From positions 1 to 64,000 of IMG/VR virus record IMGVR_UViG_3300031963_000004: 64,000 nt of DNA; one strand, given 5' to 3'. Below are positions 1 through 64,000 of the stretch, piece after piece. The position numbers and the translations under genes are program-made. This DNA comes from a virus. Below the pieces are notes generated by a model. It was given only the letters and a program-made list of their open reading frames with translations, did no database searches and was not told the origin of the DNA. How positions within the stretch are numbered: the first letter of the stretch is position 1; each line of letters starts with the position of its first letter.

Positions 1-265
1 CACCTGGAACAGATGATATAATATCTTTTACGGTCATTTGGCGAGTTTGTATTTTAGCATCAGCACCGAACTGTTTTGGAGCACCTGAACTTGGTCCTGG
101 TTGCGGCACGCCTTCAGACATAGATTCACCACCGCCATCACCGCCTCCATTGCCATCACCGCTATAACCACTATAATAAGCGTAGCCAGGAAAAAAGTAA
201 CCACCGTAGTGCTTCTTACTTTTTTTGGTTTTCTTTTTTTCTGTTATGAATTCGTAGGCTCTCAT
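1..265 (-). CDS. Partial capsid-targeted, Gly-rich unknown protein (C-terminus off window)
   Basis: The frame is open from ATG at 265 to the left edge, giving 88 residues without a stop. It starts MRAYEFITEKKK, then has a Lys-rich stretch, a Tyr/Gly-rich stretch and a Gly/Asp repeat at about residues 35-47. The start overlaps the stop of the upstream gene as ATGA (262-265), so the two are probably translationally coupled. The first nine residues match the T4 internal-protein signal (MKTYQEFIAE type) and end in the [L/I]-x-E site cut by prohead proteases. Head packaging is inferred from that signal only. No domain is recognisable in the visible part. Confidence 0.7.
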   Translation of the reverse strand, partial: MRAYEFITEKKKTKKSKKHYGGYFFPGYAYYSGYSGDGNGGGDGGGESMSEGVPQPGPSSGAPKQFGADAKIQTRQMTVKDIISSVPG

Positions 266-678
266 ATATTAAAATATTCTTTACCAATAATTGCACTTGG
301 TGGTATTACACCACTGTATATGTAAGTTTCTTCACCTGTATCATCATCTCTTTGAAAATGCGGATCGGCTCTTAGCAGTTGTTGATTTAACTTATTTTGA
401 TCAATTTTAAAGATTACACCACCTTGATTCATTAATTCTAATATTTGTTTTTCATGTTCAGCATCGGGCTCTATCACACTTGGATCAACAAAACTACTTG
501 CTATATCTGGATAATTACTTAGATACACATAATTTTTATCACTCCAGTCAAACATTCTTAGATTGCCACCAGGCAATAGCCCGCTTTTTAATATACTGGG
601 CTCAAACGCTCTCAATGTCGCATGATATAATGGTTCGTAATCATATGCTATTTCTAAAATAATTTCTGCGGCTCTCAT
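262..678 (-). CDS. Capsid-targeted ADP-ribosyltransferase-fold-like protein
   Basis: 138 residues. The N-terminus MRAAEIILE fits the capsid-targeting and cleavage pattern (I-L-E). The body has PLYHAT at residues 16-21, then a Phe-x-x-Ser-Ile-Leu-x-x-Gly-Leu-Leu-Pro segment, YVYLS at 50-54 and an Ile-rich C-terminus. This order (L-Y-H-x-T, 'xxILxxGLxP', Y-x-Y-L-S) is what KptA/DarT/PARP-like ADP-ribosyltransferase folds show, with His19 and the Tyr of YVYLS as candidate NAD-contacting residues. T4 packages an ADP-ribosyltransferase (Alt) in the head, so the combination makes sense. I cannot point to a clear catalytic Glu, so activity is uncertain. It overlaps its neighbours by 1 and 4 bases. 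Confidence 0.6.
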   Translation of the reverse strand: MRAAEIILEIAYDYEPLYHATLRAFEPSILKSGLLPGGNLRMFDWSDKNYVYLSNYPDIASSFVDPSVIEPDAEHEKQILELMNQGGVIFKIDQNKLNQQLLRADPHFQRDDDTGEETYIYSGVIPPSAIIGKEYFNI

Positions 679-1592
679 TAGTAATCATTCTCTGCTGAGT
701 GATCTAAATTTAGATACAGTTGCCATTGACGATCTGGAAACTTTGATAGATAAGCATTTAACATGGTATTCCAACTACCTGCCATTCTTTCTTGTATCTG
801 ACTAAGTGTGATTGGATCATCACGCATATCCATTATTTGACCATATTCAAGTTCAAGTTCATCCGTGTCATAACCTTCATCTTTGTATTGGTCAACAATG
901 TCATCTACATCACTATCACTTTTAACTGGATGATCATCTAATGATATACCAAAATGGAACTGATATTTTTCGCCTTGATACTCTGGTTGTTTAGGTATTG
1001 CTATTAATATAGGCGCTATACCATGATAATACTTAAACATGTTATTACCTTTAGTAGCGGCAGTACACCAGCGTGTACCTTGACCATAGTAGCATGATGC
1101 AGGTTCATCTTGTGGTACTATTACTCTCCAACTGTCATCTTCGTATAATGTAAATGCAGTACCTTTATCTTTTAGTTGTTGAGCATCAGGATCAGGATAC
1201 TCATCCATAACGCTCATAAAATCACCAAAGTTACTATACTTGTTAATATCGTTGCGTGGACTAGGTATTTTTTTACGCTGAACAAGTTTATAAAATTTAG
1301 TCAAAGAGTCAAATAGATAACCATCTAATACATCTTCAAGTTTTGTACTAGCATCATTCGCATATGTTCTTGCTATCCATTGCACATATTGTTTGTTAGG
1401 TGTAGGATCTGCTTCTTGAAATCTATCTAATGCAAAGCCTAATAATTCTTCTGGATCAATTTGTTGTATTGGATCGTCGCCGTAAATTCTTTGAACTGTA
1501 CGGTCCCCCAACATTTTTTTATAAATCGCTGCACCTAAGTTTTGTACAGTTTTATTACGATCATATTCAATTAAAAATTCTGTTGCTCTCAT
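678..1592 (-). CDS. Capsid-targeted phage protein with GTRWCTA motif
   Basis: 304 residues starting MRATEFLIE, which matches the capsid-targeting consensus (L-I-E). The N-terminal half is helical and acidic. Near the middle a hallmark G-T-R-W-C-T-A lies at residues 172-178, preceded by Cys-Tyr-Tyr-Gly-x-Gly and followed by N-N-M-F-K-Y-Y, then a beta-rich stretch. I have the impression that this 'GTxWC...N.F..Y' core occurs in many phage hypothetical proteins, but I know no established function. The conserved Trp-Cys could be an active-site Cys, which is speculation. The gene starts 3 bases after the upstream stop and ends in a TAATG overlap with the ART-like gene. Confidence 0.65.
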   Translation of the reverse strand: MRATEFLIEYDRNKTVQNLGAAIYKKMLGDRTVQRIYGDDPIQQIDPEELLGFALDRFQEADPTPNKQYVQWIARTYANDASTKLEDVLDGYLFDSLTKFYKLVQRKKIPSPRNDINKYSNFGDFMSVMDEYPDPDAQQLKDKGTAFTLYEDDSWRVIVPQDEPASCYYGQGTRWCTAATKGNNMFKYYHGIAPILIAIPKQPEYQGEKYQFHFGISLDDHPVKSDSDVDDIVDQYKDEGYDTDELELEYGQIMDMRDDPITLSQIQERMAGSWNTMLNAYLSKFPDRQWQLYLNLDHSAENDY

Positions 1593-1595
1593 AGT

Positions 1596-1955
1596 TTATG
1601 CTACTTCTATAATAGGTACAAAGGCACTTTGATACATGTTCCAATCTTTATCCATAACTGTATAAGCTATGTAACGTTTACTTTCAGTATCTTTAACTCG
1701 AAACTTTATAAAAAGATTATTAGTGTTATCATGTAAAAGAAACATATGTCCTGGAGCTAACTGCTTAAGTTTAGCTTTAGCTTTCGGTAATTTATTTAGT
1801 GTATTTATAACTTCATTAGGTGTCCAATCTCGTTGAGCCATTCTATCAAAAAGATGTTTATCTATTATGATAGTGTAATTTCCAACCTGAATGTTACCTG
1901 CATACTCAAATGGTCTGCGTGATTTTTCTTCGGTTAGAAATTCAGTAGCTCTCAT
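1596..1955 (-). CDS. Small capsid-targeted protein, DUF4258/RelE-like fold possible
   Basis: I chose ATG at 1955 over the in-frame ATG at 1970 for two reasons. It gives an ATGA overlap with the upstream stop (1952), and it places MRATEFLTE, the shared capsid signal with an L-T-E site, at the N-terminus. The product is 119 residues. The body reads His-x-x-Phe-Asp-Arg-Met-x-x-Arg-Asp-x-Thr-x-x-Glu-Val, followed by beta strands ending in IAYTVMDKDW. That H...R...R...EV arrangement resembles DUF4258 or BrnT-type small proteins of the RelE-like fold, some of which are RNases. The similarity is by pattern only, so nuclease activity is not claimed. Confidence 0.6.
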   Translation of the reverse strand: MRATEFLTEEKSRRPFEYAGNIQVGNYTIIIDKHLFDRMAQRDWTPNEVINTLNKLPKAKAKLKQLAPGHMFLLHDNTNNLFIKFRVKDTESKRYIAYTVMDKDWNMYQSAFVPIIEVA

Positions 1956-2629
1956 AGATTTCTTTCCCATATTACAAAAGGATCGTTTACTATAATAGTA
2001 CCATCTGGACGCTGCATGTAATTGCCACGGTGTAAGTCTAAACTATAGTTATGTTTTTTAGCAAAATTTTTAACTATGTATACGGTTTGTAATAATGCTT
2101 TAGCCTTATCTAAACCGCCTAGATAATCAATAACTTGGTCAGCTTCAAACCATTCGGGTTCATCGTCATTATCAAAACTATCATGTTGAGCCCAGTCAGC
2201 AATTTTTTCCCATGCTTTAAAATAATCGCCTTTACCTGCGTACTTAGCTGCTTGATCTAATAGGTAAATTACCTTACCTACTGAGTCTGGTAACTCTCGT
2301 AGTTCTTCCATTCTGGCTTGAATATATTTTTTACCTTGAAATTCAAAACTTTCAAAGCCACTAAATTTTGGTAAGTGAGGATTATCAGTATTTTTATTAC
2401 AATAGTTGATCCAATTAACAAACATTTTTTGATCTGGACTAAAATCTAAATAATGTCCTTGACGATAACCAAACACAATAAACACTTGACCGTTTGGCTC
2501 AAGATATGCTTGTTTATCTATACCGCCACCTAGATACTTGTAACCTTTGTCCATCAAAGCCTGTCTAATACCGCCGTGAATCTTACCGGCCATTTCTTCA
2601 AGTTCATTATTAAACTCAAAAAATCTCAC
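1952..2629 (-). CDS. Capsid-targeted protein kinase-like/phosphotransferase-like protein
   Basis: 225 residues starting MRFFEFNNELEE, a looser version of the capsid signal. Near the N-terminus is a GGGIDKQAYL segment like a nucleotide-binding loop region. Near the C-terminus is D198-L-H-R-G-N203, then N-D216-P-F. That spacing (Asp, Asn five residues later, then an Asp-Pro/Phe metal ligand) is the catalytic loop and DFG-equivalent of the aminoglycoside-phosphotransferase/kinase superfamily (HGDLHxxN...D). It probably phosphorylates a protein or small molecule, and the substrate is unknown. It overlaps both neighbours by ATGA. Its presence in the cassette suggests delivery with the genome (inference). 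Confidence 0.6.
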   Translation of the reverse strand: MRFFEFNNELEEMAGKIHGGIRQALMDKGYKYLGGGIDKQAYLEPNGQVFIVFGYRQGHYLDFSPDQKMFVNWINYCNKNTDNPHLPKFSGFESFEFQGKKYIQARMEELRELPDSVGKVIYLLDQAAKYAGKGDYFKAWEKIADWAQHDSFDNDDEPEWFEADQVIDYLGGLDKAKALLQTVYIVKNFAKKHNYSLDLHRGNYMQRPDGTIIVNDPFVIWERNL

Positions 2630-3024
2630 TGGAATATCTCCGGATGTTTCTCACCATATATTTTGATGAACTTACCTGCTAATACATCTGCTTCTTGTTC
2701 AATTGGACTACCAGGATAACTATCACCAGGCTGTATCTGTCCTAACTCACCTTGACGTACATGCACTAATTCATGAAATACTGTGCGTAGTATATCAACT
2801 AAGTTTCTGTTTTTAGCGTAAACCCAAACTTTGTTATCGTCAGTAGTATGACGACCGGTATGATGCCCTTGCTGTGCTTCTTCAGTATCTTTACTGTATT
2901 CAATGTCAGGGATGGTTTCTAGCTTGAGGATTCTCGCAGCCCAATTTACGAAATCGTCTAAGATTTCTTCTTCGTTAGCCACAAGGATATTAGATTTTGA
3001 TTCTGTTATTTCACGAATTTTCAT
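2626..3024 (-). CDS. Capsid-targeted HExxH zinc metallopeptidase-like protein
   Basis: 132 residues. MKIREITE at the start ends in I-T-E like the other capsid-targeted proteins. The zinc-peptidase motif H-E-L-V-H lies at residues 84-88, followed about 20 residues later by E-Q-E-A-D (109-113), whose Glu fits as the third zinc ligand. The protein is small, close to the minimal catalytic domain of gluzincin or SprT-like families. This is the first gene of the cassette 3024 to <1. A late-promoter-like ATAAATA sits only 7 bases before its ATG, with no Shine-Dalgarno sequence. Peptidase activity is inferred from motifs and the target is unknown. Confidence 0.7.
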   Translation of the reverse strand: MKIREITESKSNILVANEEEILDDFVNWAARILKLETIPDIEYSKDTEEAQQGHHTGRHTTDDNKVWVYAKNRNLVDILRTVFHELVHVRQGELGQIQPGDSYPGSPIEQEADVLAGKFIKIYGEKHPEIFQ

Positions 3025-3031
3025 AATCTAG

Positions 3032-3038
3032 TATTTAT
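3032..3038 (-). promoter_or_regulatory. Late-promoter-like ATAAATA, leaderless type
   Basis: On the minus strand the sequence is GATAAATAC, 7 bases before the ATG of the metallopeptidase-like gene (3024). T4 late transcription starts about 6 bases past this element, so the mRNA would begin within about two bases of the ATG. Confidence 0.5.
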
Positions 3039-3040
3039 CG

Positions 3041-3745
3041 CTAGTTCCGCAACTTAGCGAGTTTGAAAAAGCGTAAAATAGTTAGATATATCCAGCCTAT
3101 ATCTACTTCGTAAGGCTTCTTACTAAGTTTAGGATTTGCTGGATCTAGATGATGATTGTTATGTAGTTCTTCGCCACCGATGATTATGCCCCATGGTGCA
3201 ATGTTTTTACTTTGATCTTTGGTCTCACCGTTACGATAACCCCACCAGTGACCTATACCATTGATTACTCCTGCTGCCCAAAAGGGTATCCACAGCATTT
3301 GTACGCCCCATATTATGGCGCCCATCCAACCAAAGACAATGAGGTTGAACACAAGGAGAATACTAATGCCAAGTCTGCTGTGAGGTGTGTATAACTTACG
3401 CTCAATCCAGTCATTAGGAGTACCGATGCCATAAGTATTAACCATCTCTTTATCTTTGCTTGCGTCATTGTATAATAAAGCTCCCTTAAATAATACATGC
3501 CATATACCGTGTGTGACTGGGCTATGTGGATCACCTTCTAGTTCACAGAATCTATGATGTTTACGATGAACTGCGACCCATTGTTTAGTAACCATACCTG
3601 TTGTTAACCATAACCAAAAACGCATGAAGTGGCTAATGATTGGATTAAACTCTATACCTTTATGTGCTTGACCACGATGTAAGTATAAGGTTACACATAT
3701 GATTGTTATGTGTGTTGTGATTAGTGTATATAAAATTGCTGTCAT
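3041..3745 (-). CDS. Acyl-CoA/acyl-lipid delta-9-type fatty acid desaturase
   Basis: 234 residues, an integral-membrane di-iron desaturase. All three histidine boxes are present: H-R-G-Q-A-H (23-28), H-R-K-H-H (60-64) and H-N-N-H-H (195-199), plus G-I-G-H-W-W at 163-168. Hydrophobic segments lie at about 4-20, 40-52 and 127-165. The reaction is introduction of a double bond into a fatty-acyl chain. It is shorter than most bacterial enzymes but keeps every metal-binding box. It is probably an auxiliary metabolic gene that changes host membrane fluidity during infection (inference). It stands alone between the capsid-targeted cassette and a GC-rich spacer. Confidence 0.9.
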   Translation of the reverse strand: MTAILYTLITTHITIICVTLYLHRGQAHKGIEFNPIISHFMRFWLWLTTGMVTKQWVAVHRKHHRFCELEGDPHSPVTHGIWHVLFKGALLYNDASKDKEMVNTYGIGTPNDWIERKLYTPHSRLGISILLVFNLIVFGWMGAIIWGVQMLWIPFWAAGVINGIGHWWGYRNGETKDQSKNIAPWGIIIGGEELHNNHHLDPANPKLSKKPYEVDIGWIYLTILRFFKLAKLRN

Positions 3746-3772
3746 AATTGCTCACTTTAACTCTATTTTGGG

Positions 3773-3837
3773 GCACGACTCCCGGAGAGTAGCGCAGCAG
3801 CCGCGCCCTCACGGTCCTAAGGTGAAGTCTTAAGTGC
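3773..3837. other. GC-rich structured intergenic element
   Basis: The 84 bases between 3746 and 3829 are noncoding, and most of them are far richer in GC than their surroundings. An outer stem can form between GCACGACT (3773-3780) and AGTC...GTGC (3826-3829 and 3834-3837). Inside are possible hairpins ACTC/GAGT, GCGC with a 7-base loop (3792-3806), and TCAC/GTGA (3809-3825). The layout is loosely cloverleaf-like, but there is no tRNA T-loop signature. It overlaps the last codons of the small gene ending at 3830. Confidence 0.4.
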
Positions 3838-4006
3838 TTTTGTAACCAGCTATATTTTTTGCTTCTAGTTCTCTTAGGTCATTAGCTACATCACTTACAC
3901 CATGCCAATCTTCAATGGCAATCATAACCTGTAAGTATTCAAGCAATATTTCTTTTTGTGTTTGGAAGTCTGTGTAGTCTTTAATTAGAGTCTTTTTTTG
4001 GCTCAT
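3830..4006 (-). CDS. Small unknown protein (58 residues)
   Basis: ATG at 4006 opens a 58-residue frame starting MSQKKTLIKDYTD and ending in GYKST, predicted mostly helical and charged. It overlaps the 3' end of the next upstream small gene by 26 bases. It is supported by the unbroken run of coupled small genes from 5052 to 3830 and by lack of any other coding frame here. No family is recognised. Its stop lies inside the GC-rich element. Confidence 0.6.
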   Translation of the reverse strand: MSQKKTLIKDYTDFQTQKEILLEYLQVMIAIEDWHGVSDVANDLRELEAKNIAGYKST

Positions 4007-4157
4007 CTTTTTTTTCTTCTTTCTTTTGTTCTTGTTGTACTATTGGAGCTGGTTCTTTTTTCTCTGGCATGTATTTGTCAACTGCCCAATTTGCAGTCAT
4101 CCAGCCCATTGCGCTGAAGAAGCCCCACACTATCATATAAGGTATCTCGCCTATCAT
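3981..4157 (-). CDS. Small single-pass membrane protein with charged tail
   Basis: 58 residues from ATG at 4157, which overlaps the upstream stop as ATGA (4154-4157). The N-terminus is a hydrophobic segment (IPYMIVWGFFSAMGWM, about residues 5-20, continuing to Val26), followed by a Lys/Glu/Pro/Gln-rich cytoplasm-like tail. The layout is that of a small inner-membrane phage protein. A role in lysis or membrane takeover is possible but not shown. Confidence 0.65.
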   Translation of the reverse strand: MIGEIPYMIVWGFFSAMGWMTANWAVDKYMPEKKEPAPIVQQEQKKEEKKDEPKKDSN

Positions 4158-4357
4158 TTTTTGTCCCTTTTAGAAACTGCATCTTTTAACATACTTTTGA
4201 GAAGTAAGATAACACGGTTCTTTTCTTTCTCAGTCAAGTATTTAACTAAGATTAACTTGTCATCATAACTTTTTGCGTTATCTAAAAACTCTTCGGGGAC
4301 TGTTAGTTTGGGTTTTTTGAACTTTTTTAGATTCGCTTTGATATCATCGTCGCTCAT
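4154..4357 (-). CDS. Small charged unknown protein (67 residues)
   Basis: MSDDDIKANL start, Lys-rich, mostly helical, no membrane segment. It begins at the last base of the upstream stop (TAATG at 4357) and ends in an ATGA overlap, so it belongs to the coupled small-gene run. No recognisable family. The high Lys content might suit nucleic-acid binding, which is only a guess. Confidence 0.6.
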   Translation of the reverse strand: MSDDDIKANLKKFKKPKLTVPEEFLDNAKSYDDKLILVKYLTEKEKNRVILLLKSMLKDAVSKRDKK

Positions 4358-4542
4358 TAATTTAATTTCGTCACATTCACTACGCTATCATCACCATACG
4401 CTGCGTTTAATAAGGCTTTAGCCTGTGACAAATCATCAGCAAATACAACTGTTTTGACTGTTAGTGAACCTGACTTACCAGTTTTGATTTTTAAGGTAGC
4501 AGAGTATTTGTTTATTTTATCTAAAAAGTCTTTAGCTTTCAT
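4357..4542 (-). CDS. Small unknown protein (61 residues)
   Basis: MKAKDFLDKINKY followed by a beta-alpha-beta-like body (TVKTVVFADDLSQAKALLNAAYG). The compact alternation of strands and a helix suggests a folded domain. No family is recognised. The N-terminus superficially resembles the capsid signal but lacks an [L/I]-x-E site in the right place. It is coupled to the next gene by a TAATG overlap. Confidence 0.6.
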   Translation of the reverse strand: MKAKDFLDKINKYSATLKIKTGKSGSLTVKTVVFADDLSQAKALLNAAYGDDSVVNVTKLN

Positions 4543-4549
4543 TATTTTA

Positions 4550-4615
4550 TTAATGTTCCCCGTATGGGACTACTGGACGATCATCATCTGGGTTTGGGGT
4601 ATTTGGATCTCTCAT
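4550..4615 (-). CDS. Tiny 21-residue peptide, translationally coupled
   Basis: MRDPNTPNPDDDRPVVPYGEH, rich in Pro and Asp. Its ATG overlaps the stop of the Dps-like gene as ATGA (4612-4615), the same arrangement as elsewhere in the cluster. That overlap is the main support. At this length chance cannot be excluded. Confidence 0.35.
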   Translation of the reverse strand: MRDPNTPNPDDDRPVVPYGEH

Positions 4616-5052
4616 GCTCTATCTACTTTAAGAAAACTACGTAACATCCAACCATGTTTACCATGGGCATCGATACGTTCTGCTATGTAGTTTGCGATAG
4701 CTTGATTTTCTTCGTTTGCTAAGGGAAAAATAGCATTTAATAATTCAATAATTTTTAAGTTATCTTCATATAATTCAGCAAGCATTAATTCAGCACGTGG
4801 TATCTTGACCTGATCTTGAATTATACTTAATTCCATAAATCTTGCTAAACTGCCAGGAGTATATTGGTCAAGAACACGAATAAATTCTGCTGTTCTATCG
4901 ATAGAATTTTCAAATACTTCTGTGTTTAACTCATCTAAGAATTTGTGATATTCTGAAAAATTAGGACCCTCGACATTCCAATGGAAGTTATGTGCTTTTA
5001 AATAAAACACAAAACTACTTGCTAATAATATTTTTAACTGTTCTGCTAACAT
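4612..5052 (-). CDS. Dps-like ferritin (DNA-protecting, iron-binding) protein
   Basis: 146 residues, close to the Dps norm of about 150-170 without a long N-terminal tail. The ferroxidase signature is visible: H24-W-N-V-x-G-P with H36 and D40 at the expected 12- and 4-residue spacing, and D52...E56 from the partner subunit. Dps dodecamers oxidise and store iron and shield DNA from peroxide. The missing Lys-rich tail suggests iron detoxification rather than strong DNA binding. The start has a good Shine-Dalgarno sequence (AGAGGA). It is unusual as phage cargo but fits an auxiliary stress-protection gene. Confidence 0.85.
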   Translation of the reverse strand: MLAEQLKILLASSFVFYLKAHNFHWNVEGPNFSEYHKFLDELNTEVFENSIDRTAEFIRVLDQYTPGSLARFMELSIIQDQVKIPRAELMLAELYEDNLKIIELLNAIFPLANEENQAIANYIAERIDAHGKHGWMLRSFLKVDRA

Positions 5053-5060
5053 AAATCCTC

Positions 5061-6233
5061 TTAGTGTTTCAATAGTAATGTACTCAACACGCCAGGATCT
5101 CTAGCAGTTAAATCTGGTTCGCCAGGAGTAATAATAACATTGTACTTCATCTGTGGATTCTTTCTACCCTTAGTTTCCCATTCATTGTATGTAAGAATAC
5201 TATTTGCACTGATACCATATTCGCCGGCTAATCTTTGTTTTAGTTCAGGGATCTTGTCAGGTATAACCTGCCATTGGCCTTGTGGACCCTTAACAAGATT
5301 TTTCTTTTCATCCTTAACTAACAAATCATAGAATAAGTTTGTTGGAACAATGCGACTATTTTTTGTTTGTGCTAAACTTGGATCCGCTGCTTTAACTTTC
5401 TTTTCTTGTGAAGTATGTGCACCTTCACTCCAGTTAATCATAAAGTTATTTGGCTTCTGACCTAATACAACATCAGCAACTTTAGTATAAGCATAGAACA
5501 GTACATTTGGATTAGATTGTGCTAGATTATACGCTAATTGAATATATTCTGGGCTAAAGAAGTCACCTGAATCATGCCAGCGAATAGTTACATTATATCC
5601 TGCTTTTTGTCCTTTAGCAACCTCTTTTTTAATCTCATTATCTAGTTGATTGAAGAAACCACTTGGATCATTAAGTAAATATGTTAGCATTCTTGCTCTG
5701 CTTAACCAGGCCGCTTCAAATTGTACAAAGCCACCTTTCATAGCAAAGCAATCTACTTTACAACTACCTGCTCCGGGACATGTGTTTACTATAATTAATT
5801 TACCGGTAGATTCATCTAAAGCAATACCAACTAATGCAGCAAAGCCAACATTAAAGAATTGTTCTTCAGCACCATCACTGTGCTTCATCTTTTCATTTTT
5901 CTTTAATATCTTATCTGGTCTTATTGATAAAGCTTGTTTAATATCTTCTTCTCTATAACGTTTACCCGAAGCATCATAGTATTTTACAACACTACTACGG
6001 TGAACATATGGTAACTTATATTTGTCTGTTTTACCTTTTTCTTGACCTGCAATACGACCCATGTAATCTTGAAATTCTTCATCACCAAACTCTCTTGATG
6101 GTGCAGGTAATTTAGTAGCTTCATCTACTTCTTGCTCTCCTGCTTGTGCTACGAACTCCTCAGGGCTCATAATTTGAACACCCGGTAATGCACCAGGCAT
6201 CTCGCTTTCTAATAGTAAGTCTGTAATTTTCAT
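5061..6233 (-). CDS. Capsid-targeted GP88-family-like protein with Cys motif
   Basis: 390 residues. It starts MKITDLLLESEMPG, with an L-L-E cleavage-type site after residue 9. The core contains C152-P-G-A-G-S-C158-x3-C162, then R-W-H-D-S-G-D (218-224) and F-Y-A-Y-T-K. These are the landmarks of the phage GP88-type family (CPGA..C...C, R.H.SGDF, Y.YTK), whose function is not established. The three Cys could bind a metal or cluster. The start overlaps the upstream stop as ATGA. Packaging inside the head is inferred from the N-terminus. Confidence 0.65.
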   Translation of the reverse strand: MKITDLLLESEMPGALPGVQIMSPEEFVAQAGEQEVDEATKLPAPSREFGDEEFQDYMGRIAGQEKGKTDKYKLPYVHRSSVVKYYDASGKRYREEDIKQALSIRPDKILKKNEKMKHSDGAEEQFFNVGFAALVGIALDESTGKLIIVNTCPGAGSCKVDCFAMKGGFVQFEAAWLSRARMLTYLLNDPSGFFNQLDNEIKKEVAKGQKAGYNVTIRWHDSGDFFSPEYIQLAYNLAQSNPNVLFYAYTKVADVVLGQKPNNFMINWSEGAHTSQEKKVKAADPSLAQTKNSRIVPTNLFYDLLVKDEKKNLVKGPQGQWQVIPDKIPELKQRLAGEYGISANSILTYNEWETKGRKNPQMKYNVIITPGEPDLTARDPGVLSTLLLKH

Positions 6234-8035
6234 TTGTTTGGTGTACCTGTAACTTTATTGTGTATCATAGTCCTAATATCTGCTTTTACATCATCTCCGA
6301 ATGTAGGACTTGTAACTGTATTTAATGCTCTTCCGATAGTAGACAACAAACCTAATCCTTTTCTAACATCCATACCTTGCTTAGGTTCTTGTTGCTGTGG
6401 TTGTTGATCTTTAATATAATATGGATCAGTCTCCTGTTCCTTAACCTTGTACTTATTTTTTAACTCTCTTGTTTTAGCCCAACGCTCATCATCAGGCATA
6501 TCATATGTTGCTTTTAATTCTCTGTAATATTCAGGATCAGGCAATCCAGATTTTTTTCTTAATTCCTGATGACGCCTATGTAGTTTTTCTTGCGTTGATT
6601 CTTTGTCTGTTTCTTCTAAGTTAGCGTTACCTTGTTGAGGCACCATTCTAACGTTAACACCTTTTGGTACAGTGGTGTTAATGGTCATTTCATCACCTAA
6701 TTCTCTACTTGTATCCATCCCTCTTACTAGAGTATTTCCTTGACTATCTGGTCTAATAGATGCAGTTCTTCTATTAAAAGTTTCTTCACCATCTCTATTC
6801 ACGTAATTTTTTGTAGAATACATATAGGAAGGAGAAGATGCAGGAGGATTTTGTTCTAACACTGCCTCATGCTGCTCAATCATCTTACCTTCTAAATATT
6901 GTGCAACTGAGTTTAAGTAATCATTTGCTTTAGTTATTTTAGCCTGTACCCAACCATCAAGACCTTGTATTTCGCTTACATCTCTTATGCAGTGAAATAT
7001 TTTTTCTGCATCTTTGGCTGCTGCAATTAACTGTGACCTAGCCATTTCAACTTCGTGGTCAGATTTCTTAGGCATTAATTCTGGTTTAAATTTAATACCT
7101 TGACCTGGCATTAATAGTAATTCATCTTCGGTTACACGGGCTTCAATCATACCTTGTAGTATTGCACTTTCCGCTACACCTTTACTTCCACGATTTTTCC
7201 ACTTTACACCATGTATATTATCTAATCGTTTGACTTCAGATTTACTCAATGCAGTTAAATCTCTGGCATATTTTTGATTAAATCCTTCTGGATCTTCGCC
7301 AGCACCATACTTATCTGTAGCTTTATGTATTAATCCGGTTTTAGTTCTTGTTACTTCACCTTCCGCCACACCTTGCCCTCTGTCGTAAATACCAGGTGAG
7401 CCTACTTTACTTCTTGGATCTCCATATACTTTGTATACTTGATCGGTAGGTTCATTGCCTTTAGCAGGTCTAACATCAGTGATGATTGAGCCTCTTCCTA
7501 GCGCATAGTTAATCTTATCCTTAGCATCATATTCATCATCAGCGGAAACTAAGACAGTACGTGTATCGTCAGACAGATTGTTGTAATATGTTACAACAAA
7601 TTTTGTGTCTGTACCTTCCGTCACACCTCCACTCGTAGCAGATTTACTCTTGTTCATTTGACCCCCTCTGTTCTGTAAATCCTTAGCAATTTCTTTTTCG
7701 TCAAATGGTCTTCCAATGAATGAAGTAATTTTGTCAAAGAAGTTTTCATCAACTTGTGATTTTAAACCTTGCTTCATTTCTTCTTTTGATTTGCCGTATT
7801 TTTTCATAAACTCTCTATCTTTTAATTCACGTAGGTCCATAATTAGTTGCTTTACACTACCTTCTTTTAAGTTCTTAGGCTTTTTACCAGCTTTCTTCAT
7901 TGAAACGGCAATAGCTGCTTGTTGAGCAGGATTAGCTGCTTCTTCAGCCCTTCTTTTCATTTTACCCATTTTAGAAGGTGCGGGTGCAACTGATCCAGAT
8001 ACTGTTGCGCCCACTGACATTTCGTTTATTTTCAT
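6230..8035 (-). CDS. Modular internal/scaffold-like protein with repeated V-x-E-G sites
   Basis: I start it at ATG 8035 (MKINEMSVG, 601 residues), 11 bases after the fibre gene stop. The longer in-frame start at 8077 would run into that gene and lacks a signal. The sequence is low in complexity at both ends and holds several short modules joined by GVTEG, GVAEG and GVAES. These junctions fit a prohead-protease-type (hydrophobic-x-Glu) site. One module, a TKFVV...SADDEYDAKDKI segment, looks like a small beta-alpha domain. The C-terminal third is charged, with Gln/Pro runs. I read it as a polyprotein of the phage head core, cut on maturation (inference). No enzyme motif is seen. Confidence 0.55.
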   Translation of the reverse strand: MKINEMSVGATVSGSVAPAPSKMGKMKRRAEEAANPAQQAAIAVSMKKAGKKPKNLKEGSVKQLIMDLRELKDREFMKKYGKSKEEMKQGLKSQVDENFFDKITSFIGRPFDEKEIAKDLQNRGGQMNKSKSATSGGVTEGTDTKFVVTYYNNLSDDTRTVLVSADDEYDAKDKINYALGRGSIITDVRPAKGNEPTDQVYKVYGDPRSKVGSPGIYDRGQGVAEGEVTRTKTGLIHKATDKYGAGEDPEGFNQKYARDLTALSKSEVKRLDNIHGVKWKNRGSKGVAESAILQGMIEARVTEDELLLMPGQGIKFKPELMPKKSDHEVEMARSQLIAAAKDAEKIFHCIRDVSEIQGLDGWVQAKITKANDYLNSVAQYLEGKMIEQHEAVLEQNPPASSPSYMYSTKNYVNRDGEETFNRRTASIRPDSQGNTLVRGMDTSRELGDEMTINTTVPKGVNVRMVPQQGNANLEETDKESTQEKLHRRHQELRKKSGLPDPEYYRELKATYDMPDDERWAKTRELKNKYKVKEQETDPYYIKDQQPQQQEPKQGMDVRKGLGLLSTIGRALNTVTSPTFGDDVKADIRTMIHNKVTGTPNK

Positions 8036-8046
8036 ATTGTGATCTG

Positions 8047-11000
8047 TTATTCGCTTATCCATCTTGCCTGGAACCAAGACCTGCCATCAAATTGCCCTCT
8101 TTGTAATGCGCCGTTACCAACGTTGACAATGTTTATATAATCAGTTGAACCATTTAGATATATAATTTTTGTTATCTGTTGAACCACTGCATTAAAAGAA
8201 CCAGCCGCAGCCACCAGGTTGTTATTTTTCTTAATCGCTATACTTGCTTCGGTATTTCTATAAATATCATAACAGGCAGTAATTTCCCAGTAACCAGCCT
8301 TCTGTGGCGTAAATGTATAAGTTGAAGTATCGAACCAAGCACTTGGTACATTGACATTAGCACTCACAACGCTGTATCTACACACATCTTCAGTAAAGTC
8401 ACCTGGCAAAGTATAAGTCACACTTGCATACGCTTCAAGAAAATAAAATCTTAAATCTGGGGGCGTAAATGTAAATACCCCGGTAGTATTATCATAAGAA
8501 AAATCACCATAACTACTTGGTACGCCGGGTTCACCAACACTTAAAGATGTTAATGCAATTCCACCTGCACCTAATACACTTGTACCTGAACTGTCATTAA
8601 TACCACCACCACTTGGTAATGTTAAGTTACCGTTGTTGTCAAAAGTCCAAGTATGGTTTTGATTGTTAGTCTTGATATAAATATTACCGTTGTTATTTAC
8701 ATCAATGTGATAGTTATCGTTACCTAAAATTAAACTACCATTTCCGTTAACACCATTTCCTGCTGCTATATGAATGTGCGGGGAATCAAACGCAGTAGTA
8801 GGATATATGTTAATAAACTGACCATAATCAGCAAAGTTGTTACTAGATGCACCTCCTGGAGCCATAGTTATGACACCATTTGGGAAATCACCACTATTAG
8901 GTGCAGGGCTACTTAGTTTAGATCCATCAAATGTAATATTACCTAAATCAGGACCAGCTGAAGCACCGATAACATTTTCAGTCATTGTGAAAGTATTTGT
9001 TGATACAGTTGGACCTGCATTATCTAGTGTTACTGGACTACTTATAGCGTTTACTGTGGCACTAGTAGCAGTTGTTGTTTCAGTATTATAGCCTGGATTA
9101 ACGGACTCAATAATATATTGACCGTAAACACCATTAGTGTTTTCACCGTTGATCGGGAAGTTAATTACTAAACCAGCATAGTTATCATTATTGTTAAAGT
9201 ACAAATATGTACTTGCTGCAATAGTAACCGATGTATCGTTACAATCAATACATTGTGCTTCATAATCATCTTGTGGATAAATTTCTCCATCACTTCCACC
9301 AAAGTTGCGAGTAATTCGTTTTGACCATACTTCACTGCCATCTGTGCCACTTATGCACATAACATATAGTGTATAATCATCATCTTCATAATTAGTAAAG
9401 ATGTAATTACCGTTTGGAGTAGCTGTACCTTTAAAATTACTGTCCCAACTAATATCATCATTAGGATCTACTCTAACTTGCCAAATTATATTACCATTGC
9501 TGCTGTTAATTTTTGTTACGATACCTTCTTCATCTATTGCAATAAGATTGCCATCTGACAGCAAATCAATACTAGTTATTGGATTACCTGTATCATTAGG
9601 TGAATCAACATGTACTGCCCATTGTTGAGTACCGTTTATATCGTACTTAATAACTATACTTCCTTTATTTCCTGCCCAGTAATAGCCACCAGCGTAGGAA
9701 TTTCCATTACTGTCTACTACAACTGTATTAAGTCGTTCGGATTCAGCATCGCCTACGCTCTTGCCCCAAGCGTTACTTCCCAATCTAGCAATATAAGCCT
9801 GTTGATTTAATTGGTAGTTAAAACTTAATGTGTTACCAATTTCTGTACTCCAGTCCTTATCTCCCCATCCCAAACCAACTACATCGCTGATTGCTGTACC
9901 TTGAATATTTGAAGCCCAACCTGCTACGTTGTCACTATTATTGTTTAATGCATCTACATTAAAATCAAATGTTAGATCGTTAACACCATCAACGCCGCCT
10001 AATTGGCTACCTAATACTCGTACATTAACAGGATTGCCCCAACCATAAATACTACCACTCCAGCCATTAGACCTAAGAATAGTATATGTTCCATTTTGGT
10101 TAGTAGACACACTTAACCATAGTCCGTTACTTTGACCATCAGGAGCTGCCCCTACCTCAAAATAGTTTAATCTAATCTGATAGTTTCCACCAATAGTATA
10201 GTAAATACTTTCACCAGGTTGTACATTGCTGGCATTATATTCTGACCAACTTACAACCAACTTGTTTAATCCGCTTCCAGTTAACGGAGTGAAAGATTTT
10301 TGTAACATTTCATTGTAAGTATGGCCCACTAATACTGCGAAGGGTTGATTACCAGCGTCAAGCCCAAACACAGCATCATTTAATACTACAGAGGAATTAC
10401 TACCAGTTTCAATGTCAAACATTGATCCTACAGTGCCGTCAGTTGGATTAATAAACCATGTGAATCCACGATCTTTATCAACATTATTGTCATAGTAATT
10501 ACCAATAGTTACTAAAAAGTTTGTACCATTGACATTTACATGTTCTAAGGAAACTATTTTAGGATATTCACCATTAGTATTTGATGATAGTAAATTCTTG
10601 TTCCACTCAACACTACCGGTGCTATTTAATTTTATTATGCCACCAAATCTTCTACTTTCATTATCATCATAATATGAATAACTCATATAACTGTTGCCAC
10701 CGCTATCCATAGCAACTGCTTCCATATCAACATTATCATTCGTACTATGAATAAATTGATTTATAAAACCATATTGCTGTGGTGTAATGTATGCGGTAGT
10801 TTGAATTGTGCCATCTGGGAACGTTACTGAACCGTCAGTATTTACTTGTAATGTATGACTACCTTCACTGATTGAATTTCCACTGCCACCTCCTAAACCA
10901 CCTACATTCGCTACTGCATTATTAACATAGGTTTCTGTTGCATAACCTGTTAAGCTTGGTATAGTTGGTTTATTGGTTAAATCATTATAATCACCACTAG

Positions 11001-11829
11001 TAGCAACAGTTGATAAAGTTGGGGTACCAGATATATTACCGTATGTTAAAGCACTTGATGTAATATAACCTTGACTTGTTACATATGTTTCAGTTGCATA
11101 ACCACTTAAACTAGGAATATCAGATACATTTGCTTTGTTTGCTAATTGATTTGTTATAGTAGTAGTAAAAGCACTATCATTACCTATAGCATTGGCTAAT
11201 TCATTTAATGTGTCTAATAATGCAGGAGCACTGTTTACTACATTTGCTATTGCATTACTTACGAATGATTCAGTAGCTAAACCAGTAATACTAGGGATAC
11301 TAGGTTTATCACTTAAATTGTTATAACTACCAGTAGTAGCAACAACACTATAAGATGGTAAATCAGATAAATCATTATAACTGCCAGTGGTAGCAACTGT
11401 GCTAAAAGTTGGTTTATTTGCAATATTATCCCAATCACTACCAGGGATCTGTCCTATTGCGTTAGTAACAAAACTTTCTGTAGCATAGCCATTTAAACTT
11501 GGTATGTCTGCCACATTAGCTTTGTTTGCTAATTGATTGTTAATTGTTGAGAAGAAGCTAGGATCTGAATTAATAGAATTTGATAATTCTTGCAATGTGT
11601 TCAATAATGCGGGTGCAGCACCTACTACATTTGATATAGCGTTATTTACAAATGTAGTCGTAGCAAAATCGCTACCATAATATGCTAGGTTAGACCAAGC
11701 AGTTTGTCCGTCACCAAATTTAAATTTGTAAGTATCTGTTTCAATACCTGGTTCACCTAATGCTAAAACTGGATTTGATGTTGTCCAATTTTGTGCTGTA
11801 TCTCGTCTTAATTTAATCTGCGTTGCCAT
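8047..11829 (-). CDS. Large tail fibre with beta-propeller middle and C1q-like tip
   Basis: 1260 residues. The N-terminus (IKLRRDTAQNW...LALGEPGIETDT...FGDGQTAW) is the phage-fibre head typical of appendages attached to baseplates. Residues about 70-330 hold repeats of the YxDLxNKPT/LSTVATTGSYNDL type. The middle (about 360-900) has repeated Asp-Gly-Asn-Ser-Tyr and 'GxxxW' blades like SBBP/PQQ beta-propellers. The last 140 residues (TFTPQKAGYWEITA...IAIKKN) look like a C1q/TNF-type jelly-roll knob. Probably a host-recognition fibre. It begins in a TAATG overlap with the companion fibre gene. Confidence 0.75.
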   Translation of the reverse strand: MATQIKLRRDTAQNWTTSNPVLALGEPGIETDTYKFKFGDGQTAWSNLAYYGSDFATTTFVNNAISNVVGAAPALLNTLQELSNSINSDPSFFSTINNQLANKANVADIPSLNGYATESFVTNAIGQIPGSDWDNIANKPTFSTVATTGSYNDLSDLPSYSVVATTGSYNNLSDKPSIPSITGLATESFVSNAIANVVNSAPALLDTLNELANAIGNDSAFTTTITNQLANKANVSDIPSLSGYATETYVTSQGYITSSALTYGNISGTPTLSTVATSGDYNDLTNKPTIPSLTGYATETYVNNAVANVGGLGGGSGNSISEGSHTLQVNTDGSVTFPDGTIQTTAYITPQQYGFINQFIHSTNDNVDMEAVAMDSGGNSYMSYSYYDDNESRRFGGIIKLNSTGSVEWNKNLLSSNTNGEYPKIVSLEHVNVNGTNFLVTIGNYYDNNVDKDRGFTWFINPTDGTVGSMFDIETGSNSSVVLNDAVFGLDAGNQPFAVLVGHTYNEMLQKSFTPLTGSGLNKLVVSWSEYNASNVQPGESIYYTIGGNYQIRLNYFEVGAAPDGQSNGLWLSVSTNQNGTYTILRSNGWSGSIYGWGNPVNVRVLGSQLGGVDGVNDLTFDFNVDALNNNSDNVAGWASNIQGTAISDVVGLGWGDKDWSTEIGNTLSFNYQLNQQAYIARLGSNAWGKSVGDAESERLNTVVVDSNGNSYAGGYYWAGNKGSIVIKYDINGTQQWAVHVDSPNDTGNPITSIDLLSDGNLIAIDEEGIVTKINSSNGNIIWQVRVDPNDDISWDSNFKGTATPNGNYIFTNYEDDDYTLYVMCISGTDGSEVWSKRITRNFGGSDGEIYPQDDYEAQCIDCNDTSVTIAASTYLYFNNNDNYAGLVINFPINGENTNGVYGQYIIESVNPGYNTETTTATSATVNAISSPVTLDNAGPTVSTNTFTMTENVIGASAGPDLGNITFDGSKLSSPAPNSGDFPNGVITMAPGGASSNNFADYGQFINIYPTTAFDSPHIHIAAGNGVNGNGSLILGNDNYHIDVNNNGNIYIKTNNQNHTWTFDNNGNLTLPSGGGINDSSGTSVLGAGGIALTSLSVGEPGVPSSYGDFSYDNTTGVFTFTPPDLRFYFLEAYASVTYTLPGDFTEDVCRYSVVSANVNVPSAWFDTSTYTFTPQKAGYWEITACYDIYRNTEASIAIKKNNNLVAAAGSFNAVVQQITKIIYLNGSTDYINIVNVGNGALQRGQFDGRSWFQARWISE

Positions 11830-12914
11830 TATGCACTGCCCCCATCTAATGTAGTTGTAAATTCTGTATCTGCGTCACTACCATCAATAGGTGTTCCGCC
11901 TGAAGCATCGCCTCCGTCTATATTTATGCTCAATAAAAACTTGAGGCTGTCTGCTAATTCTTTTAGTGTGTCGAAATCTGTTGTTACGTTTGCCTTTAAT
12001 GCGTCGATACTTGCAGTAATTTGGTTACTTACATATGTTTCCATTTCCGTACGATGCACATAATTAGCATCATTATTAAAATGACTTACATTTGCAGGCT
12101 TGTTGCTTAAATCGTTATAATTACCAGTTGTAGCAACTGTACTTAATGTAGGAGTACCTTGTATATTTGCATATTCTATTTTTTGCCAACTTAACTCTGA
12201 GCCAGTGTAGTACAAATATGCTGGTAAATTAACAGAAACATCCGGTATCGGTACATCTAAATTAAATATTGATGTAGGTAAAGTAGGTCTACCCGACAAA
12301 TCATTATAACTACCGGTAACCGCAAGATTAGATAAGTTAGGCTTATTTGTTAAATCGTTGTAACTTCCCGTAGTTGCGACATTTGATAAGTTTGCAAATC
12401 TTGAATGAAACTCGGTAGAAGTGACATAATTGTTTATTGTGCTGTTAAATGATGATGTGGTTAAATAAACTTGTAAATTTGGCTTGTTTAGTATTTGTGA
12501 TACACCGCTGTTCGCATTCCAATCACTTGATATAACATCAGGAAATGTTGTCCAACTTAAATTACCGTTACCGGTCGTTGTTAAAATTTGTCCGGTGTTA
12601 CCACCTGTTATTCTAAAATTCGCAGTGTTAGTATAAAACTTACCGTTGATTAAACCACCAACGTTTAAATTACCTTGTATGTTAACTGAACTAGTAGTTG
12701 AGTTATAAGTAAAACCTGTATCACCACCAAACTCCGTTGAAGTTTTTAAAAACTGTACCGAGTTTGTAATTCCACTTGGAGTGTTGTATATATTAACAAC
12801 TTGCTTACCTGAATACGGTACAGGGTCAGCATTATATCTTGCTGCTTCCTCTTTTGAAATATATAAAGGTTGGGCATCGCTAATATAGGTTGCGTTATCT
12901 GGGGCTCTTGCCAT
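11829..12914 (-). CDS. Fibre-like virion protein with YNDLxNKP repeats
   Basis: 361 residues. The N-terminus (MARAPDNATYISDAQPLY...EEAARYN) looks like a baseplate- or fibre-attachment region. It is followed by beta-rich repeats, among them several copies of VATTGSYNDLxNKP, the same repeat as the adjacent 1260-residue fibre. The C-terminus is Gly/Asp/Ser-rich. Probably a proximal fibre segment or partner of that fibre. The start has a TTAGGAT Shine-Dalgarno-like sequence. Confidence 0.65.
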   Translation of the reverse strand: MARAPDNATYISDAQPLYISKEEAARYNADPVPYSGKQVVNIYNTPSGITNSVQFLKTSTEFGGDTGFTYNSTTSSVNIQGNLNVGGLINGKFYTNTANFRITGGNTGQILTTTGNGNLSWTTFPDVISSDWNANSGVSQILNKPNLQVYLTTSSFNSTINNYVTSTEFHSRFANLSNVATTGSYNDLTNKPNLSNLAVTGSYNDLSGRPTLPTSIFNLDVPIPDVSVNLPAYLYYTGSELSWQKIEYANIQGTPTLSTVATTGNYNDLSNKPANVSHFNNDANYVHRTEMETYVSNQITASIDALKANVTTDFDTLKELADSLKFLLSINIDGGDASGGTPIDGSDADTEFTTTLDGGSA

Positions 12915-12925
12915 TTTTTATTATC

Positions 12926-13807
12926 CTAAGGTCTTAATAGTGGCGGTATCCCCGCACGACTAACTTTACTGCCTAATTTTTTAGCATTGTCTTGTATACT
13001 ATATGGAGTAACGTCAACTGTTAATGCTGTTTTAAATCTTGGGTCATTCTTTTGTTTTGGGCTAGGAATATAACCACTAGCTCCTTCTACCATAGATTCA
13101 GGTAAACTCAATTGATTACTATGTAATTCATCTCGTTTGTTTCTTAGCTTCTCAATTATACCTTTACTACGCAATGCCTTAAAGGCTAAGTTTTCAGGAC
13201 TGAACTCACCATGCATGTCTAATCCTGTTTGTCTATATTTTTTAATTGTAGCTAAAACATGATTCATGCTTTCATAATCTGCATGTTTAAGTGCAAGATT
13301 AGCTAGTCTAGCTAGTTTATTAAACTTCAATTTAGCTGAGGCCTGATCAGGATCGGCTTTACGCTTTCTTGGTAATCTAATCCATTTGTCAAAAACAATA
13401 CTGTACTCACCTAAACTGATGACGGGTTGATTTGTGTCTTGAACGTATAATTCAACATCATATCCCCCTATAGTAATATCATGTGTATTGTTATATAGAA
13501 TCTTTTTAGCATCAAATAATTCGCGGTATATAACATCATTCTCTAAAGCATTTATATCCACTAAAATGTGCAAATCTATGTCACTGTGCTTAGTATAGGT
13601 ATAAGCTGCATTACTTCCCGATAATGTTACATCGGAAACATTAAGATGAGGAATACCCAAATGATCTACGAAATCTTCTGCTATAACAAGTAACTGTTTA
13701 CGGACCTCAGGATCCATTCTGTCGCCGTTGAAAATGACTGGATTTAATTCATTGTGAAAGAAAATCGCATCGTGTAGGTTAAACTGTTCTATTTCTCTAA
13801 GGTTCAT
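12926..13807 (-). CDS. Nucleotidyltransferase-fold protein with cleavable-looking C-terminal module
   Basis: 293 residues. The pol-beta-type nucleotidyltransferase signature is clear: G64-S65, then D76-x-D78 (HSDIDLHILVD), with a later acidic residue in GGYDVELYV. This fits MNT/kanamycin-type transferases that move an NMP to a protein or small molecule. After residue ~235 comes SMVEG and then a separate module (ASGYIPSPKQKNDPRF...TVDV...RAGIPPLL). The V-E-G junction resembles those in the modular head proteins. The mRNA is probably leaderless: ATAAATA lies 4 bases before ATG and no Shine-Dalgarno sequence is present. Substrate unknown. Confidence 0.65.
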   Translation of the reverse strand: MNLREIEQFNLHDAIFFHNELNPVIFNGDRMDPEVRKQLLVIAEDFVDHLGIPHLNVSDVTLSGSNAAYTYTKHSDIDLHILVDINALENDVIYRELFDAKKILYNNTHDITIGGYDVELYVQDTNQPVISLGEYSIVFDKWIRLPRKRKADPDQASAKLKFNKLARLANLALKHADYESMNHVLATIKKYRQTGLDMHGEFSPENLAFKALRSKGIIEKLRNKRDELHSNQLSLPESMVEGASGYIPSPKQKNDPRFKTALTVDVTPYSIQDNAKKLGSKVSRAGIPPLLRP

Positions 13808-13811
13808 AGTG

Positions 13812-13818
13812 TATTTAT
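13812..13818 (-). promoter_or_regulatory. Late-promoter-like ATAAATA, leaderless type
   Basis: Minus-strand CATAAATAC, 4 bases before ATG 13807 and directly after the T-tract of the upstream terminator. Predicted transcription start falls at the start codon. Confidence 0.55.
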
Positions 13819-13853
13819 GAAAAAAGCTACCAATAGTCGCCCACTGGTAGCTT
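13819..13853 (-). terminator. Rho-independent terminator of the glycosyltransferase gene
   Basis: Inverted repeat AAGCTACCA (13824-13832) and TGGTAGCTT (13845-13853), a 9-bp stem with a 12-base loop, followed on the minus strand by a run of T. It separates the glycosyltransferase gene from the next promoter. Confidence 0.8.
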
Positions 13854-13872
13854 GGTTTTGAGGTGTGTAATA

Positions 13873-14790
13873 CTATACTGCTTGTTGTACCTGCTGTGGT
13901 TCCGCTTGTGTATCGACAGTAGTAGCAGAGACAGATGCTTTTTCTGCTTCTTTCTTTTGCTGTTCCTGAATGTACATAGGTCCTATGTGATCCATCAAAT
14001 GCTGTTGATTTTCCATACAGAATACATAACTACCGCTATGACGTAACAACACACGCTTGTCTACCCAAACTTTACCGCCCATATCTCGCCAGTTTTCACA
14101 GAAAGTCCAGTCCTCACTATAGTAACGATTTTGACGAACTGCTGTATCAAAATAGGTCTTTAAGTGTTGGTCATATTTTGGATCTAGACCAATATCATTT
14201 TTGTATTGCTTAACTGCAGGGTGAGACTTCATTTTCTCAAATACGTGACGCTTCATTAATAAGAAGCCGGTACCTGCTTTACTAACTTCCTGTAGTCCAT
14301 CTGGTCCTTCTTCTGCACCCTCAAAACCGTTAACCACCCACTTGATAGGCATAGTCTTCATTGGATATAGCCCACCAATTACGTCTTTATCACGGTTTAG
14401 TAAAACTAGTAGATGCCATGGCTCCCAACCAATATCAGCGTCTACAAAGAATAAGTGTGATGATTCTTTTTGCTCTAGGAATTTGGCAGTAAGTGTATTA
14501 CGGGCACGACTGATTAATGATTCATTAACCATAGTCTCCAATGTCCAGTCGATTCCCAACTGTCGAGCAGTATTAGCCCATTTGATGAAACTCATAAATG
14601 TTGATTCAGTTAGCATACCGCCATAGCAGGGCATAGCTATGTGTACTCTTGTAGTACGCAAAAAGTCAACATTAACTTGTACTTGATTTTGTCCGGGCTG
14701 TTGAGCTTCACCCTCTTGAATTTCTTGGACTGCTTCTTGAACTTGTTCTACTGGGACAGTCGCTTCTTCGGTTTGTTTTTTCTTAGACAT
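13873..14790 (-). CDS. GT-A-type glycosyltransferase-like protein
   Basis: 305 residues. After a Gln/Glu-rich leader (1-45) the fold starts at RVHIAMPCYGG. It shows S-R-A-R-N (94-98) and F-F-V-D117-A-D119-I-G-W, the DxD-type metal/sugar-nucleotide motif of GT-A transferases. Later segments KAGTGFLLMKR and SEDWTFC fit acceptor-site loops. It probably transfers a sugar to phage DNA, a virion protein or host surface glycan. The acceptor cannot be told. The Gln-rich C-terminal tail is low in complexity. Its Shine-Dalgarno sequence may be sequestered by a long hairpin (14796-14830). Confidence 0.7.
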   Translation of the reverse strand: MSKKKQTEEATVPVEQVQEAVQEIQEGEAQQPGQNQVQVNVDFLRTTRVHIAMPCYGGMLTESTFMSFIKWANTARQLGIDWTLETMVNESLISRARNTLTAKFLEQKESSHLFFVDADIGWEPWHLLVLLNRDKDVIGGLYPMKTMPIKWVVNGFEGAEEGPDGLQEVSKAGTGFLLMKRHVFEKMKSHPAVKQYKNDIGLDPKYDQHLKTYFDTAVRQNRYYSEDWTFCENWRDMGGKVWVDKRVLLRHSGSYVFCMENQQHLMDHIGPMYIQEQQKKEAEKASVSATTVDTQAEPQQVQQAV

Positions 14791-14795
14791 TTGAT

Positions 14796-14830
14796 CCTCA
14801 TAAAAATGTATAAACTTATTTACTATGAGG
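14796..14830 (-). promoter_or_regulatory. Possible Shine-Dalgarno-sequestering hairpin
   Basis: CCTCATA (14796-14802) and TATGAGG (14824-14830) form a perfect 7-bp inverted repeat around a 21-base AT-rich loop. On the minus-strand mRNA the distal arm contains the GAGG ribosome-binding site of the glycosyltransferase gene, so pairing would hide it. Confidence 0.4.
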
Positions 14831-14846
14831 AAAGTGGGTTGAAAAA

Positions 14847-16622
14847 TTAATTTTCTTCCAAATAACTTTCAGATTTTACGTATTGATCGTAGGCCTGTTG
14901 AATTTCTTCATCACTAGCTAATTCAATGTCACTGATGTCCCAGCCTGTAGCTTTAGCAATCTGTTTAATCATAAAGCTACGCTTTGTAAAGTCCATTGGG
15001 TGACGGTCTGACAATTCTTTATTCATATCTTCGTTAGTTTCTTCAGGTTTGCTTGGACCATAGATAATTGTGTTAGGATTAATATTATATTTTGTGATCA
15101 ATAACTCAATAACTTTGTCTAAGTTTTTATTAGGGATGCCCTTAGCTACAGGAAAAGTAACGGTATTCTTTTTATGTTTTCCCTTAACGAATATGTCAAT
15201 TAAATCACCTGGATTTAACACGATACCTTCTGCTAAATCTTGTTGACCTCTTATGGCTTGTAATAAAGCACGGGCTACCACACGATCCTTTTCTTGTTCT
15301 TCGTCACCAAGTTGGGCATAATTAATTTTCATCAATTTGGCTCTCTGAGCAAGTTTGGCATCTAATTTACCTGCTTGACGTAATTTTTCTGTATCCTCAA
15401 ACTGATCTGGGTTCTGTACAAATTTTCTTGCTGTTACGTTCCAACCTTTGTGAATAGCATCTGCAATTTGATCTATATCTGTAACACCTGCATCTATCAT
15501 CTTTTTAGCATACGCAGCACTCATTAAATTTGCTTGCCAACCAAAACTATTGCCTGGCGTACTTCTACCATATCCGTATGCATTGTCTAACGCTTCATCA
15601 CTGATAGCAGCTAATTGTTGAATCGACAACTCTACCGCTTCTGACATATTTTGCTTTCCTTGTGAAATGCAATGTTCTACCCATGGTATGAAAGTATCTT
15701 TGATCCAATCCTGATGTTGTTTGCTCTTGTCTAATGTTGAACTATCTGCGATTCTACCATTAATGGTAACAGGTTCAATGCTATTAACTGCATCTATAAT
15801 TTTTGCCTGTACATCTGGATCACTATCTTTAATAACTCGTTGCAACTGACCCATTGCTTCATCTTGTCTACCCTGCATTGCAAGTATTGCTACTCTTTGC
15901 AATCCACTGTAAGTAGGATCATACATGTTACCAAACATCTTATTGATATCGTCAGCAGTACCTTCAGTAAGTTTGGCTTCATTAATCTTAGCTTTTAATG
16001 CTACTATCTTTTTGTAGATACTTTCTGTTAATTGCAAATTCTTGTCAAAGATAGGCTTCATAAGCTTGCCTGCTTTGCCATACAAGTCATTAAGAATTTG
16101 TGCCTTCATCTTTTCGTCGCCTTTTGCATAAGCTGCACGAATTTGACTAGCATCTGTCATTTCACTTCCTGCTATAGGAAACTGTGCTACGTCAGTTGTC
16201 AATACGTACCCATGTTTAGTCATTGGTTGAAGTTTGTCAGAGTACGGTTGCAAGTAGCCAGGACTACCATCTCTCTTAGGTGCAAAACTGAATCGTGGGT
16301 CACTTCCCATGTCCTTCCCACTTACACCAAATACTAATGCTGTTTGATTAGGATCTATTCCTGCTGCTTCAAATCGTTTAATATATTCATCAGCACCGTA
16401 TGTATTTCTAACACTAATTATATTTTCTTTAGGTATACCCAATGCCATTGCCATCTTAGCTCTATCACCTGCTGAGAAGGGGCTTTTTGGTTGTTCTTGC
16501 TTTTCACTTACTGCTAAGTAGGTATGAGCCAAACCAAAATTACTAGCTAACTGTTTAAAACTAGCAGCATGACCTTTGTGAAAGGGATGGAAACGACCAG
16601 GATAGATAGCAATTACACGCAT
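14847..16622 (-). CDS. HxGH nucleotidyltransferase fused to RyR-like and other modules
   Basis: 591 residues. The N-terminal ~190 residues are a cytidylyltransferase-like domain with the nucleotide motif G-R-F-H-P-F-H-K-G-H at 9-18 and F-S-A-G-D-R. This is the NMN-adenylyltransferase/CoaD superfamily. A linker with NEAKLTEG follows. The region about 380-456 (AIHKGWN...RAKLMKINYAQL..EEQEKDR) looks like a RyR-type domain, as found in ryanodine receptors and bacterial/phage proteins. After LAEG a further ~120-residue module follows. It could act in NAD metabolism or nucleotide transfer. The L-x-E-G junctions resemble those of the modular head proteins. Confidence 0.6.
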   Translation of the reverse strand: MRVIAIYPGRFHPFHKGHAASFKQLASNFGLAHTYLAVSEKQEQPKSPFSAGDRAKMAMALGIPKENIISVRNTYGADEYIKRFEAAGIDPNQTALVFGVSGKDMGSDPRFSFAPKRDGSPGYLQPYSDKLQPMTKHGYVLTTDVAQFPIAGSEMTDASQIRAAYAKGDEKMKAQILNDLYGKAGKLMKPIFDKNLQLTESIYKKIVALKAKINEAKLTEGTADDINKMFGNMYDPTYSGLQRVAILAMQGRQDEAMGQLQRVIKDSDPDVQAKIIDAVNSIEPVTINGRIADSSTLDKSKQHQDWIKDTFIPWVEHCISQGKQNMSEAVELSIQQLAAISDEALDNAYGYGRSTPGNSFGWQANLMSAAYAKKMIDAGVTDIDQIADAIHKGWNVTARKFVQNPDQFEDTEKLRQAGKLDAKLAQRAKLMKINYAQLGDEEQEKDRVVARALLQAIRGQQDLAEGIVLNPGDLIDIFVKGKHKKNTVTFPVAKGIPNKNLDKVIELLITKYNINPNTIIYGPSKPEETNEDMNKELSDRHPMDFTKRSFMIKQIAKATGWDISDIELASDEEIQQAYDQYVKSESYLEEN

Positions 16623-16972
16623 TAGTAACTTACCTTAACATACTGTATAATACCACTAGTGAATTGATAGATTGCAACTCTTACCCAAACATAGTTACCT
16701 TCTACGTTAGCGTATTTTGTTTCTGTTAACGCATTCGTTCTACCATCAACAATATGTGTATCAAAGAAATCAGCGTCGGTAGGGTCCTGAACTAGTGTAC
16801 CTTGGAACTTAAGTAAACCTTTGAAGTTAGTGAGTTTCCATGTAACTGTATGTACACTTTTACCAGTCAATACAAAACCTGCACCGGGTACTTTTTCCCC
16901 GAGCATGAAGGTTTTATTGACAAGACTGTGGTCTGTTTGTGGAAGTAAAAGTAAACTAGTTGAATAAGACAT
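16622..16972 (-). CDS. Small virion-like beta protein, unknown
   Basis: 116 residues, mostly beta with few charges, starting MSYSTSLLLLPQTDHSL. The pattern (TWKLTNFKGLLKFQGTLVQDPTDADFF, YVWVRVAIYQF) suggests a jelly-roll-like structural or fibre-accessory protein. No named family is recognised. It has a late promoter 20 bases upstream and an intervening GGAG ribosome site. It is coupled to the nucleotidyltransferase fusion by TAATG. Confidence 0.55.
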   Translation of the reverse strand: MSYSTSLLLLPQTDHSLVNKTFMLGEKVPGAGFVLTGKSVHTVTWKLTNFKGLLKFQGTLVQDPTDADFFDTHIVDGRTNALTETKYANVEGNYVWVRVAIYQFTSGIIQYVKVSY

Positions 16973-16991
16973 AAAAACTCCGTTAATAGAG

Positions 16992-16998
16992 TATTTAT
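16992..16998 (-). promoter_or_regulatory. T4-like late promoter ATAAATA
   Basis: Minus-strand CATAAATAC lies 19 bases before ATG 16972, with GGAG between. The spacing matches the other virion-gene late promoters here. Confidence 0.65.
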
Positions 16999-17162
16999 GC
17001 TCGTATCACTTCAACTATGATGCTGTCACCGACTAGCTCCTGAGCAACTTGCTCTAGGGCTACTTTAATTTCTTCGCTTGCGATTGTTTGATTGTCTGTT
17101 TGGTTGTCTTTAGCAATCTTGCTGAACTTAACTACTAATACATCTTCTACTATTTTAGCCAT
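16995..17162 (-). CDS. Small unknown protein (55 residues)
   Basis: MAKIVEDVLVVKFSKIAKDN to VIRA, an alternating strand-helix-strand pattern. ATG at 17162 has an AGGAG ribosome site 6 bases upstream, which supports expression. The end overlaps the late promoter of the next gene. Function unknown. It may be the last gene of the clp operon. Confidence 0.6.
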   Translation of the reverse strand: MAKIVEDVLVVKFSKIAKDNQTDNQTIASEEIKVALEQVAQELVGDSIIVEVIRA

Positions 17163-17171
17163 AATAATCTC

Positions 17172-17191
17172 CTAAATATATGTATATTTAG
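17172..17191. repeat. Perfect 20-base inverted repeat before a small gene
   Basis: CTAAATATA-TG-TATATTTAG is a perfect palindrome between the stop at 17196 and the ribosome site of the 55-residue gene. It could be a protein-binding operator or an RNA hairpin with its AGG partly in the Shine-Dalgarno sequence. Confidence 0.5.
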
Positions 17192-17195
17192 TGTG

Positions 17196-17900
17196 TCAGA
17201 CTTTTTGCTGAATTTTATAGATTTTTCCTACGTAATCACCCATACTCAATCTCAGTAAGGTTTCATCCGACTCGTTATCATAATCTACGAAAAAAGCATT
17301 ACTACAATATCTATATCTCCAATAACGAATTTTCTTGTCTGTACCATTTAACCAAGTCTTTAGTGCCGAACAGGGGTAAAAAGTCGTGTTGTGTCTTTGA
17401 AAGAACTCAGCCATTTCATCGTGCATTTCTAAACTAATATTTTTTGCTCTTAGATATAGTCTAAATTTATGCTTTGGATTTTTTCTATATAGTGTATCCG
17501 GATTAGCTAATAAATTTACTCTTGTGTATTTTATTTTTGGATTGTTTAACTTACACAGAGTTTCTAGTTCGGCTAATTTTGACAAATCGTTACTGTACAC
17601 GGATCCTGTCTTATAATCAATTCGTACCATACAGTCAGGTCCATTATTAATAGTTTTCCAAATAGTAAAACTATCTAAAAAAGCCTTGTTACTAGGAAAA
17701 TGAACCTTATTTGCAGAAGTATCAACAGGTATAGAAATAAGAATTGTGTCCCGAACTCTATTTAATAGAACGTTTTCTAACTCTCTAACCGTTTTTGCAT
17801 ATCTAGTACAATGCAGTAACTCGGCAGTAAAACTAGCTTTGTATAGAAACTTATTAAAAAACAAAGTTTGCTTGTCTACTACCTTGAATACCTTATTCAA
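17196..17900 (-). CDS. Unknown protein downstream of ClpA-like gene
   Basis: 234 residues, basic and rich in Tyr/Asn/Lys, no signal or membrane segment. It starts MNKVFKVVDKQTLFFNKFLYK and overlaps the ClpA-like gene by 8 bases, so it is in the same operon. Recurrent YRKNPKHKFRLYLRAKN and IRYWRYRYCSNAFFVDY segments suggest a folded alpha/beta protein. An adaptor or substrate of the unfoldase is possible from position alone. No family recognised. Confidence 0.55.
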   Translation of the reverse strand: MNKVFKVVDKQTLFFNKFLYKASFTAELLHCTRYAKTVRELENVLLNRVRDTILISIPVDTSANKVHFPSNKAFLDSFTIWKTINNGPDCMVRIDYKTGSVYSNDLSKLAELETLCKLNNPKIKYTRVNLLANPDTLYRKNPKHKFRLYLRAKNISLEMHDEMAEFFQRHNTTFYPCSALKTWLNGTDKKIRYWRYRYCSNAFFVDYDNESDETLLRLSMGDYVGKIYKIQQKV

Positions 17901-20169
17901 TTGTAATCATCCCATCTGCGCCAACCTTAGCGACTACATTTCTTGTTACATTGAATTCTATTTTATTATCATCTCCCATCACTGCCATAACAGTGCTGTT
18001 CTTGATGTTTTCAAAAAGAATCTTTTTACCTAATGGGACACGAATCAACTCGTCAATTTTTCTTTGCAATGGTCTAGCACCCATTTTCTTATCATACCCA
18101 TGTTCAGCGAGATACTCAACGACTGGTTCTGATAGATTGAGATAAATGCTATGTGTGCTTCTTAAGTTACGGCGCAACTCATCAGCAAACTTAATAACAA
18201 TTTTCTTAATTGCTAGATGGTCAAGTTTGTTAAACTTACACACCATATCTAGACGGTTTCTAAATTCAGGCTTGAAGAATTCTTTCATTGCTCTATCATC
18301 TTCACCTGTCTTTTCTTGTGCACCAAAGCCAATATTATTTCTTTCACTGTCGCTTGCACCTAGATTACTAGTCATAATAACGATACAGTTTTTAGCGTTT
18401 GCCTCTTTACCGTTACTACCTGTAATTCTACCTTCGTCAAGTAATTGCAAAAATACGTCAAATACTTCCGGATGTGCTTTTTCAACTTCATCAAATAATA
18501 AAATTGAGTAAGGGTTTTGTTGAACGTCACTAATTAATTTACCACTGCCTGCGTTACCTTCACCATAACCAACATAGCCTGGAGGCGCACCGATGAATTT
18601 AGCAATAGCATGTTTCTCGCTATATTCACTCATATCATACTTGAGCAATTTCATGTCAAGGTTTTTACTGAGTAATCTAGCCAATTCAGTTTTACCTGTA
18701 CCAGTAGGTCCTAAAAATAGATAACTACCGATTGGTCTATTTTCATTGTTGATGCCAGCAAAGCTTACATAGATTCTTTCTAGAACCTTTTCTACTGTTT
18801 CATCCTGACCATATAGTTTATCTTTGATATTCTGTTCAAGGTTAGTAATTCTGTCACTATTTTCTTTATCATTCAATTTATCTGCTGGTACACCAGTCAT
18901 ACGTTCTACTTGCTCATGGACAAGTTGCTTAGTAATAAAGATACCTTTATTTTCTAACACTCGTTGCTTAGCACAAGCAGCATCAAGCAAATCAATTGAC
19001 TTATCTGGATTCTTACGGTCATGAATATATCGTTTAGCGCAATTAGCTGCTGCTTCAATTGCTTCATCCAAGATTTTTACATCATGGAAGTCATTTAATC
19101 TTTCACTTAAACCCTTAAGAATACGAATAGTTGTGTCATGATTAGGTTCATCGATGCTTACACGATAGAATCTACGCATCAATGCACGGTCTTTTTCAAA
19201 ACTCTCGTAGAATTCTTCCCAGGTTGTACTTGCAATTACTTTTAATGTACCTTTTGTAATTGCAGGCTTAATCATATTAGCAAAATCTACTGCACCATTT
19301 GTAGCACTACCTGCCTTCATTGTATGTGCTTCGTCAATGAACAGAATAGCTTTCTTTTTTGTATTCAATGCTTGGATAACATGTTTAATCTTTTCTTCAA
19401 AGTCACCGCGATACTTTGAACCTGCAAGCAATGATCCAATTTCTAATGAGAATACTTCATGATCTAGTAAGAATTCTGGCACGACACTATCTACAATCAT
19501 TTGTGCAAGACCTTCGGCGATAGCAGTCTTACCAACACCAGGGTCACCAACCATTAATACATTAGATTTAAACTTCTTAGCCAACACATTGATAATATCA
19601 TCAAGTTCATTGCTACGACCAATCAATGGTTCAATCTTGCCTTCTTTGGCTAATTTAGTAAGATTAGTAGTGTGTTCTTCTAATATTTCGTCGGCTTGTG
19701 AATCTGTCAGTCCACCTACATACTCTCCACCCTTATAATGTTTCTGCCAGAAAGGGACGAATTCGTTTTTAACAACTCCGTATTTCAATAAGAAATAGTG
19801 AGCATGACTATTTGTTTCAGCAAGAATACTTAGGTACAGGTCAATTGTAGTTACTGTTTTTCTACCAGTAAATAGAACCTGTGTGACACTTCGGTTAATA
19901 ACTCTTTCTAAACTATTTGTTTTTCTAGGAGTAACTTCTTCACCCTGATCTACGTTAACCTGTATTACTCGCAGACTATCCAAATAATCCGAAATTTCTT
20001 TTGTTAGATTTTCGGTATCTACATTGAATTGTCCTAAACATTTCTGAAATGGCACATGTTTAATCAAAGCCAATAGTAAATGCTCAACAGTACAATACTG
20101 ATGGCTACGATTTTTGGCAAAAGTAATTGCTTGCTCAATAATTGCTTCGATTTCTACAGAGTTGTTCAC
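17893..20169 (-). CDS. ClpA-like double AAA+ unfoldase
   Basis: 758 residues, the length of ClpA. Start codon is GTG at 20169 with AAGGA upstream. Order: Clp N-domain (1-~145), D1 with Walker A G-D-P-G-V-G-K-T (208-215) and Walker B I-L-F-I-D-E (275-280), D2 with G-P-T-G-T-G-K-T (487-494), L-L-F-D-E and an N-R-L arginine finger region. There is no long middle domain, so it is not ClpB. An I-G-F tripeptide at 613-615, just before the KPEFRNRLD region, sits where ClpA/ClpX carry the loop that docks on ClpP. It may therefore feed phage or host proteins to host ClpP. Confidence 0.85.
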   Translation of the reverse strand: MNNSVEIEAIIEQAITFAKNRSHQYCTVEHLLLALIKHVPFQKCLGQFNVDTENLTKEISDYLDSLRVIQVNVDQGEEVTPRKTNSLERVINRSVTQVLFTGRKTVTTIDLYLSILAETNSHAHYFLLKYGVVKNEFVPFWQKHYKGGEYVGGLTDSQADEILEEHTTNLTKLAKEGKIEPLIGRSNELDDIINVLAKKFKSNVLMVGDPGVGKTAIAEGLAQMIVDSVVPEFLLDHEVFSLEIGSLLAGSKYRGDFEEKIKHVIQALNTKKKAILFIDEAHTMKAGSATNGAVDFANMIKPAITKGTLKVIASTTWEEFYESFEKDRALMRRFYRVSIDEPNHDTTIRILKGLSERLNDFHDVKILDEAIEAAANCAKRYIHDRKNPDKSIDLLDAACAKQRVLENKGIFITKQLVHEQVERMTGVPADKLNDKENSDRITNLEQNIKDKLYGQDETVEKVLERIYVSFAGINNENRPIGSYLFLGPTGTGKTELARLLSKNLDMKLLKYDMSEYSEKHAIAKFIGAPPGYVGYGEGNAGSGKLISDVQQNPYSILLFDEVEKAHPEVFDVFLQLLDEGRITGSNGKEANAKNCIVIMTSNLGASDSERNNIGFGAQEKTGEDDRAMKEFFKPEFRNRLDMVCKFNKLDHLAIKKIVIKFADELRRNLRSTHSIYLNLSEPVVEYLAEHGYDKKMGARPLQRKIDELIRVPLGKKILFENIKNSTVMAVMGDDNKIEFNVTRNVVAKVGADGMITIE

Positions 20170-20179
20170 TTATTTTTCC

Positions 20180-20989
20180 TTAGTATTTGTTGCGTGTTCT
20201 TAAAATTGCTTCTACCACTTCACTGTCTATACTATCAGGCATTACAGGTTTTAGCAAGATATATTGGTCGCCTGTACGATAATCTCTTGTTAATCCTTGA
20301 TTTGGTATTCGTAAACTAGTATTTGGCTGACTGTATGCTTTAACCGAAACTTCTAACGTTTTACCAGCGAGTGTTTCAAATTTGAAACTAGTTCCTACTA
20401 TTAAATCCAAAACACTAATTTCATGTTCGGAATGTAAATCTAACCCGTCTCGTTGAAATCGACCGTGTTGATGTACACGGAACTCTACAATTAAGATACC
20501 ATCCTGTAATAGATTTTCGTATCGTAATTGCATACCATTATCAACCCCCTTTGGAATATCAATTTTGATTACTTGATTACCGTCTATTGTCTGTAACTGT
20601 AATGTTTGTTCACCGCCATTTAAAACTTGTTCTAGTGTTACCCATACTGTAGTTTTATAAGTGTTTTGCATATGTCTGTGACCAAACATTTGACCGAATA
20701 TATCGTCAATGTTTATGCCGCCACCTGCAGTGAATGTAAATCCACCTGGGAAACCATGCATACCTGGTTGATTAAATCCACCTGGGAAACCTTGAGGGCC
20801 ACGTGGCATGTCATACTCACGCTTTTTTTGTGGGTCACTTAATGTTTCGTATGCTTGTTGTATTTTTTGAAACTGAGCAGTGTCACCACCCTTATCTGGG
20901 TGATGAACACTAGCTAGTTTTCTATAGGCTTGTTTTATTTCTTCGGGTGTTGCATTGCGCTGAACACCTAGTATATTGTAATGATCCAT
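20180..20989 (-). CDS. DnaJ/CbpA-like J-domain cochaperone
   Basis: 269 residues. The J-domain (1-65) has the H-P-D motif at 30-32. A Gly/Phe-rich linker (68-95) follows, then two beta C-terminal domains ([19 protein letters not shown]...). It lacks the CxxCxGxG zinc finger, so it is of the CbpA type. It stimulates Hsp70 (DnaK) ATPase and brings it substrates. It sits 10 bases upstream of the ClpA-like gene, forming a proteostasis operon. A TTGATT-N16-TATAAT promoter ends 5 bases before ATG with no ribosome site, which suggests a leaderless early transcript. Confidence 0.9.
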
Positions 20990-20994
20990 AATTG

Positions 20995-21022
20995 ATTATA
21001 TCATAAAAATGTTAATAATCAA
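20995..21022 (-). promoter_or_regulatory. Sigma70-like promoter of dnaJ-clp operon, leaderless type
   Basis: Minus-strand TTGATT (21017-21022), a 16-base spacer, then TATAAT (20995-21000), ending 5 bases before ATG 20989. A late-like ATAAATA also overlaps at 21024-21030. Confidence 0.55.
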
Positions 21023-21035
21023 ATATTTATGGCAA

Positions 21036-21542
21036 TCAACTTGCTCCTGCTACTTTTTCTTTTGTGCGACCATAAGCAGCGATACCCAATACAGCACCCA
21101 TTGCGATGTGGTATAGACCAGCACCTTGTAACGTTAATGGTTGCCATTGACTTGTAACTTGACCACCTTGTAGTGTTTGTAATATACTCCATAAAACTGG
21201 GAATAGAACAAAGTCAGAAGTACATGTTGCCATGTATACCCAACCCATAACTGGACGCCATTTCTTATTGATCCAATCTGTGTTGTCGTTCTTTACAAAG
21301 TCTGCACCTTGTGCAGCATTTTCACCTGCTTGTGTATTATACATTGGTTGTGGTGCTGAAGTTTGTTGTGACATTTGTGGCGCTCCTTGTGTTATTGTTG
21401 TTGGTGTAGGTGCGGGTGCAGCAGCGAATGAACTTGCTGCTGGTGCTGCACTAAAGGACGATTCACTTGCTGCTGGTGTATTATCTCCGCCACCAAATGG
21501 GTTATCTCCGTTAGCTTTTTTTGCGAATAGTGTTGTTGGCAT
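21036..21542 (-). CDS. Holin-like membrane protein
   Basis: 168 residues. The first ~85 residues are Ala/Pro/Gln/Ser-rich and disordered. The rest reads NKKWRPVMGWVYMATCTSDFVLFPVLW, then a loop QWQPLTLQGAGLYHIAMGAVLGIAAYG and a basic end (RTKEK). The W-R-P start and two or three hydrophobic helices match the 3TM holin family associated with phage and gene-transfer-agent release. It would permeabilise the inner membrane for the endolysin. AAGGAG precedes the ATG. The long disordered N-terminus is unusual. Confidence 0.7.
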   Translation of the reverse strand: MPTTLFAKKANGDNPFGGGDNTPAASESSFSAAPAASSFAAAPAPTPTTITQGAPQMSQQTSAPQPMYNTQAGENAAQGADFVKNDNTDWINKKWRPVMGWVYMATCTSDFVLFPVLWSILQTLQGGQVTSQWQPLTLQGAGLYHIAMGAVLGIAAYGRTKEKVAGAS

Positions 21543-21557
21543 TTTAGCTCCTTAAAA

Positions 21558-22097
21558 TTATAATCCAGCCAATGATTTGAAATGTTTGATATCCTTGTCT
21601 TGCTCGTCAAATATCTTATGTGGTTGTACACCACTTAATTCTCTCATTTCATTTAGCTCTGTTTCTTTTAATTTTCTGTAATCACTAGGTGACAGAATAA
21701 TTTTTTGTTTTAATACTTCAGGATCAGCTTCGTAATCCTCATCTTCAATCTTAATTGTCCAATCTTTTAACTTAAGTCCAGTTAATGTTTCTAAATCTGT
21801 TAATAATTCAATGATGCGTTCAGGCACTTTAGTTCTACGTGTCATTTCAACAAAGACTACATATTTACCTATATCAATTTCACCATCACTTATTTCAGCA
21901 TCATGTACGAAATCATACCCACGCTCAAACCAATCTACTAAATCGTTAGCAGCTTGTTCACCTCTAACAGTAAATGATACTGTAACTATATCTTCATCCT
22001 TACCTGACTTTGCTGAATACTCGTCTACTGTAACCGTAGAAGAAATAATATTTTCAAAGTCCATATAATCTAGACCTTCGTTAATTATACGATTCAT
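21558..22097 (-). CDS. Unknown acidic protein (179 residues)
   Basis: MNRIINEGLDYMDFENII start, strongly acidic alpha/beta, with DIVTVSFTVRGEQAANDLVDWFERGYDFVHDAEIS at about 37-71 and a helical charged C-terminus. It is coupled to the upstream gene by TAATG and precedes the holin. No family recognised. Its position with virion and lysis genes suggests a late function. Confidence 0.55.
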   Translation of the reverse strand: MNRIINEGLDYMDFENIISSTVTVDEYSAKSGKDEDIVTVSFTVRGEQAANDLVDWFERGYDFVHDAEISDGEIDIGKYVVFVEMTRRTKVPERIIELLTDLETLTGLKLKDWTIKIEDEDYEADPEVLKQKIILSPSDYRKLKETELNEMRELSGVQPHKIFDEQDKDIKHFKSLAGL

Positions 22098-22714
22098 TAC
22101 ATTGCTCCTGGGGGTGCTGGAGGCATTCCTGGCGCCGGCATCGGTGCTCCCATACCTGGCATAGGCTGCATTTGATCTTGTGGTGCTGATTCCTGTTCAG
22201 ATTCTTTATCATAATCTTTTTCGTAAGCATCATCTAACTCATCCAAATCAATAGTTTGACCTGCTAAGTCAATGCTTCCCTCACGAATGTCATTCATCAA
22301 CTGTTTTGGTATTTCTATATGCACTAACCAAATCTGTTTCTCTGTTGATTTAGGAAAATGACCACCGGGCATAAAGTCACCTGGGGTTTGTATTTCAATA
22401 GGAACTGTAATTTTAGTCTTTTTGAATTTAATATTGCATCCCACAGATATTAATCTCTTCCCTGCTCTAGGATCAGGCATAAGTTTATAAGGATACATAA
22501 AGACGCAGGTTACTGTATATTTCTTAATCTCTGGACCTGATACTAGTTCACCCAAATCCCAGTTCTTGAAAGCATACATGTCTGCTTCGTCTAATACACG
22601 CTCAAAGTCCAACAATGTGGCGATACTAGCGTCACTGGTGAAAATTCCCTTAATATTGTCTATAATACCAGGGTAGTCTATGTGGTCAAAAAAATCGTTA
22701 GCTGGAGTACTCAT
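22097..22714 (-). CDS. Unknown late protein with Pro/Met-rich tail
   Basis: 205 residues. A folded domain (1-~150) with LISVGCNIKFKKTKITVPIEIQTP is followed by an acidic stretch and a Pro/Gly/Met-rich tail (GMGAPMPAPGMPPAPPG). The tail suggests a flexible virion or membrane-associated protein. ATAAATA lies 5 bases before ATG with no ribosome site, so transcription is predicted to start at the ATG itself. No family recognised. Confidence 0.55.
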   Translation of the reverse strand: MSTPANDFFDHIDYPGIIDNIKGIFTSDASIATLLDFERVLDEADMYAFKNWDLGELVSGPEIKKYTVTCVFMYPYKLMPDPRAGKRLISVGCNIKFKKTKITVPIEIQTPGDFMPGGHFPKSTEKQIWLVHIEIPKQLMNDIREGSIDLAGQTIDLDELDDAYEKDYDKESEQESAPQDQMQPMPGMGAPMPAPGMPPAPPGAM

Positions 22715-22719
22715 ATCAG

Positions 22720-22726
22720 TATTTAT
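22720..22726 (-). promoter_or_regulatory. Late-promoter-like ATAAATA, leaderless type
   Basis: Minus-strand GATAAATAC 5 bases before ATG 22714. With T4 late spacing the first transcribed base is the A of ATG. A second ATAAATA occurs at 22775-22781. Confidence 0.55.
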
Positions 22727-22745
22727 CTTTGGCCTGCAATATGAG

Positions 22746-22751
22746 TATAAT
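22746..22751 (+). promoter_or_regulatory. Possible -10 element for phoH
   Basis: A perfect TATAAT on the plus strand in the 170-base divergent region before phoH, with only a weak -35 upstream. It would give a leader of about 127 bases. Low confidence. Confidence 0.3.
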
Positions 22752-22884
22752 TGAAAAGTTACTGGACAGCTTAATATTTATCAGCATAATCTAGCTTAAA
22801 ACTACGCTATTTTACAGCAAACGCCTTAGGGTAAATAAAAGTGAAGGATGTCTAATCTTTCGTAAAATTATAGGAGATTTCAAC

Positions 22885-23655
22885 TTGAGTAAAAGAAAGA
22901 CCGGAGCACTACGCAACAGTGATCCTAAATTTTCAAATAAAAAAGAGTATCAAACATTCTACACACAGAACTCAAACACAATTCCTTTTGAAACAAATAG
23001 GCCCAAACTCAATAATAGGGTTATCCAATTAGTACCAAAATCAGTCAATCAAGAAAAATATATACTAGCATTACTAGATCCGGAAATAGACATAGTTATA
23101 GCAAGTGGACCAGCTGGCACGGGTAAAACATACCTAGCTATGCAGGCTGCATTGAAAGCTATGCGTGAAGGATCATGTAAGAAAATAATATTATCTAGAC
23201 CGGCTGTAGGCGTTGAAGATGAAAAGCATGGATTTTTACCCGGTGATATTAATCAAAAAATGGAACCATGGACAAGACCATTGCTTGATGTAGTCAAAGA
23301 ATACTACACTGCAAAAGATATAAGTTATATGCTAGACGAACAAATTATTGAAATTGCTCCACTAGCTTTTTGTAGGGGTAGAAACTTTAAACATAGTTGG
23401 GTAATACTAGATGAGGCTCAAAATTGTACTCCTAGTCAATTAAAAATGATTATGACAAGAATCGGAGAAGGAAGCAAGATAATAATAACAGGTGATGTTG
23501 AACAAGCCGATAGAAAAACAAATGATAACGGACTATTGGACTTGCAGAAAAGACTAAAGACTGCACATGTGCCTGGATTAGAAATTTGTAACTTCGAGGT
23601 GAAAGATGTCCAACGACATCAAATCATTGAATACATTTTAAAAATGTATCAATAA
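22885..23655 (+). CDS. phoH: PhoH-like P-loop ATPase
   Basis: 256 residues, starting at TTG 22885 with TAGGAG 9 bases upstream and no better ATG. Walker A is G-P-A-G-T-G-K-T at 75-82 and the Walker B region is W-V-I-L-D-E-A-Q-N. The characteristic SRPAVGVEDEKHGFLPGD segment of PhoH is present. PhoH-like proteins are ATPases with RNA-helicase-like or ribonuclease-linked roles and are common in aquatic phages, where they are often linked to phosphate stress. No Pho box is apparent. It is the lone plus-strand gene between minus blocks and ends in a bidirectional terminator. Confidence 0.9.
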   Translation: MSKRKTGALRNSDPKFSNKKEYQTFYTQNSNTIPFETNRPKLNNRVIQLVPKSVNQEKYILALLDPEIDIVIASGPAGTGKTYLAMQAALKAMREGSCKKIILSRPAVGVEDEKHGFLPGDINQKMEPWTRPLLDVVKEYYTAKDISYMLDEQIIEIAPLAFCRGRNFKHSWVILDEAQNCTPSQLKMIMTRIGEGSKIIITGDVEQADRKTNDNGLLDLQKRLKTAHVPGLEICNFEVKDVQRHQIIEYILKMYQ

Positions 23656-23681
23656 AAAGAGGGGATTAATTCCCCTCTTTT
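23655..23681. terminator. Bidirectional terminator between phoH and the clamp-loader operon
   Basis: AAAA-GAGGGGA-TTAA-TTCCCCTC-TTTT: a GC-rich stem with A-tract on one side and T-tract on the other, placed between convergent genes and overlapping the last codon of the minus-strand one. Confidence 0.85.
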
Positions 23682-23971
23682 ACTTCTACAAACTCGGCAT
23701 CTTCTACAAGTTTAGGGGATTCCCATCCATTTAATTGGTCAAGGTCTTCAAATAACTTTGGATATATTGGTCTATAATAAGTATCTAATCTATCCCAATC
23801 TTTATCCATTACTTGACCATCAACAAAACATCTTTCAATTTTTCTATATCTAAAATCAAAAATAATATTCGCTGTGGCAAGTGCATTACTATTTAAATTA
23901 TTTCGCACTGATGCCTGTTCATCAACCTTGCCGTTGCGCTGTTTGTAAAATGTAATTAATAAGTATCTCAA
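23666..23971 (-). CDS. Unknown protein coupled to the clamp loader
   Basis: I use TTG at 23971: GGAG lies 8 bases upstream and the codon overlaps the gp44 stop as TTGA, like the ATGA overlaps elsewhere. The alternative ATG at 24004 would lie inside gp44 without a ribosome site. The product is 101 residues, starting (M)RYLLITFYKQRNGKVDEQ, with NIIFDFRYRKIERCFVDG and a YYRPIYPKLFEDL helix. In T4 the place after gp44 is held by gp62, but I see no similarity to it. Function unknown. Confidence 0.6.
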   Translation of the reverse strand: MRYLLITFYKQRNGKVDEQASVRNNLNSNALATANIIFDFRYRKIERCFVDGQVMDKDWDRLDTYYRPIYPKLFEDLDQLNGWESPKLVEDAEFVEVKEGN

Positions 23972-24891
23972 TTTGTTAACTCCGCTAGAGTTGCTGCTAA
24001 ACATATTTCTGGTATGCCAACTAGTGATAAGTTAGCAAGACCATTTCGTATAATAATGATTGCTCTGTCTTTCTGTTCGTTTGATTCGCCCCATAATGAC
24101 AGATTGTTGTACATCCATTTGTAAGTATCTTCAATTCTAGTTGGATGACTTTGTAGATAGTGCATCAACTGTTGTCTACCCTCTAATACTTTTCCTTGTT
24201 TAAATAATGTAGCTGCGTCAACAAGCAAATCATTTTCACTTACACCTACACTAGCATAGGGCAATAGTTTACCTGTACTACTGTTCACTTGCAATTGATT
24301 TAGACATTTACGTAAATCAGGGTAAGATACACGAACATAGTTGTCTAATTCTTCAATATCAAACTCTACATTTTCACTAAGCAGTACTGTTGCTGCACGT
24401 GCCGTAAATTCCGAATGATCTGTTTTACTAATATGAAATTCGTGACAACGACTTTTTAATGCAGGAATAATCTTGTGCTGATAGTTACAAGTCAGTACGA
24501 ATCTAACAGTTTGATGATATGCTTCCATATCATTACGCAATGCTGCTTGACCTGCAGGGGTCAGATAATCAGCCTCATCTAACAACACAATTTTGTATTT
24601 ACCAAAGGGCATCGTTTGCACAAAGCCGATGATTTTATTTCTAACTACATCAACACTATTTTCACGACTAGCATTGATTTCTAGTACATCATAGGTTTCG
24701 ATTTCAAGTTCGTTGATAAGAACTTTAGCAAGTGTTGTTTTACCTGTACCAGGATCGCCACTTAGTAACAAGTGAGGTATACTACCTTCTTGTACCCAGC
24801 CCTCTACTTGATGCTTTTGTCTTTCATCAGCAAAGACATATTCTTCAAGACTTTTAGGTCTGTATTTTTCTACCCAAAGTTGATTCTTCAT
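23968..24891 (-). CDS. Sliding-clamp loader large subunit (T4 gp44/RFC-like)
   Basis: 307 residues, the size of T4 gp44. It opens WVEKYRPKSLEEYV, the RFC-box typical of clamp loaders, then Walker A G-D-P-G-T-G-K-T (45-52), Walker B L-L-D-E-A-D and K-S-R-C (the SRC motif carrying the arginine finger). AAA+ clamp loaders open the ring clamp and place it on primer-template DNA with ATP hydrolysis. Clamp, polymerase and gp62 equivalents are not seen in this window. Overlaps its neighbours by 4 bases on each side. Confidence 0.9.
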   Translation of the reverse strand: MKNQLWVEKYRPKSLEEYVFADERQKHQVEGWVQEGSIPHLLLSGDPGTGKTTLAKVLINELEIETYDVLEINASRENSVDVVRNKIIGFVQTMPFGKYKIVLLDEADYLTPAGQAALRNDMEAYHQTVRFVLTCNYQHKIIPALKSRCHEFHISKTDHSEFTARAATVLLSENVEFDIEELDNYVRVSYPDLRKCLNQLQVNSSTGKLLPYASVGVSENDLLVDAATLFKQGKVLEGRQQLMHYLQSHPTRIEDTYKWMYNNLSLWGESNEQKDRAIIIIRNGLANLSLVGIPEICLAATLAELTN

Positions 24892-25217
24892 TTTTTCAAC
24901 ATTTCTAATGTGATTATTTTACCCAATGCATCTCCTAAATCTTCTCCGCTAGGTATAATATGCAAAACTTTTCTAGGATAGTTAACTTGTATTGAACTAG
25001 GGTTATAGTCATTCATAGTCATTTCTAAAACATGACCACCTGTTGCAGGGTACAATGTAAAATTTAATGATGATGTTTCAATACTTCTTGTGCTATACAC
25101 TTTGCTGCTACTAATAGCTTGCCCATATTGGGGTTCAACCTCATCTCTTTCTACCTGTGCGCTGTTCCATGCTTCTATAGACCATTGCTTAAATTTTTTC
25201 TTTAACCATTTCTTCAT
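24888..25217 (-). CDS. Unknown basic protein between clamp loader and GroES-like gene
   Basis: 109 residues. The very basic N-terminal helix (MKKWLKKKFKQW) is followed by a beta-rich body (SSLNFTLYPATGGHVLEMTM, NYPRKVLHIIPSG). The basic amphipathic start could bind DNA or membrane. It overlaps both neighbours (TAATG and ATGA). No family recognised. Confidence 0.55.
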   Translation of the reverse strand: MKKWLKKKFKQWSIEAWNSAQVERDEVEPQYGQAISSSKVYSTRSIETSSLNFTLYPATGGHVLEMTMNDYNPSSIQVNYPRKVLHIIPSGEDLGDALGKIITLEMLKK

Positions 25218-25579
25218 TAGATGACCTTATTGCTCATAGTTTCGTCTTGTACAGGAGTATCGCTAATTAATAGAATATCATTTGGGTCTACTCTACGAAT
25301 AGTTTTTTCTCCCTGCTCATCTTCTATTTTAATACCTCTGCTCCAACGACCGTGAGCAATTAGGATATATTGACCAATTTTTACTGATTCTTGTTCTGGA
25401 CCTATAGCATATACTTTAGCCCATCTTGGTCTGATACCAGAATTTTTCATATCATCATTTGGAATAATGATGCCACTATGTGTGATTCTTTCATCAAAGA
25501 CCATATCGGATACGATAATGTTATCTCGTATGGCTCTAAGTTCAGTTACTTTATGAGGTTGGTAAGCAAATTCTTCCAT
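25217..25579 (-). CDS. GroES/gp31-like cochaperonin
   Basis: 120 residues. It has the chaperonin-10 pattern: LRAIRDNIIVSDMVFDE, a mobile loop-like segment with S-G-I-I-I-P (about 35-40), then R-x-x-K-V-Y-A-I-G-P and V-K-I-G-Q-Y-I-L-I. It is slightly longer than bacterial GroES, like T4 gp31, which replaces GroES on GroEL so that the major capsid protein can fold. First gene of the clamp-loader operon. The promoter TTTACA-N17-TATAAT ends 6 bases before ATG and no ribosome site is present. Confidence 0.85.
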   Translation of the reverse strand: MEEFAYQPHKVTELRAIRDNIIVSDMVFDERITHSGIIIPNDDMKNSGIRPRWAKVYAIGPEQESVKIGQYILIAHGRWSRGIKIEDEQGEKTIRRVDPNDILLISDTPVQDETMSNKVI

Positions 25580-25585
25580 AATTGA

Positions 25586-25614
25586 ATTATATAATTAAAA
25601 AGTTAAATTGTAAA
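25586..25614 (-). promoter_or_regulatory. Sigma70-like promoter, leaderless type (GroES-clamp loader operon)
   Basis: Minus-strand TTTACA (25609-25614), exactly 17 bases, TATAAT (25586-25591), then 6 bases to ATG 25579. The predicted start base is the A of ATG. Confidence 0.65.
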
Positions 25615-25623
25615 GCTTTTTGG

Positions 25624-25980
25624 TTACTGTTTATCAGTATCTTGATCCGCATCTTCTTCAAGTTGTTCGAATTGTCTTTCTAGTTCGGTCAACTCATTTA
25701 AGTCAATGTTTGTTGGTGGGGGCGCAACTGGCTCCATTGGAGCAGCTACTGGTTGTGCAGCAACAGCAGGTGTAATATCATTTATCATTGTTCTGGATAT
25801 AGTTTTGTTGTAAACTCTGTTAATTCTTTCATTACCATTATCTACAACTCTGTTTGATGGATCCAAAACATCACCCCTAGCATTAACGTTCATGTTACCC
25901 ACTGCTCTTACATTTTCATTTTTAGCTGCTAATGATGACATATCTAGTTGTCTGCCCATTGCTGTATATTGTTTGCTCAT
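25624..25980 (-). CDS. Small unknown virion-like protein (118 residues)
   Basis: MSKQYTAMGRQLDMSSLAAKNENVRAVGNMNVNARGD start, Asn-rich, then a Pro/Ala/Val stretch and a Glu-rich coiled-coil-like C-terminus (LNELTELERQFEQLEED). AGGAG precedes ATG and a late-like ATAAATA lies 35 bases upstream. The low-complexity middle and acidic end suit a small head or tail accessory protein. Function unknown. Confidence 0.55.
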   Translation of the reverse strand: MSKQYTAMGRQLDMSSLAAKNENVRAVGNMNVNARGDVLDPSNRVVDNGNERINRVYNKTISRTMINDITPAVAAQPVAAPMEPVAPPPTNIDLNELTELERQFEQLEEDADQDTDKQ

Positions 25981-26015
25981 GATGATTCTCCTATTGCTAT
26001 ATTTAATAAGAATAT

Positions 26016-26022
26016 TATTTAT
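26016..26022 (-). promoter_or_regulatory. Late-promoter-like ATAAATA
   Basis: AATAAATAAT on the minus strand, 35 bases before ATG 25980, overlapping the end of the DnaE-like gene. The long spacing and AT-richness make it less certain. Confidence 0.35.
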
Positions 26023-26525
26023 TTTAAAAATTCGTCTATGGGCAGATCATAGTAGAGAGAATTTATCTTATGTACTCCTAGTAAATATAAGACAAAGCTA
26101 GCTACACTACTGCCCCTACCCACTCCCCAAACTACTTTATGTTTACGCATTGTGTCTACAAGATATTTTAAGTACCTAAGCAACATGAACATATCTCGTT
26201 CCTGATATAGTATTAACTCTTCTCCGGCACGTTGTAATTCTGCTTGGTCTTTACATTGATCTAGAATAAATTTAGCTATGTCAAAGTCTTTGTATTCTTC
26301 GGGCATAAACCAAACGTTCTGGTTTTGTCTGTCAAATTCTGATATATCTATTTGTGGATCAATGTACTGAATAAGATTTGGTAAATTCTTTATTTCCAAA
26401 TCTTCTGGAAAGATTATATTGTTCTCTACTACTGCGTGTTTAATGGAAACGTTAGCGTCAGACATATACAGTTCGCATACGTCATCCTCAGATAATATTT
26501 GATTGCCATAAATGTCGTTTCGCAT
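26019..26525 (-). CDS. DNA polymerase III alpha (DnaE) fragment without catalytic aspartates
   Basis: 168 residues. The C-terminal part V-W-G-V-G-R-G-S-S-V-A-S-F-V to Y-D-L-P-I-D-E-F-L-K matches the C-family polymerase palm segment (GxGRGSGAGSLVAY...YDLLFERFL). It stops just before the 'NPxRxSMPDxDxDF' stretch that carries catalytic Asp residues. The preceding helices (ELQRAGEELILYQERD..) match the pre-palm region. It cannot be an active polymerase alone. It may bind nucleotide or DNA, or pair with another subunit. A TTGCAC-N17-TATAAT promoter ends 6 bases before ATG. Confidence 0.7.
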   Translation of the reverse strand: MRNDIYGNQILSEDDVCELYMSDANVSIKHAVVENNIIFPEDLEIKNLPNLIQYIDPQIDISEFDRQNQNVWFMPEEYKDFDIAKFILDQCKDQAELQRAGEELILYQERDMFMLLRYLKYLVDTMRKHKVVWGVGRGSSVASFVLYLLGVHKINSLYYDLPIDEFLK

Positions 26526-26531
26526 CTAACA

Positions 26532-26560
26532 ATTATATACTATTTTTTCAAATAGTGCAA
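26532..26560 (-). promoter_or_regulatory. Sigma70-like promoter, leaderless type (DnaE-like gene)
   Basis: Minus-strand TTGCAC (26555-26560), 17 bases, TATAAT (26532-26537), 6 bases to ATG 26525. An inverted repeat ACTATTT/AAATAGT with a 4-base loop (26539-26556) lies in the spacer. Confidence 0.6.
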
Positions 26561-26563
26561 TAA

Positions 26564-27178
26564 TCATTTATCCGTTTTTGTATCAAAATTGGCGAAAACA
26601 ACTTCACTAACTGTGTTTGGTGTAGCTTCAATTGGGTCTGTCCATGTAAGATACAACTCTTCCCAACTATATGGACTCTTTTTTAATTTAACTACTTTCT
26701 TAGATTTATTTGGTTTTACTAAGTTAGACATTCTTAACGAATTCTCATGCCACCATCCATTATTTTTAAATGGTCCTGTATTTTCTTCAATACTATGATG
26801 ATATGCGACACCATCACTCATTTTGGATGTGATGGTTATATCAGTTGCTACTAATCTACCCTCAGATATTGAATTTAGTTTAGTCATCAACATAATGCCA
26901 ATGATCTGATCATATGGTTCTTTGGGTAAGGTACATACCTTTATGTCAGCATCGTGATATTTTTGAATGGATTCTGTCTCACTCTCATCAATAAAAATAG
27001 AATTTTCTAAACAAAAATCTAAAAAGTATTTGATTCTTTCCAATGCTATATTTTGTTCTCGTATAGATTCTGTTTCTATATCAAAATCAATAGCAGTATG
27101 GTAAGTGTTTATTGAGAAAGTATTGTGGAAATGTACGCCTGTTTGAAAACTGAAACTTTTGCTAACTCTAGCTGTCAT
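26564..27178 (-). CDS. Unknown protein (204 residues)
   Basis: MTARVSKSFSFQTGVHFHNTFSINTYHTAIDFDIETES start, alpha/beta with several His/Asp in the first 35 residues, then helices and a basic stretch (KPNKSKKVVKLKKS). The IIGIMLMTKLNSISEGRLVATDITITSK segment suggests a folded core. It overlaps the next upstream gene by ATGA. No family recognised. Confidence 0.55.
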   Translation of the reverse strand: MTARVSKSFSFQTGVHFHNTFSINTYHTAIDFDIETESIREQNIALERIKYFLDFCLENSIFIDESETESIQKYHDADIKVCTLPKEPYDQIIGIMLMTKLNSISEGRLVATDITITSKMSDGVAYHHSIEENTGPFKNNGWWHENSLRMSNLVKPNKSKKVVKLKKSPYSWEELYLTWTDPIEATPNTVSEVVFANFDTKTDK

Positions 27179-27411
27179 TTTTTGTCTGCGGTAATGTTAA
27201 TTTGGTTGTCTAGCTTGTGTTTGTCGTATAATGCATTCATTCTTTTGTTGTATTCTTCTCGGTAGCCTTCAATTATCATATTCAATTGATTTATCATTGC
27301 TCCGTTCTGACTTCTATATGCAAAATTTAATTTACCTGTTAAGTCAGACATTGTTTTAGACAAGTCTTCCATTGATTTATCGCTAAGATCAGGTAAGAAT
27401 GGGTGTCTCAT
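27175..27411 (-). CDS. Small helical unknown protein (78 residues)
   Basis: ATG 27411 (MRHPFLPDLSDKSMEDLSK) is preferred because it starts 2 bases after the upstream stop. The ATG at 27444 would lie inside the upstream gene. It is all-helical, with coiled-coil-like repeats (LTGKLNFAYRSQNGAMINQLNMIIEGYREEYNKRM). Its place between structural genes suggests a small assembly factor. Function unknown. Confidence 0.6.
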   Translation of the reverse strand: MRHPFLPDLSDKSMEDLSKTMSDLTGKLNFAYRSQNGAMINQLNMIIEGYREEYNKRMNALYDKHKLDNQINITADKK

Positions 27412-27413
27412 AA

Positions 27414-28238
27414 TTAAACAGGTAATAGTGCAACCTTCTTCCATATATTTGTACTGCCATCAAAATTTCCTGTACAAACATAGAAAAAATTATTATCATA
27501 GCACACCGTGCCTGATCTATCTCCCACTGATCCCGTTGCAGTAGGAGTTCTTAAATTAATTTGACTTGCTTTTTGACTTCTATTGACTGGTTCAATGTGA
27601 ACTGTGGTTCCGCAATCTAATGTAGAAAATCTATAATGCAACTGACTGACACCATTTGGTGTTGTTAATTGATTAGTAAATGAGGCATTAGCTGTAGGTG
27701 CTCCTGATAAATTAGAAATATAATTTTCTAAGTTACGCACACTTACGGTCATACCTTGACTAGCATAACCATTAGCATCAATCGTAGTGACCGGCAATGT
27801 TATAACAGCGTTTGCATTAGAAACATTTAACACAAGTTCTACATTACTTTGAGTTCCTGCAGGAGCCCATGCTCCAAACTTAAGTGTTGTATTTCCTGTG
27901 ATTGTACCATATTGAACATCCCCTGCACTTACATTCACTGTTACAGATGAATTTGCTTCGCTGATTGTATTAATGTTGTTACCCAAATTATAGGTACTTG
28001 CTCTAAAGCTTTTTGTTAGGGCATTACTTATTAAAGTATTTGCCATATCATTGTTTACTGTAGTACCTGATAATGCGGATTTTAATACGACTTTATTTTG
28101 TAAATCTGTGATTTCGTTTGCAGCAGAATCAAGATTATTCTTAATATTATTAAAGTTGGTGCGGAACCCGCTAGTATCATTGTTGATACCTGGAACAGGA
28201 AAATTTGTGTTTAAACTGTTTGTGTTAATTGAACTCAT
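27414..28238 (-). CDS. Virion structural protein, fibre-like
   Basis: 274 residues. The N-terminus SSINTNSLNTNFPVPGINNDTSGFRTNFNNIKNNLD is Asn-rich and leads into a short coiled coil, then beta-rich Ala/Asn/Thr sequence. The C-terminus GDRSGTVCYDNNFFYVCTGNF...WKKVAL is a motif often ending phage tail or fibre proteins. It probably is a minor tail or fibre component. ATAAATA lies 15 bases before ATG. Confidence 0.6.
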   Translation of the reverse strand: MSSINTNSLNTNFPVPGINNDTSGFRTNFNNIKNNLDSAANEITDLQNKVVLKSALSGTTVNNDMANTLISNALTKSFRASTYNLGNNINTISEANSSVTVNVSAGDVQYGTITGNTTLKFGAWAPAGTQSNVELVLNVSNANAVITLPVTTIDANGYASQGMTVSVRNLENYISNLSGAPTANASFTNQLTTPNGVSQLHYRFSTLDCGTTVHIEPVNRSQKASQINLRTPTATGSVGDRSGTVCYDNNFFYVCTGNFDGSTNIWKKVALLPV

Positions 28239-28253
28239 AACTATATCCGTCTT

Positions 28254-28260
28254 TATTTAT
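28254..28260 (-). promoter_or_regulatory. Late-promoter-like ATAAATA
   Basis: Minus-strand AAATAAATAAAG, 15 bases before ATG 28238, with GGA between. A shorter leader than the main late-promoter group. Confidence 0.45.
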
Positions 28261-28264
28261 TTGA

Positions 28265-30688
28265 TTATTTGGGTAGTATTGTTTTTCTTGGGAACAATAC
28301 GTAAAAATCTTTTTGGTCTAATGTTTCTAATTCTGTGCTAGAACTAGGTAAGTTTTGCCATGCAGGAGTTGCCAAATAAGTGTTGTAATCATATGTATTG
28401 CTCTTGTCTACAGTATATCTATCTAATTGAAAGGCAATGTCATTTAATTTATGTGACCATTTTGTATCAATGTTGTTTTTGATAGTTTTTGCTTGTCCTG
28501 GAAGTGTGTAGCATATCACCCAACATTGTACATAACCTGGTATACTACCATTTTCTTGCTGTGATCTCATCCATCTTGGCAACAATCTACTGTCAAAGTT
28601 TTCATCTAGTTTTTCTGCTATTTGTGCCCTCATGTTGATAAAGCTAGCAGGATATACAACAACAGTTGCCCCCGGTGTTAAGCTTGTATGATACTTTACA
28701 TTACTCGTTTTATCTTCACTGTAGCTAGCATATACCTCACCCTCGCTTGCTACCCATGGGCCTCTGTTTAAATCAATAAACTTAGGCCATCTTACTTTCT
28801 TGTCTACACTTTGATTTTTATCATTTGTTTGGTCATCTAATACTTCACTATATACGACCTCGTACATGATGTTGCCTTTATCATCCTTAGCAACAGCGGT
28901 TTTTATTTCACCCAAAATAACATTTCGCCAATAATGGTTTTGTTCAATAGCAGTTACATATTTCTCAATAGAACTAGCGTTTATTCCATACATTTGAACA
29001 AACTTTACTTCACTTGCTTTACCAAAATATCTATCTTTGGGTCTATACAACAAATCAGTAGGTATTATAGTTTCGTCTTTTAATAAAGAGTCTAAAATCT
29101 TTCTATCTTTCAAACTAGGACTTGCCTTAAAATACATTGATTCAGTTGGCTCTTTATAGTATTGATGAACTGTTAATCCAAAAGTTCTTGAATTGTTAAT
29201 TAAAGGGAAATCAGGTGAGTAAGCTTTAATTGTAAAATTAAAACTAGTGTTGTCGCCCTGCCTTAATACTTGTTCCGTAGGTTGATGTACCACACGTCCT
29301 ATTATATCTCCGTTAGGAAGTAACTTTAGATTAGGTGGTAAATTACCTGAAACTAATTCATACAACAATGGAACATCTGCGTTAGCTTTTATATACAAAT
29401 CACTGATAGTAGAATTATTAATGACACCTAAATCATTTGGTGTTTGCCAGTTTACTGTCGTTTTTAAATCTTTAACTACTGGTAAAACAAATGTGTATGT
29501 TTCGCTAGATATACCAGGAGTAAATTGCATTACTGCGATGTTAGCACCAGCTGGTAGAGGACTATCCAGAATCAACTCTAATATTTCTACATCTTCTGTA
29601 TCATTGTCACCGTCAAAATCATAATGTTCAATTCTTCTTACTACACGGTATCCATTATTTTCTTCATATCTAACATCATTTACGTATAACCAAACATTGC
29701 TTGGTAATTCTACAGGTTCATCGTTTCTGTAAAGTTCATAAACAGTTTGACTAGGTACGTCATACAATCTATAATAATTAAAATTAGTCTTAGTTACTCG
29801 TACACTAAAATAAAATTCACTGACACCAGGTGAATTTAATGTAGGTGTACCAGTAATCCATCCACTAAGTGGATCACCGGTTAGCCCTAAAGGTAAATCA
29901 AAAAAGTTATACATTACATCACTATTATCAAAATCTTTACCTAAAATTTTAAAGCTAAAATAGTTACCACTCTTAACCATTGGTATATGAGTATCTTTTA
30001 GATACAATGAATACAAAGGATCCTCAGGTGTGATTTTAAAAGTAGGTGGATAATAATTTTGTACTACGGGTTTTCTGCTTCCAATTGGGAAATTTACATT
30101 ATGATTAATTACAGTAATTTCATATGTAGCAGTGATAGTGCCCAAATCGTTGACAAGTTTAACTGTAAATTTATAATCTTGTTGGGTTGGATTACCGTTC
30201 GGAGTAAGAGGGGGCTGAGCATATCCTCTTATTAACCCTTTATTGTTCATTTCTAATCCAGGTGGCAATTTACCTGAAATTAATGTTACGTCTACAGAAT
30301 TTTCATCAATAGGCTTAGAATACTCTAATTGTTTTTGAACGAATACACTGTCTAATATTGTTAATATATTACCAGATGGAGTTATAAAATTTGGTTTCAA
30401 TCCGCCATATATTAATAAAGTAAAAGTTCTATCTCTTATATTTCCTGAATTGTCTTTTGCACGTACAGTAAATTTATATGTAGTGTCGCTAATGATTGGT
30501 TCTGGAACTCCTGAAAGTAGTCCAAAGTTGCCTAATCCTACCCCATTAGGCAATTTCCCATTTAACAATGAGTAACTCATTCCCGAAGAAGGGAAAACAG
30601 GGTTAGCCTGCAGGATAAAGGAAATTTGTTGATTAGTCGTGTATGAACCCAAACTTCCCTCTGGTGTAACCCATTCAGGTAGTGACAT
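28265..30688 (-). CDS. Virion protein with putative Ig (He_PIG-like) domains
   Basis: 807 residues. Three or four repeats show a pattern of the type L-P-x-G-[L/V]-x-[L/M]-x-x-x-G-x-[L/I]-x-G-x-[P/V], e.g. NGKLPNGVGLGNFGLLSGVP and GKLPPGLEMNNKGLIRG. This is the signature of putative-Ig domains that decorate phage tails and bind carbohydrates. The last ~280 residues differ and carry basic/Trp-rich segments (RYFGKASEVKFVQMYG, WPKFIDLNRGPWVASEGEV). Probably a baseplate or adhesion protein. The small gap to the lysozyme gene suggests one late operon with it. Confidence 0.7.
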   Translation of the reverse strand: MSLPEWVTPEGSLGSYTTNQQISFILQANPVFPSSGMSYSLLNGKLPNGVGLGNFGLLSGVPEPIISDTTYKFTVRAKDNSGNIRDRTFTLLIYGGLKPNFITPSGNILTILDSVFVQKQLEYSKPIDENSVDVTLISGKLPPGLEMNNKGLIRGYAQPPLTPNGNPTQQDYKFTVKLVNDLGTITATYEITVINHNVNFPIGSRKPVVQNYYPPTFKITPEDPLYSLYLKDTHIPMVKSGNYFSFKILGKDFDNSDVMYNFFDLPLGLTGDPLSGWITGTPTLNSPGVSEFYFSVRVTKTNFNYYRLYDVPSQTVYELYRNDEPVELPSNVWLYVNDVRYEENNGYRVVRRIEHYDFDGDNDTEDVEILELILDSPLPAGANIAVMQFTPGISSETYTFVLPVVKDLKTTVNWQTPNDLGVINNSTISDLYIKANADVPLLYELVSGNLPPNLKLLPNGDIIGRVVHQPTEQVLRQGDNTSFNFTIKAYSPDFPLINNSRTFGLTVHQYYKEPTESMYFKASPSLKDRKILDSLLKDETIIPTDLLYRPKDRYFGKASEVKFVQMYGINASSIEKYVTAIEQNHYWRNVILGEIKTAVAKDDKGNIMYEVVYSEVLDDQTNDKNQSVDKKVRWPKFIDLNRGPWVASEGEVYASYSEDKTSNVKYHTSLTPGATVVVYPASFINMRAQIAEKLDENFDSRLLPRWMRSQQENGSIPGYVQCWVICYTLPGQAKTIKNNIDTKWSHKLNDIAFQLDRYTVDKSNTYDYNTYLATPAWQNLPSSSTELETLDQKDFYVLFPRKTILPK

Positions 30689-30692
30689 TAAT

Positions 30693-31310
30693 TTATCCTA
30701 ATAGTTTTAATACTAGTTCGTAGTGATGTTTACGATCTTCTAAACCAATAGTACCGCCATTTATTCGTTTAGTAAGTGTTACAAAATCATCTTTGTCACA
30801 CCATTGATTTAAGTTATTTTGATCCCAAAACCAACCAGCACTGCTTACAGCGCCTTCGGGTGTTTCAAGATATTTTACAGTTTCATCTAAGCTGATACCT
30901 AAGTCTTGTGAAAACCTAGTGTAGTTAGCACGACCAGTTAATTGAATTAACCCACGACCGCAAAACTTGTAGCCATCACCACTTGCTTCATCACCATTGC
31001 TCATGCGATTAGCATAAACACGATTAGCGATCTTTTCAGGCTGTCTCTCGTACTGTTTTGCTATAGCTTCATTTGGAAAATACTTCTTAAATGTATTCAT
31101 CAATCCTTTAGCACTGTAATTTAAATTTTCTTTAACAAAATTAAATTGTCCTGACTCATGCGCTGTTTGTGCTAAAAAGGCTGCTGCACGTTTTTTGTTT
31201 ACGTACATGTCGTAGTATTCTGCTGTTTCATGAAGTGATAGTGCGTACTTCTTTAAAACGTTTTCCTTTGTCTTAGGACATAATTGTTTTAGTAATTCTA
31301 ATGTTATCAT
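30693..31310 (-). CDS. GH19-type endolysin (chitinase-like lysozyme)
   Basis: 205 residues, a single catalytic domain of the GH19 family. A-H-E52-S-G-Q-F holds the general acid, E61 in KENLNYSA the second acidic residue, and GYKFCGRGLIQLTGRANY is the family signature. It cleaves the glycan backbone of peptidoglycan for lysis. It has no signal peptide, so it depends on a holin, for which 21036-21542 is the candidate. Its place between tail genes means a virion-associated lysozyme is also possible. Confidence 0.85.
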   Translation of the reverse strand: MITLELLKQLCPKTKENVLKKYALSLHETAEYYDMYVNKKRAAAFLAQTAHESGQFNFVKENLNYSAKGLMNTFKKYFPNEAIAKQYERQPEKIANRVYANRMSNGDEASGDGYKFCGRGLIQLTGRANYTRFSQDLGISLDETVKYLETPEGAVSSAGWFWDQNNLNQWCDKDDFVTLTKRINGGTIGLEDRKHHYELVLKLLG

Positions 31311-31319
31311 TGTCGCTCC

Positions 31320-34300
31320 TTATAATTTTCCTACTGCTACTTCGATTGTTCCTTCTATACCGCTAAAGTTTTCTAATGCTTTTCCTATAATACTTCCTAA
31401 TACAGGAAGTTTGCTTGAAGTTGCCATTCCGTTACCTGCACTAACAAGCATATCACCCTTTTCGATGATGCCAGTTACTTTAACAGGTACTCTTCCCTGC
31501 AATGCAATTACAATCGGATATTCGCATTCAATCATGCTATTCATAATGTATGCTGGATTAGTAGATACGACACCTGCAACTTTAGTACTCATGTGTTCCA
31601 AACAAGTAGTTACTTCATTTGCACCACCAAATGAAACAACTGTACCTGGTTCTATATGGTTGTCTCCTGCATAGTATTCAGCTAAGTCAGCAAATGTCGC
31701 TTCCATAGTTGAACCTGCTGTTAGTTTCCACTTACCTGTAATGTTACCAACGATAGTATTACCACCTGCATTCAACCCTCTTGCGTATACTGTACCTGTA
31801 TTCAATAAAAGGTTGTCTGCTATTACATTGGCACTTGATGTTATATCATTGAGAACATTCAACGTTCCAATATTGGCAGTATTAGTTACACTCAAATTAG
31901 CATTGGCGAACATGTTTAGTGCCGTAACACTTTGTACTGCTGAAACATTACCTAATGATATTACATTCGTACCTCTTACAAATCCATTCGCTAATATATT
32001 ATTTGTTGAGTTTATACCGGCTGCTATCAATCCAGCATTAATTACTGTTGCCCCATCAACTACCAATGGTCCAAATACATTTGCAGTATTAGCTAATAAT
32101 TCATCAGTGGTTATTTTTGTATTTGACAGTATTTCATTAGCTGTTAGAGCTTGGTTAACACTTAATTTATGATTAGTGTTTAGTGTTTCACTTGAACTTG
32201 TTAATACGCTATCACCTACTATTATTTCATTAACATACAAGTTTCTAAATCTATCGTCATCAGCACCTAAATCAAATGAATCATCTGCATTAGGAATTAG
32301 TGAGTTATTAAGATAACCAGTTAAGGTCAAGTTTCTACCTGTTATATTACCAAGAACGTTTATGTGTCCGTTAGTTGTTATGCTTCCTGATGTAATATTA
32401 CCGGTAGCAAAAATGTTTCCTGTAACATCAAGTTGTCTTGCTCTTACTAAATTGTTAGAAATTATGTTACCGTTAGCATTAAGTTCTTCTGTATCAATAA
32501 GAGTTCCAACTGTTAGTACCCCTATTAAATTACCATTTGCGGCTTCAAGATTAGCTACAATTCTTGCGTTATTAGCTGCTATGTCACCTGCTAATGTCGT
32601 ATTGATCGCTTTAATATTACCCAAAACGTTTGCGTCATTGGTTACATTTATATTGCCACTTACATTTGCATTGGCATTTACTGTTAAAGTATTTGTTATA
32701 GTTATTGCTGTTCTTATTTCATCTAAGGCTTTTAATTTAGGTACAGAAAGATACCCGGTGTTCGCTTCAAAATTTAAATGGTCGTTAGTTTGAATTCTTA
32801 AATTACCTGCACCGCCTGCATTACCAGATACAAAAGCCATTCTGAATTCACCTGAATAAAATCCTAAATTACTATAGGCAAATTCTGTTACATTACTAAA
32901 ATAAGAAAGAACAGCAGTGTTTACATTACCTACAACATTAGCACCTGTTATATTAGATATTTGTTCTCCGGAACCAATTAAGAAATTTGCTGTTATGGCA
33001 TTATTCACAGTCATGTCTGCTGCGAATACATTTCCTACAACACTAAGGTTAGTTAGGTTACCTAAACTTGTAATGTTAGGTTGTGCGTTTACTGTTACAT
33101 TACCTGCAAAATTAGCAAAATTAGCTACATTAGAGAAGGCTGCAAAGTTTGCATTAGCAACGATACCAGTTACATTTGCACCTGTAATCGCAGATAGGCT
33201 TGCACCATTACCTGTAAATCTAGCAGCAGTAATATTACCTGCCAATAAAGTAGTGAGTTGTGTATTACCTGTTACCGTTAATGTGTTACCATAAATATCA
33301 GCATCAAATGTTGCAGCACCAGCTACGGTTAAATTACCGAGTGATGTATTATTGCCTACAACTAATGATACTAAATTACCAACACTACGTATGTTAGGCT
33401 GAGAACTTGAAGTTAATACACCTGTTATAAAGTTTGCAGTTAATAAGTTTCCACTGTTTATGTTTTGGGCTATCATATTTGCATTCACTGCAAATATGTT
33501 GCCATCAAATGTTAATTTTTCACTAGCAGAAATATTACCTGAACCATTCAGTAATAGTTCGTTCTCATCACCGGGACTCTTATAAGTACCTTCTATATAC
33601 CCACCTTTTACATTACCATTAAATGTATGTGCTGTAACGTTGCCTGCTGCAACTACATTACCTACAGTATTAACATTAACTAATGTACCAACACTAGTAA
33701 TATTAGGTTGTGCATTTGTTCTTAGTGTTCCTGTAATAAAATTTGCTGTAAATGAATTACCACCGTTAATATTTTGTGCGGTAATATTTCCTATAACATT
33801 AAGTGTTGTTTCATCCCAAGTAACTTCAGAACTACCATCCATTACACCTGCTTTGTTGTATAATATTTGTCTGTTGCCTGAATTTTTAGGTGCTGTGTAG
33901 AAATTTGCAATGATAACGTTAGCATTAACATTACCAGTAAATGATGAACCTGTGATGTTGCCTACAACATTTAAACTAGTTAAGTTACCTACACTAGTAA
34001 TATTAGGTTGTGAGTTAGTTGTTAACGTACCTGTTAAACTATTAGTAGCAATAATATTTTGAGTTGAAATCGTAGTGTTAACCGTAATTACAAAAGGAGT
34101 TGTTCCAGTTGTTATGGTTGCTGTATTTCCTGTCGCAGCGCCCAAACCTACTAATAAGCTTGGACCTGTTTGTATGGTAACATTAGCAATATTTGCAGCT
34201 AAAGTCACGTTACCTGTTTGAACATCTTGTGTCAAACCAGATGTGGCCACAACACGCTGCACGCCTGTAGTAGCTACAACTGTGTATAATTCTGTAAAAT

Positions 34301-34388
34301 TATTCTGTGTTTTCTGAAAAGCAGTCCTTACTGGGTCTGCGTTTGCATCATTTGGGTACGAACCGAAGTCAATAATTTCTTGTGCCAT
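31320..34388 (-). CDS. Long tail fibre with NITSVGNL repeats
   Basis: 1022 residues, built mainly of beta-helix-like repeats such as TNAQPNITSVGTL, TGNVNAN and GNITAxN, low in charge. A segment SFDLGADDDRFRNLYVN (about two thirds along) is the 'tail-fibre joint' motif found before C-terminal tips. The last ~150 residues (FADLAEYYAGD...VAGVVSTNPAYIMNS...GRVPVKVTG) form a separate compact domain. Host-adsorption role. It has a late promoter 20 bases upstream with AAGGTGA, and a strong terminator precedes that. Confidence 0.75.
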   Translation of the reverse strand: MAQEIIDFGSYPNDANADPVRTAFQKTQNNFTELYTVVATTGVQRVVATSGLTQDVQTGNVTLAANIANVTIQTGPSLLVGLGAATGNTATITTGTTPFVITVNTTISTQNIIATNSLTGTLTTNSQPNITSVGNLTSLNVVGNITGSSFTGNVNANVIIANFYTAPKNSGNRQILYNKAGVMDGSSEVTWDETTLNVIGNITAQNINGGNSFTANFITGTLRTNAQPNITSVGTLVNVNTVGNVVAAGNVTAHTFNGNVKGGYIEGTYKSPGDENELLLNGSGNISASEKLTFDGNIFAVNANMIAQNINSGNLLTANFITGVLTSSSQPNIRSVGNLVSLVVGNNTSLGNLTVAGAATFDADIYGNTLTVTGNTQLTTLLAGNITAARFTGNGASLSAITGANVTGIVANANFAAFSNVANFANFAGNVTVNAQPNITSLGNLTNLSVVGNVFAADMTVNNAITANFLIGSGEQISNITGANVVGNVNTAVLSYFSNVTEFAYSNLGFYSGEFRMAFVSGNAGGAGNLRIQTNDHLNFEANTGYLSVPKLKALDEIRTAITITNTLTVNANANVSGNINVTNDANVLGNIKAINTTLAGDIAANNARIVANLEAANGNLIGVLTVGTLIDTEELNANGNIISNNLVRARQLDVTGNIFATGNITSGSITTNGHINVLGNITGRNLTLTGYLNNSLIPNADDSFDLGADDDRFRNLYVNEIIVGDSVLTSSSETLNTNHKLSVNQALTANEILSNTKITTDELLANTANVFGPLVVDGATVINAGLIAAGINSTNNILANGFVRGTNVISLGNVSAVQSVTALNMFANANLSVTNTANIGTLNVLNDITSSANVIADNLLLNTGTVYARGLNAGGNTIVGNITGKWKLTAGSTMEATFADLAEYYAGDNHIEPGTVVSFGGANEVTTCLEHMSTKVAGVVSTNPAYIMNSMIECEYPIVIALQGRVPVKVTGIIEKGDMLVSAGNGMATSSKLPVLGSIIGKALENFSGIEGTIEVAVGKL

Positions 34389-34408
34389 TTTAAATCACCT
34401 TATAGTGT

Positions 34409-34415
34409 ATTTATC
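34409..34415 (-). promoter_or_regulatory. T4-like late promoter ATAAATA
   Basis: GATAAATAC on the minus strand, 20 bases before ATG 34388, with AAGGTGA as ribosome site between. Confidence 0.7.
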
Positions 34416-34438
34416 GTATTCCGTATAGTACTTTGCCC

Positions 34439-34467
34439 AAAAAAACAGCCCGAGTAGTTCGGGCTGT
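34439..34467 (-). terminator. Rho-independent terminator
   Basis: Stem ACAGCCCGA (34445-34453) / TCGGGCTGT (34459-34467), 5-base loop, followed on the minus strand by seven T. It ends the transcript of the 1215-residue head-core-like gene. Confidence 0.9.
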
Positions 34468-34486
34468 ATTTTCAGAACTTTTGACT

Positions 34487-37400
34487 TCACTTGATACCGC
34501 TGAGTTTCTTCCACTCATATAGAACATCTTTTGACTTTGATTCAGTCACTTTAACACTTGTATGTGGTAGAGTTGTCTGATCACGCTTTTGACGGTTTAA
34601 GCCACCGGTAATAAAGTTAGTCATAAACTCAATGTCTTGCGTAGCCTCATTTGGCTCGTTTTCAAATGATTCTTCAACGTGGTCACAACCGCAGCTACTT
34701 TCGTTCATTCCGCACTCGTTGCACATAGGCTCATCACCTTCTTCTAGGCTACTTGTATCTTTGTACTTTTTACCGTCGATTTCGAATTCTTCGCCAGGTG
34801 GTGTTTGACTTAGCTTTTCTGTAAATTCATTGCCTTCGTCAGCTTGACCATATGCTTCGTCTACTTCTTTCTCTTTTCTATGATCTTCTTCATCAGAGCC
34901 TTTTTCAATCTGGTCTTCTTCCTCGCCTTCATCTTCTTCTCCTTCTGGTTTGTGCATAGTATCGCCTGCATTGTCAACAGGCACTTCATCAGCATAATCT
35001 TCACCAGAGCTTTGCTGAGGTGCTGCACTTAAGCCTGCCATTTTCTTAATTAGTTCTAGCACACTGTCGCCACCATCAATAACTTCAGGCCCGTCAACTG
35101 ATACCATTTCTATGCCACCATTGTCGCTACTATCACTTGTCATAGGAGCACCATATGGTGATGATTGTGATTGTTCTCCGCCACCGAAAATACCACCCAT
35201 TCCAGCGTTCTTTAATAATGCGATTAACTCACCTGCGTCACCCTCAGTAGCAGTAACAGTAACACTATCGTTACCGTCTGAGCTTGTGTTGGTGTTTATA
35301 CTAATGTTCTCGTTGAGTAATGAATCTAAGTCATTAGCCCAACTTTCAAATTGTCTATCCATATCTACGTTTTCTTTCATTGGTTTTTTATCTGACTTGT
35401 TAGGCTTATTAATGTCTATTGCATTTGGATATACTGGATCCATTGGTACCGGCATAGGTACATCTTTTTGACCCTTCTTAGGAGGATCACTACTCCACGT
35501 GCCTGTTAATTCACCTGGCTTATCGCCGCCCTTAATAGAACCTTCTTTCATCTTGCTTGCTTCTTTTACAGTTACTGGATGAGTTTCACCACCGAACTTG
35601 AATACATCTCTTCCTTCATCTTTGGCTTGCTTAGCTGCCCAAGCAAAAGGACCTTCTGCTACTGGTTCTTCTACTACTGGCTGAGGCATCATTGGTGACT
35701 CGCCCATTATTTTATCTTTCTTTGAATACTTGTGTAGGTCTAATGCATCACGTAGTGCTTCACTCATATGACCAGTTGTTTTGTATTCTTCAATGTGTGA
35801 TTGTAACTCCATCAACATTTCTTCAATGCTCATCTGAGTTTCACGCATCATTTGGCTAAAGTTAATACCTTCTTTAACTTTCTTTTTGTTTCTTAATGCG
35901 GCAAAATCTTTTGAATCTAACTTACCTTTTGGTTCAGCAACATCAAGATTCTTTTGACCGCCTTTTAATGCTTCTTTAACATTATCTGGACTTGGCTTCT
36001 TACCTGCTGCTTTCATATGAGCATCATATTCACCTTTGCTTACTTCACGGCTGTTGACTGTATATTTTTCTTCGTCAACTTTCTTAGCGATTTCATGACC
36101 TTTCTTGATAACTTTCTTTGGAAGATCAGTTGCTGGTTTTGAACCGTAGCCTGCTTGTTTCTTAGCAGCAGCCATACCAATCGCATATTTGTTCTTTGCT
36201 CTTTCTGCAATCATTTCTTCAGTAGAATCGATCCAGTCTTTTAATTTTTTCTTTTTGGCAGCAGCTTTGGCAGCTTTTTCTCTTTCCTCTTCTTTTCTCA
36301 ACCATGCTTCTTCGTCGGCTGGAGCAGATTTTGGTTTTTTGTCTGATATTGTATGAACTTTGCCTTTAGCTGATTTTCCAGGTTGACCTTTAATAACCTT
36401 GGATCCTGCGTCACTAGCACCTTGCCATTTTTTAGCATCTTTAGTAGCGTCACTTTCTTGACCGCCGCGACTTTTTACTTCTTTTTCTTCACCTTCTTCA
36501 TCAGTATCGTATGCTTTACCATACTTACCTGTATGTTTTTTGCCCTTAAGGTCAGCCATCTTAGATGCTTCGTACATTAATTCAAGCATTTGTCTCATAT
36601 CAGTTTGATTTACATGAGATTCAGAAATTTCTTTTTTAGGTGTTGTACTAGCTAAAGATTTAATTCTATTGAGTTGCTCTAAATCTTCTTTGAACCAATT
36701 GAGTGGATTCAATTTACTACCTAAGGCTTTGAGATTTTCCCAATTCTTTTCGCCTTGCTCTCTTTCTTTTTCTTGCCAACCTGGACCAGGATATTGACCG
36801 CCTCTATAAGGATGTTTTGTATCCCATTCAATTTCATCTTCACTACGTGTACCTACAACACCTCTTTGATATTTTTTATCAGTTAAATCAGGGCCTGCTT
36901 TAGGTTCTGCTTTAGGTTCTGGTTCTGCGTATCTTGATCTATTTTCAATAGGAGGCAATTCGTTACCTAAAGTTTTATCGTTATCACCTGTACCATCTCT
37001 TTGATACCACTTACTTAACTCAGCTTTATCAACGGGTTCACTTGAATAGCCAGGTCCTGGTCCTTGCGCTGCTTTTAATGCGCTTTGTAATCCAGGACTA
37101 CCTTTTAATCTCTCTCTTGCAGCAGTTGCTTCCCAATCTACATTTGCATATGGGTCTACTTTATTCTGTATCGGTGCCGGCGCACTATCACGCTTAAATG
37201 TTGGGTGATCACGTACAGGAAATACATTATCATCTCTTGTTTGTTCTGTGTCATACGCTGGTTTTTCACCAGGGCCTAAATGCGATGGACGATAATCTGT
37301 ATCGGGAATAACATTAGTTGTATTAGGAACAACATTAGTTGTATTAGGGACAACATTAGTTGTATTAGGGACATCGGACGCAGGGAAATTTTGTTCCCAT

Positions 37401-38134
37401 GGTTCATATGGTCTTTCAGGGTTTGTTGGTGTTACAACTTCATTACCATCTTTATCTTTCGTAAGAAGATACGTTAGGCCGCTACCTGCCAATGCACTTG
37501 CAGCCATAGCCTTTCCTATGTTGCCTGGAGAAGTTTTAATACTTCCAGACTTACTTGCTGCTGGTTCACCTTTTTCTGCCGCCGCCGCCATTTTTTCCGC
37601 TGCTCCGGCTTCTTTCTCTGCTGCTTTGATATAATCAGCAGCCAATGATGAAGTTTTAGGATCAAATGTAGTTGGTACTTCTTTACCTGTAGCAGTACTT
37701 TTAGGTGTTACAACATTCTTAGGTCTGAAATCTGGCCTAGGAGCAGCTGCCGGCTTACCTTTAGAAGCAGAACCTTGCATGCCAGTAAATGTAGTCGGCA
37801 CATCTTTACCTGTAACAGTACTCTTGGGTACAGCTTTTCCATCCTTAGGCTCAAATTTTGGTCTAGCATCAGCAGGATAAGGTTTCGATGGTCTTTCTGC
37901 ATTAGGCTTGACATCAGATGGATATTTTAGTGGTGCGTTATATTTTACATCTTTGGGTTGAGGAGCTTTGTTTTGAGCATATGGACCTTGAGACATTTTT
38001 TCTTGTCTACCAGCGAATCTTTGAGTAGCTGTTCCACCTTTTTCTCCGGCGCCGGCAACTCTAGTAGCACCTTTTTCTATTCTGGTGGCTGCATCAGTAA
38101 CTGCCTCATATATGTTTATGTCTTTGATTTTCAT
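34487..38134 (-). CDS. Giant modular capsid-targeted/scaffold-like polyprotein
   Basis: 1215 residues. It begins MKIKDINIYEAV (I-Y-E cleavage-type site). Layout: Lys/Pro/Ala-rich N-terminal third with T-x-x-GK-[DE]-VPTTF repeated twice, a hydrophobic Ala/Gly segment (~205-225), a VPNTTNV tandem repeat, Lys/Ala-rich helices in the middle, many V-x-E-G, I-S-E and V-K-E-type junctions, an acidic C-terminal third, and a Cys cluster C-N-E-C-G...C-G-C near the end. The final residues read YEWKKLSGIK. It looks like a head-core or internal polyprotein cut at many Glu sites during maturation. No enzyme motif is seen. Confidence 0.6.
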   Translation of the reverse strand: MKIKDINIYEAVTDAATRIEKGATRVAGAGEKGGTATQRFAGRQEKMSQGPYAQNKAPQPKDVKYNAPLKYPSDVKPNAERPSKPYPADARPKFEPKDGKAVPKSTVTGKDVPTTFTGMQGSASKGKPAAAPRPDFRPKNVVTPKSTATGKEVPTTFDPKTSSLAADYIKAAEKEAGAAEKMAAAAEKGEPAASKSGSIKTSPGNIGKAMAASALAGSGLTYLLTKDKDGNEVVTPTNPERPYEPWEQNFPASDVPNTTNVVPNTTNVVPNTTNVIPDTDYRPSHLGPGEKPAYDTEQTRDDNVFPVRDHPTFKRDSAPAPIQNKVDPYANVDWEATAARERLKGSPGLQSALKAAQGPGPGYSSEPVDKAELSKWYQRDGTGDNDKTLGNELPPIENRSRYAEPEPKAEPKAGPDLTDKKYQRGVVGTRSEDEIEWDTKHPYRGGQYPGPGWQEKEREQGEKNWENLKALGSKLNPLNWFKEDLEQLNRIKSLASTTPKKEISESHVNQTDMRQMLELMYEASKMADLKGKKHTGKYGKAYDTDEEGEEKEVKSRGGQESDATKDAKKWQGASDAGSKVIKGQPGKSAKGKVHTISDKKPKSAPADEEAWLRKEEEREKAAKAAAKKKKLKDWIDSTEEMIAERAKNKYAIGMAAAKKQAGYGSKPATDLPKKVIKKGHEIAKKVDEEKYTVNSREVSKGEYDAHMKAAGKKPSPDNVKEALKGGQKNLDVAEPKGKLDSKDFAALRNKKKVKEGINFSQMMRETQMSIEEMLMELQSHIEEYKTTGHMSEALRDALDLHKYSKKDKIMGESPMMPQPVVEEPVAEGPFAWAAKQAKDEGRDVFKFGGETHPVTVKEASKMKEGSIKGGDKPGELTGTWSSDPPKKGQKDVPMPVPMDPVYPNAIDINKPNKSDKKPMKENVDMDRQFESWANDLDSLLNENISINTNTSSDGNDSVTVTATEGDAGELIALLKNAGMGGIFGGGEQSQSSPYGAPMTSDSSDNGGIEMVSVDGPEVIDGGDSVLELIKKMAGLSAAPQQSSGEDYADEVPVDNAGDTMHKPEGEEDEGEEEDQIEKGSDEEDHRKEKEVDEAYGQADEGNEFTEKLSQTPPGEEFEIDGKKYKDTSSLEEGDEPMCNECGMNESSCGCDHVEESFENEPNEATQDIEFMTNFITGGLNRQKRDQTTLPHTSVKVTESKSKDVLYEWKKLSGIK
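37310..37372. repeat. Three tandem 21-base repeats
   Basis: Unit AACATTAGTTGTATTAGG(A/G)AC occurs three times head to tail inside the 1215-residue gene and encodes the seven-residue VPNTTNV repeat; a diverged fourth partial copy precedes it. Confidence 0.9.
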
Positions 38135-38140
38135 TTTTTA

Positions 38141-38908
38141 TTACCTATAATTAATTAGATATTTAAGGCGTTCTTCAAACACACGATAATCTTCTGCTCC
38201 ATAATATGGATCGGTTGGATCATATTTTTTCACACCTTTTTCTACTGCCTTTGTTGCTGCAATACCACCTGTTAAGTCCGTCGCTACTTTAGCAGGTATC
38301 GTTACTGCTTTCTTCCCGATATTTTTAGCTGTTTGCCCTGCTACAGGAGTAAAAGCTTTTTTAACTGTTCCGGGCAGTACCTTTCCGGCTGCATATCGTG
38401 CTACTTTTGCACCGCCTAAAAATGCAGGGTTTACTAATAAACCACCGACATCACCTACGGTTGATGCAACTGGATACTTATCTCGTAATTCAGCAGATTT
38501 TGCATATTGTTTTTCTTTTTCTTGCTCATATCTTTTAGTCCAGTCATCGGAACCACTGAGTGGTTTATCAAATGCACTTCCTGCTGTCTTTACTGCCGCT
38601 AATGCTTTATCACCATATCCAAACGTTGCAGTATTTAATGCGCCTCTTGCACCTGCTTGCGCTATTTCACCTGCTGTACTTAAAGCCTTACTTGGATCTT
38701 TCTTTGCTGCTTCCCAACCTCTGCCCATCTGAGCAGCAATTTGATCACGTTTGTCTATGATGTCACCTGTAGCCGTAGCAGCTTTTTTACCTAAATCGTA
38801 TATTGCTTTAGGTGCGTGAGCTACTTCTTTTCCCACTTCGGCGCCAAATTCTCTGGTAGCATCCCACCATGATTTTTCAGCCTCAGTTATGATTTCAGTT
38901 ATTTTCAT
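38141..38908 (-). CDS. Capsid-targeted internal/ejection-like protein
   Basis: 255 residues. MKITEIITEAEKSW fits the capsid signal with an I-T-E site. The body is Ala/Gly/Lys-rich and helical. It includes AQAGARGALNTATFGYGDKALAAVK, an EKEKQYAKSAELRDKYPVAS segment and GLLVNPAFLGGAKVAR, a layout seen in phage internal virion or DNA-ejection proteins that interact with membranes. Weakly hydrophobic glycine-rich stretches (~85-125, 150-200) may insert into the membrane on ejection (inference). Confidence 0.6.
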   Translation of the reverse strand: MKITEIITEAEKSWWDATREFGAEVGKEVAHAPKAIYDLGKKAATATGDIIDKRDQIAAQMGRGWEAAKKDPSKALSTAGEIAQAGARGALNTATFGYGDKALAAVKTAGSAFDKPLSGSDDWTKRYEQEKEKQYAKSAELRDKYPVASTVGDVGGLLVNPAFLGGAKVARYAAGKVLPGTVKKAFTPVAGQTAKNIGKKAVTIPAKVATDLTGGIAATKAVEKGVKKYDPTDPYYGAEDYRVFEERLKYLINYR

Positions 38909-39174
38909 TTTTTTATATCATCCCCTGGTCTTGGTTTGAAGAAAGGACCAGCAGCACGATTATCGCCTGCTTTATAGGCTTTTAACTGACGCTGATATGT
39001 TGCTTCATCGTCGGCTTTCTTACTAGGTAATCCAAGTGCTGCTCTTTGTTTCTCCTCAGCATTTGCCATTTCATCATCAGTAGGTTCAGGTCCTGTAAGT
39101 TGAACTCCAGGTTGTCCAGCTACAACTCTTTCAGAGAGAATGTCTAAGTATTTTCTAAAAAATGTGGCGTCCAT
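38905..39174 (-). CDS. Small capsid-targeted protein (89 residues)
   Basis: MDATFFRKYLDILSERVVAGQPG start: an amphipathic helix ending in L-S-E, the prohead-protease-type site. The rest is Pro/Asp/Lys-rich and disordered. It overlaps the next gene by ATGA. It resembles small head-core peptides of T4-like phages in layout, not in sequence. Function unknown. Confidence 0.55.
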   Translation of the reverse strand: MDATFFRKYLDILSERVVAGQPGVQLTGPEPTDDEMANAEEKQRAALGLPSKKADDEATYQRQLKAYKAGDNRAAGPFFKPRPGDDIKK

Positions 39175-39186
39175 TATAATTCTCTT

Positions 39187-39402
39187 TTACTTTTTAATCG
39201 TATCTAATTTTTCTTCGATTCTATCTAACTGAGCTTGTAGCACTGTCAACTTTTCATTGGTAGCCTGTGCTTTAATATTGCTAATTTCTATTTTCTTATC
39301 CAGTTCACCTACAGTAGAGGTTATAGTTAAATAACCACCGCCCCCTAAACTGCAAGCACCTACTACTATCCAAGATAATTGACCCGTGCTAAAATCTAAC
39401 AT
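39187..39402 (-). CDS. Small membrane-anchored coiled-coil protein (71 residues)
   Basis: A hydrophobic segment at about 9-28 (LSWIVVGACSLGGGGYLTIT) is followed by a charged helical region with heptads (IKAQATNEKLTVLQAQLDRIEEKLDTIKK). This is the build of small phage membrane proteins of the holin/antiholin or spanin-helper type, or of a virion membrane anchor. The stop/start overlap (TAATG, 39402) couples it to the upstream gene. Function unknown. Confidence 0.6.
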   Translation of the reverse strand: MLDFSTGQLSWIVVGACSLGGGGYLTITSTVGELDKKIEISNIKAQATNEKLTVLQAQLDRIEEKLDTIKK

Positions 39403-39998
39403 TACTTACTTGCTCCTGTACTTGGCTTTGGAGGACGATTGATTTTAGTCATAGGACTCTTAGTTTGTATGCCCTCTTTGGAATTGTTTTTGATCGTTGG
39501 GGTTTTCTTACCGTCATATGGAATATCTATACTTGGCTTTTTAGGAATCACTTTGTCTAGATATTGATTTGCATAATCCTTACTTGCTTGTTTTGATGTT
39601 GGATTATCTTCCATATTAGGTTCGGTGAGCAAAGTATCAGGTTGATTTGCATAACCTTCTGCTTCACTGTTTAAACCATCTTCGTGATCTTGAGTGAATA
39701 CTCTTACTGCATTGATATTTTTACCTAGTAACTGAGCAATTTGTTGAATCATTGGTTCTGTTGCTGGGTATTTGAATTCTGCTTTGATGATATTGACACT
39801 AGAATTTTGATGATCAGGGAACCCATATGGGTCTTTTTGAATTGGGGTAGACTTAGCATCACTTACAGATACTGGATCGAACTTGTTCAAGTTGTACTTA
39901 AACATGTCCATAAATTTACTGTCGATATCTCCAGCTATCTTTATCGTATAGCGATAAGTTCTTACACTTTCTGTCAAATATTGGCGAAGGCTTTTCAT
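39402..39998 (-). CDS. Capsid-targeted T4-like conserved protein
   Basis: 198 residues. MKSLRQYLTESVRTYRYTIKIAGD: the first ten residues match the T4 internal-protein signal most closely (MKTYQEFIAE) with an L-T-E site, but continue directly into a folded domain (FMDMFKYNLNKFDPVSVSDAK, QKDPYGFPDHQ, FKYPATEPMIQQIAQLLG). The C-terminal third is Lys/Pro/Asn-rich and disordered. I recall similar proteins in marine T4-like phages without a known function. Late promoter 19 bases upstream, AGGAATT ribosome site. Confidence 0.6.
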   Translation of the reverse strand: MKSLRQYLTESVRTYRYTIKIAGDIDSKFMDMFKYNLNKFDPVSVSDAKSTPIQKDPYGFPDHQNSSVNIIKAEFKYPATEPMIQQIAQLLGKNINAVRVFTQDHEDGLNSEAEGYANQPDTLLTEPNMEDNPTSKQASKDYANQYLDKVIPKKPSIDIPYDGKKTPTIKNNSKEGIQTKSPMTKINRPPKPSTGASK

Positions 39999-40016
39999 GG
40001 TATAATTCCTATAGTA

Positions 40017-40505
40017 TTATTTATCTTTATCTTGTTTATTTGCTAGCAAAGACTTTAGCAGTTCATTACGGTCTAATACTTGTCCTGACCCTATAGGGGT
40101 TGAAGTTATCTCTTTTGTCCTATCAGCTTCTTTTTGGTCTAATGCCGCTTTCTTTAACTGTAAATCAATCATTTTTAGCTTCTTATTAATTTTAGCTGTT
40201 TTAGCTGTAATTGCATGACCTAACATTGTCCCTGCTGTACCAAAGATTTCAGCGGCAAATCGACTATCGACTTGCATTCCTAGATCCATTAAATCCTTGT
40301 AGCTTTCTGTAGCTAAGCTAGCTAGACTGTCCATTTCAATATCACTGGCTTCTAGACCACGGACTTGTGGTAATGCATTTTCAATTTTTTCTAGATTTGA
40401 ATAAGCTAACGCGGTTACGTCTTCTTGAATTATAGGTTCGGTGAGGGTTTCTTCTTGAACCTCATCTTCAGGTAGATTGAATAATTCTGAAAGTTTCTTT
40501 GTCAT
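40017..40505 (-). CDS. Terminase small subunit (T4 gp16-like)
   Basis: 162 residues, as in T4 gp16 (164). It has an acidic N-terminus (LSELFNLPEDEVQEE), a central coiled-coil pair, and the telling segment GTMLGHAITAKTAKINKKLKMIDLQLKKAALDQKE, typical of small terminases in T4-like marine phages. It forms rings that regulate the large terminase in DNA packaging. The large subunit gp17 is not in this window. Late promoter 20 bases upstream with AAGGAG. Confidence 0.7.
   Translation of the reverse strand: MTKKLSELFNLPEDEVQEETLTEPIIQEDVTALAYSNLEKIENALPQVRGLEASDIEMDSLASLATESYKDLMDLGMQVDSRFAAEIFGTAGTMLGHAITAKTAKINKKLKMIDLQLKKAALDQKEADRTKEITSTPIGSGQVLDRNELLKSLLANKQDKDK
40018..40024 (-). promoter_or_regulatory. 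T4-like late promoter ATAAATA
   Basis: GATAAATAATAC on the minus strand, 19 bases before ATG 39998, with AGGAATT between. It overlaps the stop of gp16. Confidence 0.65.
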
Positions 40506-40525
40506 ACTGCTCCTTACTGTAGCAG

Positions 40526-40532
40526 TATTTAT
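40526..40532 (-). promoter_or_regulatory. T4-like late promoter ATAAATA
   Basis: AATAAATAC on the minus strand 20 bases before gp16 ATG 40505, with AAGGAG between. Confidence 0.7.
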
Positions 40533-40969
40533 TTGGATTTTTTACCGTTATAAAACAAATCTGATTCCGTCACCACACGAAACTTAAGTCCCTGACCCTT
40601 ACAGTAAGCATTTGCTGCCAACCATTTTGCTTGATTGATTATAACAGCCATTTTATCTCTAGCACTAGTAACTTTGCTTTCAATAATGCTTTGTTTTTTG
40701 GGTTTAATTTCAACTATCTCAGCATTAACTCTGCCATACTTGTCCTCGTACATGATAAAGAAATCAGGTACATAGATAGTTTGCTTGCCTGTGAGTGGGT
40801 GACGATAGGGTATTCTAATTGATTCGCTAGCCCATTTGATTACGCTAGGATTATTGTCACAAAATGCCATAAAAGTAAACTCCCATCCTGATCTGTATTT
40901 AGGCTTATGATTGCCTACATACTTGTCTGGATTTTTTACTTCATAGATACCCTGTGCATAGTTTGCCAT
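40529..40969 (-). CDS. Head completion protein (T4 gp4/gp50-like)
   Basis: 146 residues, as in T4 gp4 (150). It shows YEVKNPDKYVGNHKPKYRSGWE, FCDNNPSVIKWASE, PYRHPLTGK and YVPDFFI, matching T4 gp4 block by block (KYRG, YRSSWE, CDNNPSV.W.SE, IPYR, YFPDF). The fold is nuclease-like, with PDF...EIVEIKPKKQ giving a D...E-x-K arrangement. In T4 it is needed to finish heads before neck joining and may trim packaged DNA. It overlaps the upstream gene by TAATG. Confidence 0.9.
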   Translation of the reverse strand: MANYAQGIYEVKNPDKYVGNHKPKYRSGWEFTFMAFCDNNPSVIKWASESIRIPYRHPLTGKQTIYVPDFFIMYEDKYGRVNAEIVEIKPKKQSIIESKVTSARDKMAVIINQAKWLAANAYCKGQGLKFRVVTESDLFYNGKKSK

Positions 40970-41331
40970 TATATCACTATGTTTCTTTGAACACTGAAGT
41001 TAGGTTCAGGAACCACACTAACTCCGTATAATGTTGTCTTTGATTTTAAACTATTTAAATAATATGCCATTGAAGCATTTACTTGTAGTTTAGACTTGCC
41101 CTTCATATCATCTAGTAACTGTAACACAGATAATCCAGTGATACTTGATATTCTAAACAACATAATAGTAAAGTTACTTGACACATTTTCACTACCAGTC
41201 ATGTCAAGGAAAAAACTTTTAACGATTTCGTATTCGTTTGCACCAACACTTATTTGACTTTGATAATCTTTATCAAAAGTCTTTGTGATGGTATCTAATT
41301 GAGATTTTGGGGCGTCTACTGTGTTAGCCAT
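40969..41331 (-). CDS. Conserved small structural protein near gp4
   Basis: 120 residues, helical (EYEIVKSFFLDMTGSENVSSNFTIMLFRISS), ending in TLYGVSVVPEPNFSVQRNIVI, a Pro/Asn/Val end like those of T4-like virion proteins next to gp4. It lies 2 bases downstream of the tube-initiator-like gene and overlaps gp4. A baseplate or head-tail role is inferred from position only. Confidence 0.55.
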   Translation of the reverse strand: MANTVDAPKSQLDTITKTFDKDYQSQISVGANEYEIVKSFFLDMTGSENVSSNFTIMLFRISSITGLSVLQLLDDMKGKSKLQVNASMAYYLNSLKSKTTLYGVSVVPEPNFSVQRNIVI

Positions 41332-41333
41332 GT

Positions 41334-42467
41334 TTATTTGCTACTACCAAAAACTGGGAAATTAAATGTATTGCTACGATTCGGTGTCCCACGCACTGAA
41401 TCATTAACAACACCTCTAATATCATTGTTGATTATTGATCCAATACCACCATTACCTATGATTGTTTGATAAGACATGCCACCTTTTTGAATAGCACCTA
41501 AGATATTACCATTCTTTAGGTCTGATAATATTCCACCTGCTCCATCTGCTAATCCACCTTGACCAATAATTGTTCCATTAGCACCAGGACGCATAATAGG
41601 ACTTGGTGTCTTATCATAATGATCTATTGCAAAATCACTTGCAGGATTATTTTGTGGATCACCATTTGTAATTGCTCTACCATCAATAGCACCTTGATAA
41701 TACTTTACTGTTTCATAGGCAACGCCCATGCTAGCTTCCATAGTACCATTTGTCTGTGCATAATCATAGGTATCATGTTTAAAACTAGTTAACGTTGGAT
41801 TAATTAGTTGGTATAAAACATAATTGTGTTGATTAAACCCATAGATTTTAATTGATCTAAAGAAAGGAGCTTTACTATAACCTAAACTAGCAGCTAGGTT
41901 ATTTTGTTGCTCTAAACTGCTTTCGCCAATGTAGCCCCAATCATAATCGTAACCTAAGGCTTGATCATAAACATTGCGTCTATTATAATCAAAGGCTTTA
42001 CCTTCACCTGTACTACCATAATCAACTGTTGTTTTAGTCGCATCTTTGTAGTAATAGGTGTAATAGTTATACCATAGTTGCCTAATTAAATTAGCATTAT
42101 CATCGTGAAATGTGATGTTTATATCATCATATTGAATTTTAGTCTGAACAATACGTTTGCGATTGTATTGATTCATTTTATGAACATCAAAACTATAGCT
42201 AGGTAATGTGATATTTTTTACTGCCAATCCAATACGTGAATCAGTTGGGAAGGCACCAGTACCGTTACCTATTAATGATAGATTTATATCAAAATAAACA
42301 TGGAAAAGAAATTTATATTTAGGTGCATAAGCATAGCTATCTGACCTAAATGTTTTACTTGCATGTTGATAATCTCTAAGGTAATCGTTACCAAAGAAAC
42401 CTTTGGCAACACCTTTAAGAAAATTGCCGGGTGAATCACCCAGCAAATTTTGAATAAATCCAGACAT
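41334..42467 (-). CDS. Tail-tube/baseplate tube-initiator-like protein (gp54/gp19 family)
   Basis: 377 residues. Residues ~48-250 show tube-protein features: YAYAPKYKFLFHVYFDINL, AVKNITLPSYSFDVHKMNQYNRKR, IVQTKIQYDDINITFHDD and WYNYYTYYY. These repeat the order of gp19-type tube proteins. The last ~120 residues are a Gly/Asn-rich extension (GTIIGQGGLADGAGGIL). T4 has gp54 and gp48 as related baseplate-tube starters, and this is the best guess. The gene sits between gp19 and gp4 in the tail operon. Confidence 0.6.
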   Translation of the reverse strand: MSGFIQNLLGDSPGNFLKGVAKGFFGNDYLRDYQHASKTFRSDSYAYAPKYKFLFHVYFDINLSLIGNGTGAFPTDSRIGLAVKNITLPSYSFDVHKMNQYNRKRIVQTKIQYDDINITFHDDNANLIRQLWYNYYTYYYKDATKTTVDYGSTGEGKAFDYNRRNVYDQALGYDYDWGYIGESSLEQQNNLAASLGYSKAPFFRSIKIYGFNQHNYVLYQLINPTLTSFKHDTYDYAQTNGTMEASMGVAYETVKYYQGAIDGRAITNGDPQNNPASDFAIDHYDKTPSPIMRPGANGTIIGQGGLADGAGGILSDLKNGNILGAIQKGGMSYQTIIGNGGIGSIINNDIRGVVNDSVRGTPNRSNTFNFPVFGSSK

Positions 42468-42471
42468 CTAA

Positions 42472-43101
42472 TTAGCGACCGATACCTGTTACAGTAGTAC
42501 CACCGAATGCACGACCAACTTGTACACCAAGACCAGATGAAAGTGGGCTTTGAACTGCGTTATCAAAACGAATTGATAACTGTATTGTAGCCATTTCACT
42601 TGTTCCATAGTTTAAGTTGTTGTAGTTGACCGTTTGTAAGAAACATCCATATAATTCCCATGTTTCTAACACGTTAGGTAACAATGTGCCGTTACCACCA
42701 TCAAGTACTTCATAGTTAACTTGGAACTTATAATCTTGCCCTGTAGCTGCGCTAGCTTGCTCAACAAAGTCCATTTGCTTTTGTAATTGTTGACCAACAA
42801 GTTTAGCTACACTTCCTGATGCATCATCACGTAAGTTAATATTAGTTGCCTGCCATTCATGCTTACCTGCAATGTACATTTTAGAGTTATAGATATCAAT
42901 CGGTATTTCAGTGAATGAAACACTTGGACGAGTAATATCCATAACCTGTTTAGTTAATTCTTGTGTTGAACCACCAACACCGAAGTTAATAAACAATGCT
43001 CTAAAACGATATTGTAGCTTGGGCATCAACAGACCTTGTGAGCTAGGAGTATTGTCTGCTCCTACGGTCATGTTAAACAATGATTGTGATGCTGTTGCCA
43101 T
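42472..43101 (-). CDS. Tail tube protein (T4 gp19-like)
   Basis: 209 residues (T4 gp19 has 163). SQSLFNMTVGADNTPSSQGLLMPK at the N-terminus, PKLQYRFRALFINFG, MDITRPSVSFTEI, NSKMYIAGKHEW and a C-terminal TIQLSIRFDNA match marine T4-like tube proteins. It polymerises into the inner tube that DNA passes through, inside the sheath encoded by the next upstream gene. TTAAGGAG precedes ATG and a late promoter is 20 bases upstream. Confidence 0.9.
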   Translation of the reverse strand: MATASQSLFNMTVGADNTPSSQGLLMPKLQYRFRALFINFGVGGSTQELTKQVMDITRPSVSFTEIPIDIYNSKMYIAGKHEWQATNINLRDDASGSVAKLVGQQLQKQMDFVEQASAATGQDYKFQVNYEVLDGGNGTLLPNVLETWELYGCFLQTVNYNNLNYGTSEMATIQLSIRFDNAVQSPLSSGLGVQVGRAFGGTTVTGIGR

Positions 43102-43121
43102 TTTCTATATCTCCTTAATTG

Positions 43122-43128
43122 TATTTAT
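43122..43128 (-). promoter_or_regulatory. T4-like late promoter ATAAATA
   Basis: GATAAATAC on the minus strand, 20 bases before gp19 ATG 43101, with TTAAGGAG between. Confidence 0.75.
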
Positions 43129-43153
43129 CTTCCTAAATTGCCCAAACTTTGGA

Positions 43154-46100
43154 TTAAGTAATCTTACCGCCTAGAGCTTGTATTTCACCAGTATTCATAA
43201 TACGTACAGGTATGTATATGAATTCTGCTGCCTTAACTGGTTCAATCGCAATGTCTATCCATAGTTCATTTCTATCTATACGTGCTGGTGTGTTATTTGT
43301 GTTATCGCAAACAACCAAGTAATCGTATAGACCACGCTTAGCTACTAGGTCAACAAACAATGTTTGTACTACGCTAGTAATTTGAGTACGTGTTAGTGCA
43401 TCGTTAGGTTCAAATATGAACGGACGAGCAACAACTTGTAGACGCTCACGAATGTAAGCAACTAAACGTGCTACGTTTGTGCGATCCATCGCACTCATTG
43501 TATCCTTACTGTTCTTGTTACCGTAATTCAATAGTCCAATTCCAGTAAAGAACGCTAATGGATTGATTTGATTTGTGTATAACACATCTCTGATTCCAAC
43601 ACGATTCTTAACTACTTGGAACTCACCTGTCTTAGCATCTAAGTAACCAATGTTAGTAGCGTTATCAATAGTACCTCTACGTGTACCCGCTGCTGCTAAC
43701 CAAGGATAAGCGATTGTGTCATTACGTAAGAATGTACGTAACATCATGTGAGTTGCAGGAACAACTACTGCTGCACCTGTTAGGTCAGTTGCAATTCCAC
43801 TTGGATAGAATATACCCATATACTCATCACGTGTTACTAAACCATCTTCGCCTGTACCTGTTGCCAATGCTGCGTTATTAGCCCAAGCAACAATATCAGT
43901 AGCCGAATCTTTCAATCTCAATGGAGTATCGCCTAAGATATACGCTGTATTATTACGCTCGTTGTTTAATGCTACCATTTCAGGCTGTAACTCAGGATAT
44001 CCTGGTGCCGCTAAGAGATTCATAAATGTATCTTCTTCACGTATCGCCATGCTAGTCATTACAGCTGCCTTCATAGCTTCTACAATCATGTTACGCTGTG
44101 CCTTACGACCCATGTATGCATGACCATTTGGCTTTAATCCGCTTACTGTTACCCATGCATCTTTAATGATTGGTAACACTGCGTCTGGATATTTTTTAGC
44201 TGTAAACCAATTTGTTCTATACTGTTTTACATTATAACCACTACGTCTTGTATTAAACAGTATCATACCTTGTGGGTATAATTCAGGATTAGGACAATCT
44301 AAATCTGTATATCCGCTTAACAATAGTGATTGGGTTGTTGGTAATGGATCCATAGCAGGATCAATATCACCAGTACTACCCCAACGTGCGTCGGCGAATA
44401 ATATACCATCACCTGATGTTTGATCTGTGTTGTCAATCTTTACCCACTGATCAACATTATCAACTTTCTGCCAACGATACAATGCTGGATAATTTTCTAG
44501 GTCTGCTGTGTCTAACCATAGATCACCATATACAACAGGACTTATTGCATCAGTTTGTGTCTTAGGAGGCTCAGCAGCGAATATAACACCATTTGGATCA
44601 GTGTTATTTGTACCAAATGAAGCTGGGTTACCATTTTCATCATACGCAGACATTCTATAACCCTTCCATGTGAAGTCCTTGTTGATTAAAATATCAACTT
44701 GGTCAACAACACTATGGAACCAGTTAGTGTTATTTAATGGAGCAGTTACTGGAGCACCTTCGTTAGCAACATAATTAATTCTTCTCCAATTTGTTGCACC
44801 TAAGAAGTAACCTAAGTTAGGCGCGCCGGAAACATATGCAATACCTATCTTACCACCGCTGTTTCTGATAGCACCTGAACCACCAACGTTTACTGTTACT
44901 CCATTTACGTCATAGTTAATGCCACCAGTGATAGTGCCTGGTTCTAGTTCAACAACTTGAACTGTTAAATCATGTAATGGACTTAGTCCACCTAATTGTG
45001 TGCCAGGAATCGTTAAGCGATCACCTACTTTATATTGTACTCCGCCGTTAACAACTTGGTTAATATAATATAACTTACCTGAAGCTAATATACTGAATGT
45101 CGCATCAGAACCATTAAACACACCTGAAATACGTGTACCACTAGTGTGAGTTGCACCGTTGTTCTGTACACTTGCAGGGAACGCTCTAATTAAACCTTCT
45201 GTAACACCAGGTATAAATCCTGCTGCTGTTAATACGGCTTGATTACTGTTATTACCAGGCACTGATAAAGCAATTTCGCCACCTAGGTCATACCTTAATT
45301 GAATCTGACCTGAGCTTGTGATTGTAGCACTAGTATTAGGAATGTTTGCGGCACTCCAAGCTGTTACAAAGTCTTGTACTGTGCTGCCGGCTATAGTTAC
45401 ATTGTATGGTCCAGAAATATTAGCACTGTTAGGTACGCTCGTCCATACAACTAATCTATCACCAACATTAAATGTTGGATTAGAAACTGCACCAGTTACA
45501 ATTGTTGGTCCTGTAGCTACTCTTTCGTAGAAGTACATAGGACTTCCAGGACTTTCTCTACCGGTTGCGTATTCCCCTATAACTGTTCCAGCTGGAATAG
45601 CTTTGCCACCACTTGGATCTAGTTGATATGTTGCCTCAACAATACTTGAATAAAGTCTTGTATTTTTGTTTACCCATGATTGTAGTGAGTTACTAAATTT
45701 ACTGATAGCAATATTCATACCGTTACCGGCTGAACTTGTTTTTACCCAAACACTTCCTGTTGGTCTTGGACGAACTTGACTCTTAGTCCAAGCAGGTTGT
45801 TCAAATGAATTACCGTGTACGAAACCAGGCTGATAATAATAGATGTTAGGATTGATACCTAAGTAATCTAATAGTGTTTCTCCTGCTGGCTTTTCTGCTG
45901 TAATGCTATCATCATAAACATCAGCAATAAATCTGATATAAGTTTCACCATATGGTGAGCTTAAGTATAAAGCAAGATATTTTTCTTGTTTTACGTCAGC
46001 ACGTAGATATCCTAACCCTAAAGCGTTAATATCATTTGCAATATCAAAAACTGTGTTACCTGTACATGTAACCTGAATAGTATATTCATTGTTATAATCA

Positions 46101-46873
46101 ATTAGGAATGTTGTTCCCTGAATTCTATTAACTTGTTCCTGTGTTAGATCACCAGTAACACCATCGAATACTTTAGGATTTCCTGTACCCACTACTGTAG
46201 GCATAGAATTTAACCATTCTCTTGAACCTAACTTAACCCAAAGATTTGAGCTTGTTTTGAAGAAATATTGACCATCGTTTAATGGATCTTCGTTTGTCTT
46301 GTATCTTGCATCAATAGCGTAGTCTCCGATGTTGCCAATAGCAGTTCTTGGGAAACCACTATCCATATAGTTGTCTAAAGTAATAACTATAGGCGCCTTT
46401 TCAGCAAATTTGCCTGTTGTTGCATTAAACTCGTAAATACCCCAGGTAGTTTTTGTTGTGTCTAACCACCATGTTCCGTCTGCTGGGAATCCGCTTGGGC
46501 GACCTACTTGACCTACTAAGCTTGCTAAGTCTATATCTGCTCTTAGAACCATGCAACGGTTTGTGATACCCATTAATGAGTAAGCAGCAAGTAAGCCGTA
46601 CTCATTAAGTTCGTAACCTTGAATAGGTGTTCCATTAGTTGTCTTATAGAAGAATGGACTACCGAATAGATTGATGAGGTCACGCTGGCTTGTGATTTGA
46701 TATAATTTGTTAGCGTTTGATTTTGTAGTTGCTTCTGCTACGCTTGTTCCTGTTGCGTCTGCTTTATCCTGTGCCGTCGCTAATATAACTAGCGGAACTG
46801 AATTTGAGGCTGCTGGTAGATATTGACTTTGGTCAATAACTGTAACTTGTACGCCTGGAGATACTAATGCCAT
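43154..46873 (-). CDS. Tail sheath protein (T4 gp18-like), very long
   Basis: 1239 residues, nearly twice T4 gp18 (659). The N-terminus MALVSPGVQVTVIDQSQYLPAASNSVPL and the C-terminal ~320 residues (VSGLKPNGHAYMGRKAQRN, LAAPGYPELQPEMVALNNERNN, FFTGIGLLNYGNKNSKDTMSAMDRTNVARLV, FIFEPNDALTRTQI) are typical sheath. Between about residues 130 and 900 lie extra beta-rich domains with Gly/Asn-rich loops, probably projecting outwards from the contractile sheath. Upstream: AAAGGA ribosome site and ATAAATA 53 bases before ATG, divergent from an HNH gene. Confidence 0.9.
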   Translation of the reverse strand: MALVSPGVQVTVIDQSQYLPAASNSVPLVILATAQDKADATGTSVAEATTKSNANKLYQITSQRDLINLFGSPFFYKTTNGTPIQGYELNEYGLLAAYSLMGITNRCMVLRADIDLASLVGQVGRPSGFPADGTWWLDTTKTTWGIYEFNATTGKFAEKAPIVITLDNYMDSGFPRTAIGNIGDYAIDARYKTNEDPLNDGQYFFKTSSNLWVKLGSREWLNSMPTVVGTGNPKVFDGVTGDLTQEQVNRIQGTTFLIDYNNEYTIQVTCTGNTVFDIANDINALGLGYLRADVKQEKYLALYLSSPYGETYIRFIADVYDDSITAEKPAGETLLDYLGINPNIYYYQPGFVHGNSFEQPAWTKSQVRPRPTGSVWVKTSSAGNGMNIAISKFSNSLQSWVNKNTRLYSSIVEATYQLDPSGGKAIPAGTVIGEYATGRESPGSPMYFYERVATGPTIVTGAVSNPTFNVGDRLVVWTSVPNSANISGPYNVTIAGSTVQDFVTAWSAANIPNTSATITSSGQIQLRYDLGGEIALSVPGNNSNQAVLTAAGFIPGVTEGLIRAFPASVQNNGATHTSGTRISGVFNGSDATFSILASGKLYYINQVVNGGVQYKVGDRLTIPGTQLGGLSPLHDLTVQVVELEPGTITGGINYDVNGVTVNVGGSGAIRNSGGKIGIAYVSGAPNLGYFLGATNWRRINYVANEGAPVTAPLNNTNWFHSVVDQVDILINKDFTWKGYRMSAYDENGNPASFGTNNTDPNGVIFAAEPPKTQTDAISPVVYGDLWLDTADLENYPALYRWQKVDNVDQWVKIDNTDQTSGDGILFADARWGSTGDIDPAMDPLPTTQSLLLSGYTDLDCPNPELYPQGMILFNTRRSGYNVKQYRTNWFTAKKYPDAVLPIIKDAWVTVSGLKPNGHAYMGRKAQRNMIVEAMKAAVMTSMAIREEDTFMNLLAAPGYPELQPEMVALNNERNNTAYILGDTPLRLKDSATDIVAWANNAALATGTGEDGLVTRDEYMGIFYPSGIATDLTGAAVVVPATHMMLRTFLRNDTIAYPWLAAAGTRRGTIDNATNIGYLDAKTGEFQVVKNRVGIRDVLYTNQINPLAFFTGIGLLNYGNKNSKDTMSAMDRTNVARLVAYIRERLQVVARPFIFEPNDALTRTQITSVVQTLFVDLVAKRGLYDYLVVCDNTNNTPARIDRNELWIDIAIEPVKAAEFIYIPVRIMNTGEIQALGGKIT

Positions 46874-46898
46874 TTTAATTTTCCTTTATGTTATGATT

Positions 46899-46926
46899 TT
46901 GAGGGTTAACTCCCTAGTAATAATAT
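46899..46926 (+). promoter_or_regulatory. Sigma70-like promoter, leaderless type (HNH gene)
   Basis: TTGAGG (46899-46904), 16 bases, TAATAT (46921-46926), 5 bases to ATG 46932. Same geometry as the dnaJ promoter. The spacer contains the near-palindrome GGGTTAACTCCC. Confidence 0.45.
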
Positions 46927-46933
46927 TATTTAT
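46927..46933 (-). promoter_or_regulatory. Late-promoter-like ATAAATA for tail sheath gene
   Basis: CATAAATAAT on the minus strand gives a leader of about 48 bases before ATG 46873. It overlaps the start of the divergent HNH gene, so the two may interfere. Confidence 0.45.
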
Positions 46934-47336
46934 GAAAAAATCTAGAAAAAAAGGATTAGCAACTCTTTATAAAGAGTTAAATATTTTCATGTCTAGACCA
47001 ATATGCGCCGTGTGTAACAAGAACCACTGTGCCCCTAACTATTATAGAAAGGGTGTAAGATATTGGCGTAAACGATGTGAGGACTGTATCCGTAAGGATA
47101 GAAAACAGTTACCCAGTGAACCAAGATGGAAGAAGCTTGGATACAAGAAAAAGATAACGTGTGATTTATGTGGATTTATGCGTCAGTACGATAGTCAATT
47201 AGTAGTATATCACATGGACGGTGATCTTAATAATAATCAACTATCGAACCTTAGAACAATTTGTCTGAATTGTGTTGAAACAGTTAAACGTAGAGAACCT
47301 ATATGGAAGCTTGGAGACTTAGAGGCTGATATTTAA
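46932..47336 (+). CDS. HNH endonuclease-like protein
   Basis: I choose ATG 46932 (134 residues) because a TTGAGG-N16-TAATAT promoter ends 5 bases before it. ATG 46989 is an alternative. The N-terminal half has C-x-x-C (PICAVCNKN) and C-x-x-C (CEDCIRKD). The C-terminal half has C-D-L-C-G, then V-Y-H-M-D-G-D-L-N-N-N-Q-L-S-N-L and C-L-N-C: the HNH core within a zinc-binding frame. It probably cuts DNA as a homing-type or packaging-associated nuclease. It is an isolated plus-strand gene between sheath and dNMP kinase, overlapping the latter's end by 4 bases. Confidence 0.7.
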   Translation: MKKSRKKGLATLYKELNIFMSRPICAVCNKNHCAPNYYRKGVRYWRKRCEDCIRKDRKQLPSEPRWKKLGYKKKITCDLCGFMRQYDSQLVVYHMDGDLNNNQLSNLRTICLNCVETVKRREPIWKLGDLEADI

Positions 47337-47965
47337 AGGTGTAATATATGCTTCACACAGTCAAACAAATCGTCGATTGTACTGTCATTGTGAATTTCAT
47401 GGTCAAAATCCAAACCAACGCTACTGTATTCACTAGGATGTATCCCTAACTTATTAAGTCTGTCTTTACCTAGTGACCAACCTATATGTCTAGGTCCTTT
47501 ATTAACTGAAATAGCATCGTCATACCAGTCTGGTTTAGGACCACGATGAACTCTGATTGTTATACCACCTAGTCTTTTAATAGCTGAAAGTTCATTAGCG
47601 AAACGTGTATCCGTAATAACAATATCATCTTTGGACTGTCTTAGTTTATTTTCTAAACTAGCTATCCATATATCGTTATGAAAGCTTTGACGACCTACTT
47701 CAGTTCCCCATTGTTGTAATACCCAACGTGGGCTTAGTTTATTCATACCCAGTCGTTCACTCCACCATGGATCTATTTGTTCACGCCACTCTCTGCTGTA
47801 TTTTGTTTTACCTTCAAGTAATTCACGATCCCAACCGAACACATGTGATACAGCATCTTTTAAGCTGCCGGCCCAACTCTCTTTTTTAAATCCATGTTCA
47901 GTGATTAAGTAATCGGCAATGGTATCTTTGCCTGAACCAATAAATCCAGTGACGCTGACTAGCAT
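47333..47965 (-). CDS. Deoxynucleoside monophosphate kinase (T4 gp1-like)
   Basis: ATG 47965 (210 residues) has AAGGAG 5 bases upstream and is preferred to ATG 47983. Walker A-like G-F-I-G-S-G-K-D-T lies at 7-15 and the VITDTRFANE segment binds nucleotide. LLEGKTKYSREWREQID, WVLQQWGTEVGRQ and the fold match T4 gp1 dNMP kinases, which turn dNMPs released from host DNA into dNDPs for phage DNA synthesis. It stands next to neck and tail genes rather than other nucleotide genes. Confidence 0.85.
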   Translation of the reverse strand: MLVSVTGFIGSGKDTIADYLITEHGFKKESWAGSLKDAVSHVFGWDRELLEGKTKYSREWREQIDPWWSERLGMNKLSPRWVLQQWGTEVGRQSFHNDIWIASLENKLRQSKDDIVITDTRFANELSAIKRLGGITIRVHRGPKPDWYDDAISVNKGPRHIGWSLGKDRLNKLGIHPSEYSSVGLDFDHEIHNDSTIDDLFDCVKHILHL

Positions 47966-48025
47966 TTTATCTCCTTGTAACATCTCTATTTTATTACAAA
48001 AAGATTAAAAGACATAATACTCTGG

Positions 48026-48790
48026 TTAACCTATTACCCAAGTATATGGTTGACTGTGATCCACGTAATTCTTAATGTCAAGTATTAGTTGCTGTTGCAT
48101 AGCAAGACCCTCTGCTTTAAGAGCCGTACCATTAAGTGTAGTTCCACCACCCGGGCCTGCTATACTTGCAAATTTCTCACGTGCTTCACCCAATGTGATT
48201 TTTAACGTAGCAAAAACATAGTCGTTTATCCAAATACCCGATCCTGGATCACGCAATAATGTTTCTTCTGGTTTTTGCATGTCAGCCCAAATCAGTATCT
48301 TTTCCCCTGAACCTTTAGGGTCACGAACCATACGCAATTGCTTTGTGACTGGGTTGAATGTGAAGATTATATATCCACCGAACATACGTGCAGCTAATTC
48401 AATATATCCAGCGTAGAAATCGTATGTTGCTAATCCACCTGCATAGTTATAGTTGAGTAGATATGTGTTCAAGATTGCACTACTGAACGGGTCAAAGCTA
48501 CTTGCTGCTGGACCAGTTTCTAAACCAACTGTACGTCTGAATACCTGTCTAACATTAATGAATTCTTCTGGAAGCGTATAAGTGTCCGTATGCTTTTCCA
48601 GTGTCATCAATGTATAGCTTTCCTCTGTGGAGTTCTGAGCAAGCTGCCTGTATTTCTTTATTGTATAGTTGTAGGCAGCTTCGTAATGCTCAGGGTCTAG
48701 TTCAATATCGACCATTCCGTCACCTAAACGATAACGGATACCATCAAATAATTCTTGCTTTAATTGTTCTAGATTCAGTACTGTAGGCAT
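48026..48790 (-). CDS. Neck/head-tail connector protein (gp13-like)
   Basis: 254 residues. It starts PTVLNLEQLKQELFDGIRYRLGDGMVDIELD, a 'Y-x-L-G-x-x-x-V-x-[V/I]-E-L-D' opening typical of phage connectors. It ends with WINDYVFATLKITLGEAREKFASIAGPGGGTTLNG, also seen in neck proteins of T4-like aquatic phages. It likely seals the filled head and links it to the tail together with the gp14- and gp15-like products at 51776-54783. Late promoter 22 bases upstream. The assignment to gp13 is by pattern and context. Confidence 0.6.
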   Translation of the reverse strand: MPTVLNLEQLKQELFDGIRYRLGDGMVDIELDPEHYEAAYNYTIKKYRQLAQNSTEESYTLMTLEKHTDTYTLPEEFINVRQVFRRTVGLETGPAASSFDPFSSAILNTYLLNYNYAGGLATYDFYAGYIELAARMFGGYIIFTFNPVTKQLRMVRDPKGSGEKILIWADMQKPEETLLRDPGSGIWINDYVFATLKITLGEAREKFASIAGPGGGTTLNGTALKAEGLAMQQQLILDIKNYVDHSQPYTWVIG

Positions 48791-48812
48791 TCTTTGTTCC
48801 AGTTAATATTTC

Positions 48813-48819
48813 TATTTAT
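48813..48819 (-). promoter_or_regulatory. T4-like late promoter ATAAATA
   Basis: GATAAATAG on the minus strand, 22 bases before ATG 48790; a TGGAAC ribosome-like site lies between. Confidence 0.6.
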
Positions 48820-48831
48820 CTGGAACAGGAG

Positions 48832-49500
48832 TTAAATGTTCTGGAAAAAAAGGTCAGCTTTAGGCTTACTTGCTGCCATTCTTGCGAACATTTTCATAGA
48901 TTTTGCTTTGATTCTAAATGCGAAAGCCGTACCGGAATTAGTGTATTCAAAACGACCATGCTTTCCCTTAAAACTGTGACTAGGGTCAAATTTTAATTCA
49001 CTAGGTTGATCAGATATAAAGAAAGAATTTTTAGGTGAGTTTTGTTGGTACAGCACTTCTTGCTTTAATTGTGATCTAGCATCCTCATATGTATCTTGAA
49101 TCAATAATTGAATTTCATCGAAATCCATGTAATACAGACCCACATCACTGATAATTTGAAAATTATCATTTGTAGTTATTAATAATAATGCTTGTAATTT
49201 TTGATATATTGGACTATCTTTATAAGGTGTATCGACAATTACTTCTGCGGTCATGCTACCAATACTCCAATCTGTATTAGTATCTTCGTTTTTTGTTTTT
49301 ATTTCTATTCCATAATCCTCAATATCTACTATTGAATTTCCATTAATATTGAGATTTTGAACGATATATTCGTGAATTTTTTTACCAACCAATCCGCTAT
49401 CTTTGGAACTTTTAGCTGGTACTTCAACTCCCCTTAATACTTGGAAAGTTTTTGACGAAACTCTAGGATAATTCAATTTTTCAAATACATTGTTAGACAT
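48832..49500 (-). CDS. MutH/Sau3AI-like PD-(D/E)XK nuclease
   Basis: 222 residues. G-L-V-G-K-K-I-H-E-Y (about 36-45) and, 20 residues on, D-I-E-D-Y-G-I-E-I-K-T-K match the MutH/Sau3AI pattern 'KGxxGxxxE...D...GxELKT', where D, E and K form the active site. These enzymes nick or cut at GATC-type sites. It could degrade host DNA, act as a restriction enzyme or help DNA repair. No methyltransferase is nearby, so phage DNA must be protected otherwise or lack the site. It overlaps MazG by TAATG. Confidence 0.6.
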   Translation of the reverse strand: MSNNVFEKLNYPRVSSKTFQVLRGVEVPAKSSKDSGLVGKKIHEYIVQNLNINGNSIVDIEDYGIEIKTKNEDTNTDWSIGSMTAEVIVDTPYKDSPIYQKLQALLLITTNDNFQIISDVGLYYMDFDEIQLLIQDTYEDARSQLKQEVLYQQNSPKNSFFISDQPSELKFDPSHSFKGKHGRFEYTNSGTAFAFRIKAKSMKMFARMAASKPKADLFFQNI

Positions 49501-49949
49501 TATAAATCTCCTTCTTTGCGATTTTCACTGTAATATGGATCAAAGCTTCCACCTGGATATCGTGACTCAAGCTTCTTAACATTCTCTGCAATGACTTCAT
49601 TAGGATCTAGCTGAAGTGCCCTACAGGCATTTACCCAGTACCACATAATGTCCCCTAACTCACGTTTCATATGAAACACGTTTTCATCAGTCAATGCTTT
49701 ACCCTGAAAGATAATTTTCTTAGGGATTTCAATAAACTCACCTGATTCTGCTGCTAGGCCCATACATGCTGTAATAAGTAGTGGGAGATTAACGTCAGGT
49801 CCATGCTTCATTACCCCGTCGAACACTTCATAGTTTGCATCTAGTCTGTCTAGCTCAGACATAAACGTAGTCAAATCATTGCTAGGTTGACTAGTTACTT
49901 TCTCTACAAAGTGTTGGTATTTGTTTAAATCAATATTCATAGTTTCCAT
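49500..49949 (-). CDS. mazG: MazG-like nucleotide pyrophosphohydrolase
   Basis: 149 residues, one MazG domain. G-L-A-A-E-S-G-E-F (about 84-92) and K-R-E-L-G-D-I-M-W-Y are the E-x-x-E...E-x-x-D metal-binding pairs of the all-alpha NTP pyrophosphatases. It hydrolyses (d)NTPs to NMP and PPi. Phage MazG is discussed as clearing nucleotides or altering stringent response, which is not settled. It overlaps both neighbours by TAATG, in an operon with the nuclease and Pal. Confidence 0.85.
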   Translation of the reverse strand: METMNIDLNKYQHFVEKVTSQPSNDLTTFMSELDRLDANYEVFDGVMKHGPDVNLPLLITACMGLAAESGEFIEIPKKIIFQGKALTDENVFHMKRELGDIMWYWVNACRALQLDPNEVIAENVKKLESRYPGGSFDPYYSENRKEGDL

Positions 49950-50479
49950 TAGTTTCTATAGTATAGTTCGACTCTGCGATTCTGACTCCATGCTTCTTCA
50001 TTTGACCCTAGTGCCTTAGGCTTCTCTGACCCATAAGAATACGCTTCGATTTGACTTTCTCTAGCCCCATATTTAATGAGTTCTACTCTCACTGCATTAG
50101 CTCGTTTTTGTCCTAACGCTAGATTATATTCTCTGCCTCCGCGCTCATCAGTATGACCCTCAACAAACACAAATTCATTTTGATTCTTAGCAAGAAATTC
50201 ACCATGCTTTTTCAAAAGAGGTTGATATTGTTCTTTAACAGTGTATTCATCTAGGTCAAAATATACTGAATAACTTTTAAACAGTGTATTAGGATCCTTT
50301 CTATCTTTCGTTGGAATTTTTATAACTTCTATGTTTGCATCTTCTATTTTAGTTATTGAGGTCTTACTACTCCTGTCACTCCTATTTTCAACAACAGGGG
50401 ATTCCTTTGTGGTTTTGTCTGTAATAGTACTCGTTGAACAAGCACCAAGTAAAAGTAGTATAAAAAAGTGTTTTATCAT
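49949..50479 (-). CDS. pal: Pal-like OmpA-family lipoprotein
   Basis: 176 residues. A signal peptide (MIKHFFILLLLGAC) ends in a lipobox L-L-G-A-C, so lipidation at Cys14 is expected. A disordered linker (15-68) leads to an OmpA/Pal domain: SVYFDLDEYTVKEQYQPLL, then V-E-G-H-T-D-E-R-G, Y-N-L-A-L-G-Q-K-R-A and Q-N-R-R-V-E. All peptidoglycan-binding landmarks are intact. Cellular Pal links outer membrane and cell wall within Tol-Pal. In a phage it may block superinfection, alter the envelope or help lysis. It resembles betaproteobacterial Pal in my recollection, suggesting capture from a host. Confidence 0.85.
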   Translation of the reverse strand: MIKHFFILLLLGACSTSTITDKTTKESPVVENRSDRSSKTSITKIEDANIEVIKIPTKDRKDPNTLFKSYSVYFDLDEYTVKEQYQPLLKKHGEFLAKNQNEFVFVEGHTDERGGREYNLALGQKRANAVRVELIKYGARESQIEAYSYGSEKPKALGSNEEAWSQNRRVELYYRN

Positions 50480-50480
50480 A

Positions 50481-51677
50481 TTAAAATGCCTTTAGAATAA
50501 TCATGTTTTCATTAAAACGACCGTTTGGGACTGTCGCAGTTGCTTTAATACCCTCAAAGAATTTACGTGCTGCGGGCTTACTACCCATAATTTCTTTAAG
50601 TTGCTCACCAGGCTTACGCAATGTTTTAATCTCACTTTTACCTGTATCAAAGCCAATGATAGTGTTACCTTTGACAGTAAATGTTTGACTATACTGGTCA
50701 GCGATATAGTGATGTAGTTTGCGCTTTGCAGTATCGTATACCCAAGCTTCACTACTGCCATGCAATTTAGTAGGATGTACGCTGACTAAATCAAGCTTAA
50801 GTGCAGGATCCTTAAACTCTTTGAGGTACTTGAGTTTACTAACAATCTTTTCGACTGGCACTGGCTTGCGCTTGCGAGGTGTCTTGCTTGCTTTTTTGAT
50901 GCTGATATAACTATTGAGGTCACTAATAACTTGCTCAATAGCCTTAATCATGTTTTTCACTTGTACTTTGCCGAACTGACTATAGCCCTCAACAAGTTGT
51001 GGGTCCTTGCCTTCTTGCACTTCATACCATTCGTTAAGTTCTTTCTTCCAAACGTCAAGTATGATAGGGATATGTTGTGGAAGAATGTTGTGCTTTGCAA
51101 GAATATCAATGGGTTTACCTGGCAGATTACCTTTCAGCCCAGCCTGAATAAAATCATCGAACAATCCAATGATTTCACCTGTTGCCTCACGTGCTTTTTC
51201 ACGCATAATTTCTTGCACATTGGGACGATTAGTAGGTTCCTTTTCTACTACTTCTTCCTCTACTTGTGGAGTAAGATTAGATTTGAAAACTGTTTCAGGC
51301 TTATGCACACAGGTCATCAATCTAGTAATTTCATTCTGTAATGACATTTCTTCATGCTCAGTCAATTGCAGCCCACGCAATGTCATACGTGCTAGCCAAC
51401 CATACGTACTTAGTATTTCGCTTTCGGGTGCTTTTGCCATAACCTTAGCATCAGCCTTGCGGTCGTTTAATTCTAGATATTGAATCAGTAAGTCTTTAGC
51501 ATCCTTACGTGCATAAAACCTAGTATACCATGTAAATGCTCTAGCGAGTGCGCTGTTGCGACTATCTGATTCTGGTTGCAAAGCAAAAAACGGCTCGTCA
51601 CCTGCGTATTTTGTATCCCCGTCTTTAGGGTTTAGTGCTTTGATAACTGCATTTTCACTGAGTTTTTTACGGGACAT
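50481..51677 (-). CDS. Unknown early protein (398 residues)
   Basis: Mostly helical and basic. N-terminal ~115 residues contain ALARAFTWYTRFYARKDAKDLLIQYLEL and STYGWLARMTLRGLQL. A helical middle and a C-terminal beta-rich domain from ~290 (LDLVSVHPTKLHGSSEAWVYDTAKRKLHHYI) follow. The last part resembles a small nucleic-acid-binding or structural fold but no family is recognised. A good sigma70-like promoter (TTGCAC-N17-TATAAT) and an AGGAG site precede it, suggesting early expression. First gene of the pal-mazG operon. Confidence 0.6.
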   Translation of the reverse strand: MSRKKLSENAVIKALNPKDGDTKYAGDEPFFALQPESDSRNSALARAFTWYTRFYARKDAKDLLIQYLELNDRKADAKVMAKAPESEILSTYGWLARMTLRGLQLTEHEEMSLQNEITRLMTCVHKPETVFKSNLTPQVEEEVVEKEPTNRPNVQEIMREKAREATGEIIGLFDDFIQAGLKGNLPGKPIDILAKHNILPQHIPIILDVWKKELNEWYEVQEGKDPQLVEGYSQFGKVQVKNMIKAIEQVISDLNSYISIKKASKTPRKRKPVPVEKIVSKLKYLKEFKDPALKLDLVSVHPTKLHGSSEAWVYDTAKRKLHHYIADQYSQTFTVKGNTIIGFDTGKSEIKTLRKPGEQLKEIMGSKPAARKFFEGIKATATVPNGRFNENMIILKAF

Positions 51678-51706
51678 AACCCACTCCTATCATATTAAGA
51701 AAGATA

Positions 51707-51735
51707 ATTATAACACAACCCGTATTTAAGTGCAA
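51707..51735 (-). promoter_or_regulatory. Sigma70-like promoter
   Basis: Minus-strand TTGCAC (51730-51735), 17 bases, TATAAT (51707-51712). The predicted leader is about 23 bases with AGGAG. The same -35 hexamer and spacing occur at the DnaE-like gene. Confidence 0.7.
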
Positions 51736-51747
51736 GCCTAAATTCGC

Positions 51748-51754
51748 ATAAATA
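51748..51754 (+). promoter_or_regulatory. T4-like late promoter ATAAATA
   Basis: GCATAAATAC on the plus strand, 21 bases before ATG 51776. Same spacing as on the minus strand, driving the neck and tail completion genes. Confidence 0.7.
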
Positions 51755-51775
51755 CTGTATTAATGGAATAACAAC

Positions 51776-53404
51776 ATGCCCAAACTGTCGCTATATCGCT
51801 CAGAAAAATCCCATGACTATAAGTTTTTTGACAAGACTATTGCAGAAATGCTAACGGTTGGGGGCACCGACTTGTACATTCACAAATATCTAGGTCCCAA
51901 GGATCAAGGTCCCTCATCCAGCTTCGCCCTACCAAGATATGATCAACTTGATCCGACAAATATTCAAGACCTGTTGTTTTTAGAAAACCGTGATAGAAAG
52001 TATGACAGTAACATTTACAGATTACGTGGGCATTACAATACACAGAACCTAGACTTTGACCTTAGTCAGTTTGGGTTGTTCTTAAACAATGATGTGATTT
52101 TTATTACTACCCATTACAATACAATGATAGAGATATTGGGTAGAAAGTTAATGGTAGGTGATGTATTAGAACTTCCTCATTTGGTTGATTATCATCCATT
52201 GAATGACAAGATACCAACAAGCTTACGTAGATATTACCAAGTAACTGACGCAAACTTTGCCAGTGAAGGTTTTAGTAGCACATGGTATTATCATCTTTGG
52301 AGAGTTAAATGTGAGCCATTGATAGATAGTCAAGAATTTGCAAATATACTTGATAAGCCACAATCTACTGACAACTATTTGGGTGATTGGGATAAACTAA
52401 AAACCTATGTTCCTGGTTATGTCGTAACGTTTGGGGACAAAAATTACACACCAAAGCAAAATGTACCAGCTGGTATTCCTTGCACAGATACAACGTATTG
52501 GCAATTAGATACTGCTGATAGTTTAAAAGATATTATTGGTCGTTACAATAAGAATCTTGAAATTAATCAAGCAATAGATCAAGAGGCATCAAGAATCGTA
52601 CCTAAGAATGGATACGATAGAAAACAACTGTATCTCGTTCCTACAAATGCAGAAGAACAACCAGCTTCACCTCGCAATGTTATTGTTCGCAGAGGAATAC
52701 CTGAAAGAACTACGTTTACTTTAAATTATGTTGATGGTAATGTTCCTATTATAAGACTATCATCAGGTGCAATCAAAGATGTTAATGGATTAGTAAATCA
52801 GGATATTATTTCTGCATTTATGAAGTTAACAATTCAAATAACAGAGATCGAACCAACAGTTGCAGAAGGTGGCTCTCGCAGTTTAGAGCCTGAATTGGCT
52901 TTATCAATTAAGGCTGTTGGTCCAATCACTGTACCATATGGTACAGTAGATAACATTGTTACTGATTCTACTATTGATATTGATAACCCAAGTTTTAATT
53001 CAGATGTATATGCAATTACAGAGGTTCAGGATTTTAGAGCAGATGCAGACCCAAGATTTAAATTTGTTGGGAAAGAATCAGCGAAAGGATTTGGTTATAC
53101 ATCAGGTTATAACTCAGGGGAAGCCGCTGCACCAAACGGTGAACCATTTGGTACTGGCATACAGTTCCCAAGTAATCCAAAAGTCGGGGAGTACTTTTTA
53201 CGTTTAGATTACTTGCCACAACAAATGTTTAGATACGATGGTAATCTATGGGTCAAGATTAGTGAGGTCACTAGAACAGAAACACTATCAAGTAGTACAC
53301 AGTTAGGTGGATTCATCAACAATAGCAATGTAACTCCTACATTAAATGGCCCTATACCAGAATCACAACCTCTATCATCAATATTAGGTATTACACCAGA
53401 TTAA
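51776..53404 (+). CDS. Neck protein (T4 gp14-like), extended
   Basis: 542 residues, twice T4 gp14. The first ~190 residues contain GTDLYIHKYLGPKDQ, FGLFLNNDVIFITTHYN and GRKLMVGDVLELPHLVDYHPL, then RRYYQVTDANFASEGFSSTWYYHLWRVK. The 'x-GDxxxxPhxxxxxxI/V' core is that of gp14. The rest is beta-rich with a likely decoration domain, ending in a Thr/Ser/Pro region. It binds the connector to the tail in T4. A late promoter precedes it and it is followed by the gp15-like gene after 8 bases. Confidence 0.7.
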   Translation: MPKLSLYRSEKSHDYKFFDKTIAEMLTVGGTDLYIHKYLGPKDQGPSSSFALPRYDQLDPTNIQDLLFLENRDRKYDSNIYRLRGHYNTQNLDFDLSQFGLFLNNDVIFITTHYNTMIEILGRKLMVGDVLELPHLVDYHPLNDKIPTSLRRYYQVTDANFASEGFSSTWYYHLWRVKCEPLIDSQEFANILDKPQSTDNYLGDWDKLKTYVPGYVVTFGDKNYTPKQNVPAGIPCTDTTYWQLDTADSLKDIIGRYNKNLEINQAIDQEASRIVPKNGYDRKQLYLVPTNAEEQPASPRNVIVRRGIPERTTFTLNYVDGNVPIIRLSSGAIKDVNGLVNQDIISAFMKLTIQITEIEPTVAEGGSRSLEPELALSIKAVGPITVPYGTVDNIVTDSTIDIDNPSFNSDVYAITEVQDFRADADPRFKFVGKESAKGFGYTSGYNSGEAAAPNGEPFGTGIQFPSNPKVGEYFLRLDYLPQQMFRYDGNLWVKISEVTRTETLSSSTQLGGFINNSNVTPTLNGPIPESQPLSSILGITPD

Positions 53405-53412
53405 GGAAATAA

Positions 53413-54783
53413 ATGGCACAATTCTTCTACGATAATCAGATCCGAAGATTTATAATTCAATTTGCAAGAATTTTTAGTAACTGGTACGTTACTAAAGGTA
53501 AAGACCCTGCAGGCAACGACATTGTTGTTCGTGTACCAATTATGTACGGAGATGCTAGCAGACAAGCAGCAACTATCATATCAAATAATAGTGCAAACAG
53601 TTTACCTAGCGCACCACTTATCACATATTATATAACTAGTTTAGAATACGATCAGAGTAGAACACAGGATCCTTACTTCATAGATAAACTTAATGTAAGG
53701 CGTAGAAATTTTAATCAAGACACAGGACAATATGAAACAACACAAGGTGATGCATTTACAATTGAAAGATTGATGCCCGTACCTTATACGCTTCGTATGC
53801 AAGTTGACTTTTGGACTACAAACTATAATCAAAAACTAGAGTTGATAGAACAGTTAGGTGTATTATTCAATCCTAGTATGGAGTTACAAAGTACAGATAA
53901 TTTCATTGATTGGACAAGTTTAAGTGTAGTATATCAAGATGGATTAACATTTAGCAGTCGTACTATACCTGTAGGACAAGGTAATCCAATTGACGTATTG
54001 ACTTGGAAGTTCTATATGCCTATATGGATAAGTAGTGCTGCTAAAGTTAAGAAGTTAGGCATTATACATAAGATTATTGCAAGTATCTTTAAAGGCAATG
54101 CAATTACTGATATGCAAGATGATGATTTATTGTTGGGCACAAGACAAAAAATTGCTCCGTATGGATATAAGTTATTATTATTAGGTAACTCATTACAAAT
54201 ACTACCTGACTATGCTGCGTTTAATCCACGTAACGATACACTAGATTCACCAGAAAATCCTAATACTACATTAGCTTGGAGTGGTTTCTTAAATGCTTAT
54301 GGTAAAGTGAAACCAGGTATCAGTCAAATTTGGTTACAAAACGAACACATGGATACTGATATAGTTGGTACGATAGCATTCAATCCAACTGACGATAGAT
54401 TATTAATTTATGATATTGATCCAGATACATTACCACAAAACACATTAGCACCTGTAGATAGTGTTATTGACCCATATGCTAAGTACCCCGGTAAAGGGTT
54501 ACCTGCTGCTATTAATGGACAACGATACTTATTAGTAAACGAATTAGGTCATGATACCGATAAGGCTGTTAATAGTCCATGGGGCAACGTTGTTGCCAAG
54601 CCAAACGATATTATAGAATACAAAAATGGTGCATGGCAAATATCCTTTGACAGTTCCGTAACGTTTAAAACAGAATATGTCACGAATCTAACTACTTCAG
54701 TGCAGTATAGATTTTCTGATAATAAATGGATGAAGTCATACGAAGGTTGGTATAAGTCAGGAGATTTCTCAATAGTAGTTTAA
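53413..54783 (+). CDS. Tail completion/sheath stabiliser (T4 gp15-like)
   Basis: 456 residues (T4 gp15 has 272). FFYDNQIRRFIIQFARIFSNWYVTK, VRVPIMYGDASRQAATI and RLMPVPYTLRMQVDFWTTNYNQKLELIEQLGVLFNPSMEL match gp15 in order (F-Y-x-x-x-x-R-R, x-V-P-I-x-Y, P-x-x-[L/M]-x-x-x-x-x-[F/Y/W]-T). It caps the top of the sheath and tube so the tail can bind the head. The C-terminal ~200 residues are extra beta domains. Follows the gp14-like gene, as in T4. Confidence 0.85.
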   Translation: MAQFFYDNQIRRFIIQFARIFSNWYVTKGKDPAGNDIVVRVPIMYGDASRQAATIISNNSANSLPSAPLITYYITSLEYDQSRTQDPYFIDKLNVRRRNFNQDTGQYETTQGDAFTIERLMPVPYTLRMQVDFWTTNYNQKLELIEQLGVLFNPSMELQSTDNFIDWTSLSVVYQDGLTFSSRTIPVGQGNPIDVLTWKFYMPIWISSAAKVKKLGIIHKIIASIFKGNAITDMQDDDLLLGTRQKIAPYGYKLLLLGNSLQILPDYAAFNPRNDTLDSPENPNTTLAWSGFLNAYGKVKPGISQIWLQNEHMDTDIVGTIAFNPTDDRLLIYDIDPDTLPQNTLAPVDSVIDPYAKYPGKGLPAAINGQRYLLVNELGHDTDKAVNSPWGNVVAKPNDIIEYKNGAWQISFDSSVTFKTEYVTNLTTSVQYRFSDNKWMKSYEGWYKSGDFSIVV

Positions 54784-54800
54784 TAAAGATAAATTACTAT

Positions 54801-55223
54801 ATGAGCAAATCAAGTACAGCAGGCGGAGTTTTCTTCTACGCTGATTCCACAGATCGTTTTTTATTTTTATTACGCAGTGACGATAAAGATGCCACTGTGT
54901 GGGGTATACCTGGTGGTAAGATCGAAAAGAATGAATCATTATTTGAGGGTATTCACAGAGAGTGTATTGAAGAAATAAACTTTTTTCCCACAGAAGCTAA
55001 ATTAATACCTATACAAAAATTTGTCAATAACAACTTTACATATCATACATTTTTTTGTAGAATAAATGAAGAATTCATACCCATACTAAATGAAGAACAT
55101 ATTGGGTATTGTTGGGTAGATGTACATCATTATCCTAAACCATTACATGCTGGTTTATTCAATACAGTAAGTTTTGACATAGTACAAGAAAAGCTAAAAG
55201 AACTTACAAAAAAAGCGACCTAG
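54801..55223 (+). CDS. Nudix hydrolase
   Basis: 140 residues. The Nudix box G-x5-E-x7-R-E-x-x-E-E is present (GKIEKNESLFEGIHRECIEEINF), but Asn replaces the usual Gly after EE-x. It hydrolyses nucleoside diphosphates linked to another group (for example NTPs, ADP-ribose or dinucleotides). Substrate unknown. A GATAAATTA element is 6 bases before ATG. The gene ends inside a strong terminator hairpin. Confidence 0.85.
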   Translation: MSKSSTAGGVFFYADSTDRFLFLLRSDDKDATVWGIPGGKIEKNESLFEGIHRECIEEINFFPTEAKLIPIQKFVNNNFTYHTFFCRINEEFIPILNEEHIGYCWVDVHHYPKPLHAGLFNTVSFDIVQEKLKELTKKAT

Positions 55224-55234
55224 GTCGCTTTTTT
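55208..55234. terminator. Bidirectional terminator after the Nudix gene
   Basis: Perfect palindrome AGCGACCTAGGTCGCT flanked by A-tract and T-tract (A7/T6), between convergent genes; it includes the Nudix stop codon. Confidence 0.9.
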
Positions 55235-55253
55235 GTTTAATAATAATTGAATA

Positions 55254-55664
55254 TTATTCGGGCTCAGTTTCATCACCTTCTAAATCAGTATTACCTGTTA
55301 GATCAGTATCAGTACCTGCTTCTTCAACTTGAACAGCATTATCACTTGTGCTTGTGCTGAAGTTCCATGGATAGCTATCGCCACTTACTGTAATCTTTCT
55401 TCCTGCAATTTTAGTGATTTGACCTACTGTACCGTTATCTAACTTTACAGTGATACTCATTTCGCCTGCTGCTAAATCACCAGCTGCTTTAGCAACTAAA
55501 CGACATACTGCTGTGTTGTCACTTGCATCACTGCATAAAAATCTAGCAGCACCCTTTTGTTTTACGATGTAACCAGGTGTGCTTGCTGTACCATTATGAA
55601 ATTGTACTTTCAAATTATCGTCTGCGTTTGCACCGAAAAATCTTTTATTAATTGGGCGTCCCAT
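55254..55664 (-). CDS. Small virion-like protein (136 residues)
   Basis: Starts GRPINKRFFGANADDNLKVQFHNG and has a compact beta body (AARFLCSDASDNTAVCRLVAKAAGDLAAGEMSITV...TVGQITKIAGRKITVSG) and an acidic tail. This 'MGRPIxKxFFG' opening occurs in small structural proteins of aquatic T4-like phages, but the role is unknown. AAAGGAG precedes ATG. The 75-base leader contains hairpins. Confidence 0.6.
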   Translation of the reverse strand: MGRPINKRFFGANADDNLKVQFHNGTASTPGYIVKQKGAARFLCSDASDNTAVCRLVAKAAGDLAAGEMSITVKLDNGTVGQITKIAGRKITVSGDSYPWNFSTSTSDNAVQVEEAGTDTDLTGNTDLEGDETEPE

Positions 55665-55740
55665 TTGTTTTCTCCTTTATTAAATGGCGTTCTAGGCCTA
55701 CGCAGTGGGTAACTGCATAAACTCTCAATTAAGAGTGAAC
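55665..55740 (-). promoter_or_regulatory. Structured 5' leader
   Basis: Between a late promoter and ATG 55664 there are two short inverted repeats (ACTCT/AGAGT at 55721-55736, GCAGT/ACTGC at 55702-55716) and the palindrome TAGGCCTA (55692-55699), then AAAGGAG. Most late leaders here are about 14 bases. Confidence 0.5.
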
Positions 55741-55745
55741 ATAAC

Positions 55746-55752
55746 TATTTAT
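55746..55752 (-). promoter_or_regulatory. Late-promoter-like ATAAATA
   Basis: GATAAATAG on the minus strand directly after the stop of the giant fibre gene; it would drive 55254-55664 through the structured leader. Confidence 0.5.
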
Positions 55753-55753
55753 C

Positions 55754-58700
55754 TTATGCACCTAAAGGTCTAGGTGCGCTACTTGTACTTGTACCAGAAG
55801 CGATTCCTGTTCCCATTGTTATCAAATGTTTGTTACCTGTAGCAGAGTTAACAATGTAAACACCAGTTGATCCGCCTACCAGTGTCCAAAAACCAGGACC
55901 AGTTGATCCTCTGTTCTTAATGTTAACATCGTTAACATATAAGTTTCTCCAATAAGCTTCTGCGGTAGAAGTTATAGTGACTGTTAAATCATTAACACCA
56001 TCAGTCCCGCCCAATTGACTACCGTAAATTGTAATAGTGTCATTTGTTACATAACCACTTCCTAAGGAGTGAACTCTGACTTTATAAATTTGATTAGTCA
56101 ATGGTGCTAAGTTTTGATGTGTCCAAACTTCTATCATTGCACCTGTACCAGAACCACTCGTTGTCCCTACAGTACTTGTTGGAGTACCTACTGCTGAACT
56201 ATTATGACGTACATAATAACTAGTTAGAAAATCAATAGTACCTACAGGTGTTCCTGAAATCGTAGTGATGGCACCTACACCTCCGGACGGTCTACCCAAA
56301 CTTTGAGAGTTCGCATCTCCCATTGTAGGCGTTAGATGTCCCACACTGTCTATTTGCATTGTCAAGTATTGTTCGTTAACGAATCCAATACCCATAGCAC
56401 TATCAAATAAGTAAAAACCTGTTCCTGTCTGAGTTTTACCAGTTTGGATAGTAATACCTAACTCATCCGATGAAACATATAGACCTTGCCTTGCACCATG
56501 ATACCCTTCAATGTTTAAAATATCATAGTTTGTAATTTTACCATTAACATCTAATGCGTTTTGACGATTGATTGTTAATCCATTCAATACACCAACACCA
56601 GTAATGTTAGGTTGATTACCATTAGCTTCTAAAATATTTCTAGCAAAGTTTGCTGTATTTGCATTTAGTGACCATGTTGAGTAATTTGCGTTTGGCACTT
56701 CACCTACAACATTAGGTCCTACTAAATGAGTTAAATTAATACCATTTGCTTCAATTAATGTTGTTCTTAATAGTCCTGTTGCTTTGTTGTATGTTAAATT
56801 AGCGTCACCTGCAAATTCGTCAGTGTCATTAAACTGAACATGTGTATCTAATCCACCTGGGGTTACTTCAGGTAACGCTACCCAACCAAGATTACCTGTA
56901 CCATCTGTTTGTAATACGTAATCTGCTGTGCCACCTGGTATTGTAATATTCGCTAATTGAGGTAATGTAATATTACCTTCAATGAATGCATCAGTTTTAC
57001 TTGTGAATGCACCATTAACTTGTAATGATGTTAGATTACCTACACTTGTAATGTTAGGTTGTGCAGCTACTATGACTGTATTTGCTAGATTTGCATTGCC
57101 CGCATTAGCAACAACACCTACAATATTTGCTGCAGGCAAATCTGTTAATCCCTGACCACTGCCATAGAATGCAGTCGCAGTTAATCTACCAGTTGATCTA
57201 TCAAATGTCAAGAATGGACTTGCATCTAATCTATTGTTAGTATTAAATTGAACTTGTGTATTTGATCCACTAGCTGGATCAGGAACGTTCCATGACAATA
57301 CACCTGCACCATTAGTCTTTAATACATAACCATCAGTGCCACCAGTGATAGTTAAGTTAGCTACGGATCCCAAATTAACTTTTTCTGTCGCTGTTAGATT
57401 TGCAGTAGTAACGTTTCCTGTAACAGAAATATTAGCAGCAGAAACATTCGCATCAATTGTGGCTGAACCTGTTAAATCTAAATTAACAGCATATACATTA
57501 GCAACAGCGGTTACATTACCACCTTGTATATTACCTGTAGCTGTTATATTTTCACCAGAGTTTACATTACCAACATTTATATCATCTGCTGTTAGTGTAC
57601 CAGTAGTAATAAAGTTACCACCAGTAATGTTACCAGTAACAATTGTAACACCATTAACTTGTAAGTTACCTAATGTTGCATTGCCCGTTACCGTAGCGTT
57701 ACTTGATACAGTAATATTATTACTTTGTACATTGCCTGTTGTGTTAAAGTTAGCAGCGTTAGCGTTAGCTGAAGCAGTTAATGTAGTTACGCTAGCAGGA
57801 CCTGATGTTATTGATCCTGAAGTTGAGAGATTTCCAACACTTGCATTACCTGTGATTGTTAATCCTTCACCACCTGCAATATTACCGGTAACGTTTAAAT
57901 TGCCCTGACTAGTTAATCTACCTACAGTAGCAGCACCGGATACCGTTAATATGTCTGTGGTATTAATTTCACCACTGGCTGTAATCTTCCCAGAAGAATT
58001 TAGATTTCCTGCTGAGGCGTTACCCGAAACGTTAAGTGTTGTAAGTGTACCTACACCTGTGATATTCGGTTGTGAAGCAGTTGTTAAACTTCCTGCAATT
58101 CTAGTTGCACTTAATGTATTTGATGATCTGTCAAAGGTAAATGAAGACGATCCACTAAAGTTACCATCATCATTAAATTGTACGAACGTGTTGCTGCCAC
58201 CTGGTAATCTTTGTACTACCCAACTTAGATTACCTGTACCATCTGTTTTTAGTACGTAGCCATCAAACCCACCTGATATTTTAATATTTCCTACGCTGCC
58301 TAAATTAGCATTATTGGTAACTGTTAGATTAGCTCCTGAAATATTATTAGAGACAGAAATATTATTACCTGCTGAAATGTTTCCACTTACACTAAATGCA
58401 TCTTCTGTCGAACTCAGTACGGTGTTACCAATATAAATTGTACTATTGGCTAAGTAAATATCTTTCCAACGTTGTGTTGGTGAGCCTAAATCATATGTTA
58501 CGTTTGCACTAGGTAAGAGTGCGCTACCAACAGTACCTAATAATCTTAAATTACCTATGTTAGCATTTTTAGCTACAGTAAGATTTTCTGATACAGAAAC
58601 ATTACCTGTAGCAGCGATGTTACCAGAAGCATTAAGCACGCCTACGTTAGAAATACCACTTACAGTTAATCTACCTGCTGTAGAAATATTAGCTGCTGAT

Positions 58701-61700
58701 AGATTACCAGATGCTATAATTTGGTCTGTGACGTTTATGTTACCTATATCTGCGTTTGCTGTTACAGTTAAGTTTGCGGCAGTAGTAATATTACCTGTAG
58801 CTGATACAACACCAGTAGATACAACATTACCTGCGTTAACTGTTACAGTTACATTGGCATTACCTGTTACTCTTAGATTAGCAGTGTTAGCGTTACCTGT
58901 AACATTTAAAATTCCTGCAGTTGAAATATTACCTGCTGTGAGATTGCCTGTTGATGTAATTATACCGCTTACGGATAAATTACCAGCAGATGCGTTACCA
59001 GCTACAACCAATGTATTGTTACTTGTAATTGATTGACCTGTAATACTATCGGTTGCTAGAACTCTTGTAGTTCCTATATTTCCAACATTAGCATTACCTG
59101 TAACATTAAGTGTAGTATTACTTACAATTGATTGACCTGTAATACTATCGGTTGCTAGAACTCTTGTAGTTCCTATATTGCCAACGTTAGCATTACCTGT
59201 AACAGTTAGTGCATTGTTTACACTTATATTACCAGCAGTAATATTTCCTGTTACCGTTGATGTAGTTACGTTTGATGAAGTACCTACTAAATTACCTAAT
59301 AGAGTACTAGCTCTTACGTTACCTAAACTATTAAAAGTTACAACTTCATTGGTTACTGAGACATTACTACCAAAACTAAATTCTGCGTTACTATCGTCCC
59401 AACCCATAAATGCATCGACAGGGCTTCCGGCATTGTAATAATGTAGTAAACTACCCCTGTCTTTGTTGTCATCAGAGGTTAATGGGCTACCGTCTGCATT
59501 TCCACCTTGTTCAATGATTGGATCTTTGATTCTCATTGTTGTTACATTTGAGAATAAAGTTTGTCCATTAACTGTTAGGTTTCCTGATATAGTAACATTG
59601 GCAACAGCACTTAAATTACCATTGATGACAGTGTTGTTAAGTGTTGAATCGCCGCCTACATACAATGTTCCATTTGTAGATATATTACCTGCTTGCAAAT
59701 TACGATTAACTGTTGCATCAGCATTGATTTGAGCACCATTAGCAACAATTCTTCCTGAGTTGGCGAATATTTCACCGGTTGATTCAATCAAACTTGCTCT
59801 ACTTGTACCCGAAGTGATTATATTCGCAGTCGATTCAATATTACCCAATACAGTAAACTTACGGTTTAAAGTAAGATTACCGTCTACTTGTACATCTTGT
59901 AAAAAAGATTTTTGAGAAACAGTTAAGTTTCCACCTACTTCTGCATTTGCTGTTACAAGTAATCTATTCGTTGTATGTAAACTGTTTACGGTTACATCAG
60001 TAGCAGTTAAACTGATAGTTTGAATGTTGTTAAATGCTCTTAGATTACCTACGTTAGCATTGGCTGTTATAGCTAATGATGCACCTACGATATTACCCAC
60101 TGCTGTTATTTGGCCTGCACTGCGTAAATTACCAACGTTAGCGTTGCTTGTAACGTCTAAGAAACCAGAACTCATTAAATTAGCAGCAGAAACAAAACCT
60201 GCTACTGTAGTATTAGCTAAATTAGCGTTACCACTTACTCTCAACATTCCGCCAATGTTAGCTTGATTGTTTGTTTGTAAGTTATCAAACAATCCTCTAT
60301 TACCAACTGAAAGATTAGTATTTGCTGTTATATTGTTTGCTACAATATTTTTACTAATAGCAACGTTGTTAGAAATATCAATATCGAATGCTGTTAATTT
60401 TTGAGCAGCAGTTATATTACCTGTAGCAGAAATTTCTCTGGCATTTATATCTCTAGAGGTAATATCTCCTGAAGTAATAACATTACCGCCTACTAAATCA
60501 TTAGTAGAAACAATTCTATTTGCTATAATGTTTCCAGAATTAGCATAGATATGAGTATTTGATACAATCATACCTGCTATTAGGTTACCTGTTATATCTG
60601 CTCTACCATCTGTAACTAAGTTAGCACCAGTTACATTACCAGTGGCAATTATTGATTGAGCATTCACATTAGAAAGTATCGAATCACCTAATACTTCTAA
60701 TTTTTCATTTGCTTTTAAATTAGCACCAATTACATTACCACTAGCACTAACCATACCACCCGTAAGTATGTTAGCGCCTGTTATGTTTCCGATAGACAGT
60801 ATCGTGCTTGATGCTCTTAAATTGCCTACATTCGCATTACCTAATACAGTAAGTACATTGGAAGTTTTATCAAAAGTTAAAGCATTGCTTCCGTTAGCCA
60901 AGCCTGCATCACTAAACACTATTGATTTATCGGTACCAGGTAAACTAATGTTACCAGAGATATTTCCACGTAAATTACCGATAAATGTGGAGGCTGTAAC
61001 GTTACCGGTTACATTAATATTACCTACACCTATATTACTTGCAACAGTTAAGCCACCAGTTACACTGACATTAGAAACATTTAAGTTTCCACCTGCTATT
61101 ATATTGCCTGTTGTGTTTAAATTACCTACATTTGCATTCGCACCAACAGTTAATCTGTTAGTGATAGTCACGTTATTACCTGAAACGTTACCTACTGCAA
61201 CAATTTGACCTGTGGTATTTAAATTACCTGATGTGAGATTGCCAGTTGAGACAATAGCGCCGTTAGATGTAACGTTGCCTGCTGTTATATTGCCAATTAC
61301 ACCTATTGTAGAATTAGCAGTTATGTTTGTTGCTACAAGATTACTTGCTACAGACATATTAGCCGTAGCAGAAATGTTTGCTCCTGATATATCCCCGGCA
61401 GTTGCGATTCCAGTATTTGCAATAATACTACCAGCTGTTAACATTCCGGTTACATTTAACTGTCCACTAGCATTAATGCTGTCAGCAGACATATTTCCAC
61501 TTGCAATTACATTACCGTTAGATGATAATGAATTTACAGTAACATTACCTGTTACTGCTAAGCTTATTAGATTACCAACACTTGTAATATTTGGTTGTGC
61601 ATTAGTTAATACAGTACCAGAGAATGTAGCACGGTTAGCGTTAGCGACTGTTCCGGTAACATTGGCACCCGTTATGCTTGCTAAATTAGCACCATTGCCT

Positions 61701-63595
61701 GTAAAGCTTACGGCAGTTATACTGTCTACGTTACCTATGTTACCTGCTCTGAGATTACCTGTAAAATTAGCCGATCCAAATGTAGAAATATTGCCTGTTA
61801 AGGTGGCATTTACAAAACTAGCATTACCGTTTACAGACAATCCTGTTAATTCACCGACACTTGTAATATTAGGTTGTGCATTTGTATATACAGTGCCTGA
61901 TACCAGTGAATTAGACACTTGTCCTGTTATATTTGCACCAGTAATAGAACTTAATCTAGAACCATTACCACTAAAAGTACCTGTAACTACACCGGTATCT
62001 TTATCAAAAATAATTGCGCTTGAACCACCTAAATCGCCATTGTCGTTAAATTGTATACTATTAACTGGTCCGCTTGGTAACGTTTTAACAATTTGAGTTG
62101 GTTCCCATGCAACTGTACCATTGCCTCTTGTTGTTAAAACAAAGTTAGGGCTACCGCCTGTTAATGTTAAATTAGCTGCACTACCTAAATTAACTGGACC
62201 TTCAACTGTTAAACTACTTAGATTACCTAAATTAGTAATGTTGGGCTGATTACTATCAGTTAATGATCCTGATAAACTAGCTGCATTAACAGAGGTAACA
62301 CTTAAATTATTTGCATTGAAGCTACTACCACTAAATGACAAACCTGTTGGTGTAGCAGAAATTGTTTGCTCACCTAAATATATTGTATTACCTGATAGGT
62401 ATATATCTTTCCAACGTTGTGTAGGTGATCCTAAATCATAGGCTATATCTACATTAGGTACAAGCGGTGATCTTACATTGCCTGTTAATGTTAAATCTCT
62501 AGCAGTAACTCTACCATCCGCAGAAATATTATTAATAGATAAATTGTTTGCATCAATATTACCATTAGTATCAATACTTCCGCCTATATTTAAATTACCT
62601 GCAATATTAGCTGAAGTTGTTGCAGTAATACTTGTAAATGCACCTGAGTTAGGGCTAATAGCACCAATACGACCAATGAAGGTATTGCTTGCTTGTACTG
62701 TATTACCTATTACTCTTTGTGTTGATGTAATATTGCCACCAACTTGAAGTTGGTTAGTAATTCTATTGAATGTTAAGTTCGCAGATGATACGAATATACC
62801 AGCACCATCTGTAATTTGAATTTGATTGTTTGCACCTGCTGATGTACCTGCACCTGCTGTAAAGAATGAAACTGTTGCAGTACCAGTATAAGGTGTTATA
62901 TTACCTAAACTAGGAGAGCTAAAATCTACTTGATCGGCAACGACATCAAACTTGTCTGTTCTAAATAGTTCAAATGTTGTTTCATCAATAACTTTAGCGT
63001 AATACTTGCTGGTTCCTCTTTCACCTGACGTAGCGATTGCATTTAGAATATTAGCATCACCCTCTACACCAACAATAGTTAGTGGTACACCAGTTACAAT
63101 AGAACTAGCCTTAGTTAATGTTACAACAGCAGGGTTAGTTTTACTAATTCCTGCAATTTCATAAGATAAAACACCACTGTTTACAAACTGAAGGTTACCT
63201 TGTCCATCTGTCTGTAGTGCATATCCATTAACACCACCATAAATTTTAACATTTTCTATCTTACCCAAATCAACTACAGTATTTGAAGTAGGACCACCCG
63301 CATTTACCCAAGCTCCGTCCTGTACAGCCAATACCTGACCTTCTTGGACATTATCAATATTGAGCGTTGTGTTGGCAGAACCATCAACTTTAGCAAAGTT
63401 GAGTGTACTAACCTCTGTTAAAATTTCGGTTTGTGTTGTTGTATTACCGTCAGCAGGAGGGTGTAATAAAGGATCGTTCCCTATATACAGTTTTCGTTCG
63501 TCAGTTGCGAACCCTACTTCGCCTTCGGCTAATTGGGGCAGGTCTACGTTAGCCCCTGTACGGTGTTGAATCTTAGATACTTGTATGATTGCCAT
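55754..63595 (-). CDS. Giant repetitive tail fibre (2613 residues)
   Basis: The N-terminus IQVSKIQHRTGANVDLPQLAEGEVGFATDERKLYIGND is a fibre-attachment domain. Almost all the rest is short repeats of the type GNITAGNIS, TVTGNANVGNL and LTNAQPNITSVGNL, low in charge and rich in Asn/Gly/Thr/Ile. This suggests a long beta-helical trimer. Two joint motifs (YDLGSPTQRWKDIYLxxxTIYxG) lie near residues 390 and 1700. The last ~330 residues are non-repetitive, with a tip. It could span several hundred angstroms. Late promoter 30 bases upstream. Confidence 0.8.
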   Translation of the reverse strand: MAIIQVSKIQHRTGANVDLPQLAEGEVGFATDERKLYIGNDPLLHPPADGNTTTQTEILTEVSTLNFAKVDGSANTTLNIDNVQEGQVLAVQDGAWVNAGGPTSNTVVDLGKIENVKIYGGVNGYALQTDGQGNLQFVNSGVLSYEIAGISKTNPAVVTLTKASSIVTGVPLTIVGVEGDANILNAIATSGERGTSKYYAKVIDETTFELFRTDKFDVVADQVDFSSPSLGNITPYTGTATVSFFTAGAGTSAGANNQIQITDGAGIFVSSANLTFNRITNQLQVGGNITSTQRVIGNTVQASNTFIGRIGAISPNSGAFTSITATTSANIAGNLNIGGSIDTNGNIDANNLSINNISADGRVTARDLTLTGNVRSPLVPNVDIAYDLGSPTQRWKDIYLSGNTIYLGEQTISATPTGLSFSGSSFNANNLSVTSVNAASLSGSLTDSNQPNITNLGNLSSLTVEGPVNLGSAANLTLTGGSPNFVLTTRGNGTVAWEPTQIVKTLPSGPVNSIQFNDNGDLGGSSAIIFDKDTGVVTGTFSGNGSRLSSITGANITGQVSNSLVSGTVYTNAQPNITSVGELTGLSVNGNASFVNATLTGNISTFGSANFTGNLRAGNIGNVDSITAVSFTGNGANLASITGANVTGTVANANRATFSGTVLTNAQPNITSVGNLISLAVTGNVTVNSLSSNGNVIASGNMSADSINASGQLNVTGMLTAGSIIANTGIATAGDISGANISATANMSVASNLVATNITANSTIGVIGNITAGNVTSNGAIVSTGNLTSGNLNTTGQIVAVGNVSGNNVTITNRLTVGANANVGNLNTTGNIIAGGNLNVSNVSVTGGLTVASNIGVGNINVTGNVTASTFIGNLRGNISGNISLPGTDKSIVFSDAGLANGSNALTFDKTSNVLTVLGNANVGNLRASSTILSIGNITGANILTGGMVSASGNVIGANLKANEKLEVLGDSILSNVNAQSIIATGNVTGANLVTDGRADITGNLIAGMIVSNTHIYANSGNIIANRIVSTNDLVGGNVITSGDITSRDINAREISATGNITAAQKLTAFDIDISNNVAISKNIVANNITANTNLSVGNRGLFDNLQTNNQANIGGMLRVSGNANLANTTVAGFVSAANLMSSGFLDVTSNANVGNLRSAGQITAVGNIVGASLAITANANVGNLRAFNNIQTISLTATDVTVNSLHTTNRLLVTANAEVGGNLTVSQKSFLQDVQVDGNLTLNRKFTVLGNIESTANIITSGTSRASLIESTGEIFANSGRIVANGAQINADATVNRNLQAGNISTNGTLYVGGDSTLNNTVINGNLSAVANVTISGNLTVNGQTLFSNVTTMRIKDPIIEQGGNADGSPLTSDDNKDRGSLLHYYNAGSPVDAFMGWDDSNAEFSFGSNVSVTNEVVTFNSLGNVRASTLLGNLVGTSSNVTTSTVTGNITAGNISVNNALTVTGNANVGNIGTTRVLATDSITGQSIVSNTTLNVTGNANVGNIGTTRVLATDSITGQSITSNNTLVVAGNASAGNLSVSGIITSTGNLTAGNISTAGILNVTGNANTANLRVTGNANVTVTVNAGNVVSTGVVSATGNITTAANLTVTANADIGNINVTDQIIASGNLSAANISTAGRLTVSGISNVGVLNASGNIAATGNVSVSENLTVAKNANIGNLRLLGTVGSALLPSANVTYDLGSPTQRWKDIYLANSTIYIGNTVLSSTEDAFSVSGNISAGNNISVSNNISGANLTVTNNANLGSVGNIKISGGFDGYVLKTDGTGNLSWVVQRLPGGSNTFVQFNDDGNFSGSSSFTFDRSSNTLSATRIAGSLTTASQPNITGVGTLTTLNVSGNASAGNLNSSGKITASGEINTTDILTVSGAATVGRLTSQGNLNVTGNIAGGEGLTITGNASVGNLSTSGSITSGPASVTTLTASANANAANFNTTGNVQSNNITVSSNATVTGNATLGNLQVNGVTIVTGNITGGNFITTGTLTADDINVGNVNSGENITATGNIQGGNVTAVANVYAVNLDLTGSATIDANVSAANISVTGNVTTANLTATEKVNLGSVANLTITGGTDGYVLKTNGAGVLSWNVPDPASGSNTQVQFNTNNRLDASPFLTFDRSTGRLTATAFYGSGQGLTDLPAANIVGVVANAGNANLANTVIVAAQPNITSVGNLTSLQVNGAFTSKTDAFIEGNITLPQLANITIPGGTADYVLQTDGTGNLGWVALPEVTPGGLDTHVQFNDTDEFAGDANLTYNKATGLLRTTLIEANGINLTHLVGPNVVGEVPNANYSTWSLNANTANFARNILEANGNQPNITGVGVLNGLTINRQNALDVNGKITNYDILNIEGYHGARQGLYVSSDELGITIQTGKTQTGTGFYLFDSAMGIGFVNEQYLTMQIDSVGHLTPTMGDANSQSLGRPSGGVGAITTISGTPVGTIDFLTSYYVRHNSSAVGTPTSTVGTTSGSGTGAMIEVWTHQNLAPLTNQIYKVRVHSLGSGYVTNDTITIYGSQLGGTDGVNDLTVTITSTAEAYWRNLYVNDVNIKNRGSTGPGFWTLVGGSTGVYIVNSATGNKHLITMGTGIASGTSTSSAPRPLGA
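58459..58498. repeat. Copy of the fibre-joint motif DNA repeat (partner at 62401-62440)
   Basis: ATATCTTTCCAACGTTGTGT is identical in both places and the following ~20 bases differ by only a few. It encodes the LGSPTQRWKDIY joint in reverse orientation. Confidence 0.8.
59027..59204. repeat. 99-base direct repeat in the giant fibre gene
   Basis: Two copies of about 79 bases, starting at 59027 and 59126, differ by a few bases and encode VGNIGTTRVLATDSITGQSI twice, a 33-residue period. It looks like a recent duplication. Confidence 0.85.
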
Positions 63596-63625
63596 AGTAT
63601 AATTCTTATGAAAAGATGATTATAC

Positions 63626-63632
63626 TATTTAT
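63626..63632 (-). promoter_or_regulatory. Late-promoter-like ATAAATA for the giant fibre
   Basis: GATAAATAG on the minus strand, 30 bases before ATG 63595, with an AAGAATT ribosome-like site. Confidence 0.55.
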
Positions 63633-63653
63633 CAATCAAATTTTAATTGGAAA

Positions 63654-64000
63654 CTATAGAAATTTTGAATAATATTCGTCTAATTTGCGAAACCAGATAT
63701 CCACATACCCATCAAATTCAGCTCCCTCAACTATAAATTCTAGGTACTGATTGTCTGCTGTACACATAAAAATCACACCCTTACGGATATTAGTCCCGTG
63801 TAACTCATTATGTGCTGTGGCATACGCTGCGGATTGTACAAAGTAATCTTCAATCCACTCACGCTTCTTGACTTTGTTGCTTTGTTTATGATCCATAATA
63901 GCTTCTTGTCCATCATGTATCCCACAAAGATCCGTAGTCCCTGCATAGACCTTAGGGAAATATAATGGTACTTCTACTCCCCAGGCTTCGTTTACCTTAC
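63654..64000 (-). CDS. Partial PD-(D/E)XK exonuclease-like protein (N-terminus off window)
   Basis: The frame is open to the right edge, so Met at 63896 is internal. The 115 visible residues contain Y-A-G-T-T-D-L-C-G-I-H-D-G-Q-E-A-I-M-D-H-K-Q-S, then WIEDYFVQSAAYATAHNELHG. This is a RecB/Cas4-type PD-(D/E)XK pattern: Asp in TTDLCG, then D-x-K (MDHK) and the downstream Q-x-x-x-Y helix. It probably acts on DNA ends in recombination or host DNA breakdown. The C-terminal EYYSKFL end is complete. Confidence 0.65.
   Translation of the reverse strand, partial: KVNEAWGVEVPLYFPKVYAGTTDLCGIHDGQEAIMDHKQSNKVKKREWIEDYFVQSAAYATAHNELHGTNIRKGVIFMCTADNQYLEFIVEGAEFDGYVDIWFRKLDEYYSKFL

What the first reader, a model, noticed from the sequence alone, without database searches (positions are those of the whole stretch)
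1..39998. A family of proteins sharing a T4-type capsid-targeting N-terminus with a protease site
Eleven different genes start with variants of M[K/R]x(2-6)[E/D]x[L/I]xE: MRAYEFITE (265), MRAAEIILE (678), MRATEFLIE (1592), MRATEFLTE (1955), MRFFEFNNE (2629), MKIREITE (3024), MKITDLLLE (6233), MKIKDINIYE (38134), MKITEIITE (38908), MDATFFRKYLDILSE (39174) and MKSLRQYLTE (39998). MKINEMS (8035) is a weaker relative without the site. T4 internal proteins start MKTYQEFIAE and are cut by gp21 after [L/I]-x-E; ten of these eleven carry that site. So this phage appears to package an unusually large set of internal proteins. The N-terminal likeness is seen directly; packaging is inferred.
Basis: partly seen in the sequence, partly recalled or inferred. 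Interest (0 to 1): 0.9.

Follow-up and report, generated by a model that had tools for sequence, protein, structure and literature searches.

The report
Packaged phage proteins and head-cut polyproteins
A large T4-like phage tags about a dozen unrelated proteins (predicted enzymes included) with the short address label that T4 uses to load proteins into its head. In its relatives the same proteins also appear strung together in longer chains joined by the head protease's cutting signal, so these phages probably carry and inject a kit of effectors partly made as cleavable polyproteins.

Summary
All eleven N-termini are present at the stated positions. The leader is far above chance: 12 of 201 genes score by leave-one-out profile against 0.6 in shuffles. 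The 223-kb phage encodes a T4 gp21-type protease (E=2e-30). Its capsid protein has four [LI]xE sites in a 43-residue propeptide and none in the remaining 355 residues. In cultured relative PA5oct, whose record marks proteins found by virion mass spectrometry, the profile trained only on the window phage picks 8 N-termini; 6 are virion-detected (P=0.002). Four leader genes with PA5oct homologues all match virion-detected proteins.

New here: modules that follow the leader in one phage lie inside multidomain proteins in another, and homology begins right after a [LIVMF]xE tripeptide in both. 40 of 43 module contexts show this (14% at random), including T4-like cyanophages. One such polyprotein, S-SCSM1_29, is annotated as a virion protein in a phage with a published MS virion proteome. 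Best explanation: capsid-targeting leaders load single cargo and cargo polyproteins, and gp21 trims the leader and cuts the joints. Joint cleavage is inferred, not shown.

The parts
1..265 (-). Leader MRAYEFITE + Lys/Gly-rich module (KKKTKKSKK..YFFPGYAYY..GGGDGGGES); runs off the record end
   Evidence: same module after SLDE inside polyproteins of relatives
262..678 (-). Leader MRAAEIILE + 'YHAT' domain of unproven fold; internal polyprotein module in L024, L025, L026
   Evidence: AF2 model unreliable
678..1592 (-). Leader MRATEFLIE + 'GTRWCTAA' domain; homologue of virion-detected PA5oct gp205 (MKLFEVFTLYE)
1596..1955 (-). Leader MRATEFLTE + possible RNase (weak RegB/colicin E5 hits)
   Evidence: E about 0.01-0.04; leader M1, A3, E5, F6, E9 invariant among relatives
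1952..2629 (-). Leader VRFFEFNNE (GTG start, no [LI]xE) + protein-kinase-like domain
   Evidence: phrog_15752, E=1e-6
2626..3024 (-). Leader MKIREITE + HExxH zincin-like metallopeptidase; late-promoter-like GATAAATA 15 nt upstream, first gene of the leader run
   Evidence: polyprotein module in L018, L020, L021, L026
4357..4542 (-). Leader-like MKAKDFLDK without a cleavage site
5061..6233 (-). Leader MKITDLLLE + second site EVDE|ATKLPA + GP88 domain
   Evidence: (PF17338, 3e-27)
6230..8035 (-). Candidate polyprotein: MKINE start and joints GGVTE, QGVAE, KGVAE
12926..13807 (-). Pol-beta nucleotidyltransferase-like domain + joint SMVE|GASGYIP module; no clear leader
14847..16622 (-). Cytidylyltransferase/NMNAT-like domain + downstream segments after QLTE, KLTE, DLAE; no leader
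34487..38134 (-). Leader MKIKDINIYE on a 1215-aa low-complexity protein
   Evidence: conserved in L027
38141..38908 (-). Leader MKITEIITE + Ala/Gly-rich protein; leader identical in L027
38905..39174 (-). MDATFFRKYLDILSE: weak candidate only
   Evidence: score 1.0
39402..39998 (-). T4/cyanophage-form leader MKSLRQYLTE; homologue of virion-detected PA5oct gp202
   Evidence: late-promoter-like motif upstream

Best explanation
The leader is a T4-type capsid-targeting sequence. Its N-terminal part (M[KR]xxE[FLI]) binds nascent cargo to the prohead core, and gp21 then cuts after the terminal [LIV]xE, freeing the mature protein inside the head for injection with the DNA. In these phages the same cleavage tripeptide, without the targeting half, also joins modules inside longer proteins. 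Cargo is therefore made either as single leader-tagged domains or as polyproteins, often with one leader, that gp21 would cut into pieces, and modules are swapped between the two formats. Shown here: leader enrichment, the protease gene, [LI]xE depletion in the mature capsid protein, virion detection of leader homologues in PA5oct, virion annotation of one polyprotein in S-SCSM1, and coincidence of module boundaries with [LIVMF]xE. Inferred: cleavage at the joints, injection, and activity in the host.
For: gp21 homologue, Peptidase_S77 2e-30; major capsid protein [LI]xE 4 in residues 1-43 and 0 in 44-398, scaffold 21 against 7.7 expected. Leader statistics. PA5oct virion MS: 6 of the top 8 profile hits, P=0.0017; homologues 205, 202, 237, 150 all MS+ while scaffold gp22 is MS-. 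Module swaps such as MRAHEFVTE|NFADG = QGVAE|NFADG, MRAEEFISE|KWSRK = EQVDE|KWSNK, MRAAEIILE|..YEPLYHAT = GVAE|..REPLYHAT. 11 of 15 placements within 2 residues of a site, 1.7 expected; unbiased homology starts 56 of 313, 8.8 expected, max 25 of 2000; 40 of 43 contexts, 14% random. Cyanophage polyprotein S-SCSM1_29 labelled virion protein while UvsY, UvsW and terminase are not (MS in PMC9602691). Late-promoter-like motifs. T4 precedent: targeting and processing lie in separate residues of the leader (PMC9026906).
Against: No proteomics exist for this phage. No neo-N-terminus after a joint has been observed. Joints often have V at P3 (GVAE), while T4 gp21 prefers L/I. Some leader carriers lack a cleavage site (1952, 4357, 64694, 65032, 173089). 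Some polyproteins show no leader at the called start (L024 3600-7520, L020 364-5004, window 14847). PA5oct MS also lists cytoplasmic enzymes (ribonucleotide reductase, thymidylate synthase). Module contexts in related phages are not fully independent. Depletion of [LI]xE in leader cargo is modest (O/E 0.76 against 1.29).
Confidence: 0.77

Rival explanations
1. The leader is a true capsid-targeting sequence, but the [LIV]xE at module joints is only a conserved edge or Glu-rich linker of each module; the multidomain proteins are packaged uncut, as polyvalent proteins may be.
For: No joint cleavage has been shown; [LIVMF]xE is common (about 14% of windows); N4 vRNAP is packaged unprocessed (PMC5512222).
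Against: The tripeptide, not its neighbours, is what unrelated contexts share, and it replaces the tail of the leader at the same position.
Confidence: 0.17
2. The leader routes proteins to some other structure or factor (tail, baseplate, or a chaperone such as the phage's ClpA homologue) rather than the head core.
For: PA5oct MS does not separate head from tail; the 34-40 kb carriers lie next to tail genes.
Against: The cleavage tripeptide matches the head protease; the portal-gp21 intergenic protein of PA5oct bears the leader MKINDIITE; T4 precedent.
Confidence: 0.05
3. PA5oct MS detection reflects abundant late proteins contaminating the preparation; the leader has another role.
For: Ribonucleotide reductase, thymidylate synthase and ClpP are also listed.
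Against: Leader hits are enriched over the MS background (90 MS+ against 325 MS- ORFs), and the scaffold, which gp21 should destroy, is MS-.
Confidence: 0.05
4. Chance or a shared 5' translation element.
For: The leader is short.
Against: Shuffle controls and synonymous codon variation; leader conserved where the domain has diverged to 25% identity.
Confidence: 0.02

Closest known systems
T4 internal proteins (IPI-III, Alt) with capsid-targeting sequence and gp21 processing (PMC9026906, PMC12373910)
   Same: Short N-terminal leader on unrelated proteins, terminal L/I-x-E, gp21-type protease, late expression, predicted enzymes among the cargo
   Different: 9-residue M[KR]xxE[FLI]xxE form rather than the T4 10-mer; about a dozen carriers in one phage, several with metallopeptidase-, kinase- or RNase-like hits; cleavage half reused at joints inside multidomain proteins
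Polyvalent proteins of phages and conjugative elements (Iyer et al. 2017, PMC5512222)
   Same: Multidomain, presumed injected proteins with metallopeptidase, ParB and Pol-beta NTase domains, as in these modules
   Different: That paper proposes metallopeptidase autoproteolysis or C-terminal assemblin domains; in the passages read it describes neither a capsid-targeting leader nor [LIV]xE joints cut in trans by the head protease, nor exchange with single-domain leader proteins
phiKZ/SPN3US prohead-protease processing of inner-body and ejection proteins (reviewed in PMC9026906; PMC10052503)
   Same: A head protease removes propeptides from many packaged proteins
   Different: Propeptide removal rather than modular polyproteins; different cleavage motif

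Membership tests
T4-type CTS-bearing internal proteins | Short shared N-terminal leader on otherwise unrelated proteins | tested here: met
T4-type CTS-bearing internal proteins | Leader ends in L/I-x-E | tested here: met
   10 of the 11 listed; carriers 1952, 4357, 64694, 65032, 173089 lack it
T4-type CTS-bearing internal proteins | gp21-family protease in the same genome | tested here: met
   Peptidase_S77 2e-30
T4-type CTS-bearing internal proteins | Protein present in the virion | tested here: inconclusive
   Shown only for homologues in PA5oct by MS notes
T4-type CTS-bearing internal proteins | Leader removed in the mature virion; protein injected | not testable with these tools
   needs N-terminal peptide data and infection assays
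Polyvalent proteins | Several effector-type domains in one polypeptide | tested here: met
   relatives L020, L025, L018; in the window only 6230-8035, 12926-13807 and 14847-16622 are candidates
Polyvalent proteins | Packaged and delivered with DNA | tested here: inconclusive
   one module polyprotein labelled virion protein in S-SCSM1
ADP-ribosyltransferase (262-678) | ART fold | tested here: inconclusive
   no Pfam or PDB hit, AF2 pLDDT 46; not filed as ART

The most novel reading that the evidence does not exclude
T4-like phages, including most marine cyanophages, make packaged cargo as head-protease-cleaved polyproteins: [LIV]xE is a universal joint that lets modules move freely between single leader-tagged genes and polyproteins, a viral polyprotein strategy for delivering a cocktail of injected effectors and DNA-binding peptides.
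Probability: 0.6. Interest if true: 0.87.

Novelty: new variant of a known kind. Interest (0 to 1): 0.77.

Why it matters
It gives a sequence rule (leader plus [LIV]xE joints) that predicts which of the many unknown genes of T4-like jumbo phages and cyanophages enter the host at time zero, and where their mature ends lie. Related module proteins occur in 466 public phage records and are mostly annotated hypothetical. If joints are cut, tailed phages use polyproteins to package effectors, and the prediction can be tested at once on existing virion mass-spectrometry data.

Tried and rejected
ART assignment of 262-678: no family or PDB hit, and the AF2 model was too poor. Foldseek of 678-1592 against PDB gave nothing significant; BFVD hits were PA5oct gp205 and uncharacterised phage and Marseillevirus proteins. 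Raw GVAE counting in the window phage alone is not significant against its permutations (3 copies); the signal is in module boundaries. LAG-type scaffold-tail motif shared with cargo: too few copies. Depletion of [LI]xE in cargo: real but weak. MS enrichment over all PA5oct ranks is not significant (Mann-Whitney P=0.6), as expected because most virion proteins lack leaders; only the top ranks are enriched. Near-identity DNA search of phage records found nothing. Scans for relatives of the kinase-like protein found none. CBB: only the first 50 kb was checked, one strong profile hit and no leader on its two MS proteins there.
Full report
OBSERVATION. The window is bases 1-64000 of a 223,151-base virus record. 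All quoted N-termini are present at the stated minus-strand coordinates. The leader motif occurs at 10 of 189 gene starts against 3 of 1049 internal methionines and 0.43 per shuffle. A position profile scored leave-one-out puts 12 of 201 genes above a clear gap, against 0.58 in shuffles. Synonymous codons vary between leaders. MDATFFRKYLDILSE is not supported. MKSLRQYLTE matches the T4/cyanophage form rather than the 9-residue form. Six further carriers or leader-like starts exist (4357, 64694, 65032, 68360, 90124, 173089); several lack a cleavage site.

CONTEXT. The phage belongs near PA5oct, Rak2-like phages, Vibrio 2.275.O and Phosso: its major capsid protein is 64-67% identical to theirs. 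Its head module holds the portal, a gp67-position small protein with a leader-like start (MKLFEMFDK), the gp21 protease, a gp22-like scaffold and gp23. The major capsid protein has four [LI]xE tripeptides in residues 1-43, the last (LAE) just before the conserved SSAGTTTAGN, and none in the other 355 residues; the scaffold has 21 against 7.7 expected. This is the signature of a T4-type protease with L/I-x-E specificity, the rule given for T4 (PMC9026906). A T4-late-promoter-like [TG]ATAAATA occurs 42 times in the genome, 25 of them within 60 nt upstream of a gene (0.96 expected), including 2626-3024 (first gene of the leader run 3024 to 1), 39402-39998, 65032 and 173089.

VIRION EVIDENCE FROM A RELATIVE. 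The PA5oct record flags proteins found by ESI-MS/MS. The window-trained profile, applied blind to 90 MS+ and 325 MS- ORFs (the first 10 kb of the genome was not fetched), puts 8 N-termini above 5; 6 are MS+ (odds ratio 11.5, Fisher P=0.0017; other thresholds P=0.006-0.025). Window genes 678, 39402, 65032 and 173089 have PA5oct homologues 205, 202, 237 and 150, all MS+; the scaffold homologue, expected to be destroyed, is MS-. Leader residues M1, E5 and E9 are invariant from the window protein to PA5oct gp205 (MKLFEVFTLYE), although the proteins are only 28% identical. The PA5oct list also contains cytoplasmic enzymes, so presence alone is not proof.

CARGO. Family hits suggest a metallopeptidase (HExxH), a kinase-like domain, a possible RNase (weak) and GP88. 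In relatives, leader proteins or leader-like starts also carry chitinase plus LysM, ParB-like and cytidine deaminase domains. These overlap with the domain list of polyvalent proteins (PMC5512222).

THE POLYPROTEIN FORMAT. Relatives of window 262-678 are internal modules: 79% identity begins just after GVAE, DVAE or MAE, the position held in the window by the end of the leader MRAAEIILE. A search of post-leader modules against 711 proteins gave more cases: NFADG, KWS, CWxGY, Lys/Gly-rich and metallopeptidase modules. 11 of 15 placements start within two residues of a [LIVMF]xE, against 1.7 at random. An unbiased test on all internal homology starts, which includes many tail-fibre repeats, gave 56 of 313 with the tripeptide on both sides against 8.8 (max 25 of 2000). 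For eight modules, 40 of 43 distinct contexts are preceded by [LIVMF]xE against 14%. What unrelated contexts share is the cleavage tripeptide, not the targeting half. This fits T4 genetics, where targeting (residues 4 and 7) and processing (8 and 10) are separable (PMC9026906). Window genes 6230-8035, 14847-16622, 12926-13807 and the two-site GP88 propeptide show such joints. Raw GVAE counts in the window phage alone prove nothing.

CYANOPHAGES. The same short modules occur in T4-like cyanophages in the terminase/head operon, with leaders such as MKSFKQFQE|SWSNKYKK. Homologues of the Bellamy polyprotein occur in 466 records. In S-SCSM1, whose virion proteome was measured by MS (PMC9602691), the polyprotein SSCSM1_29 is labelled virion protein while UvsY, UvsW, the late sigma factor and the terminase are not. 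Cytidylyltransferases of related cyanophages start MKNFHQFITE, MKKFSAFLTE or MRSFLTFLTE; NMNAT/cytidylyltransferase proteins are reported in virions of S-SM1 (PMC3037559), S-SCSM1 and S-CBWM1 (PMC9602691).

KNOWN OR NEW. Leaders on unrelated internal proteins are known in T-even phages (PMC12373910, PMC9026906). Multidomain injected proteins are known as polyvalent proteins (PMC5512222). Searches of the held open-access library did not find head-protease joints between exchangeable cargo modules described; subscription papers could not be searched. The leader set is a new member of a known kind; the joint/polyprotein format is a new variant.

LIMITS. No peptide evidence of joint cleavage exists here. 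Contexts share ancestry. Gene starts come from a simple caller. Several relative contigs are fragments in which gp21 was not found. P3 is often V at joints, unlike T4.

Noticed in passing
window 3041-3745: Fatty acid desaturase (PF00487, 3e-15) next to the leader-bearing gene run; conserved in L018 2368-3072. Unusual phage gene.
   Followed up: no
window 4612-5052: Dps/ferritin-like protein (PF00210, 5e-19) inside the cargo cluster, without leader; similar genes sit beside leader genes in L018-L020, L024 and L026. Possibly DNA-protecting cargo.
   Followed up: partly
whole genome: [TG]ATAAATA late-promoter-like motif: 25 of 42 genomic copies lie within 60 nt upstream of genes (0.96 expected).
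   Followed up: yes
window 21558-22097 and G000:174951-176051: Both end in a [FI]KxLAGL tail; the scaffold C-terminal motif recurs on an unrelated protein.
   Followed up: partly
window 678-1592: GTRWCTAA domain has structural matches in Marseillevirus proteins and in Caulobacter jumbo phage CcrBL9; Salicola phage SCTP-2 has 7 matching places. No solved fold.
   Followed up: partly
window 17893-20169, 20180-20989, 25217-25579: ClpA-like, DnaJ-like and GroES-like genes by homology to PA5oct genes annotated ClpA, DnaJ and chaperonin, a phage-encoded chaperone set.
   Followed up: no
L018:3096-3977: dCMP/cytidine deaminase fused to the HExxH module through ISE.
   Followed up: no

Follow-up and report, generated by a model that had tools for sequence, protein, structure and literature searches.

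A cassette of tagged, enzyme-like proteins, probably head-packaged, in a T4-like phage genome

Why should a phage place in succession six small genes whose products begin alike and then diverge into unrelated bodies? The question is raised by the start of IMGVR_UViG_3300031963_000004, of which positions 1 to 64,000 (64,000 nt, the window) were analysed. The answer judged probable, from sequence comparison, is that the cassette is a late operon of internal proteins that would be packaged in the head, freed by the prohead protease and injected. The six contiguous genes of the first-pass annotation were all verified as ORFs, on the minus strand at 2-3024; the operon reads from the higher coordinates to the lower.

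3032..3039, minus strand: T4-type late promoter core (GATAAATA), a motif match, 8-15 nt upstream of the operon's first gene
2626..3024, minus strand: zincin-like (HExxH) protein, 132 aa, the operon's first gene, tag MKIREITE|S
3001..3024, minus strand: its tag, residues 1-8, ITE|S
1952..2629, minus strand: short protein-kinase-like protein, 225 aa, GTG start, tag MRFFEFNNELEE|M
2594..2629, minus strand: its tag, residues 1-12, LEE|M
1596..1955, minus strand: DUF4258/RegB-like small protein, 119 aa, tag MRATEFLTE|E
1929..1955, minus strand: its tag, residues 1-9, LTE|E
678..1592, minus strand: GTRWCTA-domain protein, 304 aa, tag MRATEFLIE|Y
1566..1592, minus strand: its tag, residues 1-9, LIE|Y
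262..678, minus strand: ART-like protein, 138 aa, tag MRAAEIILE|I
652..678, minus strand: its tag, residues 1-9, ILE|I
2..265, minus strand: 'Gly-rich' gene, start of a longer protein truncated by the contig end, tag MRAYEFITE|K
239..265, minus strand: its tag, residues 1-9, ITE|K

The gene junctions are, in order, GTGA, ATGA, a 3-base gap, TAATG and ATGA, and the coupling by ATGA/TAATG or a 3-base gap that had been described holds for most of them, the first overlap being GTGA rather than ATGA. D198/N203/D216, HELVH and GTRWCTA lie where the first-pass annotation had put them. The late-promoter motif precedes the first gene and is absent upstream of the other five cassette genes; there are 62 copies of NATAAATA in 223 kb, and 37 of 200 genes have it upstream where ~1.7 would be expected. 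The cassette is probably a late-transcribed operon, going by these motif matches.

The feature common to all six genes is a short N-terminal stretch, 8-12 residues ending [I/L]-x-E, that matches the T4 IPII/IPIII MKTYQEFIAE|A (taken from the T4 record); in the 13-member alignment of the GTRWCTA family, E9 of the tag is invariant. In T4, gp21 cleaves after L/I-x-E, and residues 1-10 of IPIII suffice for targeting (PMC9026906). A strict expression (M[RK], then [ED][FILVM], then [FILVM]xE by residue 13) was devised after viewing the cassette N-termini, and the relatives serve as the out-of-sample check. It finds all six cassette genes where shuffles give 0.07, and 13 of 200 genes genome-wide, where shuffling of the N-termini gives 0.53 (never more than 4 in 2000 shuffles), while a looser form separates the cassette from the rest of the genome with a Fisher p of 6e-8. 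The proposal that each gene opens with a capsid signal is borne out to this extent. Among relatives the strict tag is on 214 of 1148 genes versus 5.65 expected, counts that come from a non-random sample retrieved by homology to the cassette proteins. The tagged genes there belong to 79 distinct, unrelated first-domain families, with GNAT, amidoligase, GH19, SLT, zeta toxin, HicA, Pol-beta NTase and NUDIX domains included. Some homologues have no clean site, namely zincins in relatives L010 and L024 (MRISDFKIHN) and DUF4258 homologues in L108 and L111 (MRSHEFDNKQ), and in S-SRM01 and phiM12 the zincins are wholly untagged.

A protease of the appropriate kind is encoded by the same genome, whose T4-type head genes include a gp21 S77 protease (E 1.9e-29), gp23 (7e-99) and gp20 (8e-106). 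Its gp22-like scaffold shows the genome's strongest excess of [LIVMF]xE[GSA], 15 sites versus 2.5; in T4 the gp22 scaffold is a known gp21 substrate.

Independent of start codons are the sites in fused homologues, for in relatives the cassette modules also occur within proteins of up to ~1700 aa, with two or more effector domains per polypeptide in L011, L012 and L015-L017. With E required exactly at P1 and a hydrophobic residue at P3 ([L/I/V/M/F]-x-E), and with unique fused junctions counted, a site stands where a tagged-type domain meets the rest of a longer protein at 75 of 118 junctions, with 2.2 expected, and in 20 of 25 when counted per family (1.45 expected). Where the window kinase has LEE|M, its fused homologues have LDE|M, VNE|M and VTE|M, and the ART-like domain is found in proteins of 502-1306 aa with VAE| or MAE| just before it. 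Relatives also have tandem overlapping cassettes of tagged genes, and gene content at the locus is swapped between near relatives, so that the suggestion that bodies are exchanged while the signal is kept (214/1148 genes tagged) fits well. It looks as if a single set of cargo exists in two alternative formats, as separate genes and as polyproteins, between which modules have most likely been swapped with retention of the tag.

From the tag statistics and the junction sites it is therefore most likely that the cassette products are packaged in the head and set free by the prohead protease. With the late promoter and the gp21-type protease added, we infer, as the first-pass annotation had done, that they are head-delivered cargo. 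Each product would be attached to the core of the prohead by its tag and cut after the tag Glu by the gp21-type S77 protease; once freed, it would remain in the head beside the DNA and enter the following host cell on injection. From the moment of arrival the zincin, short kinase, ART-like, RNase-like and GTRWCTA modules, and the further one that is truncated here, would most likely act on host proteins or defences by modifying or disabling them.

How enzyme-like the cargo is varies from gene to gene. The peptidase-like character proposed for the first protein gains from conservation: H84, E85 and H88 are present in 80 of 80 homologues and E109 in 79, and HExxH with a downstream acidic ligand is the mark of a zincin. 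Its match to Pfam Peptidase_M78 is weak (E 0.016, under cut-off), and a PDB profile search with the family gave no credible relatives. The kinase-like protein matches PHROG 15752 (T7-type protein kinase) at E 1.3e-6 and has D198, N203 and D216 in 26 of 26 homologues; the profile together with the catalytic D, N, D places it with the T7 gp0.7 type, likewise a short kinase core. Its match to Kinase-PolyVal is only E 0.02, and tblastn of cultured phages gave none. The beta-3 lysine anchors ATP in kinases; in that column the window protein has Ile and its nearest homologues I or L, while most other members have Lys. Judged by these residues the window subfamily has lost the lysine, and the kinase label stands for the D-N-D and the profile but not for the usual beta-3 residue. 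T7 makes its gp0.7 from an early gene once infection has begun, whereas the window protein has a late-promoter motif and a packaging-type tag.

For the ART-like protein the similarity is modest, to RNA 2'-phosphotransferases (Tpt1/KptA; PDB profile) at E 0.0017-0.0025, the value of 0.0017 extending over ~36 residues. RNA 2'-phosphotransferases have the ART-superfamily fold. The ART Pfam families are unmatched; Pfam ART (PF01129) had zero matches in the phage's own genome, a search in which the control was equally silent. Repeat searches of viral contigs returned the same three contigs only, and tblastn found no match in cultured phages. An AF2 model built from 4 sequences (pLDDT 52) was rejected for fold search. 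The DUF4258-like protein has matches to RegB (0.011) and colicin E5 (0.043), and a homologue to RegB (0.016) and DUF4258 (0.12), all under the Pfam cut-off; the name thus reflects weak similarities, no match to a DUF4258/BECR RNase being above the profile cut-off. PDB profile searches gave the family no credible relatives, and tblastn no match in cultured phages.

The GTRWCTA protein, whose motif is present as described, gave an AF2 model of pLDDT 86 with residues 1-6 disordered, but fold search recognised no enzyme fold in it: there was no PDB match, and the only viral matches were unnamed proteins and records of PA5oct and Marseillevirus. A PDB profile search with the family gave no credible relatives. 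The supposed Gly-rich effector does not survive; the gene consists of the tag, a K/G-rich linker and ~36 aa opening another module that is truncated at the contig start. This tail (VPQPGPSSG...) matches L107:7642-8202 and two others at E about 1e-6, and in relatives it runs on into a further domain. PADLOC and NCBIfam searches yielded nothing useful.

Packaging with the core need not imply delivery. Helpers of head assembly, core or scaffold proteins like T4 gp67/gp68 with domains that are structural remnants, would also be tagged, as is a gp67-like gene adjoining the portal in the same style, and they would accommodate both a kinase without its beta-3 Lys and a GTRWCTA protein that matches no known enzyme fold. 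Core components are, however, not expected to be swapped between near relatives as the cassette content is, nor is retention of HExxH (80/80) and D-N-D (26/26), or the ordinary enzyme domains on many tagged relatives, expected of remnants, and this explanation is considered unlikely. Very unlikely is that the products are late cytoplasmic enzymes, unpackaged, whose N-terminal similarity stems from shared origin or translation context. Homologues in which the cleavable form of the tag is missing would suit it, but [LIV]xE is also at module boundaries in fusions, where there is no start codon, and the motif is the T4 gp21 site (PMC9026906) and densest in the scaffold.

With delivery as in the favoured reading, the cargo could be of another nature, anti-defence inhibitors that each block one defence system, with turnover that tracks host defences. 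The precedent is close, T4 Ip1, Ip2 and Ip3 blocking different GmrSD type IV restriction enzymes (PMC12373910), and fast cargo swapping fits an arms race. A pure binding inhibitor has no need of conserved catalytic residues, however, and matches to defence profiles were absent, though the profile library holds defence genes rather than inhibitors; the option is possible, if on balance doubtful.

Returning to enzyme-like cargo released in the prohead, the claim that no system with this set had been described needs qualification: the domain kinds are known in polyvalent proteins (PMC5512222), and T-even tags on many internal proteins (PMC12373910, PMC9026906). As with T4 IPI, IPII and IPIII, a tag of about ten residues ending L/I-x-E precedes unrelated bodies in a genome with an S77 prohead protease, but here six genes form one operon, the domains are enzyme-like where those of T4 are small restriction inhibitors, and relatives also have polyproteins with internal sites. 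T4 Alt, an ADP-ribosyltransferase, is tagged, gp21-processed and injected, as is predicted for the cassette proteins, though the ART-like cassette member is closest to Tpt1/KptA-type RNA 2'-phosphotransferases and not to the Alt clade. Polyvalent proteins, from phages and conjugative elements and predicted to be co-delivered with DNA, draw on zincin peptidases, ART, S/T/Y kinases without C-lobe, GNAT, Pol-beta NTase, BECR RNases, ParB and lysozymes (PMC5512222). The repertoire here appears similar, with zincin- and kinase-like members in the window, a modest ART-like and a weak BECR match, and ParB_N, GNAT, Pol-beta, SLT and GH19 in relatives. The differences are that polyvalent proteins are multi-domain, while each complete window protein is a separate gene with one recognised domain (Pfam, PHROG), and that embedded peptidases there have as counterpart here predicted release by the prohead protease at L/I-x-E. 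In phiKZ/SPN3US the prohead protease also matures head and ejection proteins by cutting after Glu, with A-x-E as the motif and propeptides at the N-terminus in SPN3US, but no cassette of exchangeable genes sharing a short tag is described there (PMC10052503).

Somewhat less assured than late packaging itself, though we lean towards it, is a broader proposition: that in large T4-like water phages the protease that matures the head also acts as the releasing enzyme in a modular system of effectors. Polyvalent-type domains, singly tagged or in tagged polyproteins, would be cut by gp21 at L/I/V-x-E linkers inside the prohead, and the tag-plus-site unit would allow free shuffling between formats. 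The T4 curiosities Alt and IPI-III would then be instances of an apparently general, fast-evolving injection arsenal of environmental phages, and the literatures on T4 capsid targeting and polyvalent proteins would be joined by a single mechanism open to test, in which the prohead protease processes polyproteins. Tag plus L/I/V-x-E gives a simple rule by which cargo can be spotted in unannotated phage genomes, and a large natural catalogue of seemingly head-loaded enzymes would point to the host functions that phages attack first.

By gp23, the cultured relatives with tagged proteins that come nearest are PA5oct-type Pseudomonas phages, Vibrio phage 2.275.O and Sinorhizobium phage Phosso. Virion data are available for PA5oct, whose gp23 is 65% identical to that of this phage. 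Its GTRWCTA homologue (MKLFEVFTLYE...) is annotated as an MS-detected virion protein. The strict tag is on 4 of 80 MS-positive versus 0 of 144 MS-negative proteins (p 0.015), the MS list including ribonucleotide reductase and a gp32-like protein, which are non-structural, and with a looser tag definition no enrichment was found against the same data.

Two further tagged genes in the window deserve mention.

5061..6233, minus strand: GP88-family protein (Pfam GP88 E 2.9e-27), tag MKITDLLLE|S
34487..38134, minus strand: 1215-aa tagged protein with 15 [LIVMF]xE[GSA] sites versus 4.9 in shuffles

The first, near the cassette and with homologues in relatives that are likewise tagged, is probably further cargo. 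The second, whose site excess ranks behind that of the gp22-like scaffold only, is probably a processed core protein or polyprotein. The similar-style tag of the gp67-like gene next to the portal reads MKLFEMF...

The viral contig is 223,151 bases long and the window is its opening 64 kb; within the first 3 kb are the six overlapping minus-strand genes that the first-pass annotation placed there, here in transcription order:

Cassette gene 1, minus strand, 132 aa, HELVH (zincin)
Cassette gene 2, minus strand, 225 aa, kinase-like, GTG start
Cassette gene 3, minus strand, 119 aa, DUF4258-like
Cassette gene 4, window 678-1592, minus strand, 304 aa, GTRWCTA
Cassette gene 5, minus strand, 138 aa, ART-like
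Cassette gene 6, minus strand, 88 aa, Gly-rich reading frame, runs off the contig end

Successive genes join at GTGA, at ATGA, across a 3-base gap, at TAATG and at ATGA. Directly upstream is a fatty acid desaturase gene (window 3041-3745), which also adjoins the cassette in a relative, L010.

The shared start attributed to the six genes is real. All six proteins begin M[RK] followed by [I/L]-x-E within 8-12 residues, the tag ends (slash, supposed cut after Glu) being ITE/S, LEE/M, LTE/E, LIE/Y, ILE/I and ITE/K. A strict expression (M[RK], then [ED][FILVM], then [FILVM]xE by residue 13) picks out 13 of 200 genes where shuffled N-termini give 0.53, and a looser one 15 against 3.3 expected, with all six cassette genes included (Fisher p 6e-8). 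T4 IPII and IPIII start MKTYQEFIAE/A and Alt starts MELITELFDE, as read from the T4 record. With IPIII the first 10 residues are enough for packaging, residues 4 and 7 mattering in targeting and 8 and 10 in processing, and T4 gp21 cleaves after L/I-x-E (PMC9026906). The T4 tag has one residue more than most of those in the window, in which a hydrophobic residue still follows the first Glu, P3 is hydrophobic and P1 is Glu. A GP88-family protein (window 5061-6233), tagged here and in relatives, may itself be packaged, and far from the cassette there is a lone tagged gene without family match, MRAKEFVVERKQGK (123 aa; L002:8124-8495, a further stretch of the contig, contig 90124-90495).

The strongest new result comes from fused forms, as cassette-type modules are also found within longer proteins, the largest of about 1700 aa. 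Every tagged body was searched against the full protein set, a junction being the point where a body starts deep inside another protein. Glu exactly at P1 together with a hydrophobic P3 is present at 75 of 118 unique junctions (2.2 expected from the same proteins) and, with each body family counted once, at 20 of 25 (1.45 expected). For example, tagged MRAHEFVTE/NFADG has fused counterparts GVAE/NFADG, TVNE/NFADG and SVDE/NFADG, and tagged MKANEFLTE/KWSQKYK has QLDE/KWSQKYK and LEE/KWSQKYK; sequences upstream of fused junctions are unrelated. The ART-like domain, present inside proteins of 502, 523, 1019 and 1306 aa, there follows VAE/, MAE/ or VTE/ in place of the window gene's IILE/, and in relative L015 it ends YFRIDE/S where the window gene has YFNI and a stop. 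A translation-start effect does not account for sites that lie within open frames, and a protease boundary would thus be the economical reading. In another relative, L016:2975-7008 has three consecutive MR-starting genes with fused modules: DUF4258-like with LysM and GH19-like, ParB_N with ART-like, and one by eye resembling gamma-glutamylcyclotransferase with kinase.

Outside the window the genome encodes a Peptidase_S77 prohead protease (E 1.9e-29), Gp23 (E 7e-99) and a T4-like portal (E 8e-106), with a gp22-like scaffold, assigned by position, between protease and Gp23. The scaffold has the strongest [LIVMF]xE[GSA] excess in the genome (15 versus 2.5 expected), followed by a 1215-aa tagged protein at window 34487-38134 (15 versus 4.9); the protease itself has 4 versus 0.7. 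Since the scaffold is richest and T4 gp22 is fragmented by gp21 cleavage (PMC9026906), this genome on its own supports the site motif. The 1215-aa protein, with its 15 protease-like sites, belongs to a second tagged group (window 34487-39998) with MKITEIITEAEK (255 aa) and MKSLRQYLTES (198 aa); in PA5oct, a protein of similar start (MKSFRDYYDAS...) and place is annotated MS-detected. A 610-aa protein (window 6230-8062) with repeated GV[AT]E[GS] linkers looks like a small polyprotein, its true start probably being an internal, tag-resembling MKINEMSVG.

The closest cultured phages by Gp23 (65-67% identical) are Vibrio phage 2.275.O, Sinorhizobium phage Phosso and the PA5oct group. The PA5oct GTRWCTA homologue, starting MKLFEVFTLYE, carries an annotation as structural, based on ESI-MS/MS. 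Within the portion of that record covered, the strict tag is on 4 of 80 MS-positive proteins and on 0 of the 144 that are MS-negative (p 0.015), the MS list also containing non-structural enzymes; with the looser definition the two classes do not differ. These data are only suggestive of tagged proteins being in virions.

The T4-type late promoter core is here the octamer NATAAATA, which has 62 copies in the contig and is within 60 bases upstream of 37 of 200 genes (about 1.7 expected), portal and a gp67-like gene among them. One copy, GATAAATA (window 3032-3039), directly precedes the first cassette gene; none is upstream of the other five. Judged by motif, late expression of the cassette would fit packaged cargo, and suit early post-infection takeover genes poorly. 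In relatives the octamer precedes 151 of 1304 genes (9.6 expected) and begins 10 of 27 multi-tag operons. Marking many late genes in phage and relatives, it could serve to assign expression class.

About 100 loci in viral contigs were gathered by searching for homologues of the cassette, and the counts from them describe this locus type and not phages generally. In these loci 214 of 1148 genes are tagged (5.65 expected), often in overlapping runs, and the tag precedes 79 distinct first-domain families. Order and content of tagged genes differ between contigs. The nearest relative, L010, retains GP88, Dps-like, desaturase, kinase, DUF4258 and GTRWCTA genes; it has neither the ART-like gene nor the Gly-rich start, and its zincin follows another domain in a fused protein. 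There (L010:4096-4977) and in L024:6515-7396 that domain is by eye cytidine-deaminase-like, with start MRISDFKIHN and without a clear cut site; some other homologues have no tag, or a tag with no cut site. Among 96 tagged or cassette proteins, Pfam gives GNAT (10), amidoligase (6), GH19 (5), Pol-beta/NTP-transferase, sigma-70 region 4, and one each of NUDIX, SLT, zeta-toxin, HicA and superoxide dismutase.

In T-even phages the tag is on at least ten different internal proteins, among them Ip1-3, which block type IV restriction enzymes (PMC12373910), and a review proposes that it may be a general protein-packaging route of T4-like phages (PMC9026906). Polyvalent proteins, with predicted DNA co-delivery and release via embedded peptidases, have the same kinds of domain as the tagged modules, including kinases without a C-terminal lobe (PMC5512222), and injected ART and GNAT polyvalent proteins were noted in a jumbo-phage survey (PMC7824862). 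In the literature covered, which takes in few subscription journals, no paper links T-even tagging and polyvalent proteins through the prohead protease. The predicted cargo could act in host takeover or in counter-defence, and delivery would be identical in both.

Of the proposed identities, the HExxH peptidase-like one holds, with H84, E85 and H88 in 80 of 80 homologues and E109 in 79. So does the kinase-like one (D198, N203 and D216 in 26 of 26; PHROG T7-type kinase, E 1.3e-6), with weak matches to PDB type III effector kinases and to Kinase-PolyVal. Its activity is uncertain, because little of the chain is left beyond D216 and Ile stands in place of the beta-3 Lys (I or L in nearest homologues). 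The best PDB matches of the ART-like family profile, over 36 residues, are RNA 2'-phosphotransferases (E 0.0017 and 0.0025), which have the ART-superfamily fold; AF2 with the few available sequences gave no usable model. RegB, colicin E5 and DUF4258 matches of the DUF4258-like protein are all sub-threshold. The Gly-rich protein, proposed as an effector, does have the tag, but its remainder is a linker followed by the beginning of a module (whole in relatives L107, L109 and L115) that by eye appears ParB-like, a Pfam search of it giving no match. The GTRWCTA protein was modelled by AF2 at pLDDT 86, residues 1-6 being disordered, and no matching fold was found in PDB. Relatives of the model are in phages and Marseillevirus-like records, those in Marseillevirus LCMAC records being in some cases annotated as ankyrin repeats or tRNA ligase; the domain is common to phages and large eukaryote-type viruses.
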